Below, in pieces: positions 1 through 64,000 of a stretch of DNA of 64,000 nucleotides; position 1 is the first letter of the stretch; every line of letters starts with the position of its first letter. The stretch is from Hysterangium stoloniferum (Eukaryota; Basidiomycota; Agaricomycetes; Hysterangiales; Hysterangiaceae): NCBI GenBank assembly GCA_015178975.1, contig WHVD01000009.1, forward strand, positions 1,426,001 through 1,490,000, in the 5' to 3' direction. Made by a program: the position numbers and the translations under genes. Below the pieces are notes generated by a model. The model had not been told where the DNA came from. It ran no database searches and worked only from the letters and a program-made list of their open reading frames with translations.

Positions 1-3
1 CCC

Positions 4-232
4 AGGAATCTTAAGAATCATCTTAGTGTGGGTACCCATATAGTCTGTATATCATAGTTTGTGTATATACACCCAGAATCTTAAGAATCACCTCTGTGTG
101 AATACTGCTATAATCTGCATATTACATCCTATGTATCTACCCTAAGAATCTCAGAAATCACATCTGTGTGAGCTCCCTATATACTGACCCATTTCCATCA
201 GTTAATACACAGAATCTTAAGATGCCTTATTG
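4..232. repeat. 70-bp tandem repeat, four partial units
   Basis: The motif AGAATCTTAAGAATCA or a close variant recurs at 4, 75, 145 and 211, a spacing of 66-71 bp, usually followed by a TCTGTGTG-like stretch. The array ends where the chromodomain reading frame of element A begins, so it occupies the place where upstream integrase sequence would be expected. It may be a local expansion inside the element or a rearrangement junction. Confidence 0.6.
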
Positions 233-523
233 ACATGTGGTGCTTGTACTGCCAACACTATCCCGGATCGCATGCAATCTCTGCCTCCTCTGGTCATTAT
301 TGACAAAGAACCCGAGTTTGAAATCTCGCAAATTTTAGATTCGAAAATTGACAAGCATTGACGCACTTGTAAACTGCTTTACTTGGGCAAGTGGGTAGGT
401 TACGAGGGCACCGATGAAGAAACCTCTTAGATTTTGGCCACGGAACTCAGTAATGCCACGGAAATCGTTACTGACTTTCATACAGCTTACCCACTCAAAC
501 CCGGACCACTATTGTCTCTCTGA
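233..523 (+). pseudogene. gypsy element A: chromodomain end of pol
   Basis: This is the C-terminal tail of a Ty3/gypsy polyprotein. The reading frame contains EISQILDSKID followed by KLLYLGKWVGYEGTDEETS, the pattern of the chromodomain at the end of basidiomycete gypsy integrases, and ends near the conserved HTAYPLKPGP block. Chromodomains of this class are thought to guide integration into heterochromatin. Two in-frame stops break it: a TGA where Arg is expected after KIDKH, and a TAG where Trp is expected in ETSW. Both fit C-to-T or G-to-A change. The rest of pol lies left of the window or has been replaced by the tandem repeat. It is nearly the same sequence as the chromodomain of element B. 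Confidence 0.85.
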
Positions 524-717
524 CTGCACTCCACAGACACTGTATTACGTTTGGACTCATTTTCATTTTTCCCTGTTGCTCTATGCCTCTCTTTGCTTTT
601 ACAGGTTCTGACATGTTTTCAAGTCCTTAAGCAGATTTTCTGCGGACTTTGATTTCTTATGTTTTCACGCCTTACTTTTATTTTCAAAAAAAAAAAATTT
701 ATTAAACTTTTATTATT

Positions 718-1671
718 TTATTCATCTACATTTATGGGACTGTGTTTTTTCCCTGCCTCCTCAGCCATCTCTTGAGGAAGCTCCGCTACCTCTGCGAGCA
801 CCCCATCCTCATCTGACCCAGCACCCTCAGAACTCCCAGCTTGCGGCTCCTGATATATATATCCGCCACACTCCGCTAGGAACTTCCAAAATTCTGAGCG
901 GAGCCCACAGAGCTCATTCGCCACTATGATCTGGACCTTGTTGCTTTTTCTGAGCAACTTGTTCTGGGCCTCAATGCCCTCAGCGATCTGCCCCAACACA
1001 TCGTCCAACCCAGACAACCTGTCTGTCCCGCTAACGTCACACACCCCGGATCCCGTGGGTTGCTCGTGGACAACAAGCACCTCACCTTGACATGTGCACA
1101 TTGGTAGCATCCTGGTCCCTGCCCGGATTTTTGATTGCACTCTGTGTTCCGGTCATTGCAACTGGAACACCACAGATCGTTCCACATCGGAAGACAGACT
1201 GATGCCACCTTCTGTGCCTTCTGTTGATATGGTTAGTTCTATGGAAATCCCACAGACTCGAGACTTGCCTTTTGGGGGCTCTCCGGCTCCCCCGCAGACT
1301 CCGACTCGACCTCTGTCACCTTGTGCTGAAAATGACAAGTCAGTCAAGAAAAAAAAATGACAAGTTGAAAAAATTGGGACTTACTTTTCCCATGACAACC
1401 GCAGCTCTGTCCGCAGCCACCCATGCTTTCTCCACAGCCATCCACACAGCCTCCTACTCTTCTCTCTTCTTTTGCCTTGCAGCCTCTTCCTCTGTGGCCA
1501 ATGCCACCTTGTACTCTCTGTCCAAACCCTCCTCAGCCTCCCTGGCCTCCTTCTCTGCTTCTTCATGAAGTCAGCACTGCTCTTCTTGCTGCACCAAAAG
1601 TTGGGCCACACTGAAAGGTGCCCAATATGGAGTGCCTGTGGAGGGCCTGGCAGTTGGCTTTGCCCCTTCAC
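718..1671 (-). pseudogene. antisense accessory gene of gypsy A (coiled coil plus Cys cluster), copy 1
   Basis: The gene lies between the end of pol and the 3' LTR and reads against pol. The upstream part (about 1671-1381) has an open frame rich in Glu, Lys, Arg and Ala, with runs such as EEAEKEAREAEEGLDREYKV, typical of a coiled coil. The middle part (about 1208-1060) has a Cys cluster: CSSCNDRNTEC, then about 10 residues, then CYQCAHVKVRC. The last part (1140-718) is a leucine-containing segment (LDDVLGQIAEGIEAQNKLL) and an acidic tail. The three parts sit in different frames, so the copy is broken by small indels. The Cys spacing recalls a zinc cluster but does not match the fungal Zn2Cys6 pattern exactly. 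Homologous copies lie at 8853-10343 and 18235-19338. Function unknown. Confidence 0.6.
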
Positions 1672-1887
1672 AGTGTTGGTTTTGGTCCCATAGTGTCAAC
1701 GGTGGGGGTAATAAAGACGAAGAAATTTCATTTTTTCAAATTTTTATATAGGCTCATTGCATCTGAACCTTACCTTCCAGATCACCTGACTCTTTGACAC
1801 ATACATGTAACTGACATGACCTTTGACACATGCGCGTAGCCAACAAGAACCTTATCGAGGTCTAGAGCCTCTTTGGGACATCGGCAT

Positions 1888-1900
1888 AAAGGGAGGGTAC
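1888..1900 (+). other. polypurine tract of element A
   Basis: The purine run AAAGGGAGGG followed by TAC abuts the TGTTA start of the LTR. This is where plus-strand DNA synthesis is primed in LTR retrotransposons. The equivalent site of element B (10599-10612) has the same form. Confidence 0.75.
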
Positions 1901-2740
1901 TGTTATGACCAGAATTCCCACCAGACTCCAGGCACTAACTTATATGCACCCACACCCTATATGCACCCATTGTCAGTTTACCAGAATTCCCGCTGGACTC
2001 CGTATGTCAGACTTGTCTACGTTCAACTTTGTTATGTTGTGTTTCAGTCACCGGAAAACCCACTAGACTCCATCCCTGTCTATGTCCGACCTTGTCCCAC
2101 GCATCAGTCACCGGACCCCACTTGGAAAACCCGTCTTCCTCTAACAGAGCCCCGTTCCTGTTTTAGTCAAATGACCTGTCACGATTTGGACTCCGCTCCC
2201 ACTCCATTTCCCATTATGGTTTATGATTTGTCACTATTTGGACTCTGCTCCATTCCATCCTGTTCCTAACACCAAACTTGGTGTTTACTATTCCTGTTTT
2301 ATGTTTTGCTCATTTCATTTTATCATTACTGTATTTGGTATGTCATTCACTCTGCGGTCTATTTAAACTGGCAGATGTTGTACATACAATCCAGTCAGAA
2401 AATCGGCTTAGATTCCCCCCAGTAATCTAATACATTTTCTGCTCTAAACTCCTATTTGAATTACACCGCTCACACTAGTCAGAGCCCACGGGCTCCAGTA
2501 CATCTATCTTTCTTACCTATCTTGACTTACACCTCGACCCACAACCTCCTGACCCACAACCTCTGACCTATGACCCCTCGACCCACGAACCCCACCCAGA
2601 CTCCCCGGGATTCCCATCCACCTGTCTGAAATTGGACAACACGATCTAGCAAGGGTGCAGCCTATGTATAAGCTGAAGCCAAGTCCTGCCAGATATCCTG
2701 TGGGTTTTCTCTGGAAACCCACCATGTACGTACCCTAACA
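1901..2740 (+). mobile_element. 3' LTR of gypsy element A (family 1 LTR)
   Basis: The LTR is 840 bp, begins TGTTATGACC and ends ACCCTAACA, giving a 5-bp terminal inverted repeat (TGTTA/TAACA). It follows directly on the polypurine tract, so it is the downstream LTR of an element whose body is mostly left of the window. It carries a run of CATTTCATTTTATCATTAC and a TATTTAAACTGG box that may be promoter sequence. Related LTRs lie at 6810-7679 (minus), 9520-10272 and 16688-17450 (minus). Its right end abuts a second LTR type in mid-sequence, which shows that A inserted into the LTR of B. Confidence 0.85.
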
Positions 2741-3393
2741 AGTTGTCAGACTCCACTTGATCCACACATCAACCCATTTATACCCAACTCTCTGTGCCCA
2801 TCACTGGACTCCAACCAAACTCCTGGAACCCCTCTAACAGAGCATAGAACCTCGCTCCCATTATGGTCAAATGACCTGTCATGATTCATCCTCTGCTTCC
2901 ATTCTGTTCCATCCCTAACTCCCAGTATGCTCTTTGCCTGCCTCAATTTATGTTTATTCATTTATCCTTTGTCTCTTGCATTTGTAATAGATTAGTTTTC
3001 AAAGTCTATATAGTCTCCCATACTTGTGTACTTACAATCCAGGTGGAATCTCAAACTAGTTACACCCTGAATACATCCTGATCCAGTCTCTACTCCTCTT
3101 GTCTGTCTACATGCTCAATTCCCAGAACTCTCATGGGAACACCAGAATCTACATCTTCCCTGTAGGTCTTCCATCAGCTTGAAATATGGACACCCAAATG
3201 AGTGTATGAGGGTGCAGCACAAAAGCTGAAGCCAGGTCCATCCCAGCACTCTGGTAATTATTCTGATACTCCTTGTACTAATCCCCAGAAACTCCCTGGA
3301 CTACTACCCTGGGACTCCATGGGACATTCCTGGAAAGTGTTTGGAATATTACTGGAAACTCCATGGCTCGAGATCCTTGGAACTTACATAACA
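2741..3393 (+). mobile_element. 5' LTR of gypsy element B, 5'-truncated
   Basis: The sequence aligns with the inside and 3' end of the solo LTR at 11506-12557. Shared landmarks include the CTGGAACCCCTCTAACAGAG block, the AGCTGAAGCCA(A/G)GTCCA block and the final GGAACTTACATAACA. The first part of the LTR is missing because element A sits at 2740. The element downstream enters pol almost at once, so the leader and gag have been deleted. Confidence 0.75.
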
Positions 3394-5260
3394 CACCCCC
3401 AGCCTTGCCAGTACCTGTGGCCTCAGTGGCCCCTGTGATCCCTATGGCACCCATTGCTTCCCTGGAATCCATGGCACCTCTGTCCATTTCTCTCATTAGT
3501 GCTGCAGTGTCTATTAGAGCTATGAAAATGGATGGATCCCAGGTGTTCACTATCAACTTGAAAATTGATAAAGCAACTGGTCATTTCTCCACCCTGGCAT
3601 CTGAGCAATCCACAGACATAGAAGGTGTCCCTGAGAAATACCATGATTTTCTGGATGTTTTTGGTAAGTGAAAGCACCAGATTCCACCCCACAGAGAGCA
3701 TGACTTAAAAATTGACCTTGAAGAAGGTGCCCAGCCACCCCTTGGCCATATCTACCCACTGTGCTCCATGGAACTTTCTGCAATCTAGGATTTCCTGGAT
3801 GAACATTTGTTCATAGGTTTTATCCAACCCTTGAAGTCTCCTTTTGGAGCACCTGTTTTGTTTGTCAAGAAGAAGGATGGATCCCTCCAAATATGTGTTG
3901 ATTTCAGAGGACTCAATGCTGTTACACAGAAGGATAAGTATCTGCTCCCACTTATATCTGACCTGCTCAATGCTCCACAGAATGCCTGGATTTATACCAA
4001 GATAGACCTTAGACATGCCTACCACTTAGTCTGGATAGCTGTGGGAGACAAGTGGAAAACCACTTTCAGGAACCATTATGGAGCTTTTGATTGGTTGGTG
4101 ATACCCTTCAGGCTCACCAATGCCCCATCTGTTTTTCAATGTTTTATTAATGATGTTTTCTCTGACATGCTTGATGTATGTATTATTGTTTATCTGGACA
4201 ACACTCTTATCTACTCCAAGGACCTTGCAGTACATGACAAACAGGTCCACAAAGTTCCCCAAAGACTCAGACAACATGGTCTATTTACAAATGGTAAAAA
4301 GTGTACTTTTGACACAGACTCCATGGAATATTTAGGTTTCATAATGGGACCCAACAGACTCCATATGGATGACACCAAAGTACAAGTCATCAAAGATTGG
4401 CCAGAATCCAGAAAAGTCAAAGATATACAATCTTTCCTTGGATTTGCCAATTTTACCAATGGTTTATCTGCAAGTATTCCAAGATCATGGTCCTCCTTAC
4501 TTGTCTTGCATGCAAGGGTGCTCCATGGAATTTTGATGATAAGTGTCAAAAAGCTTTCAATCTTTTAATAGATTCTTTTTCTTCAGCTCCAATCCTTTCA
4601 CATTGGCAACTGGACACTCTGCTCATTGTTGAGACGGATGCCTCAGACTACTTGGAGCCATTTTGTCTATCCAGGACTCTGACAGAGAAGTCCACCATGT
4701 GGCTTTTCTGTCCCAGACTTTTACCAGACCAGAGCTCAATTATTATGTCCATGACAAGGAACTCCTAGTGATTTTGCAGCCTTCAAATCATGGTGACACC
4801 ATTTTGAGGGCATGGGAATTCCAATTGACATTGTTGCAGATTACAAAAACCTGGAATATGTTTAAACCATGAAACTTTTGACCCACTGGTAAGCCCTTTG
4901 GTCTGAATACCTATCACTTTCAATATGATCATCTATTTTCGACCCAGCTGCCTTGGCAGCTAACCTGACACTTTGACTAGACAATGGGACATCTATCCTA
5001 AAGAGGGGAGCAATGACTATGACTATGTCATGGTAAACCCGTACAACCTGAAACCCATTTTCACAAACCAGCAGCTTACCACATCAGTCCACATGACTTT
5101 TTTTATCCATCCCATCATCCATGGAATTATCATTATGGATGTTGAGAAATTACATCAAGATATTCTATTGGAAATTCTGCTAGATCTGATAACCAAAGCA
5201 CACCTTGACAACCCTAGTGGTCTCTTGACCAGCATGGCTTCATTAGACTTGACAATTGCA
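3394..5260 (+). pseudogene. gypsy element B: pre-RT, reverse transcriptase and RNase H
   Basis: The order is a short piece upstream of RT, with VPEKYHDFLDVFGK at 3623-3664; the RT domain (about 3790-4460) with [31 protein letters not shown] and [11 protein letters not shown]; and an RNase H start (about 4560-4770) with IVETDASDY. The RT active-site motif reads YLDN at 4191-4202 instead of YLDD, so a catalytic aspartate is lost. A stop follows VFGK at 3669, and several frame changes follow (near 4460, 4560 and 4650). Gag and most of the protease are absent. Downstream homology continues on the far side of a Tc1-like insertion. The copy is dead; the parent would have been an autonomous chromodomain gypsy element. 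Confidence 0.85.
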
Positions 5261-5262
5261 TA

Positions 5263-6383
5263 CAGTGACTCTCAAAACCTTTCAATGTTTGACATTTGCA
5301 TATTGGCCAGCCACTACCAGGGGAGAGAAAATAGCAAAATATATCAAGGAAATACAGTATATAGCTAAACATATGTATAATCAGTGTCTAGAATATTATT
5401 ATGTAATATCCATTTTTGGGTATGCTAAAAATAGTTTATTCAGGCCTGCTCATTGAAAAGGTTTTGATGCTGATGATTATGATGCAATATATGCTATATG
5501 TATTTTAATACTTGGTATACCCTCCCTTGGCCTTTATGACTGCCTCAATCCTTCTTGGCATGCTTTTAATTAACTTCTGACACTCAGAAGCTGGTATATC
5601 TTCCTACTTCTTCTCAAAGTCCAATACTGGTGGGCCAAAACAAAGTCAAGCCTCTCCTTCATGTGTCTCTTGGACAAAGGTGGCTTCTTCTTCTTCTTCA
5701 CAACTGCTTTCATCCCTGCACTCTTCAGGCTCCTCTGAACTGTATGAGCTGAGATAGAGTTGTTGGTGATGATCTGAAGTGTTTTGGCTATGTCAACTGC
5801 AGTTTGAGCCTTTCCAGAGGTGATCAAGTAGACTACATGATGGATGTTAATGGGAGAGAACTTCTTGGGAGAACCTCCAGTTGATTTTGGGAGGGTAGGA
5901 AGGTATTTAGAGTGAAGTCTTAAGATAGTACTAATGCTAATACCAGTTATTGAGGTAATGTATGGAGTGGAATGGCCATCTTCAAGCTGGGCAATAATAT
6001 ATTGTGGCTGATCAGGTGTGATGATGGAATGCATGATGGATTGCTGTTAATGAAAATAGCTAGAAATGTCAGAATTGACTATAAATAAACAGGTCACATG
6101 ACCATGTTGAATACAATCACCAAAACCATGTGATTTGGCCAGTTAATATAGCATATATTGCATCATAATCATCAGCATCAAAACCATTTCAATGAGCAAG
6201 CCTGAATAAACTATTTTTAGGATATCCAAAAATGGATATTACATAATAATATTTTAGACACTAATTCTACACATGTTTAGCTATATACTGTATTTGTTTG
6301 AGATTTCTTGCTATTTTATCTCCCCTGGCAGTAGCCTGCTAATATGCAAATGTCAAAAATTGAAAAGGTTCTGAGAGTCACTT
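5263..6383 (-). mobile_element. Tc1/mariner-like element with long terminal inverted repeats
   Basis: The 1121-bp element starts CAGTGACTCTCAAAACC and ends with the inverted sequence, with one change at the last base, and is flanked by TA at 5261-5262 and 6384-6385. The inverted arms are about 240 bp each (5263-5505 against 6383-6140) with high identity, far longer than a minimal Tc1 end. A second pair of TA dinucleotides lies inside the arms at 5353 and 6291. The central part encodes a fused transposase remnant on the minus strand. It interrupts the region between RNase H and integrase of gypsy element B, so it is younger than B. Confidence 0.9.
5505..6034 (-). pseudogene. Tc1-like transposase, internal deletion removing the catalytic core
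   Basis: The N-terminal part is an open frame of about 130 residues starting at 6034. It is a helix-turn-helix DNA-binding region with the Tc1-type pattern (SITGISISTILRL, then a second HTH with HTVQRSLKSAGMKA, then LSKRHMKERLDF). Right after this, where the DDE catalytic core should begin, the sequence jumps to the C-terminus in another frame: QKLIKSMPRRIEAVIKAKGG, ending TKY and a stop at 5505. That tail is typical of Tc1 transposases. Roughly 150-180 residues holding the three catalytic acidic residues are missing, so the element is non-autonomous. Whether it could be moved in trans depends on a complete relative elsewhere. Confidence 0.85.
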
Positions 6384-6385
6384 TA

Positions 6386-6809
6386 TATGTACTAGACTCC
6401 CACAGTCTCTGCCTAATAATAGTACAGTACAGCCATGATCACCCACTCTCAGGACATTTTGGGCTCAACAAGACTCTATCATTAATAAGAAGAGAATACA
6501 CTTGGCCAGGACTCTGAGATTTCATTAAGCACTATTGTAAATCTTTCATCACTTGTCCATGCTCCAAATCACAGCATCACAAGCCATATGGCCTTCTGAA
6601 ACAATGCCCAGTACTAGAAGACCTGTGAAATTCCATCCCAATGGATTTTATTGAACACCTACCAGACTCTGAAGGTTTTTACACTATTCTAGTTGTGTTG
6701 ACAGATTCTCAAAACAAGGTATTTTCATCTCCACACATGACACCATCACATCTATGCAGTTAGCAGAACTTTTTATCATCAATGTATTTTCCAAGCATGG
6801 AGTCCCATC
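6386..6809 (+). pseudogene. gypsy element B: integrase N-terminal and core part
   Basis: This is the continuation of pol after the Tc1-like element. It shows HPLSGHFGLNKTLSLIRREYTWPGL, then a zinc-binding stretch ending in CPCSK, then HKPYGLLKQCP and the first catalytic aspartate in PMDFIEHLPDSEGFYTILVV. Stops lie within DFIKHYCKSF (a TGA where Arg is usual) and after LEDL. At 6809 it is cut by a minus-strand solo LTR and resumes at 7680. Confidence 0.8.
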
Positions 6810-7679
6810 TGTTAAGGTGTGTGCAGAACGTATTGGAGGGTTTCCAGAGAAACCCACAAATATTCTGGTAGGACTTGGCTTCAACTTATAGGCTGCACCT
6901 CACAAGATTGTAGCATCCAATTTCAAACACGTGGATGGGAAACCCAGGGAGTCTGGGTGTAGGACTCCCTGGGTGTAGTTGATAGGCTGAAAGACCAGTT
7001 GGGAAGCCCATGGGCTCTTATGAGGTCGATAGCAAGCATTGTGATATGAGAGATGGAGATGGACCATGGACCAGTGGGAAAGCCTACACTCTGACAAGGT
7101 CAATAGTGTTGTGAGATGGGAATGGAGCAGGTATGTGCTAAGTAACTGGGGGAGGACTTAGTCTGAAAACTTAGTTGATTTTCTGACTGGATTGTATGTA
7201 CAACATTAGCTAGTTTATATTGACTGTAGAATGTATGCAATCCCAAATCCAGTAATAGTGAGATCCAAACAAGTAATCGTGAAACAAGATAAGTAAACAC
7301 CAAATTAGGGTTAGGAACAGAATGGAACAGAGGTGGAGTCTGAAACATGATAGGTTATTAGACCATAATGGGAATGGGGCTCAATTAGAGAGCTGTTGGG
7401 TTATCTGGGTGGAGCCTGGTGACTGGTATGTGGAATGGGGTCAGACCTAGACAGGCTTGGATGTGTGTGGGTCCTGGTGGGGTCCAGTGACTGATGCGTG
7501 AGACACAGGGGGTTTGGCATAGACAGGCTGCAGGTCCCAGCAGTGTCTGATGACTGATCCATGAGACATAGAGGGTTAGGTGTAGACAGGCTTGATATCC
7601 GGGTCCCGGCATGTTTTCCAGTTTAGCTGTAACTATGTAGGATGGGGTCCAGATCCCAGTGGGTTTTCCAGTCCTAACA
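6810..7679 (-). mobile_element. solo LTR (family 1, minus orientation) in the element B integrase
   Basis: The 870-bp LTR begins TGTTAAGGTG and ends TCCTAACA. It is the reverse complement of the LTR type seen at 1901-2740. The flanks are CCATC on the left (6805-6809) and CTGTC on the right (7680-7684), three of five matching. Removing the LTR and the right flanking pentamer restores the integrase frame GVPSHITSDRG, which fixes the insertion point and shows that the right pentamer is a mutated target duplication. No internal region remains, so it arose by LTR-LTR recombination. Confidence 0.85.
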
Positions 7680-8566
7680 CTGTCCCACATAACTTCTGAT
7701 CGAGGATCAGAGTTTGTATCTCACTTCTTTAGATCCCTCAGGAAATCCTTGGACATGAAGTTATATACACTTCACATCTAGACACCACCTGGAAGGTGAC
7801 AGACAAACCAAGCATGTCAATCAGACATTGGAACAATATCTTCATGTATATTTCAACTACCAACAGGACAATTGGAAATCCTTGTTACCACTTGCAGAAT
7901 TTGCTTACAACAATGCACCCTCAGCCACTACTAACATTTCCCCATTCTTTGCAAATAAAGTGTATAATCCAAATATTATGGTACACCTAGAATGGAACCT
8001 TGTCTCAGCCTGTGCTCAAGAATTTGTCATGGACCTGCAATAAAATCTGCCCAAGAATAATATCAGCATTCAGTGGACAAAAACCAGATTCCACCATCCA
8101 ACTTCAAAATTGGTGACTATGCTTTGTCAAAGCTCAATTCTTCTGGACTACCCATCCATCAAAGAAACTTGCTGAAAAATATTGAGGTCTGTTCAAGTTA
8201 ATAGCACAAGTTGGTTCAGTTTCATGGACCCTGTGGCTTCCAGATACCATGTGCACAGTACACCCAGTATTTAATGTCTCTATGCTAGAACCATGTACTG
8301 CTAACACTATCCTGGACTGCATGCAATCTCTGCCCCCTCCAGTCATTATTGACAGAGAACTTGAAATCTCACAAATTTTAGACTCAAAAATAGATAAGTG
8401 TCAATGCACTTGTAAACTGCTTTACTTGGTCAAGTGGGTGGGTTACAAGGGCACAGATGAAGAGACATCTTGGATTTTGGGCATGGAACTTGGGAATACC
8501 ATGGAGATCATCACTGACTTTCACACAGCTTACCCACTCAAACTGGGACCATTATCCTCTCTCTAG
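7680..8566 (+). pseudogene. gypsy element B: integrase C-terminal half and chromodomain
   Basis: The second catalytic aspartate is in TSDRGSEF (about 7697-7720). The third acidic residue should be Glu in the QTE motif but reads Lys (QTKHVNQTLEQ, codon at 7810-7812), so the active site is dead. Then come YNNAPSATTNISPFFANK, the GPF-like region in a shifted frame, and the final open frame with VHPVFNVSMLEP, EISQILDSKIDK and the chromodomain KLLYLVKWVGYKGTDEETSW, ending at 8566. The chromodomain keeps its Trp, unlike element A. Several frameshifts lie between 8040 and 8250. Confidence 0.85.
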
Positions 8567-8852
8567 CCACATTCCACAGACCCCATGTACATATATGTGT
8601 TGGACTCACTTCATTTTTCCTTGTCACCCTATGTCTCTCTTTGCTTTTACAGGTTTCTGATTTGTCTATAAGTCTTAGAGGACCTTCCTATGGACTTTTT
8701 CACATTTTTATTTGAAAATTAAAAAAATTTATTATCATTTTCTTTTCCCTCTACATTAATGGGGATATGTTTTTTGTCCATCTTCATTAAACTCTTTTGG
8801 AGCTCCACCAGCTCCTTGGCCACCCCAGACTCCTCCCCAGGATCCTCAGAAC

Positions 8853-10420
8853 TCATGCCCTGGGACTCCTTATATACATATCCTCCATATTCTGCCAAGA
8901 ACTCTGGAACTCCCCATGGAGTCCCCAGAGACTCTCCACCATAGACCCTTGGACCTGGTTGCTCTTTTCAAGCAAACAGTTCTGGGCCTCTATACCCACC
9001 ACTATCTGCCCCAAAGTTTCCACCAAGGCCCCAGGCCTTTCTGCCAAGCCACCTGCTTCCCATGCCACAGACCCTGTGGGCTTATTAACCAGTGAGCACC
9101 TCACTTTGAGGTGCACACATGGCCAACAGCCTGGGTCTTTCCCAGACTTCTGGTAGCATTCCACATTGAAGTCATTGCACCCAGTGCACTGCAGGTCATT
9201 CTTTGACTCCAGACATACTGGAGCCACTTTCTTTGACTTCTGTTGTTTGGTCAGTCTCAGACATTCCCATGGACCTGCCACTTACCTTTGGTGGGATCTC
9301 GCCTCCCCCTCAAACTCCAACTCTACTTCTGCTACTTTGTGCTAGAGAGTAACAGTTAGTGAATTCAAAAAAAAAAAAAGAAGAAGTAATTGTACCTTGC
9401 CCATGGCCCTCTCTGCAGCTGCTCTGGCATACTCCATGGCAACCTGTGCTGCCTCCTCTTCCTTTCCTCGGCATCTTTCTTGGTGACCACCACCACATTG
9501 TACTCTCACTCAAGCTCCTTGTTGTGACCGGAAATCCCGCTGGACTCGAGGCACTAACTTATACGCACCCGCACCCTATATGCACCCATTATCAGTTTAC
9601 CAGAAAACCCACCGGACTCTGTCCCTGTCTATGTCCGACCTTGTCCTATGCATCAGTCACCGGACCCCACTCAGAATACCCATCTTCCCTCTAACATTGC
9701 CCTGTTCCCATTTTAGTCAAATGACCTTTCACGATTCGGACTCCACTCCCACTCTGTTTCCCATTATGGTTTATGATTTGTCACTATTCGGACTCCACTC
9801 TGTTCTGTCCCATTCCTAACACCAAACTTGGTGTTTACTATTCCCATTTTATGTTTTGCTTGTTTCATTTCATCATTACTGGATTTGGTATGACATTCAC
9901 TCCACAGTCTATTTAAACTGGCAGATGTTGTACATACAATCCAGTCAGAAAATCAGCTTAGACTCCCCCCAGTAATCTAATACATTTTCCACTCTAAACT
10001 CCTACTTGAATTACACCGCTCACACTAGTTGGAGCCCACAGGCTCCGGCACATCTATCTCTCTCACCTATCTCAACTCACGACCCCTCAACCATGACCTC
10101 CGACCCATGACCCCTCAACCCACGACCCCCACCTGGACTCCCCAGGACTCACGTCTGCCTGTCTGAAATTGGACAACACAATCTGGTGAGGGCACAGCCT
10201 ATAAGCTGAAGCCAAGTCCTACTGGATATTCCACGGGTTTCTCCAGAGACCTGCCGTGTACATACCCTAACACTCCTCTTCCTCCTCTCTTGCTTTTTTC
10301 TCGTCCTCCTCCCATCACTTCCAATGTTCTTCACACTGCTCAAGTATTTGAGCAGCAGTGAGGGGGGCTAATAACTGGCTCCCGTGGATGAGCCTGGCTG
10401 TTGTGTTTGGTCTACAAGGT
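8853..10420 (-). pseudogene. antisense accessory gene of gypsy B, copy 2, split by a solo LTR
   Basis: Same position (between pol and 3' LTR) and antisense orientation as copy 1. The Cys part (9281-8853) is an open frame of about 140 residues with CTGCNDFNVECYQKSG, then CWPCVHLKVRC, then LVETLGQIVVGIEAQNCLL, the last close to the LDDVLGQIAEGIEAQNKLL of copy 1. The coiled-coil part lies upstream and is cut by the solo LTR 9520-10272. Beyond the LTR the frame continues with EQCEEHWK, a stop, then WEEDEKKAREEEEE; inside the LTR boundary it resumes ELE, stop, EYNVVVVTKKDAEERKRR. At least two stops lie in the coil. Function unknown; a DNA- or RNA-binding accessory or a regulator of the element is only a guess. 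Confidence 0.65.
9520..10272 (+). mobile_element. solo LTR (family 1) with perfect 5-bp target duplication
   Basis: The LTR runs from TGTTGTGACC to ACCCTAACA (753 bp). CTCCT stands immediately before it (9515-9519) and immediately after it (10273-10277). No internal region is present. It splits the coiled-coil part of the antisense accessory gene of element B. The intact duplication suggests it is younger than the solo LTR at 6810-7679. Confidence 0.93.
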
Positions 10421-10598
10421 GTGGGCTTTGCACCAATGGTGAGCAGAGGATGGGGGTATGAAAGAAGAAGAAATTTTATTATTTTGAATTTTTATATAGG
10501 CTCATCGCACTTGAACCTTACTTTCCAGATCACATGACTCTTGGATATGTATATCTGAAACTTTATCACATTCTAGGACCTCTATGGGACTTCAGCTT

Positions 10599-10762
10599 TA
10601 AAGGGAGGCTACTGTTAGGACTGGAAAACCCACTAGCATCCAGACCCCACCTTGTATACACCCAACCCTCTATATGGTACCCAAGTACAGTCACAACTTG
10701 AGTGCCCACTGGGACCTGTACATGTCACACCTGTCTATATCCAACTCTGTCTCACACACCAC
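10599..10762 (+). mobile_element. polypurine tract and truncated 3' LTR of element B
   Basis: The purine run TTTAAAGGGAGG followed by CTAC ends at 10612, and TGTTAGGACTGGAAAACCC starts at 10613. This matches the start of the solo LTR at 11506 (TGTCAGGAACTGGAAAACCC), so elements B and C share an LTR type. Homology stops near 10762, after the CTCACACACCA block, and unrelated CpG-containing sequence follows. The rest of the LTR is deleted. Confidence 0.8.
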
Positions 10763-11505
10763 TTTCTATCGCATTTGACATTCTGGTCCAGGCAGCTCAT
10801 CATTATATGAAAATTCAAACCACCTAAATATACATAGAATCATATTGATCTATTGCATATGTGTATAGCGAGACACATCGATCATCATATAACCATCTCT
10901 ATCTATTGGCATACAACCTCATCCAGCCTCTCCGCATGCCGACCATATAACCACATCCAACCAGACTCACACCTATATGGTAATTGCAACCGTCTGTCAG
11001 CACACTCACTGCCCAAAGTCAAAAACATACCGGTCTCGGGAGCATGAAGACACTGAGATGATAAATAGACAGCAGAAAGTGGCATGAGGAATCGCACTGG
11101 GCCAGTCTAACGACAATGTGAAGGCATTACGAGCACGTGAAAAGAGCACCTATTATACAGCGATGCAGGCAGGATAAAAAGTGACTGAAGTGACATTACG
11201 AGAGAAGTTAACAGGTAAGAGATACAGTTAATTAAGTGGCACCAAAGGTAGAAGATATGCGGGAAACTTGAAGAGCGAGCATGCAGTAAAGTGGGAGACG
11301 AGGTGAGAGACACGGCTGCCAAGTGCATTGGCTGTATGAGATGTGAGAACGTAGCTTGAGATTCATAAACATTGAAGGCGCAGTACACAATAGCAGATAT
11401 CGCGTGAATAAAGGGCGAGACCAGCGAGACAGTAGTGATAACGTGAGAGTGGTGAAAGCTGAGGCAGGAGACATCAGAGCAATAGAGAAGTCGAAAGGGG
11501 ATGCC
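10763..11505. other. unassigned unique stretch before solo LTR C
   Basis: The base use is different from the elements to the left: CpG is present at near-normal frequency. The longest frames are about 80-95 codons on the minus strand (11388-11107 and 11474-11232), with no domain I recognise. It may be the pre-insertion host sequence into which LTR C was inserted. No RNA gene or repeat is visible. Confidence 0.4.
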
Positions 11506-12557
11506 TGTCAGGAACTGGAAAACCCGCCGGCCTCCGGGCCCCCGGACCCCATCCTACATGCTCCCGACCCTCTATATTGTATAGCAACAACCGGAGTTCC
11601 CACGGGACCCTGTACATCAACTCGTTTATGCCTGACTCTCTGTACGCACCCCACCTGTCTGCACCTAACCCTCTATGTCTCATACACCAGTCCTCGGACT
11701 CCCCGGACTCCGGACTCCACTCTATGTACACCCGACACTCTGTCATATGTACCAGTCACCGGACTCCGACCGGACTCCTGGAACCCCTCTAACAGAGCAT
11801 AGAACCCCGCTCCTGTTATCTGTCTCTGCGTCTCACACACCAGTCATTGGAAAACCCACCGGACTCCACCGGACCTCCTGCACATCAAGCCTGTCTATAC
11901 CCGACACTATCCTGTGCACCAAGTCACCGGACTCCGACCGGACTTCCGGAACCCCTCTAACTGAGCCCCGCTCCAGTTATGGTTAAATGATCTGTCATGA
12001 TTCGTTCTCCACTCCCGTTCCGTTCCGTCCCTAATTCCCAGTTTAGTATTTACTTGTTTGGTTTTATGTTTAATATTTCTGCCTCTCATTAATACCGGAT
12101 TTGGTATTATTACATTTCACAGTCTATATAAGTCTGCTATATTCATGTACTTAGAATCCAGTTTCAATCTCGAACTAGTTTTCCCCCGAACAAGTTTGAT
12201 CCTTGAACAGTCTCTAGTCCTCTTGTCTGTCTGCACACTCAATTCCCGGAACTCCCACGGGAACTCCGGAATCTATATCTTCCTGTATGCATTCTGTCAG
12301 CTCGAAATATGGACACCCGAATGAGTGTACGAGGGCGCAGCCTAAAGCTGAAGCCAAGTCCATCTCAGTCATATCACCAGACTTTCTGGTAATTATTCTG
12401 ATATCACCGTTCCTTGTACTAATAATCCCCGGAACTTTCCCGGGACCTATTGCCCAGGGACTCCGTGGGACTATTTCCCGGAAGCAAGTGTGTGTTCGGA
12501 ATAGTTACTGGAAACCTCCGCGGGACTATCCGTGGAGCTTTGTTTGGGAACTTAACA
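11506..12557 (+). mobile_element. solo LTR C (family 2), perfect 5-bp target duplication
   Basis: The LTR is 1052 bp, starts TGTCAGGAACTGG and ends GGGAACTTAACA. ATGCC flanks it on both sides (11501-11505 and 12558-12562). It is CpG-rich (runs such as CCGCCGGCCTCCGGGCCCCCG), unlike its relatives in element B, so it is young or has escaped the C-to-T decay. It contains an internal duplication: a CCGACCGGAC...GGAACCCCTCTAAC block occurs near 11766 and again near 11935. A TATATAAG box lies at about 12125. Confidence 0.93.
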
Positions 12558-12562
12558 ATGCC

Positions 12563-14010
12563 GAAGGATGCTGAGGATGCGTTGATACAAGTCTGGAAAT
12601 CATGAATGATCCTGTCCTTTGCAATATAAACAACATGAAAACATACTGAATGTTAATCCTCCCTAGTATTGTTTGTACCTTGGTTGCTCGCCTCCCTCAG
12701 CGACTTGCTGAAAATGATCCATTTCTATTTATAATGCCGGGGGTGCATCACAATAAAGTGGAAGACGAAACATAGGAAATAAAGGGGGCATTACTTTAAT
12801 TTTTTCCTTCCCAAGTGCTTTCCAGATACATTCGAAGGTGGCTGGCATAACTGGATAATGTGTCTTGAGGTATTCAATGTAAAATAAATTTCAGGACAAT
12901 GCATTAGTTACAGTCCAGAAAATATTTGCACTTACTTGGCTGAATTTGTACCTCTGATACGCTTCATTCTGGTGGCAGAGCTGGTTTTACCTGTTCGCTT
13001 GTGATCTATAGAATTTGGAGGACGGGCATGTTTGTTTGCAGCATTTAGCTTGTTATAGGCATCATACAGGTTCACCATAAGCAGAGTTTCCAGCAGCCAG
13101 AAGGTCTCTGTGGTTGGCAGTTTTGTAATAAAATGCCTATCAAAGAGCACATATATGTGCTCAAAACATGAAGACTATGTGGTAAACTTACAAGTTCATG
13201 GCCCATATGGTTACTGTAGATCAGATTATTCTCAAGCAGGTTGTGGCTGGAACGATGCGACTGGGATTGGGGATGTCTAAATGGTCAAAACGATGACTCT
13301 CCTCTACTTTACTCCAGAAGAATAGGGTCAATTACTGGGGGAGCATACAGCTGTGGTTTTCTGTGAGAACATGTAAAAGGAGGTGAGGGCCATGACACTG
13401 ATGATATGGTGGTAGAAGGCAAGGTCAACTGGCCCCGGAGTGTGGTACATTTGTGTCATTGTCACACATTATTCTAGCAGCAGTGGTGGTTTCAAATTCT
13501 TGCTTTGGATGCAGTATATACCCAGTATCATGTTTTCTATGGTTTCTACTCAATTTTAGCTTGGAATCCTGAAGGAACTCCCCATGGTTGGTTGCCATGA
13601 CAATAGCAGCTCATATTTTAGTTCTAATTAGATATCCCCAGATGAACCGTCCTTGTATATCTCAATACAAATGGAGCCAACATCAAATATTGGTACAGAA
13701 CCATTGAAAATATTGCAGGAAAGCAGTTGGTTATACAGGATTATGTTACAAAAGCTCCGGCACGATTGCAGATCAACGATGTTATACCTACTTTATTTGG
13801 TTATGCCTGGTTGTATTAGGAAATAGAGATTTCTTACTGGGGTTCAACATCAGTCAAGAACCAGATGAAGAGTCACTCTATTTACAGACAGGAGTAATAC
13901 ATATATACTTTAATTAACTGTCTGAGAACGATGCCTTAGCAGAATATCTAAGCATAGGCCTCTCCATCTATTTTAGAACTTTTATCTAGAGAAAAACCCC
14001 TATCGAGTGT
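12563..14010. other. unassigned stretch with one exon-like minus-strand frame
   Basis: The only notable frame is on the minus strand at about 13141-12937. It is bounded upstream by a TTTGATAG acceptor-like site and downstream by a GTAAGT donor-like site, and encodes FWLLETLLMVNLYDAYNKLN followed by a basic tail. I do not recognise it. The rest (13.15-14.0 kb) has stops in all frames. It could be the remains of a host gene or an old DNA transposon. Confidence 0.3.
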
Positions 14011-14108
14011 CTATGGAGACCCCCTATATACTATGGAGACCCCCTATCTACTATGGAGACCCTATATACTATGGAGACCCCCTATATACTATGGAGACCC
14101 CCTATCTA
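14011..14108. repeat. 20-bp minisatellite, five units
   Basis: The unit CTATGGAGACCCCCTATATA is repeated about five times. The variants have TCTA for TATA, and one unit is shortened by three bases. Nearby CTATTTTAGAA and AGCATAGACC stretches look like decayed outer units. Confidence 0.85.
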
Positions 14109-14550
14109 GCATAGACCTTATATAATTCTCGTATTGTGCCTTAGTCTTGTTCACCAGTTTCACTACATGTCATTGACCGACATTGAGGGGATTACCACCC
14201 AGCTCCAAGATGCTCATCTTTCAGAGGACCATTTAGTGCAATGTTCTGGCACTACATAGGTAAAAAAACGATGCAAGCGAAAAATAAAAGCGAAGTCACA
14301 CGAGCCAGTGTATTGCACATTCCACCCGCTTATACTTTCTTTCCATGGGGTTACATTTGCAGGTATGTCCTTGAAAATATATTTACAATTACCTCGTAAC
14401 ATTCCCTTTTCAAGAGTGGATGGGGCCTTATTTGGACCCAGATACCCAATCAGAGCTGAAGACGACGATAGCGAAACAAGTCAGTGATAGTGATGAAGCA
14501 GGGGATTTATATGTGTGAATATTCCTCTGTTTATATAAATACCTTGTCGC

Positions 14551-15437
14551 TTGTTCAATGCAACACCCAGGTTTCAGATCCTTAATGGATCCTCCCATGA
14601 AATATGTCTCAAAGTAGGCAGGACGATTCAGGGTGTCTCTACGCGACTTAAACAGTGGCAAAGCCACTGCGAATCCAAAAAGTTTATAATCCTCGGTAGC
14701 TGGTGTAAGTATAGGAATGGTCAATATTTTCTGAAAGCTACTAATACAATCGAGGTAGTGGAAAGCCGACTATCCCACAAACTTGAGCGACTGGTTTTCC
14801 TCGAATTGGAGGATTTGGCCGTTAATGCTCCTTATCTCAAGGAGAAGAAAATTTTTTCATCACCCAATTGGGGTGCTGAGAAGAGAGAAACTATGAAGTG
14901 CATTCACTGTACGTCGATTACAGATCCCAGAATTCTTTGAACAGTCGAGTTAACTTGATATGTCTGAAAGTAAAGAGCTCTATTGAGAGATTAAAAGAGT
15001 GGGAGAAACAGTGTACTCCAAAGGAAATTACCTTTCTTTGTCACTGGTGTAAGTATAGGAATGGTCAATATTTTCCGAAAGCTACTAATAAAATCGAGAT
15101 AGGGGGGGTAGGGGGGCGCCGACTTTCCCCCGAACTTGAACAGCATGGACTGATCTTCCCTAAATTGAGGAATTTGGGTGTTGATATCAAGAAACCCTTT
15201 CCGTCAGTCAAAGGGTGTTTTGTGAAAGGGAAGAGGGAGGCATGTGTTGATTGTACGTGGATTAGTCACCCTAGTACATTTGAGCGGTTATTAAATTCAT
15301 ATAGGTAACCAGAGGCACCGAGAAATCTTCACATTTCGACTGGCAAAACAGGGGACAAATGAAGACCTGGAAGAGTTGGTGACACTAATCAAGACAGTGA
15401 TTGAGAAATGGCTTGAACTGTTACAGATTTTGTGCTA
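14551..15437 (+). CDS. hypothetical gene with a tandemly duplicated Cys/Trp domain
   Basis: Two similar units follow each other. Unit 1 (about 14605-14930) and unit 2 (about 14955-15270) both read ICLKV, a helical RLK-W stretch, Cys, then WCKYRNGQYF, KATN and IE, then an L-rich segment ending in a CxxCT pair (CIHCT in unit 1, CVDCT in unit 2). The cysteine pattern C, about 10 residues, C, about 70 residues, CxxC suggests one metal site per unit. The units are in different frames, with overlapping open frames 14551-14940 and 14898-15308, so either a short intron or a frameshift lies between them. A last segment in a third frame (about 15310-15437) reads RHREIFTFRLAKQGTNEDLE and ends ELLQILC and a stop. 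Upstream at 14169 an ATG opens MSLTDIEGITTQLQDAHLSE, possibly a first exon. Family not recognised. The strong similarity of the core motif between units argues for real protein constraint. Confidence 0.5.
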
Positions 15438-15872
15438 GTGAAAGATTGGTGATATCCACCTCACTCAGGTGAATATGGTAGTATCACAGATATAATGTCT
15501 CAGTCGACACGAAGGTGGTAAATCCACTGATATAAAAGAATGGAACATATTAAAGATATAATGTTTACCAAGTAATCGTTAGTATGCTAATGTGAAAGTG
15601 AAAACATATTTATGAGTCACATACCTCAGTTGACACAAAGGTGGTAAATTGACTGAGGTACACATGATAACTGTATCTGTATTTATATGGAAATGAACAG
15701 TGGGTTCTGATGCACAATGAGATGGCAAGAAAGTGGAACAAAAGAATAAATGGACAAAAGATTATTTGGAACTTGTGGTTGCTGTGTTATTGTTCTTTTG
15801 TGGCCTTGAATTCTCCTTGTCTTTGTTCAGGAACACATAAGACATAGTTCATAAGATCTCCCTGGCTAAGTG
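15438..15872. other. non-coding end of a copia element, with a short duplicated block
   Basis: A 25-bp block, CTCAGTYGACACRAAGGTGG plus TAAAT, occurs at 15499-15523 and 15625-15649. The second copy is bracketed by CCTCAGT (15624-15630) and ACTGAGG (15652-15658). The stretch lies downstream of the copia RNase H in the sense of that element, so it is probably its 3' untranslated region and LTR, but I cannot fix the LTR ends. Confidence 0.4.
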
Positions 15873-16687
15873 TTCCCTTTAGGAAGACATAGATGGAGAC
15901 CAACACATTTTTTTGATATGTGTTGTGTGTGGAAGTGGTTTAGTAAAAATGACAGTGAGGTGATCAGTAGATGTAATGTGTTTTCCTTCAATGTCACCAT
16001 CACTAACTTGTTCACAGATATAGTGGTACTGTATGTCAATGTGCTTAATGTGATTGTTATGTTTGGCATTTTTTGTCAGGGATACAGCACCTGCATTATC
16101 ATTCCACAAAAGTACAGGTCATGGCTGTGGATATCCTACTTCCTCCATTATGGAATACATCTATAGCATCTGTTTCATTGCCCTGTTAAGTGCCATGGAC
16201 TCTGTAGTTGAAAGAGCGGCAGTTGGCTGATATTGGGTTCCCCAGGCTGTTGGGCTACCTGCCTGGATGAAAACATATCCTGAACACAAACAGTGGTTGT
16301 CAAGGTCCCCACCATAGCATCTACCGATTGGTTTGAGATCTTTGTATTCCCCACCATATGCTATCTTGTACCCAAGGGTACCTTTAATATACCATAGTGT
16401 GTGTGCATGGGTATTCCAATGACACAACCTGGGTTGGATGCAAATTTGCTGAGAGTGGATATACTGTAAGACAAATCTGGTCATGTTAATATCTGTGCAT
16501 ATATGATAGATCCCAGTAATCCACAGTAAGGTTTGTTGGCCATAAAAGAACAATCTTCTCGCAGTTTTGGTCCCATATCCTGTGTCAGTATGACTCCCAG
16601 GATAGCAGCATTCCCCATGGGTTACAATCAGCCATCCCAATCTGTCAAGAACTTGTTTGAGATATGCCTGTTGTGAAAGACTGATAG
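15873..16687 (-). pseudogene. Ty1/copia RNase H and C-terminal end of pol
   Basis: Minus-strand frames carry HWNTHAHTLWYIKGTLGYKI, then LKPIGRCYGGDLD, then SGYVFIQAGSPTAWGTQYQP, ALSTTESMAL, DNAGAVSLTKNAKHNNHIKH and IDIQYHYICEQVSDGDIE, ending with TKPLP. This is the standard order of the copia RNase H domain. The DADY motif has lost its first residues, EAEYMAL has been reduced to ESMAL, and a frameshift separates the two main frames near 16165. The RT part is missing because a gypsy LTR abuts at 16688. Confidence 0.88.
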
Positions 16688-17450
16688 TGTTAAGGGATGG
16701 GCAGGCTCACAGAGGGTTTCCAGAGAAACCCACAGAAAATCTGGTAGGACTTGGCTTCAGCTTATAGGCTGTGCCCTCACAAGATCATGGTGTCCAATTT
16801 CAAACAGGCAGATGGAAAACCCAGGGAGTCTGGGAGTAGTTGATAGATTGATAGGTCAGGAGGCCAGTCAGAAAGCCCACAGGCTCTGACAAGGTTGATA
16901 GCATTGTGTTTGAAGATAAGAGATGAGGATAGAGTGGGATATATGCTAAGTTACCAGGGAGAACTAAGCCAAGGAGAACTTAGTCAATTTTCTGACCAAA
17001 TTGTATGTACAACATTAGCTAGACTATATAGACTGTGGAATGTATGCAATACCAAATCCAGTAATAATGACAATCAAAAGAAGTAATCATGAAACAAGAC
17101 AAGTAAACACCAAACTAGGTGATAGGGATGGAATGGAACAGGAGTGGGGTGTGTATGACAGGTCATTTGACCATAATGGGAATGGGGCTCAGTTAGAGAG
17201 CTGATGGGTTGTCTGGGTGGAGTCCAGTGACTGGTGCATGAGACAGAGTCAGATATAGACAGGTTTGATGTGCATGGGTTCTAGCAGGCACTCCAGTTGT
17301 GACTGTACTTTGGGTACCATATAGAGGGTCAAGTGCATATAAGGCTCCAGATGCCAGCAATTTTTCCAGTTAACTGTAACCTGGTGGATATAGAGAGTCA
17401 GGTGCATGTAGGATAGGGTCTGCAGCCTGGCAGGTTTTCCAGTCCTAACA
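16688..17450 (-). mobile_element. gypsy family 1 LTR, minus orientation, at the copia/element D boundary
   Basis: The 763-bp LTR begins TGTTAAGGGATGG and ends TCCAGTCCTAACA, the reverse complement of the family 1 LTR. The flanks are GATAG (16683-16687) and GAAGG (17451-17455), three of five matching, which may be a decayed target duplication. No polypurine tract is next to it. CpG is depleted, so it is an old insertion. Confidence 0.8.
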
Positions 17451-17966
17451 GAAGGCCAGGAAGGCAACCAAGGTGGAGTGTATGAAATCTATATATGAAA
17501 CTGGCCCAGAAAGTTTCACAATTTGTTGACACCTGATTGGGACATTGCATGCAAGGTATGAGGGGAGGAATAACACAGCAACAATGATTAAATAATCATG
17601 TTGCAGCACAGGATCTGGGATGTACAAATTTGTGGAAACTAATATAAGTTTTTTCATTATTGTACTACAAACTAAGATGACAACAAGATGGAATCAGAAG
17701 TATTCTGAAATGGGAACACAATAAGACAGACTAAGGGAAATATTCCAAAATGGGAATACAATAAGTAAACGAGTGAATACTTGTTAGTCGACAAGTTACC
17801 AAATGTGGAACAAAGGTGAGATCTGGAAGTATGGGAACTATAAATGTTCTGTAGTCAGAAGTCAGAATTGGATATAGAGGTGGGAAGTCAGATTGGAGAC
17901 TTGGGGCAGAGGTTGGATGTTTCAGATGATGTTGGATATTGAAGTATCTGGGAACAGGTTGTAACA
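17451..17966 (-). mobile_element. partial 3' LTR of gypsy element D
   Basis: In minus-strand sense it starts TGTTACAACCTG at 17966, directly after a polypurine tract (GGGGGGTAC, 17967-17975). The sequence differs from the two LTR families to the left, so element D is a separate lineage. The distal end is not marked by a TAACA or similar terminus, and homology to an end is lost at 17451, where another LTR lies. I treat it as truncated. Confidence 0.6.
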
Positions 17967-18234
17967 GTACCCCCCTGTTAGTCTGAAATCCCATAGAGGC
18001 GATTAGGTACTGAGCATTGAACCGTTGGTTATGCATTGTGTCGTGAAATTATGCAAATTTGAAAGTGGAGAGTTTCAGCTGCTGATCTGAGTATAAAAAC
18101 ATTCAAAATAATGATTTTCTTTCTTTAACCACAACTTGCATGTCAATTTGCTATCCTTTGTTTGCCAATACTCCAGAAGATTCAGATGCTGAAATTGCCA
18201 TACTCACAAAAATGTCGAAGGTCGAAGAATTTCA

Positions 18235-19338
18235 ATGAAAATAACAGAGGATAGAGGAGTTGAAGCAACAACAAGAGGAGGAGAAGTATGTGGTGATGCA
18301 GGATTGAAGGAGATGGAAGAGGCAGAAAAACATGAGTTGGAGTGGGTGAAGGTGGAGAAGGAAGTGGAGGAAAAAAGGAAGGAAGATTGGAGGTTGTGGG
18401 AAGAGGCAGAGAAGGAATGGCAGGATGCCATGGCAGAAGAACAGTGGTTGAAAGAGAAGTGGAATGGAAAAGTAAGTGATCCAGAAATGTTCCATGTATT
18501 TCTGATAATGGTAGGTCACAGTGGAAAGCCATTGAGGTGGATGAGGAGAGGTTGGGCCTTCGAGCCCAAAGATAAGTGATTTGTACTAGTTCTGGGTTAT
18601 GACTAGTTTCTGAAACAGAAACAAAAAACCAAAGCTCTGGAATAGATGGAAACTGCCCACAAAATTCCATGTCAGCATTGTGCAAGCTGGAGCATCACTT
18701 GTTGGAGACAAAAGGTAAAGTGGGGTGGAACCTGTTTCCCTTGCACAGTAAACAAAATTCTGTGCACTCTCAAAAGGTTGAAAAGCAGAAACTATGAAAG
18801 AGGTGGAAGAAGTGGCAGTTGTGGAAACCTCAGGAATGGCCAAACCTGTGGAAACTGAAGTGCCAAAAATGGACAATGATACTACATCAGTAAAATGGTA
18901 TTTGCTCCGGACGGCTCCCGGAGGAGATCCCCCCATTCTAGGAAGCTCCTGGACGTTGTGGAGTGTGTGGAGCATCCCAGAATAGGGGTACCTCCTCCCA
19001 GCGTTTAATACCATTTTACTGATGTAGCATCAGACTCCTCATAGATATGTACCATTAATGTGATGGTATTTATTGGGATGGAGTTGATGAAGGTTTAAGA
19101 GACCTTAGACCACCATAACCATGTCCAAGAGAAAGGTTTTTGGGCATTGAAATGAAACTTCCAGAAACAGAATGAGTTCCTGGAAAAGGTAATGGTCAGC
19201 ATTGGTATTATTACAGTTTCTGAAAGGTATGCCAATAAGGACAAGGATGAGCTGAATGATCCATTGGGAGGTGTTGTCGAGAAAAGATGGGCATCAGGAG
19301 AAAAGTCAGAAAGTGAAGATGGGGAGGTGCAGACATAG
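18235..19338 (+). pseudogene. antisense accessory gene of gypsy D, copy 3
   Basis: This is the third copy, again antisense to pol and between pol and the 3' LTR. Its coil part is the best preserved: an open frame of 114 residues from 18235, with EMEEAEKHELEWVKVEKEVE and later EEQWLKEKWNGK, strongly predictive of a coiled coil. After a short gap a second frame (18646-18858) has CQHCASWSITCWRQK, then CFPCTVNKILC, matching the Cys spacing of copies 1 and 2. A MITE at 18885-19024 interrupts the part after the Cys cluster. The C-terminal frame resumes EFLEKVMVSIGIITVSERYA and ends in an acidic tail at 19338. Breaks: frame change between coil and Cys parts, and the MITE. Confidence 0.65.
18885..19024. 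mobile_element. 140-bp MITE with TA target duplication
   Basis: It starts CATCAGTAAAATGGTATT and ends with the exact reverse complement, flanked by TA at 18883-18884 and 19025-19026; the palindromic match also includes one more base pair outside each TA. The interior is CpG-rich and non-coding. The TA flank suggests mobilisation by a Tc1/mariner-type transposase, but the termini do not match those of the element at 5263-6383. Confidence 0.85.
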
Positions 19339-19544
19339 TGGAGTGTGTGGAGATTGCAGATGAGATGGGAGTTGAAGCAGAGGGGGGATTTGGAGTGCCA
19401 GAAACACTATGTTGATTGTATTTTTATTTTAACTTGCAATTTTTTTTTATCATGACTTGAAATTTTGTAAAAGAGTGTCAGATGGGAAGTGTTGGAAAAC
19501 AGACAGGGAAGAAAATGGGGGGAATGAGAGTGACGATAAAGGTC

Positions 19545-20740
19545 TGGGCTTACTAGGATAGGTGGTGTGGAAGTCAGTTACAATTTCCATAGCATGTCCA
19601 AGTTCTATGGCCAATATCTATGAAGTTTCTTCATTGGTATCTTCATAACCTGCCCATTTGACCAAATACAGGAGTTTACAAGTATGTCAGTGATTGTTGA
19701 TTTTAGAATCCAAAATCTTAAAAACTTTTTATCAATGATGACTGGAGGAGGCAGAGGTTGCATATGTTCCAGGATGTTGTTAGGAATACAAGGTTCTAAC
19801 ATGGAAATGTGGAAGATGGGATGAACTGCTCCCATACTTTTGGGAAGTCAGAGAGTCCAGGAAAGTGAGCTGGCTTGTGCTATAATTTGGAAAGGACCTA
19901 AGAATTTCTCAGCAAGTTCTTTGGAAGGTTAGGTAGTTAAGAAGAATTGTGCTTTTACAAAACCTGGTCTCCAATCATGAAGTTGGGAGGTGGGATTCTG
20001 TTTTTATCCATGGAATGTTGATAATGTTCCTGAGCAGAAGAAATAGCTTTCTGAAGTTCTTGATGTAACTCATTGAGGTCAGTAATAAATTCTTGAGCAT
20101 GAGTGGAAGCCAAATCTCATTCAGAATGTACTGTGAGATTAGGATTATATCCTTTATTGGCAAAGAAGGGAGAGATGTTGGTAGTGGCATTCGGAGAGTT
20201 ATTGTAAGCGAATTCCACAACCAGAAGAAGGAATTTCCAGTTGTCCTGTTGGTGGTTGCAATAAATGTGGAGGTATTATTCCAGGATTTGGGTGACACAT
20301 TCCATTTGTCTGTCACCTTCTGGATGATATCCTGAAATGAAGTGTAATTTCATATTGAGACCTTTTCTGAGGGCCTTGAAAAAATGGGAAACAAATTTGG
20401 AACCTCAATCAGAAGTTATGTGAGATGGAACACCATGTTTGGAAAATATGTGAATGATGAAAAGTTCTACTAATTGTAAGAATGTGATTGTATCATGAGT
20501 GGGTATCAAAATTCCTTTTTTCAAGAATGTCTACAACAACTAAAATGGATGTAAAGCCTTCAGAAGTCAGGAGTTGTTTGATAAAATCCATGGAAATTGA
20601 GTTCCAGGGCTTTTCTGGTATTAGGAGTTGCTTGAGAAGGCCAGACAGCTTATGTCTATGGGATTTAGAGTGTAAGCAAGTGGTGCATGACTTACAGAAC
20701 TGAGTAATGAAATATTGGAGGTTGGGCCAAGTATATTCTC
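19545..20740 (-). pseudogene. gypsy element D: integrase and chromodomain
   Basis: Read on the minus strand, the last open frame (19835-19605) has VHPIFHISMLEPCIPN and VIIDKKF, then decays. The chromodomain is still visible in shifted frames (SNGQVMKIPMKKL corresponds to KWAGYEDTNEETS). Upstream, 20316-19975 is the integrase C-terminal region in a wrong frame, and 20740-20330 holds the core. Many stops and frame changes are present. The order and orientation match elements A and B. Confidence 0.75.
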
Positions 20741-20746
20741 TTCAGA

Positions 20747-22440
20747 TTAAACCAAGAGTAGTGTTAATGCTGTAATGTCTGGAGATCGGATGATCATGTT
20801 TGTACTGAAGTATGCAGAGTTGGAGATTGTTGGAATCTGGAATGTAGATACATCCATTGAGACAGATGAACCTTGAGAGTCTTGGGACTCCTCTAGGTGT
20901 GACTTGAGAGCCAGATCAGAAGTAAGTGTGGCAAGGATATCTTGATGTAATTGCTCGATGTCCATAATCATAACACTACACATAATTGGATGGTAGAGGG
21001 AAGCTGCTTGGATATGTAGATGTGGAAAGTTGCTGTGTTGTAAAAACTGGTTTGCAGATTAACAACGGCATAGTTACTTTCCCCCTCTTTAGGATAGACA
21101 TCCCATCATTGAGTCATGACATCCAGTTTTCCACCAAGATATCTGGGTCAGAAACAGATAATCATGTTGAAAGTGGAGAGAAATTCAGGCCAGCAGCCTT
21201 GCCATTGGGTCAAAGGTTTAGTGGTGGAAAAATACTCCAAATCTTTGTCATCAGTAAGGATGTCAATGGGAGTTGTGGAACCTTCAAGGTAGTGCTGCCA
21301 ATGTTTGAAGGCTTCAAAGATTGCCATAAGGTCCTTTTTATGATGTCATAATTGAGTTTGGAAACTGAAAGTGTCTGAGAATGAAATGCGACTGGGTGAC
21401 TTTCACCATCAGAATCTTGAATGGAAAGAAATGTGGCAATTGCATAGTCAGAACCATTGGTTTCCACAATCATCAGAACATCAGGTTTCCAATGAGAAAG
21501 AATCAGAGTGGAAGTGAATGTGTTTTTTAGAGTCTGAAAAGTAGAATGGCATTTGTTGTCAAAAACCCACAGTTGAGATTTATGGGTAAGGTGAGTGAGT
21601 GGTATTGTAATATCTGAATAGTTCTGAATAAATTGATGGTAGAAGTTTGCAAAACCTAAAAATGACTGGATATCCTTGACTTTCTGTGGTTTGGGCCAAT
21701 CACGGACAACTTGAACCTTAGTTTCATCCATATGGAGACCATCAGATCCTATAATGACATATAAATATTCAATAGAATCCATGTCAACCTAGCATTTTTT
21801 ACTGTTAGTGAAAAGACCATTTTTTCAGAGTCTTTGGGAAACTTCGTGGCCCTGCTCATCATGAAGAGTGGGCTCTTTGGAAAATACCAAAATGTTGTCC
21901 AGGTAGACTATAACATATACATCAAGCATGTCAGAAAATATATCATTAACAAAATGTTGAAAAGCAGAAGGGGTGTTGGTAAGACTGAAAGCCATAACTA
22001 ACCATTCAAAGGAGCCATAGTGGGTCTGGAAAGCAGTCTTCCATTTGTTGCCTTTGGCAATTCAAACCAAACGATAGGTGTGTTTAACATCTATTTTGGT
22101 ATAAATCCGACCTTTCCATGGGGCATCGAGTAAATCAGTAACCAGTGGAAGTGGATACTTATCTTTCTATGTGATGGAATTTAAACCTCAGAAATTGACA
22201 CAGAGTCAAAGGGAACCATCCTTTTTCTTGACGAAAAGGATGGGTACTCCATATGAAGACTTTGAGGGATTAATTAAACCTATTGACAAATGTTCATCCA
22301 AGAACTCCTGAATAGATGAAATTTCTGATTGGGATAACAGGTAAATAGGTCCTAAGGGTGGATTTGAACCAGGCTCAATATCAACTTTTCAGTCATAAGG
22401 CCTATGTGGTGCAAGTCAGTCAGCTTTCTGCTTACTGAAA
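20747..22440 (-). pseudogene. gypsy element D: reverse transcriptase and RNase H
   Basis: The best frame (21782-21210) shows [40 protein letters not shown] and GFANFYHQFIQNYSDITIPL, then the RNase H start LMIVETNGSDYAIATFL, where the usual catalytic Asp of ETDASDY is Asn. Upstream at 21905-21894 the polymerase motif reads YLDN rather than YLDD, the same substitution as in element B. TKIDVKHTYR-like and FSLTNTPSAFQ-like stretches are recognisable at 22150-21960 with stops. 20983-20747 is the RNase H/integrase linker (IMDIEQLHQDIL). Confidence 0.82.
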
Positions 22441-23580
22441 ATATCTGTGAAATCATGGTATTTTTCAGGAACTCCTTCCAGGCCAGCTTTTAGCTCAGAT
22501 AATTCTGGAGTTGCAAAACATCCAGATGCTTCATCAACTTTCAAGCTGATCAAAAAACACTGTGATCCATCCAGTTTACTCACCCTAACAAATGCCACAG
22601 CATTGATGAGAGAGATTTTCGGAGGTTTGGAGGTTTCAGTAGAAGCTGAAGGTGCCGTAGAGGCCAAAGAGGCTCTGCCAGATTAGACACTACAGGAAGA
22701 ATGGAAGTGTTGGGAATCTGGAAATTAATACTGCTCAATACCCAGTCAATAAATGGATTATATCAGGTGAGCCAGTTGTATCCAAGAATGACTCAACAGG
22801 TAGAGTCCAACTGTGTTAAGAAAAAAGTAACCATCTGGGATGTTCCACATGGGAACTGGATAGACATGTCACAGGCTTGAGTAATTGCCATATTGCTAAT
22901 GCTGTCAAACAGATGCAAAGAAATTGCAGGAATAGAATGGAGTTTCAGATTATTTTTCGTGGCAAAGGTGGTATCTACAAAACAGTGTGTGGAGCAGGAA
23001 TCTATCAGAGCTCAAAACACTAAATTTCCAAGAGGTTTTTACAAATAATGAGTTGGGATTAGAAAGGGTGGATGTGTTGAGATGGATAATCTCAGAAACA
23101 TGGAGAGAGTCAATGAAACCCTCTGTCCGTGCAGATTCCAGAGGGTTGCTTACTCTTTTTTTGACTCTGTGGTGGGTTTTTCCTTGGATGTTGTAGTTGT
23201 AGTGGAAGTTGCCATGCTAGCCTTGGAAGAGTTAGACTTAATGGTGCAATTGGAAACCTTATGTCTGCCTTTTCTGCAGAAAAGACAGGTTATTATCCAT
23301 GCATCATTGTTTCTCCTTTGGGGTGAGTTTACTATTGGAACCCAAGAGGTGGGAAATGTTGGCTTTATTGGAAGTTGACTGTTTTTCCTTGTTGGATTTT
23401 TTGTCTTTCTTCCGATTGGAATTTGATTTGCTGGTATTAGTGCCAGAGCTGCTGGTGTTATTGCCAATGACACCTTATTGCCTTGTGAACATTCCGTCAG
23501 ATTTTCTCCTGAAATTTCCACTTTTCATTTCCAATAGTGGGCATCAGATGCCTGAGCTTTCATCCACATGAGTTGGAGAG
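22441..23580 (-). pseudogene. gypsy element D: gag C-terminus with zinc knuckle, and protease region
   Basis: The frame 23521-23150 encodes a gag C-terminus with the zinc knuckle CLFCRKGRHKVSNC (C-x2-C-x4-H-x4-C, about 23278-23237) followed by a Ser/Thr/Lys-rich linker. 22667-22416 is the segment between protease and RT, with LDGSQCFLISLKVDEASGCF, VPEKYHDFTDIFSKQKAD and an intact open frame. The protease itself (about 23000-22700) is in a decayed frame. The N-terminal part of gag is missing at the junction with the LTR of element E near 23585. Confidence 0.78.
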
Positions 23581-23587
23581 TTTTCAG

Positions 23588-23799
23588 TGTAAGGGAGTGA
23601 GACTCTCTACACGGCTATCTTGTCATCAATATCTAAGATGTCATGTGTCTATTATCAAGCATTCGTGTAGATTGTACCATTCGCCTAGATTGTACCACTC
23701 TCAGTTTCTTTTTTATGTATATAAGGCTCTCAAAAGTCCTCAAAAAACAAGAAATCAGTTTGTACACATCTTCCCCTGTTAAGATACTTTGCACTTACA
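23588..23799 (+). mobile_element. 5' LTR of element E (212 bp, proposed)
   Basis: TGTAAG at 23588 and CTTACA at 23794-23799 form a 6-bp terminal inverted repeat. Inside lies TATGTATATAAGGCTCTC, a good TATA region, and two near-identical CGTGTAGATTGTACCA / CGCCTAGATTGTACCA blocks. The gag frame begins 235 bp downstream. The 3' LTR was not found because element E ends in a copia fragment at about 29425, so the ends rest on the inverted terminal hexamer alone. Confidence 0.55.
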
Positions 23800-23813
23800 G
23801 TACAAAGTATCTT
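23781..23813. other. perfect 11-bp stem hairpin across the LTR E boundary
   Basis: AAGATACTTTG (23781-23791) and CAAAGTATCTT (23803-23813) are exact reverse complements separated by 11 bases. A second small palindrome, AGTGGAGCTCCACT, follows at about 23819. The hairpin spans the proposed LTR end and would lie at the start of the transcript's leader near the primer-binding region. Confidence 0.8.
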
Positions 23814-24033
23814 ATATAGTGGAGCTCCACTCTTTGTCAAACACTGCACTTAAGATTAAGAGCCTTTTTCTCACTCCCTATCAGTGCCAGTGTTGCATCA
23901 GTCTTATCAGCCATGCATTCTCCATCCTCTTAAATGTGCTACAGCTACTGTTCCTTGACATCCATCACCCCCAAACCCCCATATTGTCTGTGCAGCCTCC
24001 TCCCCTGACCTTTCTACCACCTTCAATATCTAA

Positions 24034-26403
24034 CATGGCAGCTGTGCTTACCGGAAAGGCAGCTATGCCTACACTGGGATCAAATCGCACTCCAAAGACC
24101 TTCAATGGGAATGAGGGAATGAGGATGATGTGGTGGAGTTTCTGGAGCAGTTTGAGAATTGTGTGGATGATGCACAACTAAAAGGTTGCGACAGAGTCCC
24201 ATTCTTGTTTTGCTATCTCTCTAGACTACAGCATGACATCTTTAAGACTTTTGATGGCTATTCACCCTCAGACTGGAACACCTTCAAAACTGCTATTGAG
24301 GATGCCTTTGAAGGGGTGTTCAAGGAAAAATGCTATAATCGACAGTCTCTCATCCAGTTCACTCAAACACAATCCTCATCACCTGTCACTACAGATGCCG
24401 GGCTTCAAACCTACAAGCTAGGGTTTCAAGCAATTTTGCATTACCTTCTGTCCGAAAGTGTCATTACTTCTGAAGACCGTGCCCATTACTTCTGGTATAG
24501 ATTCCATGAAAACACTAGGCAAAAACTTGAGCAGCATCTGTCAACAACACATCCAAATCACTCTCACGCACAGCCATATAACTGGCAGGATATTTTCAAT
24601 GCAGGAAGGTATGTCTTTCATGTAAATGCATTTGACAGAAGCCCCCCAGAAGGTTTCAAGTCTCCATATGTGGCACCTATGCCTATTTCCCAGGGAACCC
24701 CTTCCGAAGCAAAGGTCATAACCTGTACCATCACTCTCCCTTCTCCTCCTTCCTCATGCCCACCTTCAGACAATTTAGATAGCCTTTTAAAGTGGCGGCT
24801 TGAGTCTCTCCATGTCAAAAACAAAGATTACACCATAACCTATGCTCGGTTGCACACTACCTACCCACTTGTGGCAAAATGTATCCCTGCCCCACCTTCT
24901 GTTTCATTGACATCCCAGGCAGCTGTGGGATTTATAATTCCGGTGTGTCTGTTTTGTAAAGATCCTACTAACATACACAGCACCAGACACTGTCCTATTG
25001 GGTTGGAATACTTACATGCTGGCAAAGTGGCAGATGTTGAAGGCTTCTGGCATTGGCCCAATGGTGGGCAATTGCCCAATCATCCTCAGGGTGTGAAATT
25101 TGTCATTGATCAGGACCAGGCTCATATTTCCGGGAACCCACTCCCATCATCAACTCCACATTCCATGCCATTTTTTGAAGTCTCCCCCACTGCACCGACC
25201 CCCTTGAGTATCACAACTGGCCATATTGAAGACATCACTGAGGACTACAATGTGGTTCAGAAAGCCTATCACTTATATCAGCTTGCTTTGGCTACCTACA
25301 ATGGTAAAACTATTAGCAGAAGTCCTCCTTCCACCTCAACATCAGCCACTGAGGTACCTCTCCCCACCTTTTCCTCATCACCTGAAAAAAAAACCCCCGA
25401 ATTCCAATACAAGGCAAAAATCGAGGATCCGGATATTGCAAGAAGGGTCTTTGAAAGGATGATATACTCTTTGGTTTCAGTTTCCCATGGCAAGCTTCTT
25501 GCATTATTACCTGACATTCGAAAGCTTTTTGTCGACAGTTGTAATGTCAACCACATTCCAATTTTTCCTGCCACTGTCCCAGCCACTGCATCTTCCCTGC
25601 TCATGCAAGCTATGCCACTCCATTCTGCCCCAATAATGGAATTGGATGTCAAAATTCAAGGAAAACTTTCTGAAGTAGGACTTTATGACCCCAGCTCGGA
25701 ACTTGTGTGCATAAGTGAAGTTGCTGCAAAGGATATGGCACTCCCTTTCAGCACTGACCTAAACCTTAACATGTGTGATGCTAATGGTGGTGTTTGTACA
25801 ACATTTGGCATCATCGAGAACCTGCAGCTTCTGATAGGCAGTGTCAAAATCCATGTTCATGCTTGGATTATTCAGAATGCACCTTATCATCTGCTTTTAG
25901 GCTGGCCTTTCCAAATATCAGTGAGGGCCAGCACAGAAAATATTGGTGAAACTCTATTACTACCAGATCCTTCCAGGCCAGGATTCAAGCTATGGGTGCC
26001 AATGCGACCACACTCACAACCGTGGGTGCCAAATGCATCATCCAACCTGTATCTCTCTGATGAAGGGCTCCTCCTGCTTCGTCAGGCCTCATTATTAGCT
26101 TCACCCCCCACAACCAGTGGCACACCCTTCTTCTCTTCCCACTCCCATTTTGCTGGGCAGTACTTTCATGCTGTTTATGATTCTCGGTCCCCTATGCTTG
26201 CACTAAAATACAAACCTGTTTCTGAAAAGTTTGCCCTGTGGCTACGACTATGCCTACTGATGCAGTGCCAAGGTGGCAGTTCCCTAGCAACCCTATCGAT
26301 TCTTCACCTCACCTCTCGCCACTCCCCCCTAACATTGTCAAGTTTGGTTCCTGGCTTACAAAAGAATGTTGGGACAGACTCAGGATTGATCAGGAATTTC
26401 TGA
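24034..26403 (+). pseudogene. element E gag and protease (distinct gypsy lineage)
   Basis: The frame opens at ATG 24034 (MAAVLTGKAAMPTLGSNR) and is broken at 24107-24122 by a tandem duplication of GGGAATGA. Beyond it a frame of 757 codons runs to 26403. Residues 1-200 are a gag-like helical region (FLEQFENCVDDAQLKG...HYFWYRF); a Cys/His knuckle CLFCKDPTNIHSTRHC follows. After a Pro/Ser-rich stretch comes a conserved block (IARRVFERMIYSLVSVSHGK LLALLPDIRK) seen in a family of agaricomycete gypsy polyproteins. Last is an aspartic protease with the active-site Asp in GLYDPSSEL (codon 25687-25689) and the LLLGWPF motif near its end. The frame ends where RT should start, by frameshift. One indel aside, this is the best preserved retroelement gene in the window. 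Confidence 0.8.
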
Positions 26404-27960
26404 GTAATGAAGCTTTAACATTAGCTTTTCAAGTCCTCCTCTACAACGAATCAGCTCAAGCATGGAATGATTCAGAGTGGGGCATGTTCCACACTGACTA
26501 TTTTTCACCTGACCATTGAGCATGAACCGTGGGCCCTCAAAAACATTCCAATTCCCCTTAGGCTCCAAGACGAAATTATACAGTTTATCAAACAGAAAAT
26601 CTCCAGCAGTGTTTATGAACCTTCGGGCTCTTCTTACCGATCATAATGGTTTTGTGTGCCAAAGAAAAATGGGAAATTTTGTATTGTTCATGACTTACAA
26701 CCTCTGAATGCAGTCACTGTCAAAGATGCCGGTGTTCCCCCCAACATTGAACTGTATGCTGAGCATTGTGCAGGAAGATCAATTTACATGTTGGGTGACT
26801 TGTATGTAGGATATGATTATGCACCACTTGTAGAATAATCCTGAGACCTCACAATATTCTAAACCCCCCTTGGACCCCATCATCTCACATGTTTGCCCAT
26901 GGGATGGTCCAATTATGTTTCTATTCAAGGCCACATTACCTTTATTTTACAGGATGGAATTGACATTGCCCCCCTTTTCTCGATGATATACCTATCTTGG
27001 GACCCAAAACACACTATGAGTTGCAGGATGGCAGCTATAAAACTATCCCCGAAAATTGTGGTATTTGATGTTTTATTTGGGAACATTTTTTAGACATTAA
27101 CAGGATATTTCACCATTTGAAGCATGCTGGAGTGACATTTTCAGCAAGTAAACTCTACATTGGAATGAAGGAAGTCAATATTGTTGGCCACACATGTAAC
27201 TATCAGGGCCATATCCTAGATCAAGTACATATATCAAAAATCCTTAACTGGCTGCCTTGTGAAAATCTCACTGAAGTGTGAGGCTTTTTGGGCACTTGTG
27301 GAGTGGTTAGAATTTTCATTGCACAATTTGCTGAACTCTCTCGTCCCCTAGTTTCATTGACATGAAAAGATAAACCTTTCATTTGGGAGGCACTTCAGCA
27401 AAATTTGATGGATTTACTCAAAAAAGCTGTAATGTCTGCACTGGCACTCATTCCCCTCGATTACACATGCAAAAGGCCAATCATTGTTGCCATTGACTCA
27501 TCAAATATCGCTGTAGGATGGATTATCTATCAGTTGGATGAACACGGCTGACGATGCCCCTCAAGATATGGCTCCATCGCTTGGAATGATCGTGAATCTT
27601 GCTATTCAGCCAAAAATTGAACTATATGGTGTTTAGTGTGCTCTGAGGGCCCTCAGGCTTTTTCTTATTGGTCTACCTACCTTCAATCTTGAAGTTGATG
27701 CCAAGTACATTAAAGGAATGCTCAATATGTAACTCAGATATTCAGCCAAACAATGTGATGAATCGATGGATCGCAGCCATTTTGCTATTTACATTTCAGC
27801 TCATACAGTACACTACCCGGGAAGGATCATGTAGGACCATATGGTTTGTCTATGTGACAAAGTGTGGATGGTGATGTTGAGGATATGGATGATGGATGGA
27901 TTGACAATGTTTTAGGTTTAGGGGCATGGATTAATAGTTGGACAGATCACAATTGATACT
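26404..27960 (+). pseudogene. element E reverse transcriptase and RNase H
   Basis: RT landmarks lie in several frames: LEPLNAV-type LQPLNAVTVKDAGVPPNIEL (about 26690-26750), DLYVGYDYAPLVE, LPMGWSNYVSI, and the polymerase motif FLDDIPILGP at 26976-27005, one frame off the adjacent coding. Then GSYKTIPENCGI, ILNWLPC and a connection domain. RNase H is seen as IVAIDSSNIAVG and KIELYGV, FLIGLPTFNLEVDAKYIKGM. At least ten stops or frame changes occur, including TGA codons in place of Trp or Arg. The catalytic DD pair itself is present. Confidence 0.8.
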
Positions 27961-29424
27961 TCACAAACAATGCCCTCAACTCTGCATCTTCTTCCCCATT
28001 TTCAGCATTCTCCCTTAATAATGCAACCAGCTCTCTTCAAAGTGACATTCCCTGCACTCAAGACAACATTTTCATGGATTCCCAACTGCCCCTCATTTTC
28101 GACTTTCTTTCAACAACTCAAAAACTGCCTGGACTGTCTAAAACAGCAACAAAACAATTTATTCAAAGATCTCTGCACTTTTTTTGTCAAAAACAGTAAA
28201 CTCTGGCACCATAGCAACTCAGGCATGCATCGCTTTGTAATTCTTGATCTGAACAAACATCTTTCTCTTATTTCACAGGCACATGATCAACTGGGATACA
28301 AACAGGCATTTTTGATGTGAAAAAATTTGTTGGATCACTTTTGGTGGCCAGAACTTGACCATGATGTAGCATGGTTTGTCAAGATGTGTCATGAATGCCA
28401 ATTCCATAGCACACAACGTGTTTTTATTCCTCCTATGGTCACCACCCCCACCTCATTCTTTCAACATGCACATCTTGACACTATACACATGCCAAAGGTG
28501 TCAGGTTTACAATACATTGTTCAGGGCCACTGTTCACTTACTTTGTATCTGGAGTTCAAGATACTGGCACACAAAACTGCAGTAACATTGGGAAAATTCA
28601 TATTTAATGATATTCTCTGTCACTGGGGTGCCCTTTCAGAAATCATTACAGACAATGGCACTCTTTTCATTGCAGCATTGGACTGGCTTGCCTCGAAATA
28701 TCATATCCACCACATTCACATTTCTGCATACAATAAACACACTAATGGCATTGTCAAATGCAACCATTGTACCATTCGTGAATCCCTAATTAAAACTTGT
28801 GAAGGCAACCTCTCTTGTTGGTGAGAAATTGTGTCTCACATTTTTTGGGCCGATTGCATCACTGTCAAGAAGGATACAGGTTATTTGCCATTTTACTTGG
28901 CACATGGCATCAAGCCAATTCTGCCTTTTGACACTGTCAAAGTGACTTACCTCGTGCCAAAAATTGACACCCCTCTTCCAACCAGCGAACTTGTTGCCCT
29001 CCATGCTTGACAACTTGAAAAATGACCAGTGGATCTTGCTGCTATCAAAGAACAAGTCCCGAAGTCACGTTATGCATCTATTTCCCAGTTCAAGAAAGAC
29101 CATGAACACCTCATAGTTAATCACAATTTTAAGGAGGGCTCACTTGTGCTAGTAAGGAACTCATGTGTTGACACAGAATTATCACACAAAACAAAACCAC
29201 GCTACTTGGGTCCACTTATCATTGTTCGTCAGACTTGAAACAGGGCCTATATCTTAGCTGAGTTGGATGGCATGATTAGCAAACAACCCTATGCTGCATT
29301 CCCCTTTATTCCATACTACCCATGCTCTTGTACAATCATCCCAGTCACTTCGCTTGTCGATCCCAAGGATATTCTATATGGCCCTCACATGATGCATGAA
29401 ATAGATCCTATGGATGTATGCAGC
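27961..29424 (+). pseudogene. element E integrase
   Basis: Two long frames carry it. 27970-28320 is the N-terminal linker. 28327-28824 is the zinc-binding end (VKMCHECQFHS) and catalytic core, with the first Asp in HLDTIHMPKVSG and the second in IITDNGTLFI. The expected Glu in the NGxVER-type motif is Lys (NGIVKCNH), so the third catalytic residue is lost. 29029-29238 and 29263-29424 are the C-terminal region (FKEGSLVLVRNS; TKPRYLGPLIIVRQ) of the type that closes this gypsy lineage. No chromodomain is visible here, unlike elements A, B and D. Confidence 0.8.
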
Positions 29425-29700
29425 ATTGGGGGAAGTTGGCTTCCTACAACAGCAGCCAGCTGTTATTTACAACAATAATTCGGGGGCAGTTCTTCTAACT
29501 AAACATACAAAGCACAACATGTGAGTCAAACACATCGACATACGATACCACTACATACAGGAACACATTGAAGAAGGAGACATAGAAGTACATATACCAT
29601 ATCCCATCCACTGACAACCTTGCCAACATGGTCACAAAACCACTGACTAGAGTGCTGTATTGTTCACCCAGAAACACACTACACCCCCAATTACATCTTC
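29425..29700 (+). pseudogene. copia RNase H fragment fused to the end of element E
   Basis: The frame changes to EVGFLQQQPAVIYNNNSGAV, then LLTKHTKHNM, a TGA, and VKHIDIRYHYIQEHIEEGDI, then decayed TDNLADMVTKPLTR. This is copia RNase H, homologous to the remnant at 15873-16687 but on the plus strand and from a different copy. There is no LTR between the end of gypsy pol and this piece, so the junction is a direct fusion. Confidence 0.85.
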
Positions 29701-30000
29701 CCACATCTTTAAAATACTCCGCTGTCATAACCCGAACACGTTCAATTGAGTTCCTTGGCCATAAAGTCATATAGAGTTTGTCACAATTTATTTCCCATTC
29801 CTCGTGCCCATTGTGATGACCTGAATGCACACCTTCCTCTCCTTGCAGCAAATGTTGAGCCTTCTGAGAATGTGGGACGAACCTCTTTTCTTATTTCAAT
29901 TTGATGCAATTAATTGACGATTTCTTCGACTGTAACCAATTCTTAGTCAATCGTTGTTGACATGACATGCCGTCAAACTCCTCGTCGTCACATTCACGGG
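29701..30000 (-). pseudogene. copia gag remnant, copy 1
   Basis: On the minus strand this segment matches 36980-37260: EIRKEVRPTFSEG-type coding followed by ARRGR, and a downstream CAATTGAACGTGTTCG block. The FSEGS.FAARRG pattern precedes the zinc knuckle in copia gag proteins of fungi. The copy is short and frameshifted. Confidence 0.65.
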
Positions 30001-30059
30001 CTAAGATAGTCTGTGCCCTCTATAACATAATCCACTTCCCATAGTTTCAATCTGATCAA

Positions 30060-30440
30060 ATCCATGTGGGCTTTACATTCGATAATAGCGGTTCCATCAT
30101 AGCGCATTCAAACAAGTGCTGACGCTGTCACCCTGATGCCTGGATGCCCCAGACACGATCAGTTGGCTGGCTCAGGACTTGAGCGGCTTCAAACCTGCAC
30201 CTGCACCTCGAGGGACCTAGGCCGACACAGCTGATCAGCATTTTCGGAATTTTCCGACACATCTACCTCTAATTTCTCCGCATACTAGCACAGTTCTCTA
30301 TGCAGACTTTATGAGTATGGATTTACCCTTAAGTCATAGATCGTTATATAATCCTGTATGAATTTTAAAACTTCATTCCCGAACCGAACGCTCGATTGTC
30401 TAAGGGTGGTTGCTGTGAAAGAACAGGTGCAAGAAGGCAA
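30060..30440 (+). repeat. dispersed module R1, copy 1 (partial)
   Basis: It shares the string GTCACCCTGATGCCTGGATG, the CTGGCTCAGGACTTGAG block, GGCCGACACAGCTGATCAG, and the run to TTATGAGTATGGATTTACCC with modules at 39130-39480 (minus), 41690-41960, 46640-46900, 50150-50520 and 52390-52760 (minus). The 5' third is missing or diverged. In the best copies R1 has an open frame of 96 codons. No family recognised. Confidence 0.7.
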
Positions 30441-30444
30441 AGTT

Positions 30445-32390
30445 CCAAGTCATAGGGGTAGCAATCTTAAACCATCGTTTGAGCCCTTTGAGGACTGAGC
30501 AAATCATCCTTCGGATATCATATTGTGCGTTACTCTTTGAAAAATCGTAAGCTACGTCGAACATCATTAAGGTAATGAGTACATACGTTAGTCATATGCA
30601 ACAGTCTAGTCACATGCCCGTCCGGGCTTCTTCAAGAGGGATAAGTAATTTGTGTTGGAACTTGGTGAGACCCCCACAAATGGAGTCGCAAGCAGACAGA
30701 GGAGCAATTGTACTTCATACATCAAGTCAGTCACGAATATCTCCTCCCCGGGGATGTATACAACCGTCTCAAAAAAGGCCAGGAAGTCGTGAAGGGCACA
30801 TATTGGGCTATCCGCTCGCACTGCCGTGCACGCAATTTCGGGTTCTGGAGATTGTGAAATTAACGACGATGAGCCCCTTATTAGCCTCGAGACGCCATCA
30901 AACACTGAAATATCTGATTTCGGTTGCTGAATTAGTAGTCTGATAACCGAATAATGTTGAGACGAGAGGTCCGCGATGGTGTAACTGTGGACTCAATGCA
31001 GCATTTGAACCCCGATGGAAACAATGATATTAATTCGATCAATGTTTTCTGCCATCAATGTGACATCCTTAAATAATCCATCGAGTTCATTTATCATGCA
31101 TTTATAAGCGATGTAGCGAGAAGCGTCGGCACACGAAAATGAATCGATCTTGGTCTGTAAAACGTCAAGCGCAATATCCAATAGAGTTTCATAAATGCTG
31201 CGGAGCCAAGGATCCTGGGTGAAACAGCAGGAGAAAATCGATATTTGTAGGTAAATCAGTTTCATGTGTCCAGGTTGGTTTCGATCGTATCTGCATATTT
31301 CTCATTTCGGCCTTCTCTAAAAATAGCAACGGTAAAACGTACGACCTCATCCAGAATTTGAAATAGTTTTTGATCACATCGAGGTCCTCATGTTACAGGC
31401 CCTGTTCATCATGCACCTCCCTAATAATGAAGGAAAAACAGCCAGTAATAATGGAATATCGTAAAGTGGTGAGGGTGGAAGCCGAGGCCCCAGAGATATT
31501 CGCCAACGTGTGATATGAATTTCGAGGCGATAGCATAGCAGTCACCAGGAAGTCGCGACCTGACCAGGGCAGTGTAGAGCATAGGAACCGTTTTAGCTGG
31601 CTCATCCTCGATAAACGCCATCAAATAGATTACATGCGCCATCTCTACTATGAATCTACCAATCATTATTTCTTTAATCGTACCATACCGTAATATCCAG
31701 GCTCCATGAGAAGCCATTTCCTCCGATATCGGATTTTACGTGGGTAAGATGATCTTCATTAAAATGATTTCAGCATGCAATGAATGGCCATCATCAGACG
31801 GGAACATGCCTCAAGAGATCCACCCCCTCTTTAACGATTCTGCTCAATATCCGCACAGTTAGCTGTTTGTTAAGCAGTCTAGTCACCGTCATTTCCTCGC
31901 GAATGAACACGAGCGTTGGGCAACTCTTTGGTACTCCTCCTCCACACGTCGCGTGTATAGCAAGCACTTCCCAACCAAAATGGATATCTTGGTGCCGTAC
32001 AGTAGCTTCGTCCCGATCCACTCTAATGCCAGACCACAAACGTCAAGGGGGTCGACTTCGACTTCCGGTGGATTGCGAATAACGGGCTTCTTCCACGCAG
32101 CAATAGCGTCTCTCTCAATGTCGGACATTCATTGCTCGCTGACTGATGAATCCAGCAAGCCTTGCGGTGGCTCTAGGAAAGTCGCCAAACCACGGCAATA
32201 AACGAACAAAGATGTCCGACACATTCCAGTTCCTGAACCGATAAATCAAATGCATGCTTGGTGATCGATACATGGTCGTCACGACCTGGTTTGTGGTAAC
32301 AGAGGACGTGATCCTGTCTATTACACGCCTATTGTCTCTGGAGTATTTCCCGAAAATGACTTTCCAGGACTTCTGTCCCTTGAGAGTCCA
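30445..32390 (-). pseudogene. X1 gene family, copy 1 (exons 1-5, decayed)
   Basis: Exon 1 remnant 32390-32240 (ESHFREILQRQ-like, then a domain ending before a short intron), exon 2 at about 32190-31800 (MSDIERDAIAAW, VCGLALEWIGTKLLYGTKIS, ILVGKCLLYTRR), exon 3 at 31760-31345 (MIGRFIVEMAHVIYLMAFIE, SRLPGDCYAIASKFISHVGE, then KNYFKFWMRS), exon 4 at about 31290-30993 (IFSCCFTQDPWLRSIYETLL, MINELDGLFKDVTLMAENID), exon 5 at about 30950-30606. The donor after exon 3 is GTACGT. The donor after exon 4 reads TTGAGT where two sister copies have GTGAGT, so splicing is likely lost. The first exon is fused to a BEACH-domain fragment upstream. Mostly helical; family and function unknown. The 3' flank AGTCATAGGGGTAGCAATC is shared with copies at 42 and 57 kb. 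Confidence 0.6.
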
Positions 32391-33010
32391 ACAAAGTATG
32401 TGAGATTAGTGGGTTCATAATTCAAAGGGTGGAAGACATTGAATGTGTCTGGATCCCACTGTTTACACCCCCCAGATCAAATTGATCCAGGCAGGCAAGT
32501 GCTCGCCAACATATTCACTCTCAAGGGCCTTATGCAAGGAAAATGAGAACAACTCATGATTGATTAAGCAATAATGTACATGACAGTGCTGGATAATAAA
32601 CAGTAAGGGATCTTGTTTCGCCCAAAGTGGTAGCTTGACATCATGGATTTTTTCACTGTTATTCTGTGTCCTAAAATCAATATTCGATCCATTGATAAGA
32701 AACCTGGATAAACCTACATGAGAGCCAAGCCATTGAAAAGAGACAACGCTACAAACTCTGCGCATGTAAAGAATTCTGGGATGAGCTCTCGTACATCACC
32801 ACGACTTTCATCTGATGCAGATCTGTATGCTCTCTGGATGTCACTGAACAAACAATCAGGTATGTCCCAGTCTCCACCCTACAAAGAAAATGTTCACCAG
32901 TTCTGTTTGACAGAAAGTGTCCAAAAGATGGGCCTACCTGTAACCACTTGAAGATATGTGTGAATGGTTCTAATCTCATCTCAAAAAGTGGGAAGAAGAT
33001 CTGGAAGGCT
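32391..33010 (-). pseudogene. BEACH-domain protein fragment
   Basis: Four exons can be read on the minus strand: (a) to about 32938, MRLEPFTHIFKWLQ; (b) about 32879-32766, [20 protein letters not shown], then [20 protein letters not shown]; (c) about 32710-32585, [29 protein letters not shown]; (d) about 32530-32395, [20 protein letters not shown], then [20 protein letters not shown]. This is the core of the BEACH domain, found in large scaffold proteins of membrane traffic (LYST/neurobeachin/BPH1 type). Introns of about 50-65 bp with GT...AG borders separate the exons. Damage: the His-Arg of the HR.ALES motif is His-Cys, consistent with CGT to TGT, and a run of six Cs at about 32464 shifts the frame after IWG. 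The gene is cut at about 32390, where X1 sequence begins. Confidence 0.85.
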
Positions 33011-33380
33011 TATAAACATTGCTCAAGATTTTTTGTTTGATCAAAGTACACACCCCCTATTACAATGGAATCTGAAATCAGTCCAATGCACACGAAAATG
33101 ATCTTGTCCATAACACCAGTGTCAACAAATCACGCATAAACACACCTGCAAGATATCCATAGTTGGCAATAAAAGTTAAAAATTAGAATATACACTGAGG
33201 AAGGATGAGGATTTGTACTTACCTTGAAGATGTGCCCCAGTTGGTATTTTACATATAATATTGAAAACATTGTTTCATCAAGCATCGAGTTGCACTGACG
33301 GTCTCTCGTAATTATATCGTAAATATTGTATAATATATATACGCGCGGGGTATCCCAGGGAGCTGAGCGCCTGGAGTATC
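33011..33380. other. flank of the BEACH fragment, AT-rich
   Basis: This may include further upstream introns or exons of the BEACH gene (a segment near 33225-33290 reads LDETMFSILYVKYQLGHIFK before a GTAAGT site on the minus strand), but the match to a BEACH N-terminus is too weak to call. No other feature is seen. Confidence 0.3.
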
Positions 33381-33845
33381 TTTTTTTTTTTTTAATACAT
33401 TTATATACCGCGTCGCATAACTAAGATACATAGCGGTCGGGAGAAAAGTACCCTAATGGTAGGTGGGGGCGGCAGGATGTGTATGTAGCTGGTTGGTATG
33501 GGCAAGAGGGTTGAATGTAGGGCGGGGAAGAGCAGGGATGGTGGGCCGGTTATGCTTTCCGGAACGCATCAGAGGCGGCGGTGAACTCAACTAGGGCTTC
33601 AAGGCCCTTGTTGGTGCCGAGGATAATGGGGAGAGATAGGTCTTGAGAGGCAGTGCGGAGGGTGTGGCGGTGCTCCTCGTGAAGGGGGCACTCAGAAAGG
33701 ATGTGGAGGCGGGACTGGATGTCTTCTGTGCCACAGGGACAGGAGGTCGGGAGGTCGGGGAGGAGACGTTGGTAGTAGGCGCCGAAGAAGCCGTGGCCCA
33801 AGATGGCCTGGATGCTGAGAGAGGCATGAACACGGAGGGAAAAAA
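33381..33845 (-). pseudogene. Tad1-like LINE, 5'-truncated 3' end
   Basis: The minus-strand frame (33842-33550) reads SLSIQAILGHGFFGAYYQRL, LPTSCPCGTEDIQSRLHILS, ECPLHEEHRHTLRTASQDLS and ALVEFTAASDAFRKA. This is the cysteine-bearing C-terminal region that follows RNase H in basidiomycete Tad1-type non-LTR retrotransposons. A 3' tail is visible as a run of Ts at about 33381-33392, i.e. a poly(A) on the minus strand. Only about 465 bp remain, the usual result of incomplete reverse transcription. The upstream end joins X5 sequence. Confidence 0.88.
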
Positions 33846-34275
33846 ATGGCTTAAAATTAAGTCACTGGAAAAGGTCCCGCCTCCAAAGATGGCCTTTAAA
33901 CCGAGAGCCATAAATATTATATCATAGAGTTATGACTGTAAATACAGAAAATAATAGATTAATTATAATCAATAAACTGAAAAAGGAAAAAGCTGTGAAG
34001 TATGTACAAAACTGGTTTGGTCACTTTATCTGAATATTTCCGTGGATATCGACAAGGGACTTTGTACTTCGTGTTCATCCAAACATCAGTAAGATGAGAG
34101 AACCTTGTCTTTCTATCCTTCTCGACGTACCGAGTTGTGCACTTTCCGGATTCCCCCTTTATATCGTGTATGGCACTTTCCAACAAATGGACATGTGTCA
34201 TACAGACAGTAGCTTCGTCCCTATCCGGTATAATGCAAGACTACAATAGTACATACCCCGGGCCGACTTGAACTT
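33846..34275 (-). pseudogene. X5 gene module, copy 1, with a scrap of X1 exon 2
   Basis: The minus-strand frame 34201-33959 encodes MTHVHLLESAIHDIKGESGK and NTKYKVPCRYPRKYSDKVTK, ending SFFLFQFIDYN. The same C-terminal sequence is found at 37648-37860 (plus) and near 59510-59600 (minus). The proximal flank with GGCGGGACCTTTTCCAGTGAC is shared with 37925-37965. Between 34205 and 34275 a short stretch matches X1 exon 2 (TAGCTTCGTCCCTATCC). Family unknown. Confidence 0.5.
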
Positions 34276-34980
34276 GTTTCGGACGAATGTTTATCAACAA
34301 GGAAGAATGACCAATTCTATGACCAATCGGCCGAGTCGAAGATGCTCAAGTATTTATGATGGGGACGCGTAAACGTTGTCGTGAGAACCGCGTATGTTGG
34401 GCACACCTAAACTCGGCTGTAGTGACCAATTTTTTAACGCTGACAGCACGAGGTTGGAGCCCCGTGGCTTCTGATGAGCCAGATGACATACAGTGAATAC
34501 GCCAGCTTCTCTGTCTGTGTCGGAACAATCCGAAAACAGGCGTCAATACCCCGATGAGACGTTGACCGAACAGCTGATCAGGTCATGATTTGGTCGAACG
34601 ATTACCGTAACACCTGGCCAGGAACCCAGCTTTTCACTCATGCTAAGGAGGCATTCCGCGGCTATAGGCACGCCAGCTGCCGAAAAGTTGCGACCCTCGC
34701 GCTTGTTGATCAGGTTTATCTCTGATTTAGGGGCCCAAGCGGAATATGTGGTAAGTAGAATATTTCTTGAAAACGGGAATTGAACGCGCCGCTAACAAAG
34801 CTTAGTACTTCATAATACTTACAAGAGGGTGTTATTACAATTACACTACAAGACCTACATCGACACATGCTTCATTTAGCCAACGTGACCATCAACAACT
34901 ATTGTATATCCAAGAGCGCCGACCCAGACATACCCAAAAACTCATGAGATACGTTTGTTTTCCTAATATTCCTAGCATTT
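34276..34980. other. unassigned stretch with a short shared block
   Basis: Around 34365-34430 the sequence GTAAACGTTGTCGTGAGAAC and its flanks match 43974-44030, downstream of another X1/X5 copy. Otherwise no frame longer than 70 codons and no recognised motif. The GAACGCGCCGCTAACAA string near 34785 is not part of a tRNA fold that I can complete. Confidence 0.35.
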
Positions 34981-35520
34981 CCACAGGAACAGCGTCAGGA
35001 AATGTTTCCAGCTCACTGCCATGGCGGCAGACCTCCGCGAAAAGCCCAGAGAAGGAGAAAAAGGAAGCAGAAAGGGAAAAGGATCACTGTTGCCGCAACT
35101 GCCCATGACTGTTGACCACACGTTCTCTCGCTCGCCACTTCCACTCAACGGGATCATAAGCCTCCGAAACAGGATCTTCCACCCTGTCCTCAAACGCCAA
35201 AGAAATCAGCCCCGTCAACATTCGAGGCGTTGTTCACACCGCCACCACGTATGCCGTTGCAACCGATCCAGCCCGCTGTAATGTCCCTCGACGTACAAGC
35301 TCGATCAGTTACCTCGAAAGCAACACTGGGTAAGCGATTGCTCGACGAGATTCGTGAAAATAGACATCGCCGCGTACTTTGAAGGGAAAAGTTTGAGTTT
35401 GGCGAGATTAGGAGGGTGGGAGAGTAGGGAGACGTCGTCCGTGATGGAGCCTATCAATAATGCGACGAGCGTGATAAGAGAGGGGACATTGAACATGGAT
35501 GGTAAGGAAGTGAATTAAAT
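34981..35520 (+). pseudogene. X3 gene module, copy 1
   Basis: The frame 35021-35281 begins MAADLREKPREGEKGSRKGK and continues PQLPMTVDH, SPLPLNGIISLRNRIFHPVL, KRQRNQ; after a stop it resumes QHWVSDCSTRFVKIDI and MEPINNATSV, ending DGKEVN. The same order occurs at 49950-49450, 45945-45437 and 57480-56975, all minus. In the copy at 49.9-49.5 kb it is one frame of 157 codons, which suggests this is the coding strand, but the opposite strand is also open in several copies. Function unknown. Confidence 0.45.
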
Positions 35521-35599
35521 GTGGAAGAGGCCGAGCTTGATTGAGAGCTCACAAGTCGGTGCGTCAAGTCGATAGATGTTTTGTCTCATGGTTTGACTT

Positions 35600-35965
35600 G
35601 ATTGGGTGGGCTAATGCTTCAATTATTTTCTTCGTTTTATTGATAGAACAATGAGCGACGCAACAACAATATTCTTTGGCTACGACCCGTGCTAAACAAA
35701 GCCACACCGCAAAAAGGTCCCCGTGCATGTACACATCAAGGACACTATCTGTCGTGCGCTCAAGCAACGGTGAGTGTTATGTGCAGCGACGAATAGTTAT
35801 ATACTTGACAATGATTTTCTAGACATCCTGTGGTGATCGGCGGTGCGTGTATTGCCTTGATACACATCGCTCTGGTATTCACGCTGCTTGGCGCGATCGT
35901 TTATTTGGCACACTCTCGTCTTCAAAACGCGCTCGTCAAGGGACATATTTGATTCATGGGTTCAA
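35600..35965 (+). pseudogene. X2 membrane protein gene, truncated copy 1
   Basis: An exon ending HVHIKDTICRALKQ is followed by a 50-bp intron (GTGAGTGTTATG...TTTTCTAG at about 35772-35822) and a second exon with VIGGACIALIHIALVFTLLG AIVYLAHSRLQNA, a clear membrane segment. At about 35940 the coding stops matching X2 and continues as X1 exon 1 (FDSWVQQL), so the copy is a chimera. The full form is at 54.44-55.5 kb. Confidence 0.6.
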
Positions 35966-36215
35966 CAACTGGTATGTTAATATTTTGTTTCAGGGATCGA
36001 CTCCAATGTGTCGGACTTTTTTTTGTTTAGTGCCGTGGTTTTGCAACTTGCCTAGAACCGCCGCAAGGCTTGCTGGATTCATCAGGAATTGAGCAAGGCA
36101 TGTGCAAAATTGAGAGGGACGCCATGACTAGGTGGTTCGCACCCGTTATTCGAAATTCAACGGAAGTCGAAGTCGGCCCCGGTTACTTGTGTGGTCTGGC
36201 ATTAAGGTAGGCGTC
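35940..36215 (+). pseudogene. X1 gene family, fragment 2 (end of exon 1 and exon 2)
   Basis: GACATATTTGATTCATGGGTTCAACAACTG is X1 exon 1 followed by its intron and the exon 2 start CRGFATCLEPP-like coding, in which the sequence reads PWFCNLPRTAARLAGFIRN in one frame. It continues through DIERDAMTRW-like sequence and stops at about 36215, where unrelated AT-rich DNA begins. Confidence 0.6.
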
Positions 36216-36735
36216 ACTTTAGTTTGGCACCTGTATATGTAAGCAAAAAAGTGACCTACTCACACTCCTTTCTGTGCACCCACAACATAGATAATCTGTA
36301 ATTAAAGCCCAGGGAAGTGGAGTTGGGATCCATTCCTCCAGTTCTCAGGTTTAAAACTTGAAAAATAATTCACCCTTGCCAAGTAGTAGGACTTACAAAT
36401 TTTGACTTTTTTTTTGAGTCTCTGAATGCTTAAAAACTTGTTTCCATGTGATTCTGAGATTTTCAAAAATTTGCAAGTGTCAGTATTGGCCGCTTACATA
36501 ATCATCACGTGATATATTGGGCAGCCTTGTTTTAAGGGCCTAAAATTGGGAAAGAAAACTATTAAATTCAAATATATATACTTATCAATCATTAAATGAA
36601 TGGAAAATCCATATCGGGGAACTTACCTTCCCGCTATGTGCAGATTTGGGAGCCCCTAAACTGGAGAAGCTACTCCTTGAAGAGGCCCAGCACCTTCTAA
36701 AGAAAAGAGCCTATAGCTGAATTATGTTGCACATT
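36216..36735. other. AT-rich unassigned stretch
   Basis: No frame above 60 codons, no repeat shared with the rest of the window that I could find. It separates an X1 fragment from a copia gag remnant. Confidence 0.4.
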
Positions 36736-37260
36736 GAAGATGAACCAAGGGTAGTAGAAATGGTGAATGACGATCCAAGGAACGCATGGGACAACTGAAA
36801 AACAATGTACAGAATGCATTTAACCAATGGTCGAACAATGTTATTGTCAGCAATTGTTTGAATGTGCTATGACTGAACAGGTATTATCGAATAGAAAGTC
36901 CAAATGGATTCAATCAGATTGAAACTATTAGAAGTGAATCATGTTATAGAAGACACAGACTATCTCACCCTGTTTATGAGTGTGCTGCTGGAGGAGCTTG
37001 ACATTACGATTGACTATGAATTGGACACAATCGAAGAAATCCTAAATGAATTGGGACAAATTGAAATAAGAAAAGAGGGTAGCCCCACATTCTCAGAAGG
37101 TTCAGCATTTGCTGCAAGGAGAGGCAGGTATGCATTCAAGTCCCCACAATGTGCACACGATGCTGTACGAGGAATCGGAAATAAATGGTGAAAAGCTCTA
37201 TATGATTTTATGTCAAGGAACTCAATTGAACGTGTTCGGAATATGACAGTATTCTTCAAA
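36736..37260 (+). pseudogene. copia gag remnant, copy 2
   Basis: Read in three frames: DDPRNAWDN, MHLTNGRTML and a frame from 36904 with MDSIRLKLLEVNHVIEDTDY, LTLFMSVLLEELDITIDYEL, EEILNELGQIEIRKE and FSEGSAFAARRG. This order is typical of the gag region of Ty1/copia polyproteins before the zinc knuckle. A minus-strand relative lies at 29701-30000. It runs directly into a block that follows copia RNase H at 60.0 kb, so an internal deletion has removed almost all of pol. Confidence 0.75.
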
Positions 37261-37620
37261 TTTCCTTCTGCCCATATGTGGGCCGATTGTCATAGGGGAT
37301 AGGAATAGTGATAATGTGAGAGATATGGGTAGTGATAATATGTGTGGGGCGTGGAAATATGGAAAATAAGGAGAGTGATTAATATGGAAGAACAGGGAAA
37401 ACATGACATCCTTGAAGTCGCTCAGATCATGGTGTCCATGCAAATTCCATGGGTGAACAAGTTCTGACAAGGTCAAATTTTACAGACAACACACAATGAG
37501 CTGCCAGGAAAATGCACATTGGCAGGAAAGAGAAGCTGGCAGAATTACTTTTTCATCTGGCTTCATCATAAACGTGTTTACTCCTCCTTTCCACTCTTAA
37601 TGGAAGTGTATCCCAATCTC
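37261..37620 (+). mobile_element. copia 3' end / LTR block, copy 1
   Basis: The segment TTCCTTCTGCCCATATGTGG onward is the reverse complement of 59990-59740, with shared landmarks GGGGATAGGAATAGTGATAATG and GATCATGGTGTCC. At 60 kb it follows copia RNase H, so it is likely the 3' untranslated region and LTR of that element. LTR ends are not certain; a start at the TGTGGGCC motif (about 37276) is possible. Confidence 0.5.
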
Positions 37621-37970
37621 TTTCTTTTTTAATCAAAAGAATGAAGAGTGAAAGCCGAGGATGGTGGAGCCCAACTCAGCCGCACCAGTCGATACGTCAG
37701 CAGAAGGATAGAAAGAAAAGGTTCTCTCACTGATGTTTTCCTGAACACGAAGTACAAAGTCCTTTGTCAATATGCACGTAAATCTTCAGATAAATTGACC
37801 AAGCCAGTTTTGTACATACGTCACAGCTTTTCTCTTTTTCAGTTTATTTATGATAACTAATCTATTCTTTTCCGTATTTACAGTCATAATGCTATCATTT
37901 AATGATTATGGCACTCGGTGTTTAAAGGCCATCTTTGGAGGCGGGGCCTTTTCCAGTGACTTAGTAGACC
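37621..37970 (+). pseudogene. X5 gene module, copy 2
   Basis: The frame 37648-37860 encodes MKAEDGGAQLSRTSRYVSRR, then LNTKYKVLCQYARKSSDKLT and ends FSLFQFIYDN. It is homologous to 34201-33959 (minus) and to a third copy at about 59650-59440 (minus). Its 3' flank carries the GGCGGGGCCTTTTCCAGTGAC string. Confidence 0.5.
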
Positions 37971-39115
37971 AGTGTTAATTGGCAATTTGAACTACATTCA
38001 AAGCGGTGTCTCACAAACATAGAAAGAGCCTGATGAACCTTGTCGAGGGTTCTCTTTCCATTTTCGTGACACACCTCTTGTCTATACCTCACACTCCCCA
38101 TGTGCGACCATGAGGTAGTATTGAGTCACCCCGACCAGGTCGAAGTGCTACCCCCAGTGATCTCGCCTGCTGCCCTCGAATCTCAACGGATCGCAGTCCT
38201 CGAAAGTCATTGTCAGGATATACTTCAGAGACTATGGGCGTGTAATAGAGAGGGTCACGGCCTCTGTTACCACAGACCAGGTCACGAGCATGTATCGATC
38301 ACCAAGGACGCATTTGATTCATGGGTTCAGCAACGGGTATTGTAAGCTTTTGTTTCAAGAATTGACTGCAATGTTGGATTGATTTTTCGTTGAGTGCCGT
38401 GGTTTTGCAACTTTCCTGGAGCCGCCACAAGGCTTGCTGGATTCATCAGGAATTGGGCAAGGCATGTCTGACATTGAGAGAGAAGCCATGACTAGGTGGT
38501 GCACACATGTCATTCGTAATCCAACGGACATCGAAGTTGGCCCCCGTCACGTTTGTGGTCTGGCAATGGAGCGGATCGGGACAAAGCTACTGTATGGCAC
38601 CAAGATATCCATTTTGGTTGGGAAGTGCTTCTTAAACACATGACATGTGGAGGAGCACCAAAGGAGGGTTGTAAGGCTCACAGACATAGGCGAGGGGGAA
38701 AAGACAAGGAATAGACTGCTTAAAAATGAGCTAACAGTGGGGAAATTGAGCATAATTGTTAAAGAGGGGATGGATCTCTTGAGGAATGTTAGCTTGTGGT
38801 AAATGCCATTCATTGCATGCTCAAATAATGTTGCAGAAGGCCGTCTTACCTGCGTAAAATCTGATATCGGGGGAAATGGCTTCTCATAAATACATATACC
38901 GCCTTTATATCCGGCCTTGGCACTAACGAAGAGGCGAATATCGGCAGAGCCATAGTAGTGATGGCGCATGTAATCGATCTCATCGTGTTTATCGAGGCTT
39001 CACCAGCTAAAATGGTTCCCCGCAGCTTCCTGGTGACTGCTATGCTGTCGCCTCGATATTCCTATCACACCTTGGCGGATACCTTTAAGCACCCTTAGAC
39101 AATCGACCATTCCGT
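37971..39115 (+). pseudogene. X1 gene family, copy 3 (promoter region, exons 1-3)
   Basis: The upstream 130 bp (AAAGCGGTGTCTCACAAACA onward) match the region upstream of copy 7 at 59.3 kb. Exon 1 starts at ATG 38100: MCDHEVVLSHPDQVEVLPPV, LESQRIAVLESHCQDILQRL, DAFDSWVQQRVL. A short intron leads to exon 2 (38398-38640: LLDSSGIGQGMSDIEREAMT, GLAMERIGTKLLYGTKISIL, VGKCFLNT). TGA follows where other copies have CGA (Arg), then RLTDIGEGEKTRNRLL and LSIIVKEGMDLL. The exon 3 start is at about 38875. It is cut at about 39115 by module R1. Copies 1, 4 and 7 show that exons 4-5 are missing here. Confidence 0.6.
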
Positions 39116-39480
39116 TGGGGAATAAACTCTTCAAATTAATAAAGGATTATACGGCTCTTCTCACTTGAGGGTAAATCCATACCCATAATGTTTGCATGGG
39201 GAGCCTTGCTAGTATGGGGAGAAATTGGAGGCACAGTTTGGTAAAAGTATCGGAAGATACGGCTATCATTATCAGCCGTGTCGGCCTGAATAGGGGCCAG
39301 CTTTCCCGATCCCCGCTGCCTAAGTCCTGAGCCAGTCGAGTGATCGTGTCTGAGGCATCCAGGCATCAGGCTGACGGCTTTGCATAGAATTCCGCAGCAA
39401 GGGTCACACAGCCTGCCACCAGGGTCACGCAGCATGGGCAAGTCTTCTTGCACGTCGCCTTCGATAAGGTATGTTGATGA
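39116..39480 (-). repeat. dispersed module R1, copy 2
   Basis: Almost full-length R1 on the minus strand, with an open frame from 39498 (MDMATNSSTYLIEGDVQEDL, PMLRDPGGRLCDPCCGIL). It is close to the copies that form part of the inverted repeat at 50 and 52.5 kb, and stands in the same order next to X1 as in the right arm. Confidence 0.7.
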
Positions 39481-40137
39481 GTTTGTGGCCATGTCCAAAC
39501 TCTAAGCCTTGCCAAACACTGCACCATGACGGCCGAACAACAACATTCCCAACAGTCCCGTCGCAGTTACAGCCCCTGCTCATAGGTGACAAAGTCCCAG
39601 AAGCTCTTTCGTTTGCCCACTGTGTCTTGTCGAAACCCACGCAAAGTCTAGAGAAGGAGACTAAGAAAGAGATGCAACAGATGCAACAAGACAAGAGGGT
39701 ACAGGCATGCCATTTATTTTGAATATTTAAAGGAAGCATCACAGTTGCCGCAACTGTCCATGGATGTCGACAACCAGAAGCTCTCTCGCTCGTCACGTCC
39801 ACTGAAGGGGATCCTAAGCCTCGTCAACAGGATCCTCCACCCTGTCCTCAAACGCCAAAGCTATCAGTCCCAAGTGGAAGGAGGCCGAGCTTGATTTGGG
39901 AGCTCCCAAGTTGGTGCGTCAGGTCGATGGATGTTTTGTCTTCATGGTTTGGCTTTGATTGGGTTGGCTAATGCTTCACTTCTCCTCCTCGTTTTATTTA
40001 CAGGACAATGAAAGACAGCATAACTGACAAAATTGGACTGAGCTAGAATAGAAGAGGGGCAGCGGATTCCCAAGGCTCAGTCGCTGCGTAGTGGGGCTGT
40101 AGGGAAACGACTGAGGTTGCACTCCATAGCATCGCAT
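39481..40137 (-). repeat. X1/R1/X3-associated block shared with the right palindrome arm
   Basis: 39480-39720 (minus) encodes SPMSRGCNCDGTVGNVVVRP followed by SWCSVWQGLEFGH, a CxC-containing module also at 41330-41560, 49985-50160 and 52740-52980. 39735-39900 (plus) is the start of X3. The stretch to 40137 matches 53240-53425 base for base with few changes. Confidence 0.65.
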
Positions 40138-40142
40138 ATCTA

Positions 40143-40447
40143 TGTTGAAACAGTTGAATAACTCTTGACAAACACCCTGTGAGTGTGAGGAAAGTAAACA
40201 CTTAATGTATTCAATTGTGAAATAACTACATACCTGTGAGTGTGAGGAAAGTAAACACTAAGGAGACTTTCCCACACCCACAGCGGAGTATACTACAGGG
40301 TGCTTACCTAAGCACCTACACATCAGTTACCTTACTAGGTAACTCACTCAATACTGCACCTACAGTGCTGGGAAAAATACTACAAATATCAGAAAAATAT
40401 AGGGAACATCATAGACTATGTAAGAGCTGTAATATCATACTTTAACA
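40143..40447. mobile_element. 305-bp solo LTR with perfect target duplication and an empty site elsewhere
   Basis: It starts TGTTGAAAC and ends TTTAACA (terminal inverted TGTTGAAA/TTTAACA with one mismatch). ATCTA flanks it at 40138-40142 and 40448-40452. The sister copy of the host repeat at 53425 runs GCATACATATATACGCG without interruption, which is the empty site. Inside, CCTGTGAGTGTGAGGAAAGT recurs at 40178 and 40230. The size and termini suggest a copia LTR. Confidence 0.9.
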
Positions 40448-40452
40448 ATCTA

Positions 40453-41125
40453 TATATGCGTGTGGGTGAAAAATGCGCTCGTACGATGAAAGGAAAAATA
40501 TAAGCGGATAGTCTAGCCCGATATACGATCTGGGTGTTCCCGCGTTTGGGGTATGAGCATTGCCGGTTTTTGTCACAACAACATTGTTTGCCCCATCACA
40601 CGCAGTATGTATATCTTGTCCGCTAAGACCCACATGAGCTAGTTTCGACTGTGTATAAAAGGCGGGACGCCGTGCATCTGGTACTGTAGAAAATAGTGAG
40701 GCGATAGCTGTCAAGAAGATGAATTCTATGTGAAAGACGTTGAAATTGCCTGTAAGCAGGTGCGAAGAATCGATCGATGGGTTTTCTTTCATTGTGGGCT
40801 TGCATTGGGTTCATTAATGCGTCCCTTTGCTTCGTTTCCTTAATAGGACAATCAAAGAGCGCATGAACAGTCTCTTGTTTAGAGTCGAGGGACTTATTCT
40901 TTTGGCGTTTGAGGACTGGGTGCCGCATCGTGTTGCGGATGCCTGTGACCCCGTTGAACGGAAGTGGCGAGCGAGTGAAATTCTGGTTGTCGACATCATT
41001 CATGGACGGCTGCGGCAACAGTAATACTTGCCCCTTTCTGCTTCCTTTTTTCCTTCTCTGTGCTTTTTGCGGATGTCTGCCACCATGGCAGTGAGCTGGA
41101 AACCTTTCCTGACGCTGTTACTGTG
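40453..41125 (-). pseudogene. X3 gene module, copy 2, with its upstream block
   Basis: The minus-strand frame 41018-40623 (131 codons) starts MPQPSMNDVDNQNFTRSPLP and FNGVTGIRNTMRHPVLKRQK, then continues ETVHALFDCPIKETKQRDAL and further. 40453-40800 matches 53430-53780. Compared with the other X3 copies the second half of the protein is different, so either it is an alternative exon or a fusion. Confidence 0.45.
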
Positions 41126-41580
41126 GAGATGGTATGAATATTAGTAAAACCAACGCATCTCATGAGTTTTTGGGTACTGGGTCGGCGCTGTTGGACATGT
41201 TGAGAAATGACGAGCGAGAGAGCTTCCAGTCGTCGACATCCATGGCCGACTGCGGCAACTGTAATACTTCCTCTATATATTTAAAGGAAATTGTATGTCT
41301 CTACCCTCTTGTCTTGTTGCATCTGTTCGATCTCTTCTTTATTCTCCTTCTCTGGTCTTTACGCGGGTTTCGACGAGACACGCTGCTTAAACGAAAGAGC
41401 TTCTGGGAAGTTGTCAATATGAGCCGGTGCCGTGATTGCGACAGGACTTTTCGAAATTGTCTCGTTCGGCCGTCATGGTGCAGTGTTTGGGAAGGTTTAG
41501 GCTTTGGGCATAGCCTCGACTCGTCAACATACCTTATCGAAGGCGACGCGCGGTAAGACTTTCCCAACTACAGAAATAAA
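41126..41580 (+). repeat. CxC module, copy in plus orientation
   Basis: A frame of 140 codons (41134-41556) includes a Leu-rich stretch (PLVLLHLFDLFFILLLW) and VVNMSRCRDCDRTFRNCLVR followed by PSWCSVWEGLGFGH. The second half is the module seen next to R1 elsewhere. Whether it is translated is not clear. Confidence 0.4.
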
Positions 41581-41599
41581 GAAAAATGCTAGTCAGTTT

Positions 41600-42180
41600 C
41601 AATAGCATGAATTCAACTCGTCAACCAAGTAGCAAATCCTATGGGGAGCTGACTGCCCTATCGGCAGGGAACTGGTCTCTTCGCCGACAGTCATCTGCAC
41701 AGGCTTGATCATGCTGCGTGGCAGCTGTGTGACCCTTGTTATACAGAGCGCCGTCAGCCTGATGCCTGGGTGAACCAGATACAATCAGGCGGCTGGCTCA
41801 GGACTTGAGCAATCGTATCGGGAAAACCGACAAGTAGTCAGGCCTGTCGCCCTGATCAGGATTTTCGGTTTTGTCCGACACTTCTACCTAGCAATACCTT
41901 CAAGTTTCTCCGCATACTCGACCAGCTCTTCATGAAGACCTTTGTTAGATATAGTGAATCGGCACATTAGCTACATGCTGTGTATAGTTAACTCCGTGAA
42001 AATTCGTTGCCTCGTTCGTGTCCCTGTCCGTGCCTGAACTCCTGTACTTCCAGTGCTTCGCATCCACCTCCTTTTTGCATTCTGAAAACATTTGGGGCAT
42101 GTATTCTTTTTTTTTTTAAAAAGTGATAGATTGTTGCATAAGATTTTTTTGAATTCGAAAGGTTTATTCCCCAACAATGG
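41600..42180 (+). repeat. dispersed module R1, copy 3
   Basis: The segment with GCCGTCAGCCTGATGCCTGG, GGCTGGCTCAGGACTTGAG and TTTCTCCGCATACTCGACC is R1 in plus orientation, more diverged than the copies at 39, 50 and 52 kb. AT-rich sequence follows to 42180, including a T10 run at 42107. Confidence 0.55.
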
Positions 42181-42199
42181 ATTATCTAAGTGTGCTGTA

Positions 42200-43800
42200 G
42201 GAGAACATGTGCAATAAGGGGAGACTTGAGGTTATAGGAGCGGCAATCTCTCTTAAACGATCCTTTGAATCCTTTAAAGAATGTGGAGATCATCCTTCGG
42301 ATATCAAACTTTGTGTCACTCTTCGAAGAATCTAAACTAGGTCGAGCATGATTTAGGTAAGGAGTAAATAGGTTAATCGTGTGGAGCAGTCTAGTCATAC
42401 GCCACCGTGCTTCTTCAAGAGGGATAAGTAGTTTGTGTTAGATCTTGCTGAGACCACGACAAATGGAGTCGCAAGCAGACAGAGGAGCGAATGATGGAAA
42501 TCCGGGTCAAAGGGCTGGCCAATCTCTCCTCCCCAGGCATGTAGACAATCCTCTCAGAAAAGTCCAGGAAATGGTGGAGAGCAGGGATTGGGCTATCCTA
42601 TCGCACTGCCGTACACGCAATTTCGGGTTCTGGAGATTGTGAAATTAACGATGATGAGCCCCTTATTAGCATCGAGGCGCCATCAAACAATGAAGTGGTT
42701 GGTTTTGGGTTCTGAATTAGGATTCTGATTGCCGAATCATTTTCAGACGACACGCGATGGTGTAACTGTGGACTCACTGCAGCAGTTTAATCCCGATGGA
42801 AAATATAACATTAATTCGATCAATGTTTTCTGTCAGCAATGTGACATCCTTAAATAATACATCGAGTCCATTTGCAATGCATTTGTAAGCCATGTAGCGA
42901 GAAGGGTCGGCACACGCAAATGAATCAATCTTGGTCTGTAAAGCGTCAAACGTGATATCCAATAGATTTCCATAAATGTTGCGGATCCAAGTATCCTGTG
43001 TGAAACAGCAGGAAAAAATCGATATCTGCTGGCGAATCAGTTCCATGTGTCCAGGTTGGTTTCGATCGTATCTGCATATTTCAGCTATTCTCCAACAAGA
43101 AGAACGGTAAACTTACGACCTCATCTATAATTTTAAATAGTTTTTAATCGCATTGAGATCTTCATGTGATAGGCCCCGTGCGTCATGCACTTCCTTGATA
43201 ATGGCGGAGAAACTGTCAGTAATAATACAATATGTAAAGTGGTGAGGGTGGTGGCCGATGGGGTACAGAGATATTCGCCAAGATGTGATTTCGAGGCGAC
43301 AGGATAGTAGTCACCAGGAATTTACGATCTGATTAGGGCAGTGTAGAGCATAGGAAGCATTTTACCTGGCGCATCCTCAGTATCCACCATGAAATCGATT
43401 ACATGCGCCATCTCTACTAGACTCTGCCGATCTTCGCTTCTTCGCTAGTACCAAATCGGGATGTAAAGGCGCTATAGGTCTTCGTGAGAAGGCATTTCGC
43501 CCGATCTCGGATATTACGCGGGTAAGAAGGTCTTCATTACAACGATTTCAGCATGCAATGAATGGCCTTCATCAGAGGCGAACATGCCTCAAGGGATCCA
43601 CCCCCTCTTGAACTATGGTGCTAGATTGCCGCACAGTTAGCTGTTTGTTAAGCAGTCTAGTCGTCGTCGTTTCTTCGAGCGTGTACATCAGCCTTCGGGA
43701 AACTCTTTGGTACTTGGTCACACGTTGCGTGTATAACAAGCACGTTACAACCACAATGGACATCTTGATGCCGTACAGTAGCTTTGTCCCGATCCCGAGA
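42200..43800 (-). pseudogene. X1 gene family, copy 4 (exons 2-5)
   Basis: Exon 2 end 43800-43572 (LLYGIKMS-like, then RVTKYQRVSRR), exon 3 about 43500-43125 with more frame damage than copy 7, exon 4 about 43070-42774 (IFSCCFTQDTWIRNIYGNLL, CIANGLDVLFKDVTLLTENI, IFSIGIKLLQ) with donor GTGAGT, exon 5 about 42730-42430 with the start of the shared 3' flank beyond it. The donor after exon 3 is GTAAGT. Exon 1 is replaced at about 43800 by an X5 fragment. Confidence 0.6.
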
Positions 43801-44100
43801 GAACCATTTCTTTCTATTCTTCTGCCGACTCAACGTAAAGTTCCAGAGTGGTGCGCCAGAGTTGTGCACTGTCCATATTTCTCCTCCATATCGTATATGG
43901 CACTTTCCAATAACATGGACATATTAGTGTCATCCATACAGTAGCTCCGTCCCGATATGGTCAATTGTAGTGAGTAAACGTTGTCGTGAGAATCGCGTAT
44001 ATTGGGCAAACCTGAAGCTCGGACTTCTCCTTGACGTGCTTGTAGTATACTTGAACAATTTCTTGTGACGGCGTGATCAGTTCACTGCCTCCATATCCCC
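43801..44100 (-). pseudogene. X5 scrap fused to X1 copy 4, and a shared flank
   Basis: 43940-43805 on the minus strand reads MSMLLESAIYDMEEKYGQCT, matching the LLESAIHDIKGESGKCTT of X5 at 34.2 kb, then runs in frame into X1 exon 2. 43974-44030 matches 34365-34430. So X5 and X1 are joined twice in different ways in the window. Confidence 0.5.
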
Positions 44101-45030
44101 AGTCATCCTATCGGCCCTGGGTGGTTTGGGTTTCTCCTTCCCCCCTTTCCCACTTTCAGCCAACACCGCTTCCTCAGTAACCGAGTGATAAAAGCATTGG
44201 TGGGATAACAGGATGTGACGAGGAAAGCTGCACTTGACCACAAGTATGAGTGTCGAAGTAAATATAGTAGAAGGTTCTTACACATGTCTAGTTGAACAGA
44301 ACTGGGGTAAGGGGAAGGGTAAGGAAATGACGTCTTCGAAAAAGCATTATGGGTGCACGATGAGTAAAAGGCACCAAAAGACCAAGAGGGAATGTGGGGA
44401 CTGATCTACCACTTAAATTCACAACACCTACTTGGAATTTAAAGAAAAAAGAAAAAAGGACATCAAAGTCGAAGCGACAGATATAAGAATAACTCACTCC
44501 TTCCTTAAAAGGATCGTAAAAGAATTCATATTTTCTCAGGTTGACTTTCACCTCCGAACGTCAAGCTAGGGGCATCCTCCAGCCAACGATTGACGTGTCA
44601 ACTCAACGCAAGAACCGTACTTCATCCCTTGTTTCAACACTTTAATGATCATAATGCGCATTTGATGTTGGTTGCATTTATAGGGCTTAGAGGTAAGGGT
44701 GTCGTTGCCCCCCTAGTCTCCCAACCATACACGTTCCCACCCCACTACGAGGCGTTACATCGCGATATGCCGTGCATGGTTCGGTTCACAGCAGGGAGGA
44801 TAGGACGGAAGGCAATGGTGCAGGGGTGGTATTATACTGCCAAAAAGGTACAGTGGCCAGTACAGCGGGAATTGGAGATAGGGCAAAACGGGTTGATTAT
44901 ACGTTCTTGGAGAGACCTTTCATGTTCTCTGTCTTTTGACGTTATTCTCGACCTCAATTATACCCAAAAGACTATTCATGTGTCCTTTGGTTGTCCTGTA
45001 AAGAAGAAGAGAACGCGTTAGTCAAACCAA
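44101..45030. repeat. X4 module, copy 1
   Basis: Homologous to 55640-56600 in the same orientation and to 53890-54076 inverted. Plus strand: frame 44590-45021 (143 codons) with QPYTFPPHYEALHRDMPC. Minus strand: KVNLRKYEFFYDPFKE, GTGAGT donor, intron of about 90 bp, then VVNLSGRSVPTFPLGLLVPF and APIMLFRRRHFLTL. The minus-strand reading has a splice site conserved with the second copy and seems the better coding candidate, but the plus frame is also uninterrupted. Function unknown. Confidence 0.4.
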
Positions 45031-45436
45031 TTAAAGCCAAAGATGGGGGAAAAGGGCATAATTGTGACCTACAGCGGGTGTCTGCCACTGGAATGAAGAA
45101 GGTCTGGGCCCCGCTGTCTATACGCCGTTAACACCAGCTCATGAGGGTCGTAGTCGACAAGGTACAAATACTGTGTGTGATGGGGGAGACGAAAGGAAAA
45201 GGTGCAGAAGTAGATTCAAAACAGCACGAAGGTAAAGTAGGCAGTGCAGCGGTGGAGAAAGGGACCATGGGTTTATTTCCAGTTCTTGTACAAGCACCTT
45301 TTGCGCTTTTTATTTTTATTTTTATTTTTTGGCGGCCCGGGTCGAAGCGAAACGACATCGTTGTGTGGTCCGTAATTGTCCTGCAAATAAAACGAAGGGA
45401 ACAAGCGAAGCATTATTCAACCCAATTAAAAGGTAA
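45031..45436. other. mostly unassigned; 45290-45436 shared with 56842-56975
   Basis: The block from GCGCTTTTTATTTTTATTTT to AATTAAAAGGTAAATGGTG is X3 upstream or downstream flank, present again at 56842. On the minus strand an open frame from 45358 reads MSFRFDPGRQKIKIKIKSAK. 45040-45290 is unique, with no motif recognised. Confidence 0.35.
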
Positions 45437-46150
45437 ATGGTGAATAAAACATGTGTCGGTTTGACGCACCTGCTTGTAAGCTCTGAAATCAAGCTCGGTG
45501 TCTTCGACTTTGACTTGAATCCACATTCATTGTCCTCGCTCGGACTTCACCTTGTCCTCAACAGTCTCCGTACAACCAACGTCCACGGAAGTAGTGGCCT
45601 TCTGACACTCGTCGCATTATTGATAGGCTTCATATCGAACCACACCCTTCTACTCTCCAACTCTCCCACTCTCTTCAAACCTAAACTTGTCCGTTCAAAG
45701 TCCGCGACGATGTCTATTTCCACGAACCTCATCGAGGAATCGCTGACCCAGTGTTGCTTGCGAGCTAACTGATTGAGTGAACGACGCCTCGAACGTCGAT
45801 GGGACTGATTGCTTTGGCGGTCGAGGAAGAGGTGCAGAATCCTGTTGCGGAGGCTTACGATCCCATTCAGTGGAAGTGCCAGCGAGAGAGCTTCTGGGTG
45901 TCGACATCCATTGGCGGGCTGGGATATTCAAGGTAAATGGCATGCCTGTAACATCTTGTCTTGTCGCATCTGCTCCATCTCTTTCTCATTATCCTCCTCT
46001 GCACCTTACCGAGGTTTCGACGAGACACGGTGCTTAAATGAAAGAGCTTATCGTACGTTGTCAACGACGAACATGTTCTGTGACTGCGACGGGACTTGTG
46101 GATATTCCAGTTGAACGGGATGTTTGCACCTTTCTGCTTCCGTTTTCTCA
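45437..46150 (-). pseudogene. X3 gene module, copy 3
   Basis: 45943-45437 on the minus strand holds the X3 frame (QHWVSDSSMRFVEIDIVADF, LESRRVWFDMKPINNATSV). The plus strand is also open from 45437 to 45772 (MVNKTCVGLTHLLVSSEIKL). To 46150 follows the CxC module with CDCDGTCGYSS-type sequence. Reading frame not settled. Confidence 0.4.
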
Positions 46151-46900
46151 TTCTCTAGGCTTTCGCGAATATCTGCCACGAGGGCAGAGAGCTGGACACC
46201 TTTCATGACACTCCTCCTGTGGACATGTTAGGAAGATTAGAAAAACAATGTATCTCATGAGTTTCTGCGTATGGCAGTGTCCCCGCTATCGGACATATTG
46301 GGCTGTAAAATATCACTGTGGGATAATGTAGGTTAAGTCTAAGAAATAAATTTTAGTCCGTCAACATAAGGATTGAGGGAGACGTCTCCAGAAGAATAAC
46401 GATAGTCTTGTTCAGCCGTCATGGTGCAGTGTTTGAAAAGGCTTAGGCTTTGGGCATGAACTCAACTCGTCACCATACCATGTCGAATGCGAGGCGCGAT
46501 AAGACGTGCCTGCCAAATTACAGAGATAGAGAAAAGATGAAAGTCAGTGTCAATAGCGTGAATTCAACACGTCAACCAAAACGCAAATCTGGCGAGTCGG
46601 CAGGGAACTGGAGGCTGCCAGCCTCTGCGCAGATCTTAGTCAGGCTGGATCTGGCTGTGTGACCTTGTAGTCTGTGCGGGATTCTAAGCAGAGCGCCGCC
46701 AGCCTGACACCTGGGTACACCAGGATCGACAAGTCGACTGGACGCCAGCTCAGGGCTTGAGTAGCCGGGATCGGGTAACCAAGGACCTAGCGGACAGGCA
46801 TGATCAGGATTTTCGGATTTATCCGACACTTCTACCTCCAATTTCTCCGCATACTAGCACGGTTCTCTATGCAGACATTATGGCTATGGATGTACCCAAG
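46151..46900 (+). repeat. shared flank and dispersed module R1, copy 4
   Basis: 46151-46330 matches 41055-41215 (GTCTGCCAC..GGCAG..GAGCTGGA). From about 46600 R1 features appear: CGCCAGCCTGACACCTGGG, GGATTTATCCGACACTTC, TTTCTCCGCATACTAGCACGG and TGCAGACATTATGGCTATGG. It then joins module X6 at about 46895. Confidence 0.5.
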
Positions 46901-47840
46901 AAGGGACTAAAACCCTCGTTGAAACCCGGGAGCTGGTAGCCAAGCGATATAGACATATCGGTCAGTATATCCAACACCTTGAACTGGGTATCCGTGATGT
47001 AGTGATGAAGGATGACTAATAATAATGTTTGCGCGGCGGTGTTGACATCGGTGCTGTGGCAGTAATGTGAGTATGGTGGAGGAGGTGGCAATGGGAGAAA
47101 GAAGGGTGGATACACATACTGAGCGTTTGAGATGTTGCCTGTGAAAATCCGAGTAGAAATGGAAATAATGCCGGGAATGATGGATAGCATGAAGTTCAAC
47201 TGTGTCATCAACAGACACTGTCAGAGTGATCCCCTTAGGACCATGATGGGTCTGGTGAAACTGTGGGGCTTCATTGTTGTTGTAGAAGTGATGATGTTAT
47301 TCAAGTGCTTGGATTCGGTGGTAGTGGAGAATAAACCTGGGGTGGGAAGGAACGAGGTTATACCAAGGGCGATATTATAGCGCTAAAAATATCATCGATT
47401 GTATTAGGAACCATGCATCCGAACTTGGAAGATCAAGAAATGCTGGGCAGTTTGTATAGATATTTATTCAGGCGATGAATAGTGATTGTCGAGTGTCCCG
47501 CACAGCCTGACGCATTTTCTTAAGATAGATCTAGCTATAAATTTCCATTTCGTTTCTATTAAAAAATAGTATGGGTTGGTTTAATGTCAATGAACAAACT
47601 ACAATGGCTCAATCAGCTTGTAATGAATTACTTGTACCAATCAATGTGTCAGTCAGTGAATCACTTCTTACATAATAGGTTGGGTGATAGGTTGGGTGTA
47701 CGTGGGTTAAATCAGGCATCAGCCCACAGTTAAAGTACAAATCGGTAAACCTTTGTTTTTCATTTTGACATCAGCGGAATGACAATAATTCTGAATTATT
47801 CATGGACAAAAATAAGGGTATTTATCTTTATTGTGTTAGC
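46895..47840 (-). repeat. X6 module, copy 1 (hypothetical membrane protein, broken)
   Basis: Homologous over about 950 bp to 63030-64000 in the same orientation. On the minus strand it encodes MKPHSFTRPIMVL, a stop, LNFMLSIIPGIISISTRIFT, GNISNAQYVYPPFF, a Pro run, and FKVLDILTDMSISLGYQLPG, FNEGFSPFL. 47480-47840 is the non-coding upstream part, with CACTATTCATCGCC and a TATTTTTTAATAG stretch common to both copies. Confidence 0.5.
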
Positions 47841-48404
47841 TGTAATGAAACCATATCGGCCGATACCCTCCACAACCTCTATTTGGCCAAAGACCAGACG
47901 GTTGAGAAACGAAGCGTCGGTATCGCCTGTTTTAAGCGTTGAAAGCATGCTTCTTAATGGCGCTCAATTTGACAGGGGTGCCCTGGGGACCCATGATAGG
48001 CAAGTCGCTAATGCTCAGTGTCGGTCATGGGAGGCCGTGGGCTGTGGTACGTGACTCGTATGGTATTTTGAGCCGATTTTCGGACGTCTCGGGGATCAAA
48101 TTCTGTATTTACCCCTGCTTTTTGAATTGTGGTTTTAATATGGAAACATCGTCTCTACTTTTAGCTTGGGTTCGAAACAGCCGAAATACATGTCACAAGT
48201 ATAATGACGAGAAACATGTATTGGTGTTTATATCTGGGAGACCGAGTAAATGCGTTGACTACCTTCCTTCCTTCCTTCTTGACTGGCGTAGTGGTAGGGT
48301 CTATGGCATCGGTAGTGCATTGACTTGGTATACATTAAACCTGTGACACGACATCAGGTGGGGCTAAAGATTGCGGACGTTGCATTCGATCAAATGGCAT
48401 GGTG
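47841..48404 (+). CDS. unassigned open frame of about 130 codons
   Basis: From ATG 47957 a frame reads MALNLTGVPWGPMIGKSLML and continues to a stop at 48344, including CHKYNDEKHVLVFISGRPSK and LDWRSGRVYGIGSALTWYTL. No homologue elsewhere in the window and no domain recognised. The sequence lies just outside the left end of the large inverted repeat. It could be chance. Confidence 0.2.
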
Positions 48405-48739
48405 GGGGGCGATCCCCGCGGAAGCGCTTCGTTGGGAGATATATTAACTGATACATTAAAAATTTATATTCCTAGTCAAACATGCGCTCGATTATTATTG
48501 GGTAGCTTCAATCCATCCACAGATTTGTTGGGTATATGCGCTTTGCATATTAATTGCGTGGATTATTCATAACAAGGTGGTCAAAGACGGCCTTGGGAGG
48601 TTTTACCAGCGTGAACCATCGATATCGAGATGAGATAGGCAATTGTGTACGAGAATGCGAAAGGGAAAGGTAGGCGGGTAGCGACGGGCGCTGTTTCTGT
48701 AGGAACGCTACCAACGTTTGTACAGTTCAATTTTAAGCG

Positions 48740-49060
48740 ACTCCGAAATGGATGCTTACTCGTCACTTGTCACCATTCTCTTGCCCCGACAAATAGAGTC
48801 GCAAGCAGACAGAGGAGCGAATGTACGTCGTGCATCAAAATACCCAAGGTCGTCGTCCAACTCTCCTCTCCATGCATCGCAGAAAGGTCCTGGAAGTCGT
48901 GGAGAGCAGGGTTTGAGCTATTCGTTCGCACTGCCGTGCACGCAATGTCAGGTTCTGGATATTGTGAATTTAACGACAGTAACCTCCGTATTAGCCTCGA
49001 GGCGTCATGAAACAATAAATGGGCTGATTTTGGGTTCTGAACTAGTCTTCTGATAACCGA
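48740..49060 (-). pseudogene. X1 gene family, fragment 8 (exon 5 only)
   Basis: CGACAAATAGAGTCGCAAGC with its flanks and the minus-strand coding LIRRLLSLNSQYPEPDIACT, AVRTNSSNPALHDFQDLS match exon 5 of copies 1, 4 and 7. It lies in the left arm only. Confidence 0.6.
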
Positions 49061-49379
49061 ATAATTTGAGACGACAGGAACAATGTTGTTATGACAAAAA
49101 CCGGCAATGCTCATACGCGGGAACACTTCCAGATCGTATATCGGACTAGACCACCCGCTTATATTTTCCCTTTCATCGTACGAGCTCATTTTTCACCCAC
49201 ACGCATATATATGTATGCGATGCTATTAAATGCAACCTCAGTCGTTTCCCTACAGCCCCGCTGGGCAACGGCTGAGTCTTGGGCGTCCGCTGCTCCTCTT
49301 TTATTCTAGCTCGGTCCAATTTTGTCAGTTGTGCTGTCTTTGTTTGTCCTGTAAACAAAACAAGGAGAAGAAGTGAAGC

Positions 49380-49955
49380 ATTGGCCAACCCAATCAAAGC
49401 CAAACCATGAAGACTAAACATCCATAGACCTGACGAACCAACTTGGGAGCTCCCAAATCAAGCTCGGCCTCTTCCACTTTTATTTCATTTCCTTCCCATC
49501 CACATTCAATGTCCTCTCCCTTGTCACGCTCGTCGCACTATGAATAGGCTCCATCTTGGACAACGTCCTCCTCTCCCAACCCAACCTCCCCAAACCCAAA
49601 CCCAAACCCAAACCCAAAGCTGTCCCTTCAAAGTCCGCGACGATATCTATTTCCACGAACCTTATCGAGAAATCACTGACCCGGTTTTGCTTGCAAGCTA
49701 ACTTGTACGTCGAGGCATTACAGCAGACTGCATCGGTTGTAACGGCGTACTTCGTGGGACGCCAACAACGCCTCGAATCTCGCTGGGACTGATTGCTTTG
49801 GCGTTTGAGGACAGGGTGTAGGATCCTGTTGATGAGGCCTATGATCCCCTTTAGTGGAAGTGACGAGCGAGTCAGCTTCTGGTTTTCGATATCCATGGAC
49901 AGCTGCGGCAACTGTGATGCTTCCTCTAAATATTCATAATAAATGGCATGCACAT
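49380..49955 (-). pseudogene. X3 gene module, copy 4 (longest frame)
   Basis: A frame of 157 codons, 49953-49480: MHAIYYEYLEEASQLPQLSM, SLPLKGIIGLINRILHPVLK, YAVTTDAVCCNASTYKLACK, FSIRFVEIDIVADFEG, a GLGLGLGLG run, and MEPIHSATSVTRERTLNVDG, ending KEMK. The GL run corresponds to CCAAACCCAAACCCAAACCC on the plus strand, a small local expansion. The uninterrupted frame is the best argument that X3 is translated from this strand. Confidence 0.45.
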
Positions 49956-50099
49956 ACCCTCTTGTCTTGTTGCATCTGTTTCATCTGTGGGTAAATAAAA
50001 GAGCTTCTGGGACTTTGTCAACTATGAGCAGGGGCTGTAACTGCGACGGTACTGTTGGGAATTTTCTTGTTCAGCCGTCATGGTGCAGTGTTTGGCAAG

Positions 50100-50525
50100 G
50101 CTTAGAGGTTGGGCATGGCCTCGAACTCATCAACATACCTTATCGAAGGCGACGCACAAGAAGACTTGCCCATGCTGCGTGACCCTGGTGGCAGGCTGTG
50201 TGACCCTTGCTGTGGAATTCTACGCAAAGCCGTCAGCCTGATGCCTGGATGGCTCAGACACGATCAGTCGACTGGCTCAGGACTTAGGCAGTGGGGATCG
50301 GGCAAGCTGGCATCTATTCAGGCCGACACAGCCGATAATGATATTCGGTTTCTCCCCATACTTTTACCAAACCGTGCCTCCAATTTCTCCCCGTACTAGC
50401 ACGGCTCCCCATGCAAACATTATGAGTATGGATTTACCCTCAAGTGATCGAACCTTATAATCCTTTATGAATTTAAAGAGTTTATTCCCCAACGGAACGG
50501 TCGATTGTCTAAGGGTGCTTAGAGG
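50100..50525 (+). repeat. dispersed module R1, copy 5 (left palindrome arm)
   Basis: Open frame 50109-50399 (MGMASNSSTYLIEGDAQEDL, LPMLRDPGGRLCDPCCGIL, ending NRASNFSPY). The same frame is on the minus strand at 52793-52503. No signal peptide or membrane segment. Two Cys pairs (CDPCC). Confidence 0.6.
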
Positions 50526-51412
50526 TATCCGCCAAGGTGTGATAGGAATATCGAGGCGACAGCATAGCAGTCACCAAGAAGTTGCGGGGAACCGTTTTAG
50601 CTGGCTAATCCTCAGTAAACACCATGAGATCGATTACATGCGCCAGCACTACTATGACTCTGCCGATCTTCGCTTCTTCACTGGTGCCAAGGCCGGATAT
50701 AAAGGCGGTATACATATTTATGAGAAGCCATTTCCCGGATATCCGATTTTACACGGGTAAGATGGCCTCCTTTAAAATAATTTTAGCATGCAATGGATGG
50801 CGTTTACCAGAACGAACATGCCTCAAGAGATCCACCCCCTCTTTAACAATTATGCTCAATTGCCCCACTGTTAGCTGTTTTTTAAGCAACCTATTCCTTG
50901 TCTTTTCCCCCTCGCCTGTGTCTATGAGCCTTACAACACCATCCACACGTCGTGTGTTGAAGAAGCACTTCCCAACCAACATGGGGATCTTGGTGCCGTA
51001 CAGGAGCTTCGTCCGATCCGCTCCATTGCCAGACCACAAAGATAACCGGGGCCGATTTCAACTTCCGTTCAATGACGAATAGCAGGTTTGATCCAGCTAC
51101 TCGTGGCGTCTCTCTCAATGTCGGACATGCCTTGCTCGATCCCTAATGAATCTAGCAAGCCCTGCGGCGGCTCTAGGCCAGTTGCAAAACCACGGCACTA
51201 AACAAACAAAAAGTCCCACACATTGGAATCGATGCTCGAAACAGAAGATTGACGTACCAGTTGCTGAACCCATGAATCAAACACTTTCTTGTTGATCGGT
51301 ACATGCTCGTCACGACCTGGTCTGTAATAACAGACGCCGTGATCCTCTCTATTACATGCCACTTGTCTCTGGAGTATATCCTGAAAATGACTTTCGAGCA
51401 CTCCGATCCTGT
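50526..51412 (-). pseudogene. X1 gene family, copy 5 (exons 1-3, left palindrome arm)
   Basis: Minus strand: exon 1 part at about 51412-51255 (VLESHFQDILQRQVACNRED, VFDSWVQQLVR), intron, exon 2 at about 51200-50820 (LLDSLGIEQGMSDIERDAT-like, LLYGTKIPMLVGKCFFNTRR, LLKKQLTVGQLSIIVKEGVD, LLRHVRSG), exon 3 at about 50755-50530. The first codons of exon 1 lie across the palindrome centre and are missing. Confidence 0.55.
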
Positions 51413-51439
51413 TACGGATGAATGTTTATTGACAAGAAA

Positions 51440-52440
51440 TACACCCCCATTGATCTCACCTACTGCCCTGGAATCTCAACGGATCACACTCCCCGAAAAG
51501 TCATTTTCAGGATATACTTCAGAGACTATGGGGGTGTAATAGAGAGGGTCATGGGCTCTGTTACCACAGACCAGGTCACGAGCATGTATCAATCACCAAG
51601 GACGTATTTGATTCATGGGTTCAGCAACTGGTATGTTAAGTTTTTGTTTTAAGAATCGACTCCAATGTGTCGGACTGTTTTTTCGTTGAGTGCTGTGGTT
51701 TTGCAACTTGCCTGGAGCCGCCACAAGGCTTGCTGGATTCATCAGGAATTGGGCAAGGCATGTCCAACATTGAGAGAGAAGCCATGACTAGGTGGTTCGC
51801 ACCTGTCATTCGTAATCCAACAAACGTTGAAGTCGGCTCCGGTTACTTTTGTGGTCTGGGAATGGAGCAGATCGGGACAAAGCTACTGTACGGCACCAAG
51901 TTATCCATTTTGGTCGGGAAGTCCTTCTTCAACACACGACATGTGGAGGAGCACCAAAGGAGGGTTGTAAGGCTGACAGACACAGGTGAGGGGGGAAAGA
52001 CAAGGAATAGACTGCTTGAAAAACAGTTAACAGTGGGGCAATTGAGCATAATTGTTAAAGAGGGGGTGGATCTCTTGAGGCATGTTCGCTTCTGGTAAAC
52101 GACATCCATTGCATGCTCAAATCATGTTGAAGAAGGCCGTCTTACCCGCGTAAAATCTGATATCGGGGGAAATGGCTTCTCATAAATATGTATACCTCCT
52201 TTATACCAGGCTTGGCACTAGCGAAGAAGCGAAGATCGGCAGAGTCATAGTAGTGATGGTGCATGTAATCGATCTCATGGTGTTTATCGAGGATTCGCCA
52301 GCTAAAATGGTTCCCCACAACTTCCTGGTGACTGCTATGCTGTCGCCTCGATATTCCTATCACACCTTGGCGGATACCTCTAAGCACCCTTAGACAATCG
52401 ACCGTTCCGTTGGGGAATAAACTCTTTAAATTCATAAAGG
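51440..52440 (+). pseudogene. X1 gene family, copy 6 (exons 1-3, right palindrome arm)
   Basis: Exon 1 is frameshifted (LISPTALESQRI-like coding then RIYFRDYGGVIERVMGS in another frame; VFDSWVQQL at about 51607). Exon 2 is a clean frame 51667-52098 (143 codons): LLDSSGIGQGMSNIEREAMT, RWFAPVIRNPTNVEVGSGYF, KLLYGTKLSILVGKSFFNTR, VVRLTDTGEGGKTRNRLLEK, QLTVGQLSIIVKEGVDLLRH. Exon 3 starts at about 52170 (VIVVMVHVIDLMVFIEDSPA) and is cut at about 52400 by R1. Confidence 0.6.
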
Positions 52441-53000
52441 ATTATAAGGTTCGATCACTTGAGGGTAAATCCATACTCATAATGTTTGCATGGGGAGCCG
52501 TGCTAGTACGGGGAGAAATTGGAGGCACGGTTTGGTAAAAGTATGGGGAGAAACCGAATATCATTATCGGCTGTGTCGGCCTGAATAGATGCCAGCTTGC
52601 CCGATCCCCACTGCCTAAGTCCTGAGCCAGTCGACTGATCGTGTCTGAGCCATCCAGGCATCAGGCTGACGGCTTTGCGTAGAATTCCACAGCAAGGGTC
52701 ACACAGCCTGCCACCAGGGTCACGCAGCATGGGCAAGTCTTCTTGTGCGTCGCCTTCGATAAGGTATGTTGATGAGTTCGAGGCCATGCCCAACCTCTAA
52801 GCCTTGCCAAACACTGCACCATGACGGCTGAACAAGAAAATTCCCAACAGTACCGTCGCAGTTACAGCCCCTGCTCATAGTTGACAAAGTCCCAGCAGCT
52901 CTTTCGTTTGCCCACTGTGTCTTGTCGAAACCCACGCAAGGTCTAGAGATGGAGACTAAGAAAGAGATGCAACAGATGAAACAAGACAAGAGGGTACGGG
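52441..53000 (-). repeat. dispersed module R1, copy 6, and CxC module (right arm)
   Basis: Frame 52793-52503 is identical in protein sequence to that of copy 5. Upstream on the minus strand, 53097-52720 (125 codons) encodes STMSRGCNCDGTVGNFLVQP followed by SWCSVWQGLEVGH, in the same order as in the left arm. Confidence 0.65.
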
Positions 53001-53889
53001 CATGCCATTTACTTTGAATATTTAAAGGAAGCATCACAGTTGCCGCAACTGTCCATGGATGTCGACAACCAGAAGCTTTCTCGCTCGTCACGTCCACTGC
53101 AGGGGATCATAAGCCTCGTCAACAGGAGCACCCTGTCCTCAAACGCCAAAGCAATCAGTCCCAAGTGGAAGGAGGCCGATCTTGATTTGGGAGCTCCCAA
53201 GGGGGTGTGTCAGGTCGATGGATGTTTTGTCTTCATGGTTTGGCTTTGATTGGGTTGGCTAATGCTTCACTTCTCCTCCTCGTTTTATTTACAGGACAAT
53301 GAAAGACAGCACAACTGACAAAATTGGACTGAGCTAGACGAGAAGAGGGGCAGCGGATTCCCAAGACTCAGTCGCTGGATAGTGTGGCTGTAGGGAAACG
53401 ACTGAGGTTGCACTCCATAGCATCGCATACATATATACGCGTGTGGGTGAAAAACGTGCTCGTACGATGAAAGGAAAAATATAAGCGGATAGTCTACTAA
53501 TATACGATCTGGGTGTTCCCGCGTTTGGGGTATGAGCATTACCGGTTTTTGTCACAACAACATTGTTTTCCCCATCACACACAGTATTTGTACCTTGTCG
53601 GCTAAGACCCACATGAGCTGGTTTCGACTGTGTATCAAAGGCGGGGACGCAGTGCGTCTGGTACCGTAGAAAATAGTGGTGCGATAGCTGTAAAGAAGAT
53701 GAATTCTATGTGAAAGACGGTGAAATTGCCTGTAAGCAGGTGCGAAGAATCGATCGATGGGTTTTCTTGCATTGTGGGCTTTCATTGGGTTGATTAATGC
53801 GTCCCTTTGCTTCGTTTCCTTAATAGGAGAATCAAAGAGCGCATGAACAGTCTCTTGTTTAGAGTCGAGGTCAAGATGAACGCAATATA

Positions 53890-54076
53890 TATATATATGA
53901 AAGGTCTGTACAAGAACGTAAAAATAACCCATTATCCACCATTTCCAATTCCCGCTGTACTTACCACTGGAACATTTTGGCGGCCTAATGCCACCCCTGT
54001 GCCATTGCGCTCCATCCTATCATCTCTGCTGGGAACTGAAAACATACACCATGTATGCCCATATGACGGCTCTTAG
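53890..54076 (+). pseudogene. X4 module, short copy 2 in the right arm
   Basis: The frame reading PPFPIPAVLTTGTFWRPNAT and PVPLRSILSSLLGTENIHHV matches the minus-strand reading of X4 at 56496-56095 (IPDVLTSVFFWRPNAPPWHY). Preceded by a TATATATATATATA run at 53889. Confidence 0.45.
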
Positions 54077-54439
54077 TGGGTATGGTCAGGAGACTAGGTG
54101 GAACTGCGAGTCATGTTCCCCATTTAGGCTGCTGGAAAATGAACCACGCTCTACTTAGATCATAAAAGGCATGATAAATTAGATTTTATAGCTCACATGG
54201 ATTGCTCGTCTCGATATCGATGGATCACGCTGGTAAAACCTCCCAAGGCCGTGTCTCCGACCACCTTGTGATGAATAATCCACCCAAGGAATATGCAAAG
54301 CACATATACCCAACAAATCTGCAGATGGATTGAAGCTACTCAATAATAATCGAGCGCATGTTTGACTAGCAATATAAATTTTTAATGTATCAGTCAATAT
54401 ATCGAAGGGCTTCCGCCGGGATCACCCCCGACGGATATT

Positions 54440-55500
54440 TATATACTTGACAATGATTTTCTAGACATGCTGGGGTGATCGGCGGTGCGTGTATTGCCTT
54501 GATACACATCGCTCTGGTATTCACGCTGCTGGGCGCCATCGTGCCCTTCGCACACTCTCGTCTTCAAAATGCGCACATCGAGGATGCCGACACGGCTGAT
54601 CAGGCACCGGCTGTGGATGACGGGAACGTCGACGGCACCGACGCGGCTGACCACGCACCCGCTGCGGATGACGGGAACGTCGAGGGCGCCGATGCGGCTG
54701 ATCACGCACCCGCTGTGGATGATGGTAACGTCGAGGGCACCGACGCAGATCCCGACTCTACCCCACGTATCTCTTGGGAAGACAAGGGAAAGGGAGTCGA
54801 CCTTAGAGAGTATGGCCCCCTCATGCTGGATGGATCGCTATTCACGGGATCATCCGCCCAGCGCATTGGGCAAGGTTTGTCCAACGTCGTTTAATTAATG
54901 CCATCATATACTGACTTGACTTAATTTGAGCAGGACCCAATGCTGGGACGTTCCATCCCCACATCGTTCCCAAGGCAAATACCACCTTCCGCCCCAAGTC
55001 ACAAACTCCCGGTCATGATATTGTGGATGTGGATGACGGTAACGTCAAAAGCGCCAATGAACATCTATACTATACTCCATGTATCTCGTGGGAAGACAAG
55101 GGGAAGGTTGATCTTAGAGAGTATGGCCCCCTCATGCTGGATGGATTGCTATTGACGGGATCATTTGCCTAGCGCATTGTGCAAGGTTTTTCCCACATCA
55201 TTTAATCAATCTGATTGTATAGTAACTGGACTTAATTTGAGCAGGACGCAACGATGAGACGTTCCATCCCACATCAGTCCCAAGACGAATATCACCATCC
55301 ACCCCAGTCACAAACTGCCGGTGATGATGGATCGGAGTATACGGTACCGGGTTCGTGTCGGTTATTTTTACTTTTCATCATCCTACCATTTACAGAATCT
55401 TCCTTCATCAACGACGACGATGAAGCCACTGATCAGAAAGTGTTGGCCGGTACGAGCACGGGAACAGGCATGCCATTTGCCTTTAATATCTAGGGGAAGC
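54440..55500 (+). CDS. X2: membrane-anchored protein with acidic tandem repeats (best copy)
   Basis: An acceptor TTTTCTAG at 54466 opens an exon with VIGGACIALIHIALVFTLLG AIVPF, a membrane segment. Then come three or four repeats of about 14-17 residues of the form DAADHAPAVDDGNVEG (about 54585-54750), then PRISWEDKGKGVDLREYGPL and MLDGSLFTGSSAQRIGQ. Introns (54877-54934; 55183-55243) flank a second module: DPNAGTFHPHIVPKANTTFR, VDDGNVKSANEHLYYTPCIS WEDKGKVDLREYGPLMLDGL. The WEDKGK...YGPLMLDG block is thus duplicated with its intron. The end reads SEYT, an intron (GTACCGGG...TTTACAG), ESSFINDDDEATDQKVLAG. Breaks: a TAG in the second module (FA-stop-RIVQ) and TGATGA after NCR in the last exon if translated in that frame. 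The acidic region would face one side of the membrane. Family not recognised. Confidence 0.6.
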
Positions 55501-55640
55501 ATCACAGTTGCCACAACCGCCTACGGGTGTTGAAAACCAGAAGCTCTTCCACTGAACGGGATCGTAAGCGTACGCAAGATCAGCTTTAAACACTAAGAGT
55601 TATCAATATTATATGAGACTGGAAATACAGAAACAATGTT
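55501..55640 (+). repeat. scrap of X3
   Basis: GGAAGCATCACAGTTGCCAC and the next 80 bp match the start of X3 (GCATCACAGTTGCCGCAACT at 39735 and 53030). It ends in GGGATCGTAAGCGTACGCAAG. Confidence 0.6.
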
Positions 55641-56600
55641 TTAACGCCTCCATCTCCTCAGTTATTCCATCGGCCCTAGGTGGTTTGGGTTTCTCCTTCC
55701 CCTCTTTCCCACTTTCAGCCAACACCGCTTACCGAGTAACCGAACGATAAAGCGTTTGGTGGAACAGGATGTGACGGGGAGCACTTGACCACAAGTATGA
55801 ATATTAAAATTAATATAGAGTAGAACGTTATTTATAAATCTCTAGTTGAAGAAAACTGGGGAAAATTGACGTCTTCGAAAAAGCATTATGGGTGCACGAT
55901 GAGTAGAAGGAACCAGAAGACCACGGGGAAATGTGCGGGCTGATCTACTACTTAATTTCACCGCACCTGTTTGTAATGAAAAAAAAAGGAAAATGGATAT
56001 CAAAGTCAAAGGCAACAAATATAAGAATAACTCACTCCTTAAGAGGATCGTGGAAGAACTCATAATTTCTCAGGTTGCCTTTCACCTCCGGAGGTCAAGC
56101 CAAGGGTATCATCCAGCCAAAACATTCATGTGTAAACTCAACCCAAGACACGTACTTCGTCACCTTTGTCAACACTGCAGTCATCATAAATCGCTTTTGA
56201 TGTTGGTTGCTTTTGAGGCGCCTAGAGGTAAGGCTGTCGCTGCACCCAGTATCCAACCATACACGTTCCCACCACACTACGACACTACGAGCCGTCATAT
56301 CGGGATACGCGGTGCAAGTGTTCGGCCACCAGCATGGAGGATAGGACGAAATGTAATGCCACGGGGGAGCATTAGGCCGCCAAAAAAATACACTGGTAAG
56401 TACATCGGGAATTGGAGATGGGGATAACGGGTTAATTTTACATTCTTTTACAGACTTTTCATTTTCTCTGTCTTCTTTCGTTATTCTTGACCTCAACTCT
56501 AACCAAAAGACTATTCATGGGCTCTTTGGTTGTCTTGTAAATAAGAAAAAGCGAAGCGACGCGTTAGTCAACCAAATTGAAGTTAACGATGAAAAAAAAG
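55641..56600. repeat. X4 module, copy 3
   Basis: Same order as 44101-45030. On the minus strand 56496-56095 is an open frame of 134 codons (MRSRITKEDRENEKSVKECK, VFFWRPNAPPWHYISSYPPC, VVVWWERVWLDTGCSDSLTS, TKYVSWVEFTHECFGWMIPL A), followed in the next exon by KGNLRNYEFFHDPLKE and a donor-like site. On the plus strand 55933-56427 is also open. Coding strand not settled. Confidence 0.4.
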
Positions 56601-56694
56601 GCATCAATTGATTCTACGCACCTGTTTATGGGTACGGCCATCAAGCTCAACGTCTTTCTCGTAGAATTCATCTTCTCGACAGCATCAATATCTG

Positions 56695-56841
56695 AGGCTG
56701 ATGAATATTCTAAAATAAGGATTTCTAAATTTGGAACATTTGAGGCTATGAATTGAAGATCCTATGTTTCAAGACCTTCAATTCATAGCTTCAAACGTCC
56801 CAAATTTAGAAATGCTTATTTTAGAATATTCTTCAGCCTCA
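56695..56841. mobile_element. 147-bp foldback element, arms about 63 bp
   Basis: GAGGCTGATGAATATTCTAA with its continuation to 56757 is the reverse complement of 56779-56841, with a spacer of about 17-20 bp. The arms differ at about six positions. It sits at the point where homology with 45290 starts, so it is an insertion, or the breakpoint, in the X3 flank. No clear target duplication. Confidence 0.75.
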
Positions 56842-57485
56842 TTTGCGCTTTTTCCTTTTCTTTTTTGGCGGCTCGGGTCGAAGCGAAACGATATTGTTGT
56901 GTCGTCTGTAATTATCCTGTAAATAAAACGAAGGGAAAAGGCGAAACATTAGTCAACTCAATTAAAGCCAAACGGTGAAGAAAACATCTGTCGGCTTGAC
57001 ACACCTGCTTGTAAGCTCTGAACTCAAGTTTGACTTCATTTCCTTCCCCATCCACATTCATTGTCCTCGCTCGGGCTTCCCTTTCTCCTCAGCAGTCTTC
57101 GTACAACAAACGTCCACGGAAGTCGTGGCTTTTCTGACACTCGTTGCATTATTGATAGGCTCCATATCGGACGACATGTTCCTACTCTCGCAATCTCGCA
57201 ATCTCGCCAAACACAAAGTTGTCCGTTCAAAGTCCGCGATAATGTCTATCTCCATGCACCTCGTCGAACAATCGTTGACCCAGTGTTGCTTGCGAGCTAA
57301 CTGATCGATTGAACAACGCCTCGAATGTCGATAGGACTTATTGCTTTGGCGGTTGAGGACGGGGTGCAGAATCCTGTTGCGGAGGCTTGCGCTCACTGGA
57401 AGTGACGAGCGAGAGAGCTTCTAGTTGTCATCGTCCATGGGCGATTGTGGCATCTGTGATGCTTCCTCTGGATATTCAAGGTACA
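56842..57485 (-). pseudogene. X3 gene module, copy 5
   Basis: 57396-57058 on the minus strand is one frame of 112 codons: MSASLRNRILHPVLNRQSNK, QLARKQHWVNDCSTRCMEID, IIADFERTTLCLARLRDCES, MEPINNATSVRKATTSVDVC. The other strand is open over 56975-57304. The 3' flank shares the GGCGGCTCGGGTCGAAGCGAAACG block with 45 kb. Confidence 0.42.
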
Positions 57486-57489
57486 TGGC

Positions 57490-59285
57490 AAGTCATAGGG
57501 GTAGCAATCTTAAACCATCGTTTCAGCATTTTAAGGACTGAGGAAACCATCCTTCGGATATCATGCTTTGCGTTACTCTTCGAAAAAGTTTAAAATAGGT
57601 CGAACATTATTCACGCAATGAGCAAATACGTTAGTTATATGGAACAGTCTAGTCACATGCCCGTCCGTGCTTCTTAAAGAGGGATAAGTACTTTGTGTTG
57701 CAACTTGGTGAGACCCCGACAAATGGAGTCGCAAGCAGACAGAGGAGGGATTGTACTTCGTCCATCAAGCCAGTCACGAATATCTCCGCCCCAGGCATAA
57801 AGACAATCCTCTTAGAAAGGTCCAGGAAGTCGTGAAGAGCAGGGAGTGGTGTACCCGCTCTCACCGCCGTGCACACAATTTCGGGTTCTGGAGATTGTGA
57901 AATTAACAACGATAAACCGCTTATTAGCATCGAAAGGCCATGAAACACTGAGGTGTCTGATTTCGGACGCCGAATTACTATTCTGAAGCCGAATCATTTT
58001 GAGACAACAAGTCCGTGATGGTGTACCTGTGGACTCACTGCAGCATTATAACCCCGATGGAAACAATGGTATTAATCCGATCAATTTTTTCTGCCATCAA
58101 TGTGACATCCTTAAATAATTCATCGAGTTCATTTATAATGCATATATAAGTGCTGTAGCGAGAAGAGTCGGCACACGCAAATGAATCTACCTTGGTCTGC
58201 AAAACGACAAGTGCGATATCCAATAGCTTTCCATAAATGCAGCGGAGCCAAGGATCCTGTGTGAAACAGCAGGAGAAAATCGACATTTGCGGGAGAATGA
58301 GGTTCATGTGTTCAGATTGGTTTCGATCGTGTCTGCATATTTCTCATTTCGGCCATTCTCCAAACACAGAAACGGTAAAAATTACGACCTCATCCAGAAT
58401 TTGAAATAGTTTTTGATCACATTGAGGTCCTCATGCGACAAGCCCTGTGCGCCATGCAACTCCGTAATAATGGAGGAGAAACAGTCAGTAATACTAGAAT
58501 ATTGTAAAGTGATGAGTGTGGCAGCCGACGGGCTACAAAGGTATTCGCCAAGGTGTGATATGATTATCGAGGCGACAGCATAGCAGTCACCAGGAAGTTG
58601 CGACTCGACCAGGGCAGTGAAGAGCACAGGAACCATTTTAGCTGGCGCACCCTCGATAGACTTCATTAAATATATTATATTTACCATCAATACTATGACT
58701 CTGCCGATCATCGCTTCCTCTCCAGTGCGAAACGGGGATATAAAGGCGGTATACGTATTCGTGAGAAGCAATGTCCCCCGATACCGGATTTTACGCAGGT
58801 AGGATGGTCTTCATTAAAATGATTTCAGCATGCAAGCAATGGCGGTCATCAGAAGCGAACATGCCTGAAGAGATCCACCCCGTATTTAACGATTCTGCTC
58901 AATTGCCGAGCAATCTAGTCGCCATCATTTCATCGCGAGTGAACACGGGCGTTCTGGTAACTCTTTGGTACTTCTCCACACGTCGCGTGTATAGCAAGCA
59001 CTTCGACACATTGGAGTCGATGCTCGAAACAAAATATTAACGTACCAGTTGCTGAACCCATGAATCAAGGGCTTGCTTGTTGATCGGTACATGCTCGTCA
59101 CGACCTGGTCTATGACCACAGAGGCCGTGATCGTCTCTATTACATGCCCATTGTCTCTGGAGTATATCCTGAAAATTACTTTCGAGCACTGCTATCCGTT
59201 GACATTCCAGTGCAGCAGGCGACATCAATGGGGGTAGCTCTTCGACCTGGTCAGGGTGACTGGGTACTACCTCGTGGTCAGACAT
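57490..59285 (-). pseudogene. X1 gene family, copy 7 (most complete)
   Basis: Exon 1 starts at ATG 59285-59283 (MSDHEVVPSHPDQVEELPPL, LECQRIAVLESNFQDILQRQ, INKQALDSWVQQLV) and ends before a GTACGT donor at about 59045. Most of exon 2 has been deleted (59040-58860 keeps only its end). Exon 3 (58800-58382) reads MIGRVIVLMVNIIYLMKSIE, LVESQLPGDCYAVASIIISH, LNVIKNYFKFWMRS. Exon 4 (about 58330-58035) reads IFSCCFTQDPWLRCIYGKLL, FACADSSRYSTYICIINELD, LFKDVTLMAEKIDRINTIVS with donor GTGAGT. Exon 5 (57950-57650) reads ISQSPEPEIVCTAVRAG, EIFVTGLMDEVQSLLCLLAT. The predicted protein of an intact copy would be around 550 residues, mostly helical, no membrane segment or catalytic motif recognised. Confidence 0.65.
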
Positions 59286-59660
59286 GGGGAACGTGAGATA
59301 TAGACAAGAGGCTTGTCCCAAGAATGGAAAGAGAACCGTTGACAAGGTTCATCAGGCTTTTTCTATGTTTGCGGGACACCGCTTTGAAATAACACTGGTC
59401 TAACTGAGTCACTGCCACAAGTACTGTTAGCCGAGATGAAATTTAGATGCCGGGAGTTATAACATAGCGTTACGACAACTGTAATTACAGAAAATAATAC
59501 ACTAATTATAATCAACAACTGAAAAAGAAAAAGCTGTCAAGTATGTACAAAATTGGTTCGGTCACTTTATCTGAACATTTCCGTGCATATCGACAAGGGA
59601 CTATGTACTTCGTGTTCATGCAAACATCAGTGAGAGAACCTTTTCTGTCTATCTGAACCC
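59286..59660 (-). pseudogene. X1 upstream region and X5 gene module, copy 3
   Basis: 59286-59410 is the same upstream sequence as before X1 copy 3 at 38 kb. 59470-59650 matches X5 (GAAAAAGAAAAAGCTGTCAAG, GGACTATGTACTTCGTGTTC). The order X5, upstream block, X1 is therefore conserved between 37.6 and 59.5 kb, inverted. Confidence 0.55.
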
Positions 59661-59995
59661 TTACGATGAATCCACATGAAACAAGTAATTACACCAGGTT
59701 CTCTTTCCTGCCAATGTTCATTTACCTGGAAACCCACCCTCTGTTGTTTATTAAATTGGACCTAGTTAGAATTTGACCACCGATGTCATTTCCACGGACA
59801 CCATGATCTGAACGCTTCAATTACGTCATGTTTTCAGGGCAATCCTTACCCTTTTCTTCCATATTTATCCCTATCCACATTTTCTGTATTCTCACAACCC
59901 ATACATATTATCGCTACCCATCCCTCTCACATTATCACTATTCCTATCCCCGTGACAATAGGCTCACAGATGGGCAGAAGGAAATAGACCAAAAG
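59661..59995 (-). mobile_element. copia 3' end / LTR block, copy 2
   Basis: Reverse complement of 37261-37620. It follows the copia RNase H remnant at 60.0-60.5 kb in the element's own direction. The stretch contains AGAGGGATGGGTAGCGATAA and the start of a possible LTR at the TGTGAGCC motif near 59972. Confidence 0.5.
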
Positions 59996-60470
59996 ATGCG
60001 TATAATAAATGTGTGTCGATGGGGATAATGATTTTGTAAGTATGTCGATGATCATTTCTTTGTCGAGCGATAATGGAGTTGTATGGTCCCGTGTTCAATT
60101 AAATGCCGAATAAAGTGATATTATACTTCGATGTGTTTCATTCGCCGCAGCGGACATTGATTGGACGTGAACTAACATTCCTTGATTGTCGTCAAAAATA
60201 GCCATAGGTTCTTCATATATGATAGTGAATTCTTCTAAGAAGTGTCTTATCCACATGACTTCGCGGAGGCTTCTGAAAGTGCCAGGGTAAGTTGATTATC
60301 TGGATGACCAAGACACAGGTCCTGCTCCAAGAAAGATTGTGTATCCTGCTGTGTCTCGCCTATCCTCACGATCCCCTGCAAAATCCCCATCTGAATATCG
60401 CTGTAAGTATCAATTTCCTCCTCCTAAATGTAATTCTTGCTCTCTAGTCATAAACGGATATTCATTCGGT
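59996..60470 (-). pseudogene. copia RNase H and pol C-terminus, second lineage
   Basis: Minus-strand reading: YSDIQMGILQGIVRIGETQQ, ALSEASAKS, a TGA in place of Trp or Arg, KNLWLFLTTIKEC, RRMKHIEV, then RHLIEHGTIQLHYRSTK. The KHIEVRYHFIR..IEHG.IQLHY order is the C-terminal part of copia RNase H, from a different lineage than the remnants at 16 and 29 kb (which have KHIDIRYHYI). Many stops. Confidence 0.8.
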
Positions 60471-62338
60471 GAGATTGAAATTGGTAAGAGCAGGATTAGA
60501 TGAATACTGAGATAGTTTATTGACCGAATAAGCGATGCAGGACACGATCCGACAGCTGTGAACATAAGCTCTTGATAGGGCAGTTACTGAACTGGTTAAC
60601 TAAAATTCAGCATCAGTGATAAATAGGGTCGGGCCCCATAACCCGAAGATAATTTAAATATCGCAGCCGTGAAATGGGGCTGAGACTCGTCGGACTAAAA
60701 AATACAAGTATACGAGGCATTAAAACTGGCTGCATTGACTGTAACAGCATTCATATGTGGCGGCAGCGTGAAGAACGGGTAGGACTGAAAACCATGCTAC
60801 ACTTTGAGACTGACACAGAGGGGGGGTGCTGACGATGGACAACTAAACCGTTAGTTGGGACCGCTGAATATCGGATGAGCTCAGTACGAAACAATAACTG
60901 TACGGGAGGGAGAGAGCAACTTACAATTACATCGTTGCAGGGCCGCCATTCGACAGATTTTACCCATCCCAGCTGATACAGTCCGAGGTAAAGAAGGAGA
61001 ACCGGAAAAGAAAGAAGTCTGTCTGGCCTCTGCCATTACTACTCGTCCGCCGCTGCCCCTACTTTTCGTCCGCCACTTCCTCCCCTTTTGCCCTTGCTTT
61101 CGCTTCTCCCGCTGCTTAATCCGCTTACTTCTCTTTCCGCCGTCGGTTACATTGTGGTGGAGGCGCGCCCCGAGGCAATGGTTCCATCCGAGCAGCTAGA
61201 GGTCCGCCAAGTGTCTGTGCCGAACGTTGCGGTGGGTAGTTGGACATGCGGGACTGGCTTTCCGACTTGTTGCCACCCCAGGTCAGGCGTAAGTGCTGTC
61301 GCACTGAGGCATCCTCCAATTGCCTAGATGATAACAGGTGAGTATAATCGCCAAAGTTAATGAAACGAAATCGTACTTGTCTAACCGTGTTGGGAGTTCT
61401 CCTCTGTAATTAAAGCTTGTCTTGTCTCGCCTTTCTCTTTCCCTCGTAGTGGGGTTGAGGTGGTAACGACTTATGTTTGAAACGCTTTGTCCTTCTAAGA
61501 AGTCAATGTTAGTTGGTGTAAGAAATATAGCCGACGGGACTCACGTGCAACCTGAAGACGTTCCCGTCCCGGAGGACGGACTGTTTGAGACATGCGAACC
61601 ATCACCATGTCCTTCATACTGGTGCTGGTTCTTGGGGTTGTGAATTGATGCGGGCGACCCGTCGGATTCGGCTTCGTCCCAGTAAGGACGTCTGGGATGG
61701 CCATCGGTTGGAGACCTTGTGCTTGTGTTAGTTTAGGGGCTGCACCCGCGGTCGTCAGTTTTGTGTTTTTTTGTGGTATTAAAATAAGTCACAAATCACG
61801 AGGTATTTCTTGATATTTGAATTCATGGAAGTCAGGAGGTGAAGACTTTGGCCTGCTCATAAGCTTGTACGGCAATCGCACCGTGCCCAGTACCATCGTG
61901 TGAGGGCAGATTCTAAATTTAATGAAGGTTAAGGAGGTATGAGAGAGACAAGTGGTGGAACGTGCTGCGTACTAGATGATGAACCCCTCCAGATCCCCCT
62001 AGACGACGTCTCTGCATAGACTTCTATATTTGCACTAAGTAGTAGTTTCCCAATGGCACATTGGGATAAAGCAGTGATTACCTTGTCCGTATCCATGATG
62101 ATTGATCCCTTCACTGTCCATTGCGGTGGTGGTAGTGCTAGCGCTAGCGTGTGGGGGGTCGAGTTGGCAAGACACAACATGGTGAGCGAATGGGCCAACC
62201 GGGAGCAACGCTCTCACAGGAATATCTACAATTATTGCGGATTTTGAGGAGTTTTTGTAGATCCCCGCAAAGCAATGAAGTGCAGGAACCAAATGAGGGA
62301 GACAGGTCTCTCTGCATGCTCATACAGGTCAACACTTT
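60471..62338. other. CpG-rich unique stretch, no gene called
   Basis: This is the longest segment of the right half without a match elsewhere in the window. Base use is normal for CpG. Frames of 60-89 codons exist (62198-61929 minus being the longest) but none has a domain, a convincing start or conserved splice sites. A short GCGCTAGCGCTAGC-like palindrome lies at 62130. It may be genuine single-copy host DNA with non-coding or small genes. Confidence 0.35.
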
Positions 62339-62900
62339 CTGATCAGTGGCTCCATCGTCGTCGTCGATGAAGGAAGATTCTGTAAATAGTACGATAGTTG
62401 AGTAATATATGATGAGAAGTAAAAATAAACGACACGAACCCGGTACCGTATACTCCGATCCATCATCACCGGCAGTTTGTGACTTGGGGTGGATGGTGGG
62501 ATTCGCCTTGGGACTGATGTGATGGAATGTCTCATCGTTGCGTCCTGCTCAAATAAAGCCCTGTAACTATACGATGTCATTAATCAAACGATGTCGGACA
62601 AACCTTGCGCAATGCGCTGGGCGAATGACCGATCACCGCAGCATGTCTAGAAAAGCATTGTCAAGTATATAACTATTCGTCGCTGCACATAACACTCACT
62701 GTTGCTTGAGCTCACGACAGATAGTCTCCTCGATGTGTACATGCAGCGCATGTAGCAAGTGCGCGACGCAGCTGGGTCTGTTTCCGAATGGTTTGCTTAT
62801 TGACAACGTCGCAAGGCTGTCTTTGAGAATGGATGCAGTCTAACGGGAGTGCAACCGGGAAGTGACAACATAGCAGGCAGCAAATAAGAGCCACCACCAC
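62339..62900 (-). pseudogene. X2 membrane protein gene, copy 3 with internal deletion
   Basis: On the minus strand: upstream exon with HVHIEETICRELKQQ (about 62745-62700), the same 50-bp intron as at 35.8 kb, then ACATGCTGCGGTGATCGG joined directly to the end of the first module (HSPSAQRIAQ), intron, DATMRHSITSVPRRIPPSTP-like sequence, and GSEYT with the GTACCGGG donor. The membrane segment and acidic repeats are deleted. Confidence 0.65.
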
Positions 62901-64000
62901 TCACAGATCACTGTACCGAACCGAATACAAGGAGCATTTCATGTCACTAATGGTAAGCCAACCGAATAATCCCACAGCCTGCCCCAAGTTCAACTCGAGG
63001 TGTGCCAATGGCTTGAATCCTGTGACGGCAGCCAAGAAGGGACTAAAACCCCCGTTGAAACCCGGGAGTTGGTAGCCAAGTGATATAGACATATTGGTCA
63101 GTATATCCAACACCTTGAAGAGTATCCGTGACGTAGTGATGAAGGATGACTGATAATAATGTTTGCGAGGCGGTGTTGACATTGGTGCTGTGGCAGTAAT
63201 GTGAGTATGGGGGAGGAGGTGGTAATGGGATAAAGAAGGGTAGATACACGTACTGAGCGTTTGAGATGTTGCCTGTGAAAATCCAAGTAGAAATGGAAAT
63301 AATGCCGGGAACCATGGATAGCATGAAGTTCAACTGTGTCGTCAACAGACACAGGAACACCAATGGGAGTATTAAGGCCGTCAGAGTGATCCCACTTAGG
63401 ACCACAATGGGTCTGGTGAAACCTGAGAGGCTTCATCATCGTTATAGAAGTGATGATTTTATTCAAGTGCTTGGATTCAGTGGTAGTGGAGAATAAACCT
63501 GGGGTGGTAAGGAATGAGGTTAAACCAATGGGCGATACAAAAATATCATCGATTGCGTTAAGAAGCATGCATCCGAACTTGGAAGATCAAGAAATGCTGG
63601 AGAGTTTGTATAGATATTTATTCAGGCGATGAATACTGATTGTCGAGTGTCCCGCCCAACCTGACGCATTTCTTAGGATAGATCAAGCTATAACATTCTA
63701 TTTCCTTTCTATTAAAAAATAGTATGGGTTGGCTTAATGTCAATGTACAAACTACAATGGCCCATTAAGTTTGTAATGAAATACTTCTACCAATCAATGT
63801 GCCAGTTAGTGAATCACCTTCTGCCATAATAGGTTTGGTGATAGGTTTGGTGTACATAGGCTAAATCAGGAATCAGCCCACTGAGCATGGTCAAAGTACA
63901 AATCGCTAAACTTTTTTTTTTTTCATTTCGACATCAGCGGAATGACGATAATTCTGAATTATTTATAGACAGAAATAATAGTATTTATCTTCATTGTGTT
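62901..64000 (-). pseudogene. X6 module, copy 2 (hypothetical membrane protein)
   Basis: Minus-strand frame 63405-63043 reads MVLSGITLTALILPLVFLCL LTTQLNFMLSMVPGIISIST WIFTGNISNAQYVYLPFF with a strong membrane segment, and 63182-62901 carries the continuation KVLDILTNMSISLGYQLPGF, FKPLAHLELNLGQAVGLFGW, ending SVRYSDL. Relative to the copy at 47 kb an extra G after MKP (about 63428) shifts the start frame, while this copy lacks the stop found there, so the two copies are broken at different sites. 63640-64000 is the shared upstream region. Confidence 0.5.

What the first reader, a model, noticed from the sequence alone, without database searches (positions are those of the whole stretch)
718..19338. 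An antisense accessory gene carried by three separate chromodomain gypsy copies
At 718-1671, 8853-10420 and 18235-19338 the same gene lies between the end of pol and the 3' LTR, always antisense to pol. Each copy has a charged coiled coil followed by a four- to six-cysteine cluster and a leucine-bearing tail. It is found with two different LTR types (A/B and D), so it is older than the split of these lineages. Extra antisense genes in this position are described for some plant Ty3/gypsy elements; I do not know of this coil plus Cys version in fungi. A packaging, targeting or self-regulating role is inference.
Basis: partly seen in the sequence, partly recalled or inferred. Interest (0 to 1): 0.75.

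Follow-up and report, generated by a model that had tools for sequence, protein, structure and literature searches.

The report
Antisense zinc-cluster gene in fungal retrotransposons
A very abundant family of fungal jumping genes carries a complete extra gene on its opposite strand, with its own promoter-like sequence and two introns, that probably encodes a paired DNA-binding protein built like a rearranged fungal zinc-cluster transcription factor.

Summary
The same antisense gene lies between the chromodomain end of pol and the 3' LTR in all three window elements; all three copies are broken. The 111-Mb genome holds a very large family (1363 first-look candidates). Every listed chromodomain-gene pair within 1 kb (55 of 55) or, in a divergent subfamily, 1.5 kb (37 of 37) is antisense and downstream. 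It looks like a complete gene: TATA box and tandem sites beside the PPT/LTR junction, a charged-helix exon, two ~48-nt introns with canonical signals, and a last exon with six cysteines, a heptad helix and an acidic tail. Omega on internal branches is 0.40-0.46 (CpG changes excluded), as for the chromodomain. The cysteines have Zn2Cys6 spacing with the halves in swapped order: doubling the domain turns half-profile Pfam Zn_clus matches into one continuous match. Best reading: an element-encoded dimeric DNA-binding regulator; binding is untested. Antisense extra ORFs are known in plant Ty3/gypsy elements; in ten searches of an open library I saw none described with introns and a Zn2Cys6-type domain. 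Verdict: new variant of a known kind. Other fungi could not be searched.

The parts
301..530 (+). chromodomain end of pol of element 1 (decayed)
   Evidence: 318-538 repeats 8361-8581 at 83% (D18), where Pfam SH3_Tf2-1 and Chromo match; sequence read
718..1691 (-). copy 1 of the antisense gene: exon 1 about 1691-1385, intron 1 about 1384-1326, exon 2 about 1325-1269, intron 2 about 1268-1221 (donor site decayed), exon 3 about 1220-718; frameshifted pseudogene
   Evidence: splice anatomy by comparison with the copies; Cys motif 1077-1169
1742..1751 (-). TATA box of copy 1
   Evidence: only 2 matches in the window, 0.13 expected
1891..1910 (+). polypurine tract / 3' LTR start of element 1
   Evidence: 0 mismatches (this copy supplied the pattern)
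8186..8566 (+). integrase tail and chromodomain of element 2
   Evidence: SH3_Tf2-1 E 6.7e-8 (over cut-off), Chromo E 2.2e-4 (21.5 bits, cut-off 25.1)
8745..10437 (-). copy 2 of the antisense gene: exon 1 about 10437-9396 (start codon lost; interrupted by a solo LTR), intron 1 9395-9342, exon 2 9341-9286, intron 2 9285-9240, exon 3 9239 to about 8745
   Evidence: Cys motif 9096-9188
9520..10272 (+). solo LTR inserted in exon 1 of copy 2, with a repeated 5-bp flank
   Evidence: 84-86% identical to the LTR of element 1 in two pieces; edges read
10490..10499 (-). TATA box of copy 2
10603..10622 (+). polypurine tract / 3' LTR start of element 2
   Evidence: 3 mismatches
17957..17976 (-). polypurine tract / 3' LTR start of element 3 (pol on - strand)
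   Evidence: 4 mismatches
18092..18099 (+). TATA-like box of copy 3
   Evidence: sequence read; not tested against chance
18212..19338 (+). copy 3 of the antisense gene (divergent subfamily): charged-helix exon ending at a GTAAGT donor (18472-18477), Zn-cluster part about 18648-18780, then a tail; interrupted by an inverted-repeat insert; start codon uncertain (ATG at 18140 or 18212)
   Evidence: Cys motif 18670-18765; family of 358 first-look candidates
18877..19032 (.). MITE-like insert bounded by 26-bp inverted repeats inside copy 3
   Evidence: inverted match at 96%; sequence read
19608..19847 (-). chromodomain region of element 3
   Evidence: 57.7% identical to the element 2 chromodomain over 52 aa

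Best explanation
A lineage of chromodomain Ty3/gypsy retrotransposons carries a separate gene on the antisense strand between pol and the 3' LTR. SHOWN at sequence level: conserved antisense position; a TATA box with one or two copies of a 10-bp site between the PPT and the ATG; three exons and two canonical fungal-size introns; purifying selection; a six-cysteine cluster with Zn2Cys6 spacing whose halves are swapped, followed by a predicted helix with heptad leucines/isoleucines. INFERRED: the protein is a nuclear dimer that binds DNA through the zinc cluster and regulates the element, most simply through the tandem sites of its own promoter (feedback) and possibly the LTR. Antisense placement would let a gene with introns travel intact in the sense genomic RNA: the introns are not recognisable as introns in sense RNA, so reverse transcription keeps them.
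For: Position: 55 of 55 listed pairs within 1 kb and 56 of 56 within 2.5 kb antisense and downstream, median gap about 219 bp; second subfamily 37 of 37 within 1.5 kb. Introns: of 47 copies, all four splice dinucleotides intact in 38; branch motif in 39 (intron 1) and 45 (intron 2), 15% in shuffled introns; splice and branch motifs 81-91% identical between copies, intron bodies 47-60%, neighbouring exon stretches 63-76%. Promoter: TATAWAW in 28 of 31 copies (3.6 expected); ATGTGTCAAA-like site (motif chosen after looking) twice in 17 and once in 13 of 31 (shuffled: about 0.4 of 31 have one); region 0.70-0.95 identical per 10 columns except the last 10 before the ATG (0.42). Selection; coding frame 55% synonymous single differences, 18-23% in four other frames and 49% in the antisense frame that shares third positions. 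Zn cluster: the doubled domain matches PF00172 across the join at E 4.7e-8, 1.8e-5 and 4.4e-4 (last one 20.7 bits, cut-off 21); one reversed control gives no Zn_clus match. One helix 83-138 is predicted after the cluster, block pLDDT up to 93. Gene and chromodomain distances correlate over 31 paired copies, r 0.38, 0 of 1000 permutations as high.
Against: No transcript, protein or binding evidence. In native order no full-length exon protein reaches the Pfam Zn_clus cut-off (best 16.6 of 21 bits). The ATGTGTCAAA site is absent from the LTRs (1 observed, 0.8 expected in 15) and is not the CGG-type site usual for Zn2Cys6 proteins (recalled). CGG/CCG pairs in LTRs exceed shuffles in total (108 against 42, 73 against 50, 113 against 60) but in only 10, 12 and 13 of 15 copies; in the promoter CGG-CCG pairs do not exceed shuffles (4 against 6.9) and CGG is scarce (29 against 75). 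The Zn-cluster part of the model is low confidence (pLDDT about 30). No hit over chance in solved structures: best E 0.53, to a viral coiled coil.
Confidence: 0.55

Rival explanations
1. Targeting or import factor: the protein binds host chromatin or DNA and tethers or imports the pre-integration complex, working with the chromodomain to choose insertion sites.
For: Found beside a chromodomain element in every listed close pair; coiled coil, zinc cluster and acidic tail suit a bridging protein; import by extra proteins has been proposed for plant antisense ORFs (passages of PMC7264820).
Against: A separate antisense promoter with tandem sites suits a regulator better than a particle component. 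Integrase-binding signatures were not looked for and insertion preferences were not measured.
Confidence: 0.2
2. RNA-binding, packaging or chaperone protein (a second nucleocapsid).
For: Basic, cysteine-rich domain.
Against: A candidate gag fragment of element 3 already has a CCHC-type knuckle (read); the cysteine spacing is Zn2Cys6, not CCHC; a separate antisense promoter does not suit stoichiometric co-production with Gag.
Confidence: 0.08
3. The antisense transcript, not the protein, matters: it dampens or provokes silencing of pol through double-stranded RNA.
For: The gene converges on pol; antisense RNA regulation is discussed for plant elements (PMC7264820, passages) and a fungal one (PMC10648671, search listing and start of abstract only).
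Against: Protein-level purifying selection in exons 1 and 3, equal to that on the chromodomain, and splice signals conserved above intron bodies are not expected of a pure RNA regulator.
Confidence: 0.07
4. A captured host transcription-factor gene now carried as a passenger without a role.
For: Introns and a promoter suggest capture of a cellular gene as DNA; its closest Pfam family is fungal.
Against: Presence in two divergent subfamilies, omega 0.40-0.46 on internal branches, and many copies with open frames of about 170 or 222 aa.
Confidence: 0.05

Closest known systems
Antisense additional ORFs between pol and 3' LTR of plant Ty3/gypsy elements (Grande gene23, RIRE2, Retand ORF4/TRP28, PvRetro13)
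   Same: Same place and orientation; conserved in many copies; own antisense promoter reported for Grande; DNA-binding or nuclear roles proposed (PMC7264820 and PMC11963269, passages seen).
   Different: Plants, and non-chromovirus in the Retand case; domains named there are TRP28 or SMC-like, not a zinc cluster; the word 'intron' does not occur in the main text of either paper. No Pfam TRP28 match in the proteins scanned here.
Fungal Zn(II)2Cys6 (Gal4-type) transcription factors, Pfam PF00172
   Same: CX2CX6CX9-10CX2CX6C spacing; halves match the other half of the profile; heptad helix after a linker, acidic tail (Gal4 architecture recalled, not from a call).
   Different: Halves in swapped order; native order is below cut-off in the whole exon protein; carried by a retrotransposon.
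Fungal chromodomain Gypsy elements with an 'additional ORF' (PMC2864245)
   Same: Chromodomain Gypsy elements of fungi; [quoted passage not shown]
   Different: The text read (one section and passages) gives neither element, strand nor sequence of that ORF; the figure is not held, so I cannot tell whether it is related.
Antisense genes of deltaretroviruses (HBZ of HTLV-1)
   Same: Antisense nuclear regulator of a retroelement (nuclear role stated in PMC11963269 passages; splicing recalled).
   Different: Vertebrate virus; bZIP rather than zinc cluster (recalled); promoter in the 3' LTR (PMC7264820 passage) rather than between PPT and gene.

Membership tests
Antisense additional ORF (aORF-3R) of Ty3/gypsy elements | Lies between pol and the 3' LTR | tested here: met
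   Chromodomain about 220 bp on one side; PPT/LTR junction at the expected distance, about 200 bp upstream of the ATG, in 30 of 47 copies
Antisense additional ORF (aORF-3R) of Ty3/gypsy elements | Antisense to gag-pol | tested here: met
   56 of 56 listed pairs within 2.5 kb and 37 of 37 within 1.5 kb. Wider: by 5 kb adds 2 sense-downstream pairs; one search adds 2 antisense-upstream pairs by 3 kb and 3 by 5 kb
Antisense additional ORF (aORF-3R) of Ty3/gypsy elements | Present in most copies of the family | tested here: inconclusive
   56 of 150 listed chromodomain places have a listed gene within 2.5 kb; both kinds of list stop at the best 150, so this is a lower bound
Antisense additional ORF (aORF-3R) of Ty3/gypsy elements | Conserved in other species | not testable with these tools
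   No fungal collection on hand; viral contigs gave no relative
Antisense additional ORF (aORF-3R) of Ty3/gypsy elements | Retand type: TRP28 domain (PF04195) | tested here: not met
   No such match in 10 proteins (7 exon-3, 3 exon-1) at E up to 10
Zn(II)2Cys6 binuclear cluster (PF00172) | Six cysteines with CX2CX6CX5-12CX2CX6-8C spacing (consensus recalled) | tested here: met
   Three window copies and 17 of 20 loci; 0 in shuffles
Zn(II)2Cys6 binuclear cluster (PF00172) | Profile score over the curated cut-off, in native order, for the whole exon protein | tested here: not met
   6 of 7 exon-3 proteins match, best 16.6 bits against 21, in half-profile pieces. As isolated 43-44-residue pieces: 17.2, 22.0 (over 21, but as two separate half matches) and 14.4 bits
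Zn(II)2Cys6 binuclear cluster (PF00172) | Same domain in swapped half order (circular permutation test by doubling) | tested here: met
   2 of 3 doubled domains over cut-off (25.1, 33.4 bits), third 20.7 of 21; the best stretch crosses the join in all three; one reversed control has no Zn_clus match. Doubling also raised one chance match (Sublancin, E 0.003)
Zn(II)2Cys6 binuclear cluster (PF00172) | Binds two zinc ions and DNA | not testable with these tools
   Needs experiment
Zn(II)2Cys6 binuclear cluster (PF00172) | Coiled-coil dimerisation helix after the cluster | tested here: inconclusive
   Helix 83-138 predicted; conserved L76, L80, I83, I87, L94 in heptad register; oligomeric state not modelled
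Chromovirus (chromodomain Ty3/gypsy) | Chromodomain at the end of pol after integrase | tested here: met
   PF00385 21.5 bits (under its cut-off 25.1) with SH3_Tf2-1 33 bits (over 30); order RT, IN, chromodomain in most of the 16 loci that have them

The most novel reading that the evidence does not exclude
A retrotransposon lineage that carries its own sequence-specific transcription factor: an intron-containing antisense gene whose product, a half-swapped Zn2Cys6 dimer, reads tandem sites in its own promoter. That would form a mobile self-regulating circuit that has spread to a very large number of copies, and would found a second, permuted class of fungal zinc-cluster proteins.
Probability: 0.35. 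Interest if true: 0.82.

Novelty: new variant of a known kind. Interest (0 to 1): 0.66.

Why it matters
Extra antisense ORFs of plant gypsy elements have stayed without a settled function (PMC7264820, passages). This fungal case is anatomically clearer: promoter-like region, introns, splice signals, a recognisable domain and measured selection. The function question can therefore be tested directly, starting with spliced antisense RNA. It also suggests a reason for antisense placement: an intron-bearing gene can travel intact through a sense RNA intermediate only if it is antisense. Genome annotations that count zinc-cluster proteins may include such element genes, and the permuted order would mostly escape the standard profile.

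Tried and rejected
Fold search was not run: the one model built (window proteins only, 4-row alignment) has mean pLDDT 50 and no confident cluster. Solved structures by profile gave nothing over chance. Relatives in viral contigs: none. The LTR as target of the ATGTGTCAAA site: not supported. Solitary copies as host genes: of the 4 of 20 loci without a chromodomain match, three (L045, L047, L050) keep element DNA beyond the gene and the PPT/LTR junction at the usual distance; L043 has neither and stays open. Orientation of copies near contig starts: of 291 gene places, 32 start within 6 kb, 25 of them on the minus strand, against 131 of the other 259. I considered oriented telomere targeting, but assembly breaks inside near-identical elements, with loss of the gene when the 3' side is cut, would give the same picture; not tested further. 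Exon 1 to exon 3 midpoint distances depend on partial matches and were not used as an intron test.

Selection and intron counts use L001-L050: 47 distinct genomic copies; 49 exon-3, 40 exon-1 and 36 chromodomain rows over 60% coverage (window copies included). Dropped: L003, L009 and L016 as duplicates of longer loci, L001 as part of the window, and 3 exon-3, 1 exon-1 and 4 chromodomain rows of low coverage. Promoter counts use the 31 copies with a recognisable start and enough upstream sequence.
Full report
WHAT WAS CHECKED. Protein comparison inside the window shows copies 1 and 2 related at 40% over 132 aa (E 1.5e-20) and copy 3 related to copy 2 at 31% over 75 aa (E 4.6e-4). As a second test I scanned all six frames of the window and 20 fetched loci (260,175 bases) for CX2CX6CX5-16CX2CX6C: 20 matches, 3 of them in the window, all at this gene, none in shuffled sequence. 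Each window copy has a PPT/LTR-start motif just beyond its 5' end (1891, 10603, 17957) and pol with a chromodomain region on the other side. All three window copies are broken.

GENOME-WIDE. The window lies in a 111-Mb genome of 554 contigs. It holds 42 matches to Pfam Zn_clus, described as a fungal domain, and the introns look fungal, so I take the host to be a fungus; the species is unknown to me. The copy-2 exon gives 1205 first-look candidates; the 150 scored all have E below 2e-30. A relative of 170 aa gives 1363 candidates; the 150 scored are 81% identical or more, and many have an open frame of about 170 aa. The copy-3 family gives 358 candidates; many of the 150 scored have open frames of about 222 aa.

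POSITION. I crossed 291 distinct gene places with 150 chromodomain places. There are 55 pairs within 1 kb and 56 within 2.5 kb, all antisense and downstream, with a median gap of about 219 bp (203-1024). By 5 kb, 2 sense-downstream pairs appear. About 2 pairs would be expected at random within 2.5 kb. Only 56 of the 150 chromodomain places have a listed gene, a lower bound because the lists stop at 150. For the copy-3 family (150 gene places, 144 merged chromodomain places) 37 of 37 pairs within 1.5 kb are antisense and downstream; by 3 kb 40 are so and 2 are antisense and upstream; by 5 kb 41 and 3. In loci of up to 10 kb, 16 of 20 show a chromodomain with integrase and/or RT on the opposite strand. 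Of the remaining 4, L045, L047 and L050 keep element DNA beyond the gene before it is interrupted; L043 is broken inside exon 3 and I could not assign what follows. L042 carries a second LTR 94.5% identical over 508 bp on the far side, so there the gene is inside the element.

GENE ANATOMY. Read in gene sense: the PPT/LTR junction lies about 200 bp upstream of the ATG (found at the expected distance in 30 of 47 copies). A TATA box lies 53-66 bp upstream of the ATG in 28 of 31 copies (3.6 expected in shuffles). A site like ATGTGTCAAA, chosen after looking, occurs twice, about 30 bp apart, in 17 of 31 copies, once in 13 and not in 1 (shuffled: about 0.4 of 31 have one). This region is 0.70-0.95 identical between copies per 10 columns, apart from the last 10 columns before the ATG (0.42). 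Exon 1 encodes MGPKP and a charged A/E/K/R-rich stretch; exon 2 about 19 residues; exon 3 the cluster, a helix, an acidic stretch and a conserved SPINVD end. The junctions read as phase 0 (by eye). Of 47 copies, 41/44 keep GT/AG of intron 1 and 43/46 of intron 2, and 38 keep all four; branch motifs occur in 39 and 45, against 15% in shuffled introns. Splice and branch motifs are 81-91% identical, intron bodies 47-60%, adjoining exon stretches 63-76%. In no copy did the alignment show an intron cleanly removed (shortest stretches 35 and 38 columns), though in a few (such as L006, L020, L044) the sequence where intron 1 should be is replaced. Copies therefore seem to spread through sense RNA, in which these are not introns; that step is inference from established retrotransposition.

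SELECTION. On internal branches, excluding CpG transitions, omega is 0.46 (bootstrap 0.39-0.55) for exon 3, 0.40 (0.32-0.53) for exon 1 and 0.40 (0.30-0.51) for the chromodomain. On terminal branches it is 0.60-0.65. CpG transitions give 1.04-1.13 on terminal and 0.57-0.99 on internal branches. This is what functional lineages whose inserted copies then decay would give. Of 49 exon-3 rows, 23 have no stop. The true frame has 55% synonymous single-difference codons, four other frames 18-23%, and the antisense frame that shares third positions 49%. Gene and chromodomain distances correlate over 31 paired copies (r 0.38; 0 of 1000 permutations as high); the gene is about twice as diverged (0.30 against 0.14).

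WHAT THE PROTEIN IS. Of seven exon-3 proteins, six touch Pfam Zn_clus below its cut-off by half of the profile: in three the best stretch covers the first three cysteines and matches the second half, in three it covers the last three and matches the first half; the three exon-1 proteins and L033 do not match. If the halves are swapped, a tandem duplicate should show one full match across the join. It does: 33.4 bits (E 4.7e-8), 25.1 bits (1.8e-5), and 20.7 bits (4.4e-4, just under the cut-off of 21) for window copy 3; one reversed duplicate shows none. The single pieces score 22.0 (over the cut-off, but as two separate halves), 17.2 and 14.4 bits. AlphaFold2 on window sequences alone gives one helix (83-138) after the cluster with block pLDDT up to 93, and an undetermined cluster. 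Conserved positions L76, L80, I83, I87, L94 are in heptad register. This order, cluster, linker, coil, acidic tail, is that of Gal4-type regulators (recalled).

MECHANISM. Most likely an element-encoded dimeric DNA-binding regulator expressed from its own promoter; rivals are given with their odds. The tandem promoter sites are the first candidates for its binding. Against a simple LTR regulator: the site is not in the LTRs (1 seen, 0.8 expected), and CGG pairs in LTRs are enriched in total but not in every copy.

LITERATURE. [quoted passage not shown] passages of PMC11963269). [quoted passage not shown] In PMC3248453 (passages) and PMC3411680 (passages) the word antisense does not occur. PMC5408684 (passages) concerns sense-side extra ORFs of rotifers. 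I saw no paper with a zinc-cluster or intron-bearing antisense gene in a fungal gypsy element; most subscription papers and the gene databases lie outside these searches, so annotated homologues may well exist unnamed.

LIMITS. One genome; no expression data; lists truncated at 150; a sample of copies biased towards the query; no named fungal relatives could be searched.

Noticed in passing
5275-6370: Tc1/mariner-like transposase fragment (HTH_Tnp_Tc3_2, E 3e-12) on the minus strand between 225-bp inverted repeats 90% complementary, lying in pol of element 2.
   Followed up: partly
24115-29475: A different gypsy-like gag-pol on the plus strand with an intact 757-aa ORF at its start; the six-cysteine scan finds no antisense gene near it. 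No Pfam search was made on it.
   Followed up: partly
18877-19032: MITE-like insert with 26-bp inverted repeats inside copy 3; other copies in the genome were not sought.
   Followed up: no
G000 contig starts (places): Of 291 gene places, 32 start within 6 kb of a contig start, 25 of them on the minus strand (131 of the other 259); probably assembly breaks in the element, but telomere or centromere clustering was not excluded.
   Followed up: partly
L037:2353-2727 and L031:3042-3422: More distant chromodomains (33% and 40% identical to that of element 2) without a match to this gene beside them, so not every chromodomain lineage seems to carry it.
   Followed up: no
exon 3, C-terminus of the gene: A conserved SPINVD end after an acidic stretch, which might be a short interaction motif.
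   Followed up: no
30446-59653: A dense set of direct and inverted repeats of about 120-710 bp covers the right half of the window; not examined.
   Followed up: no
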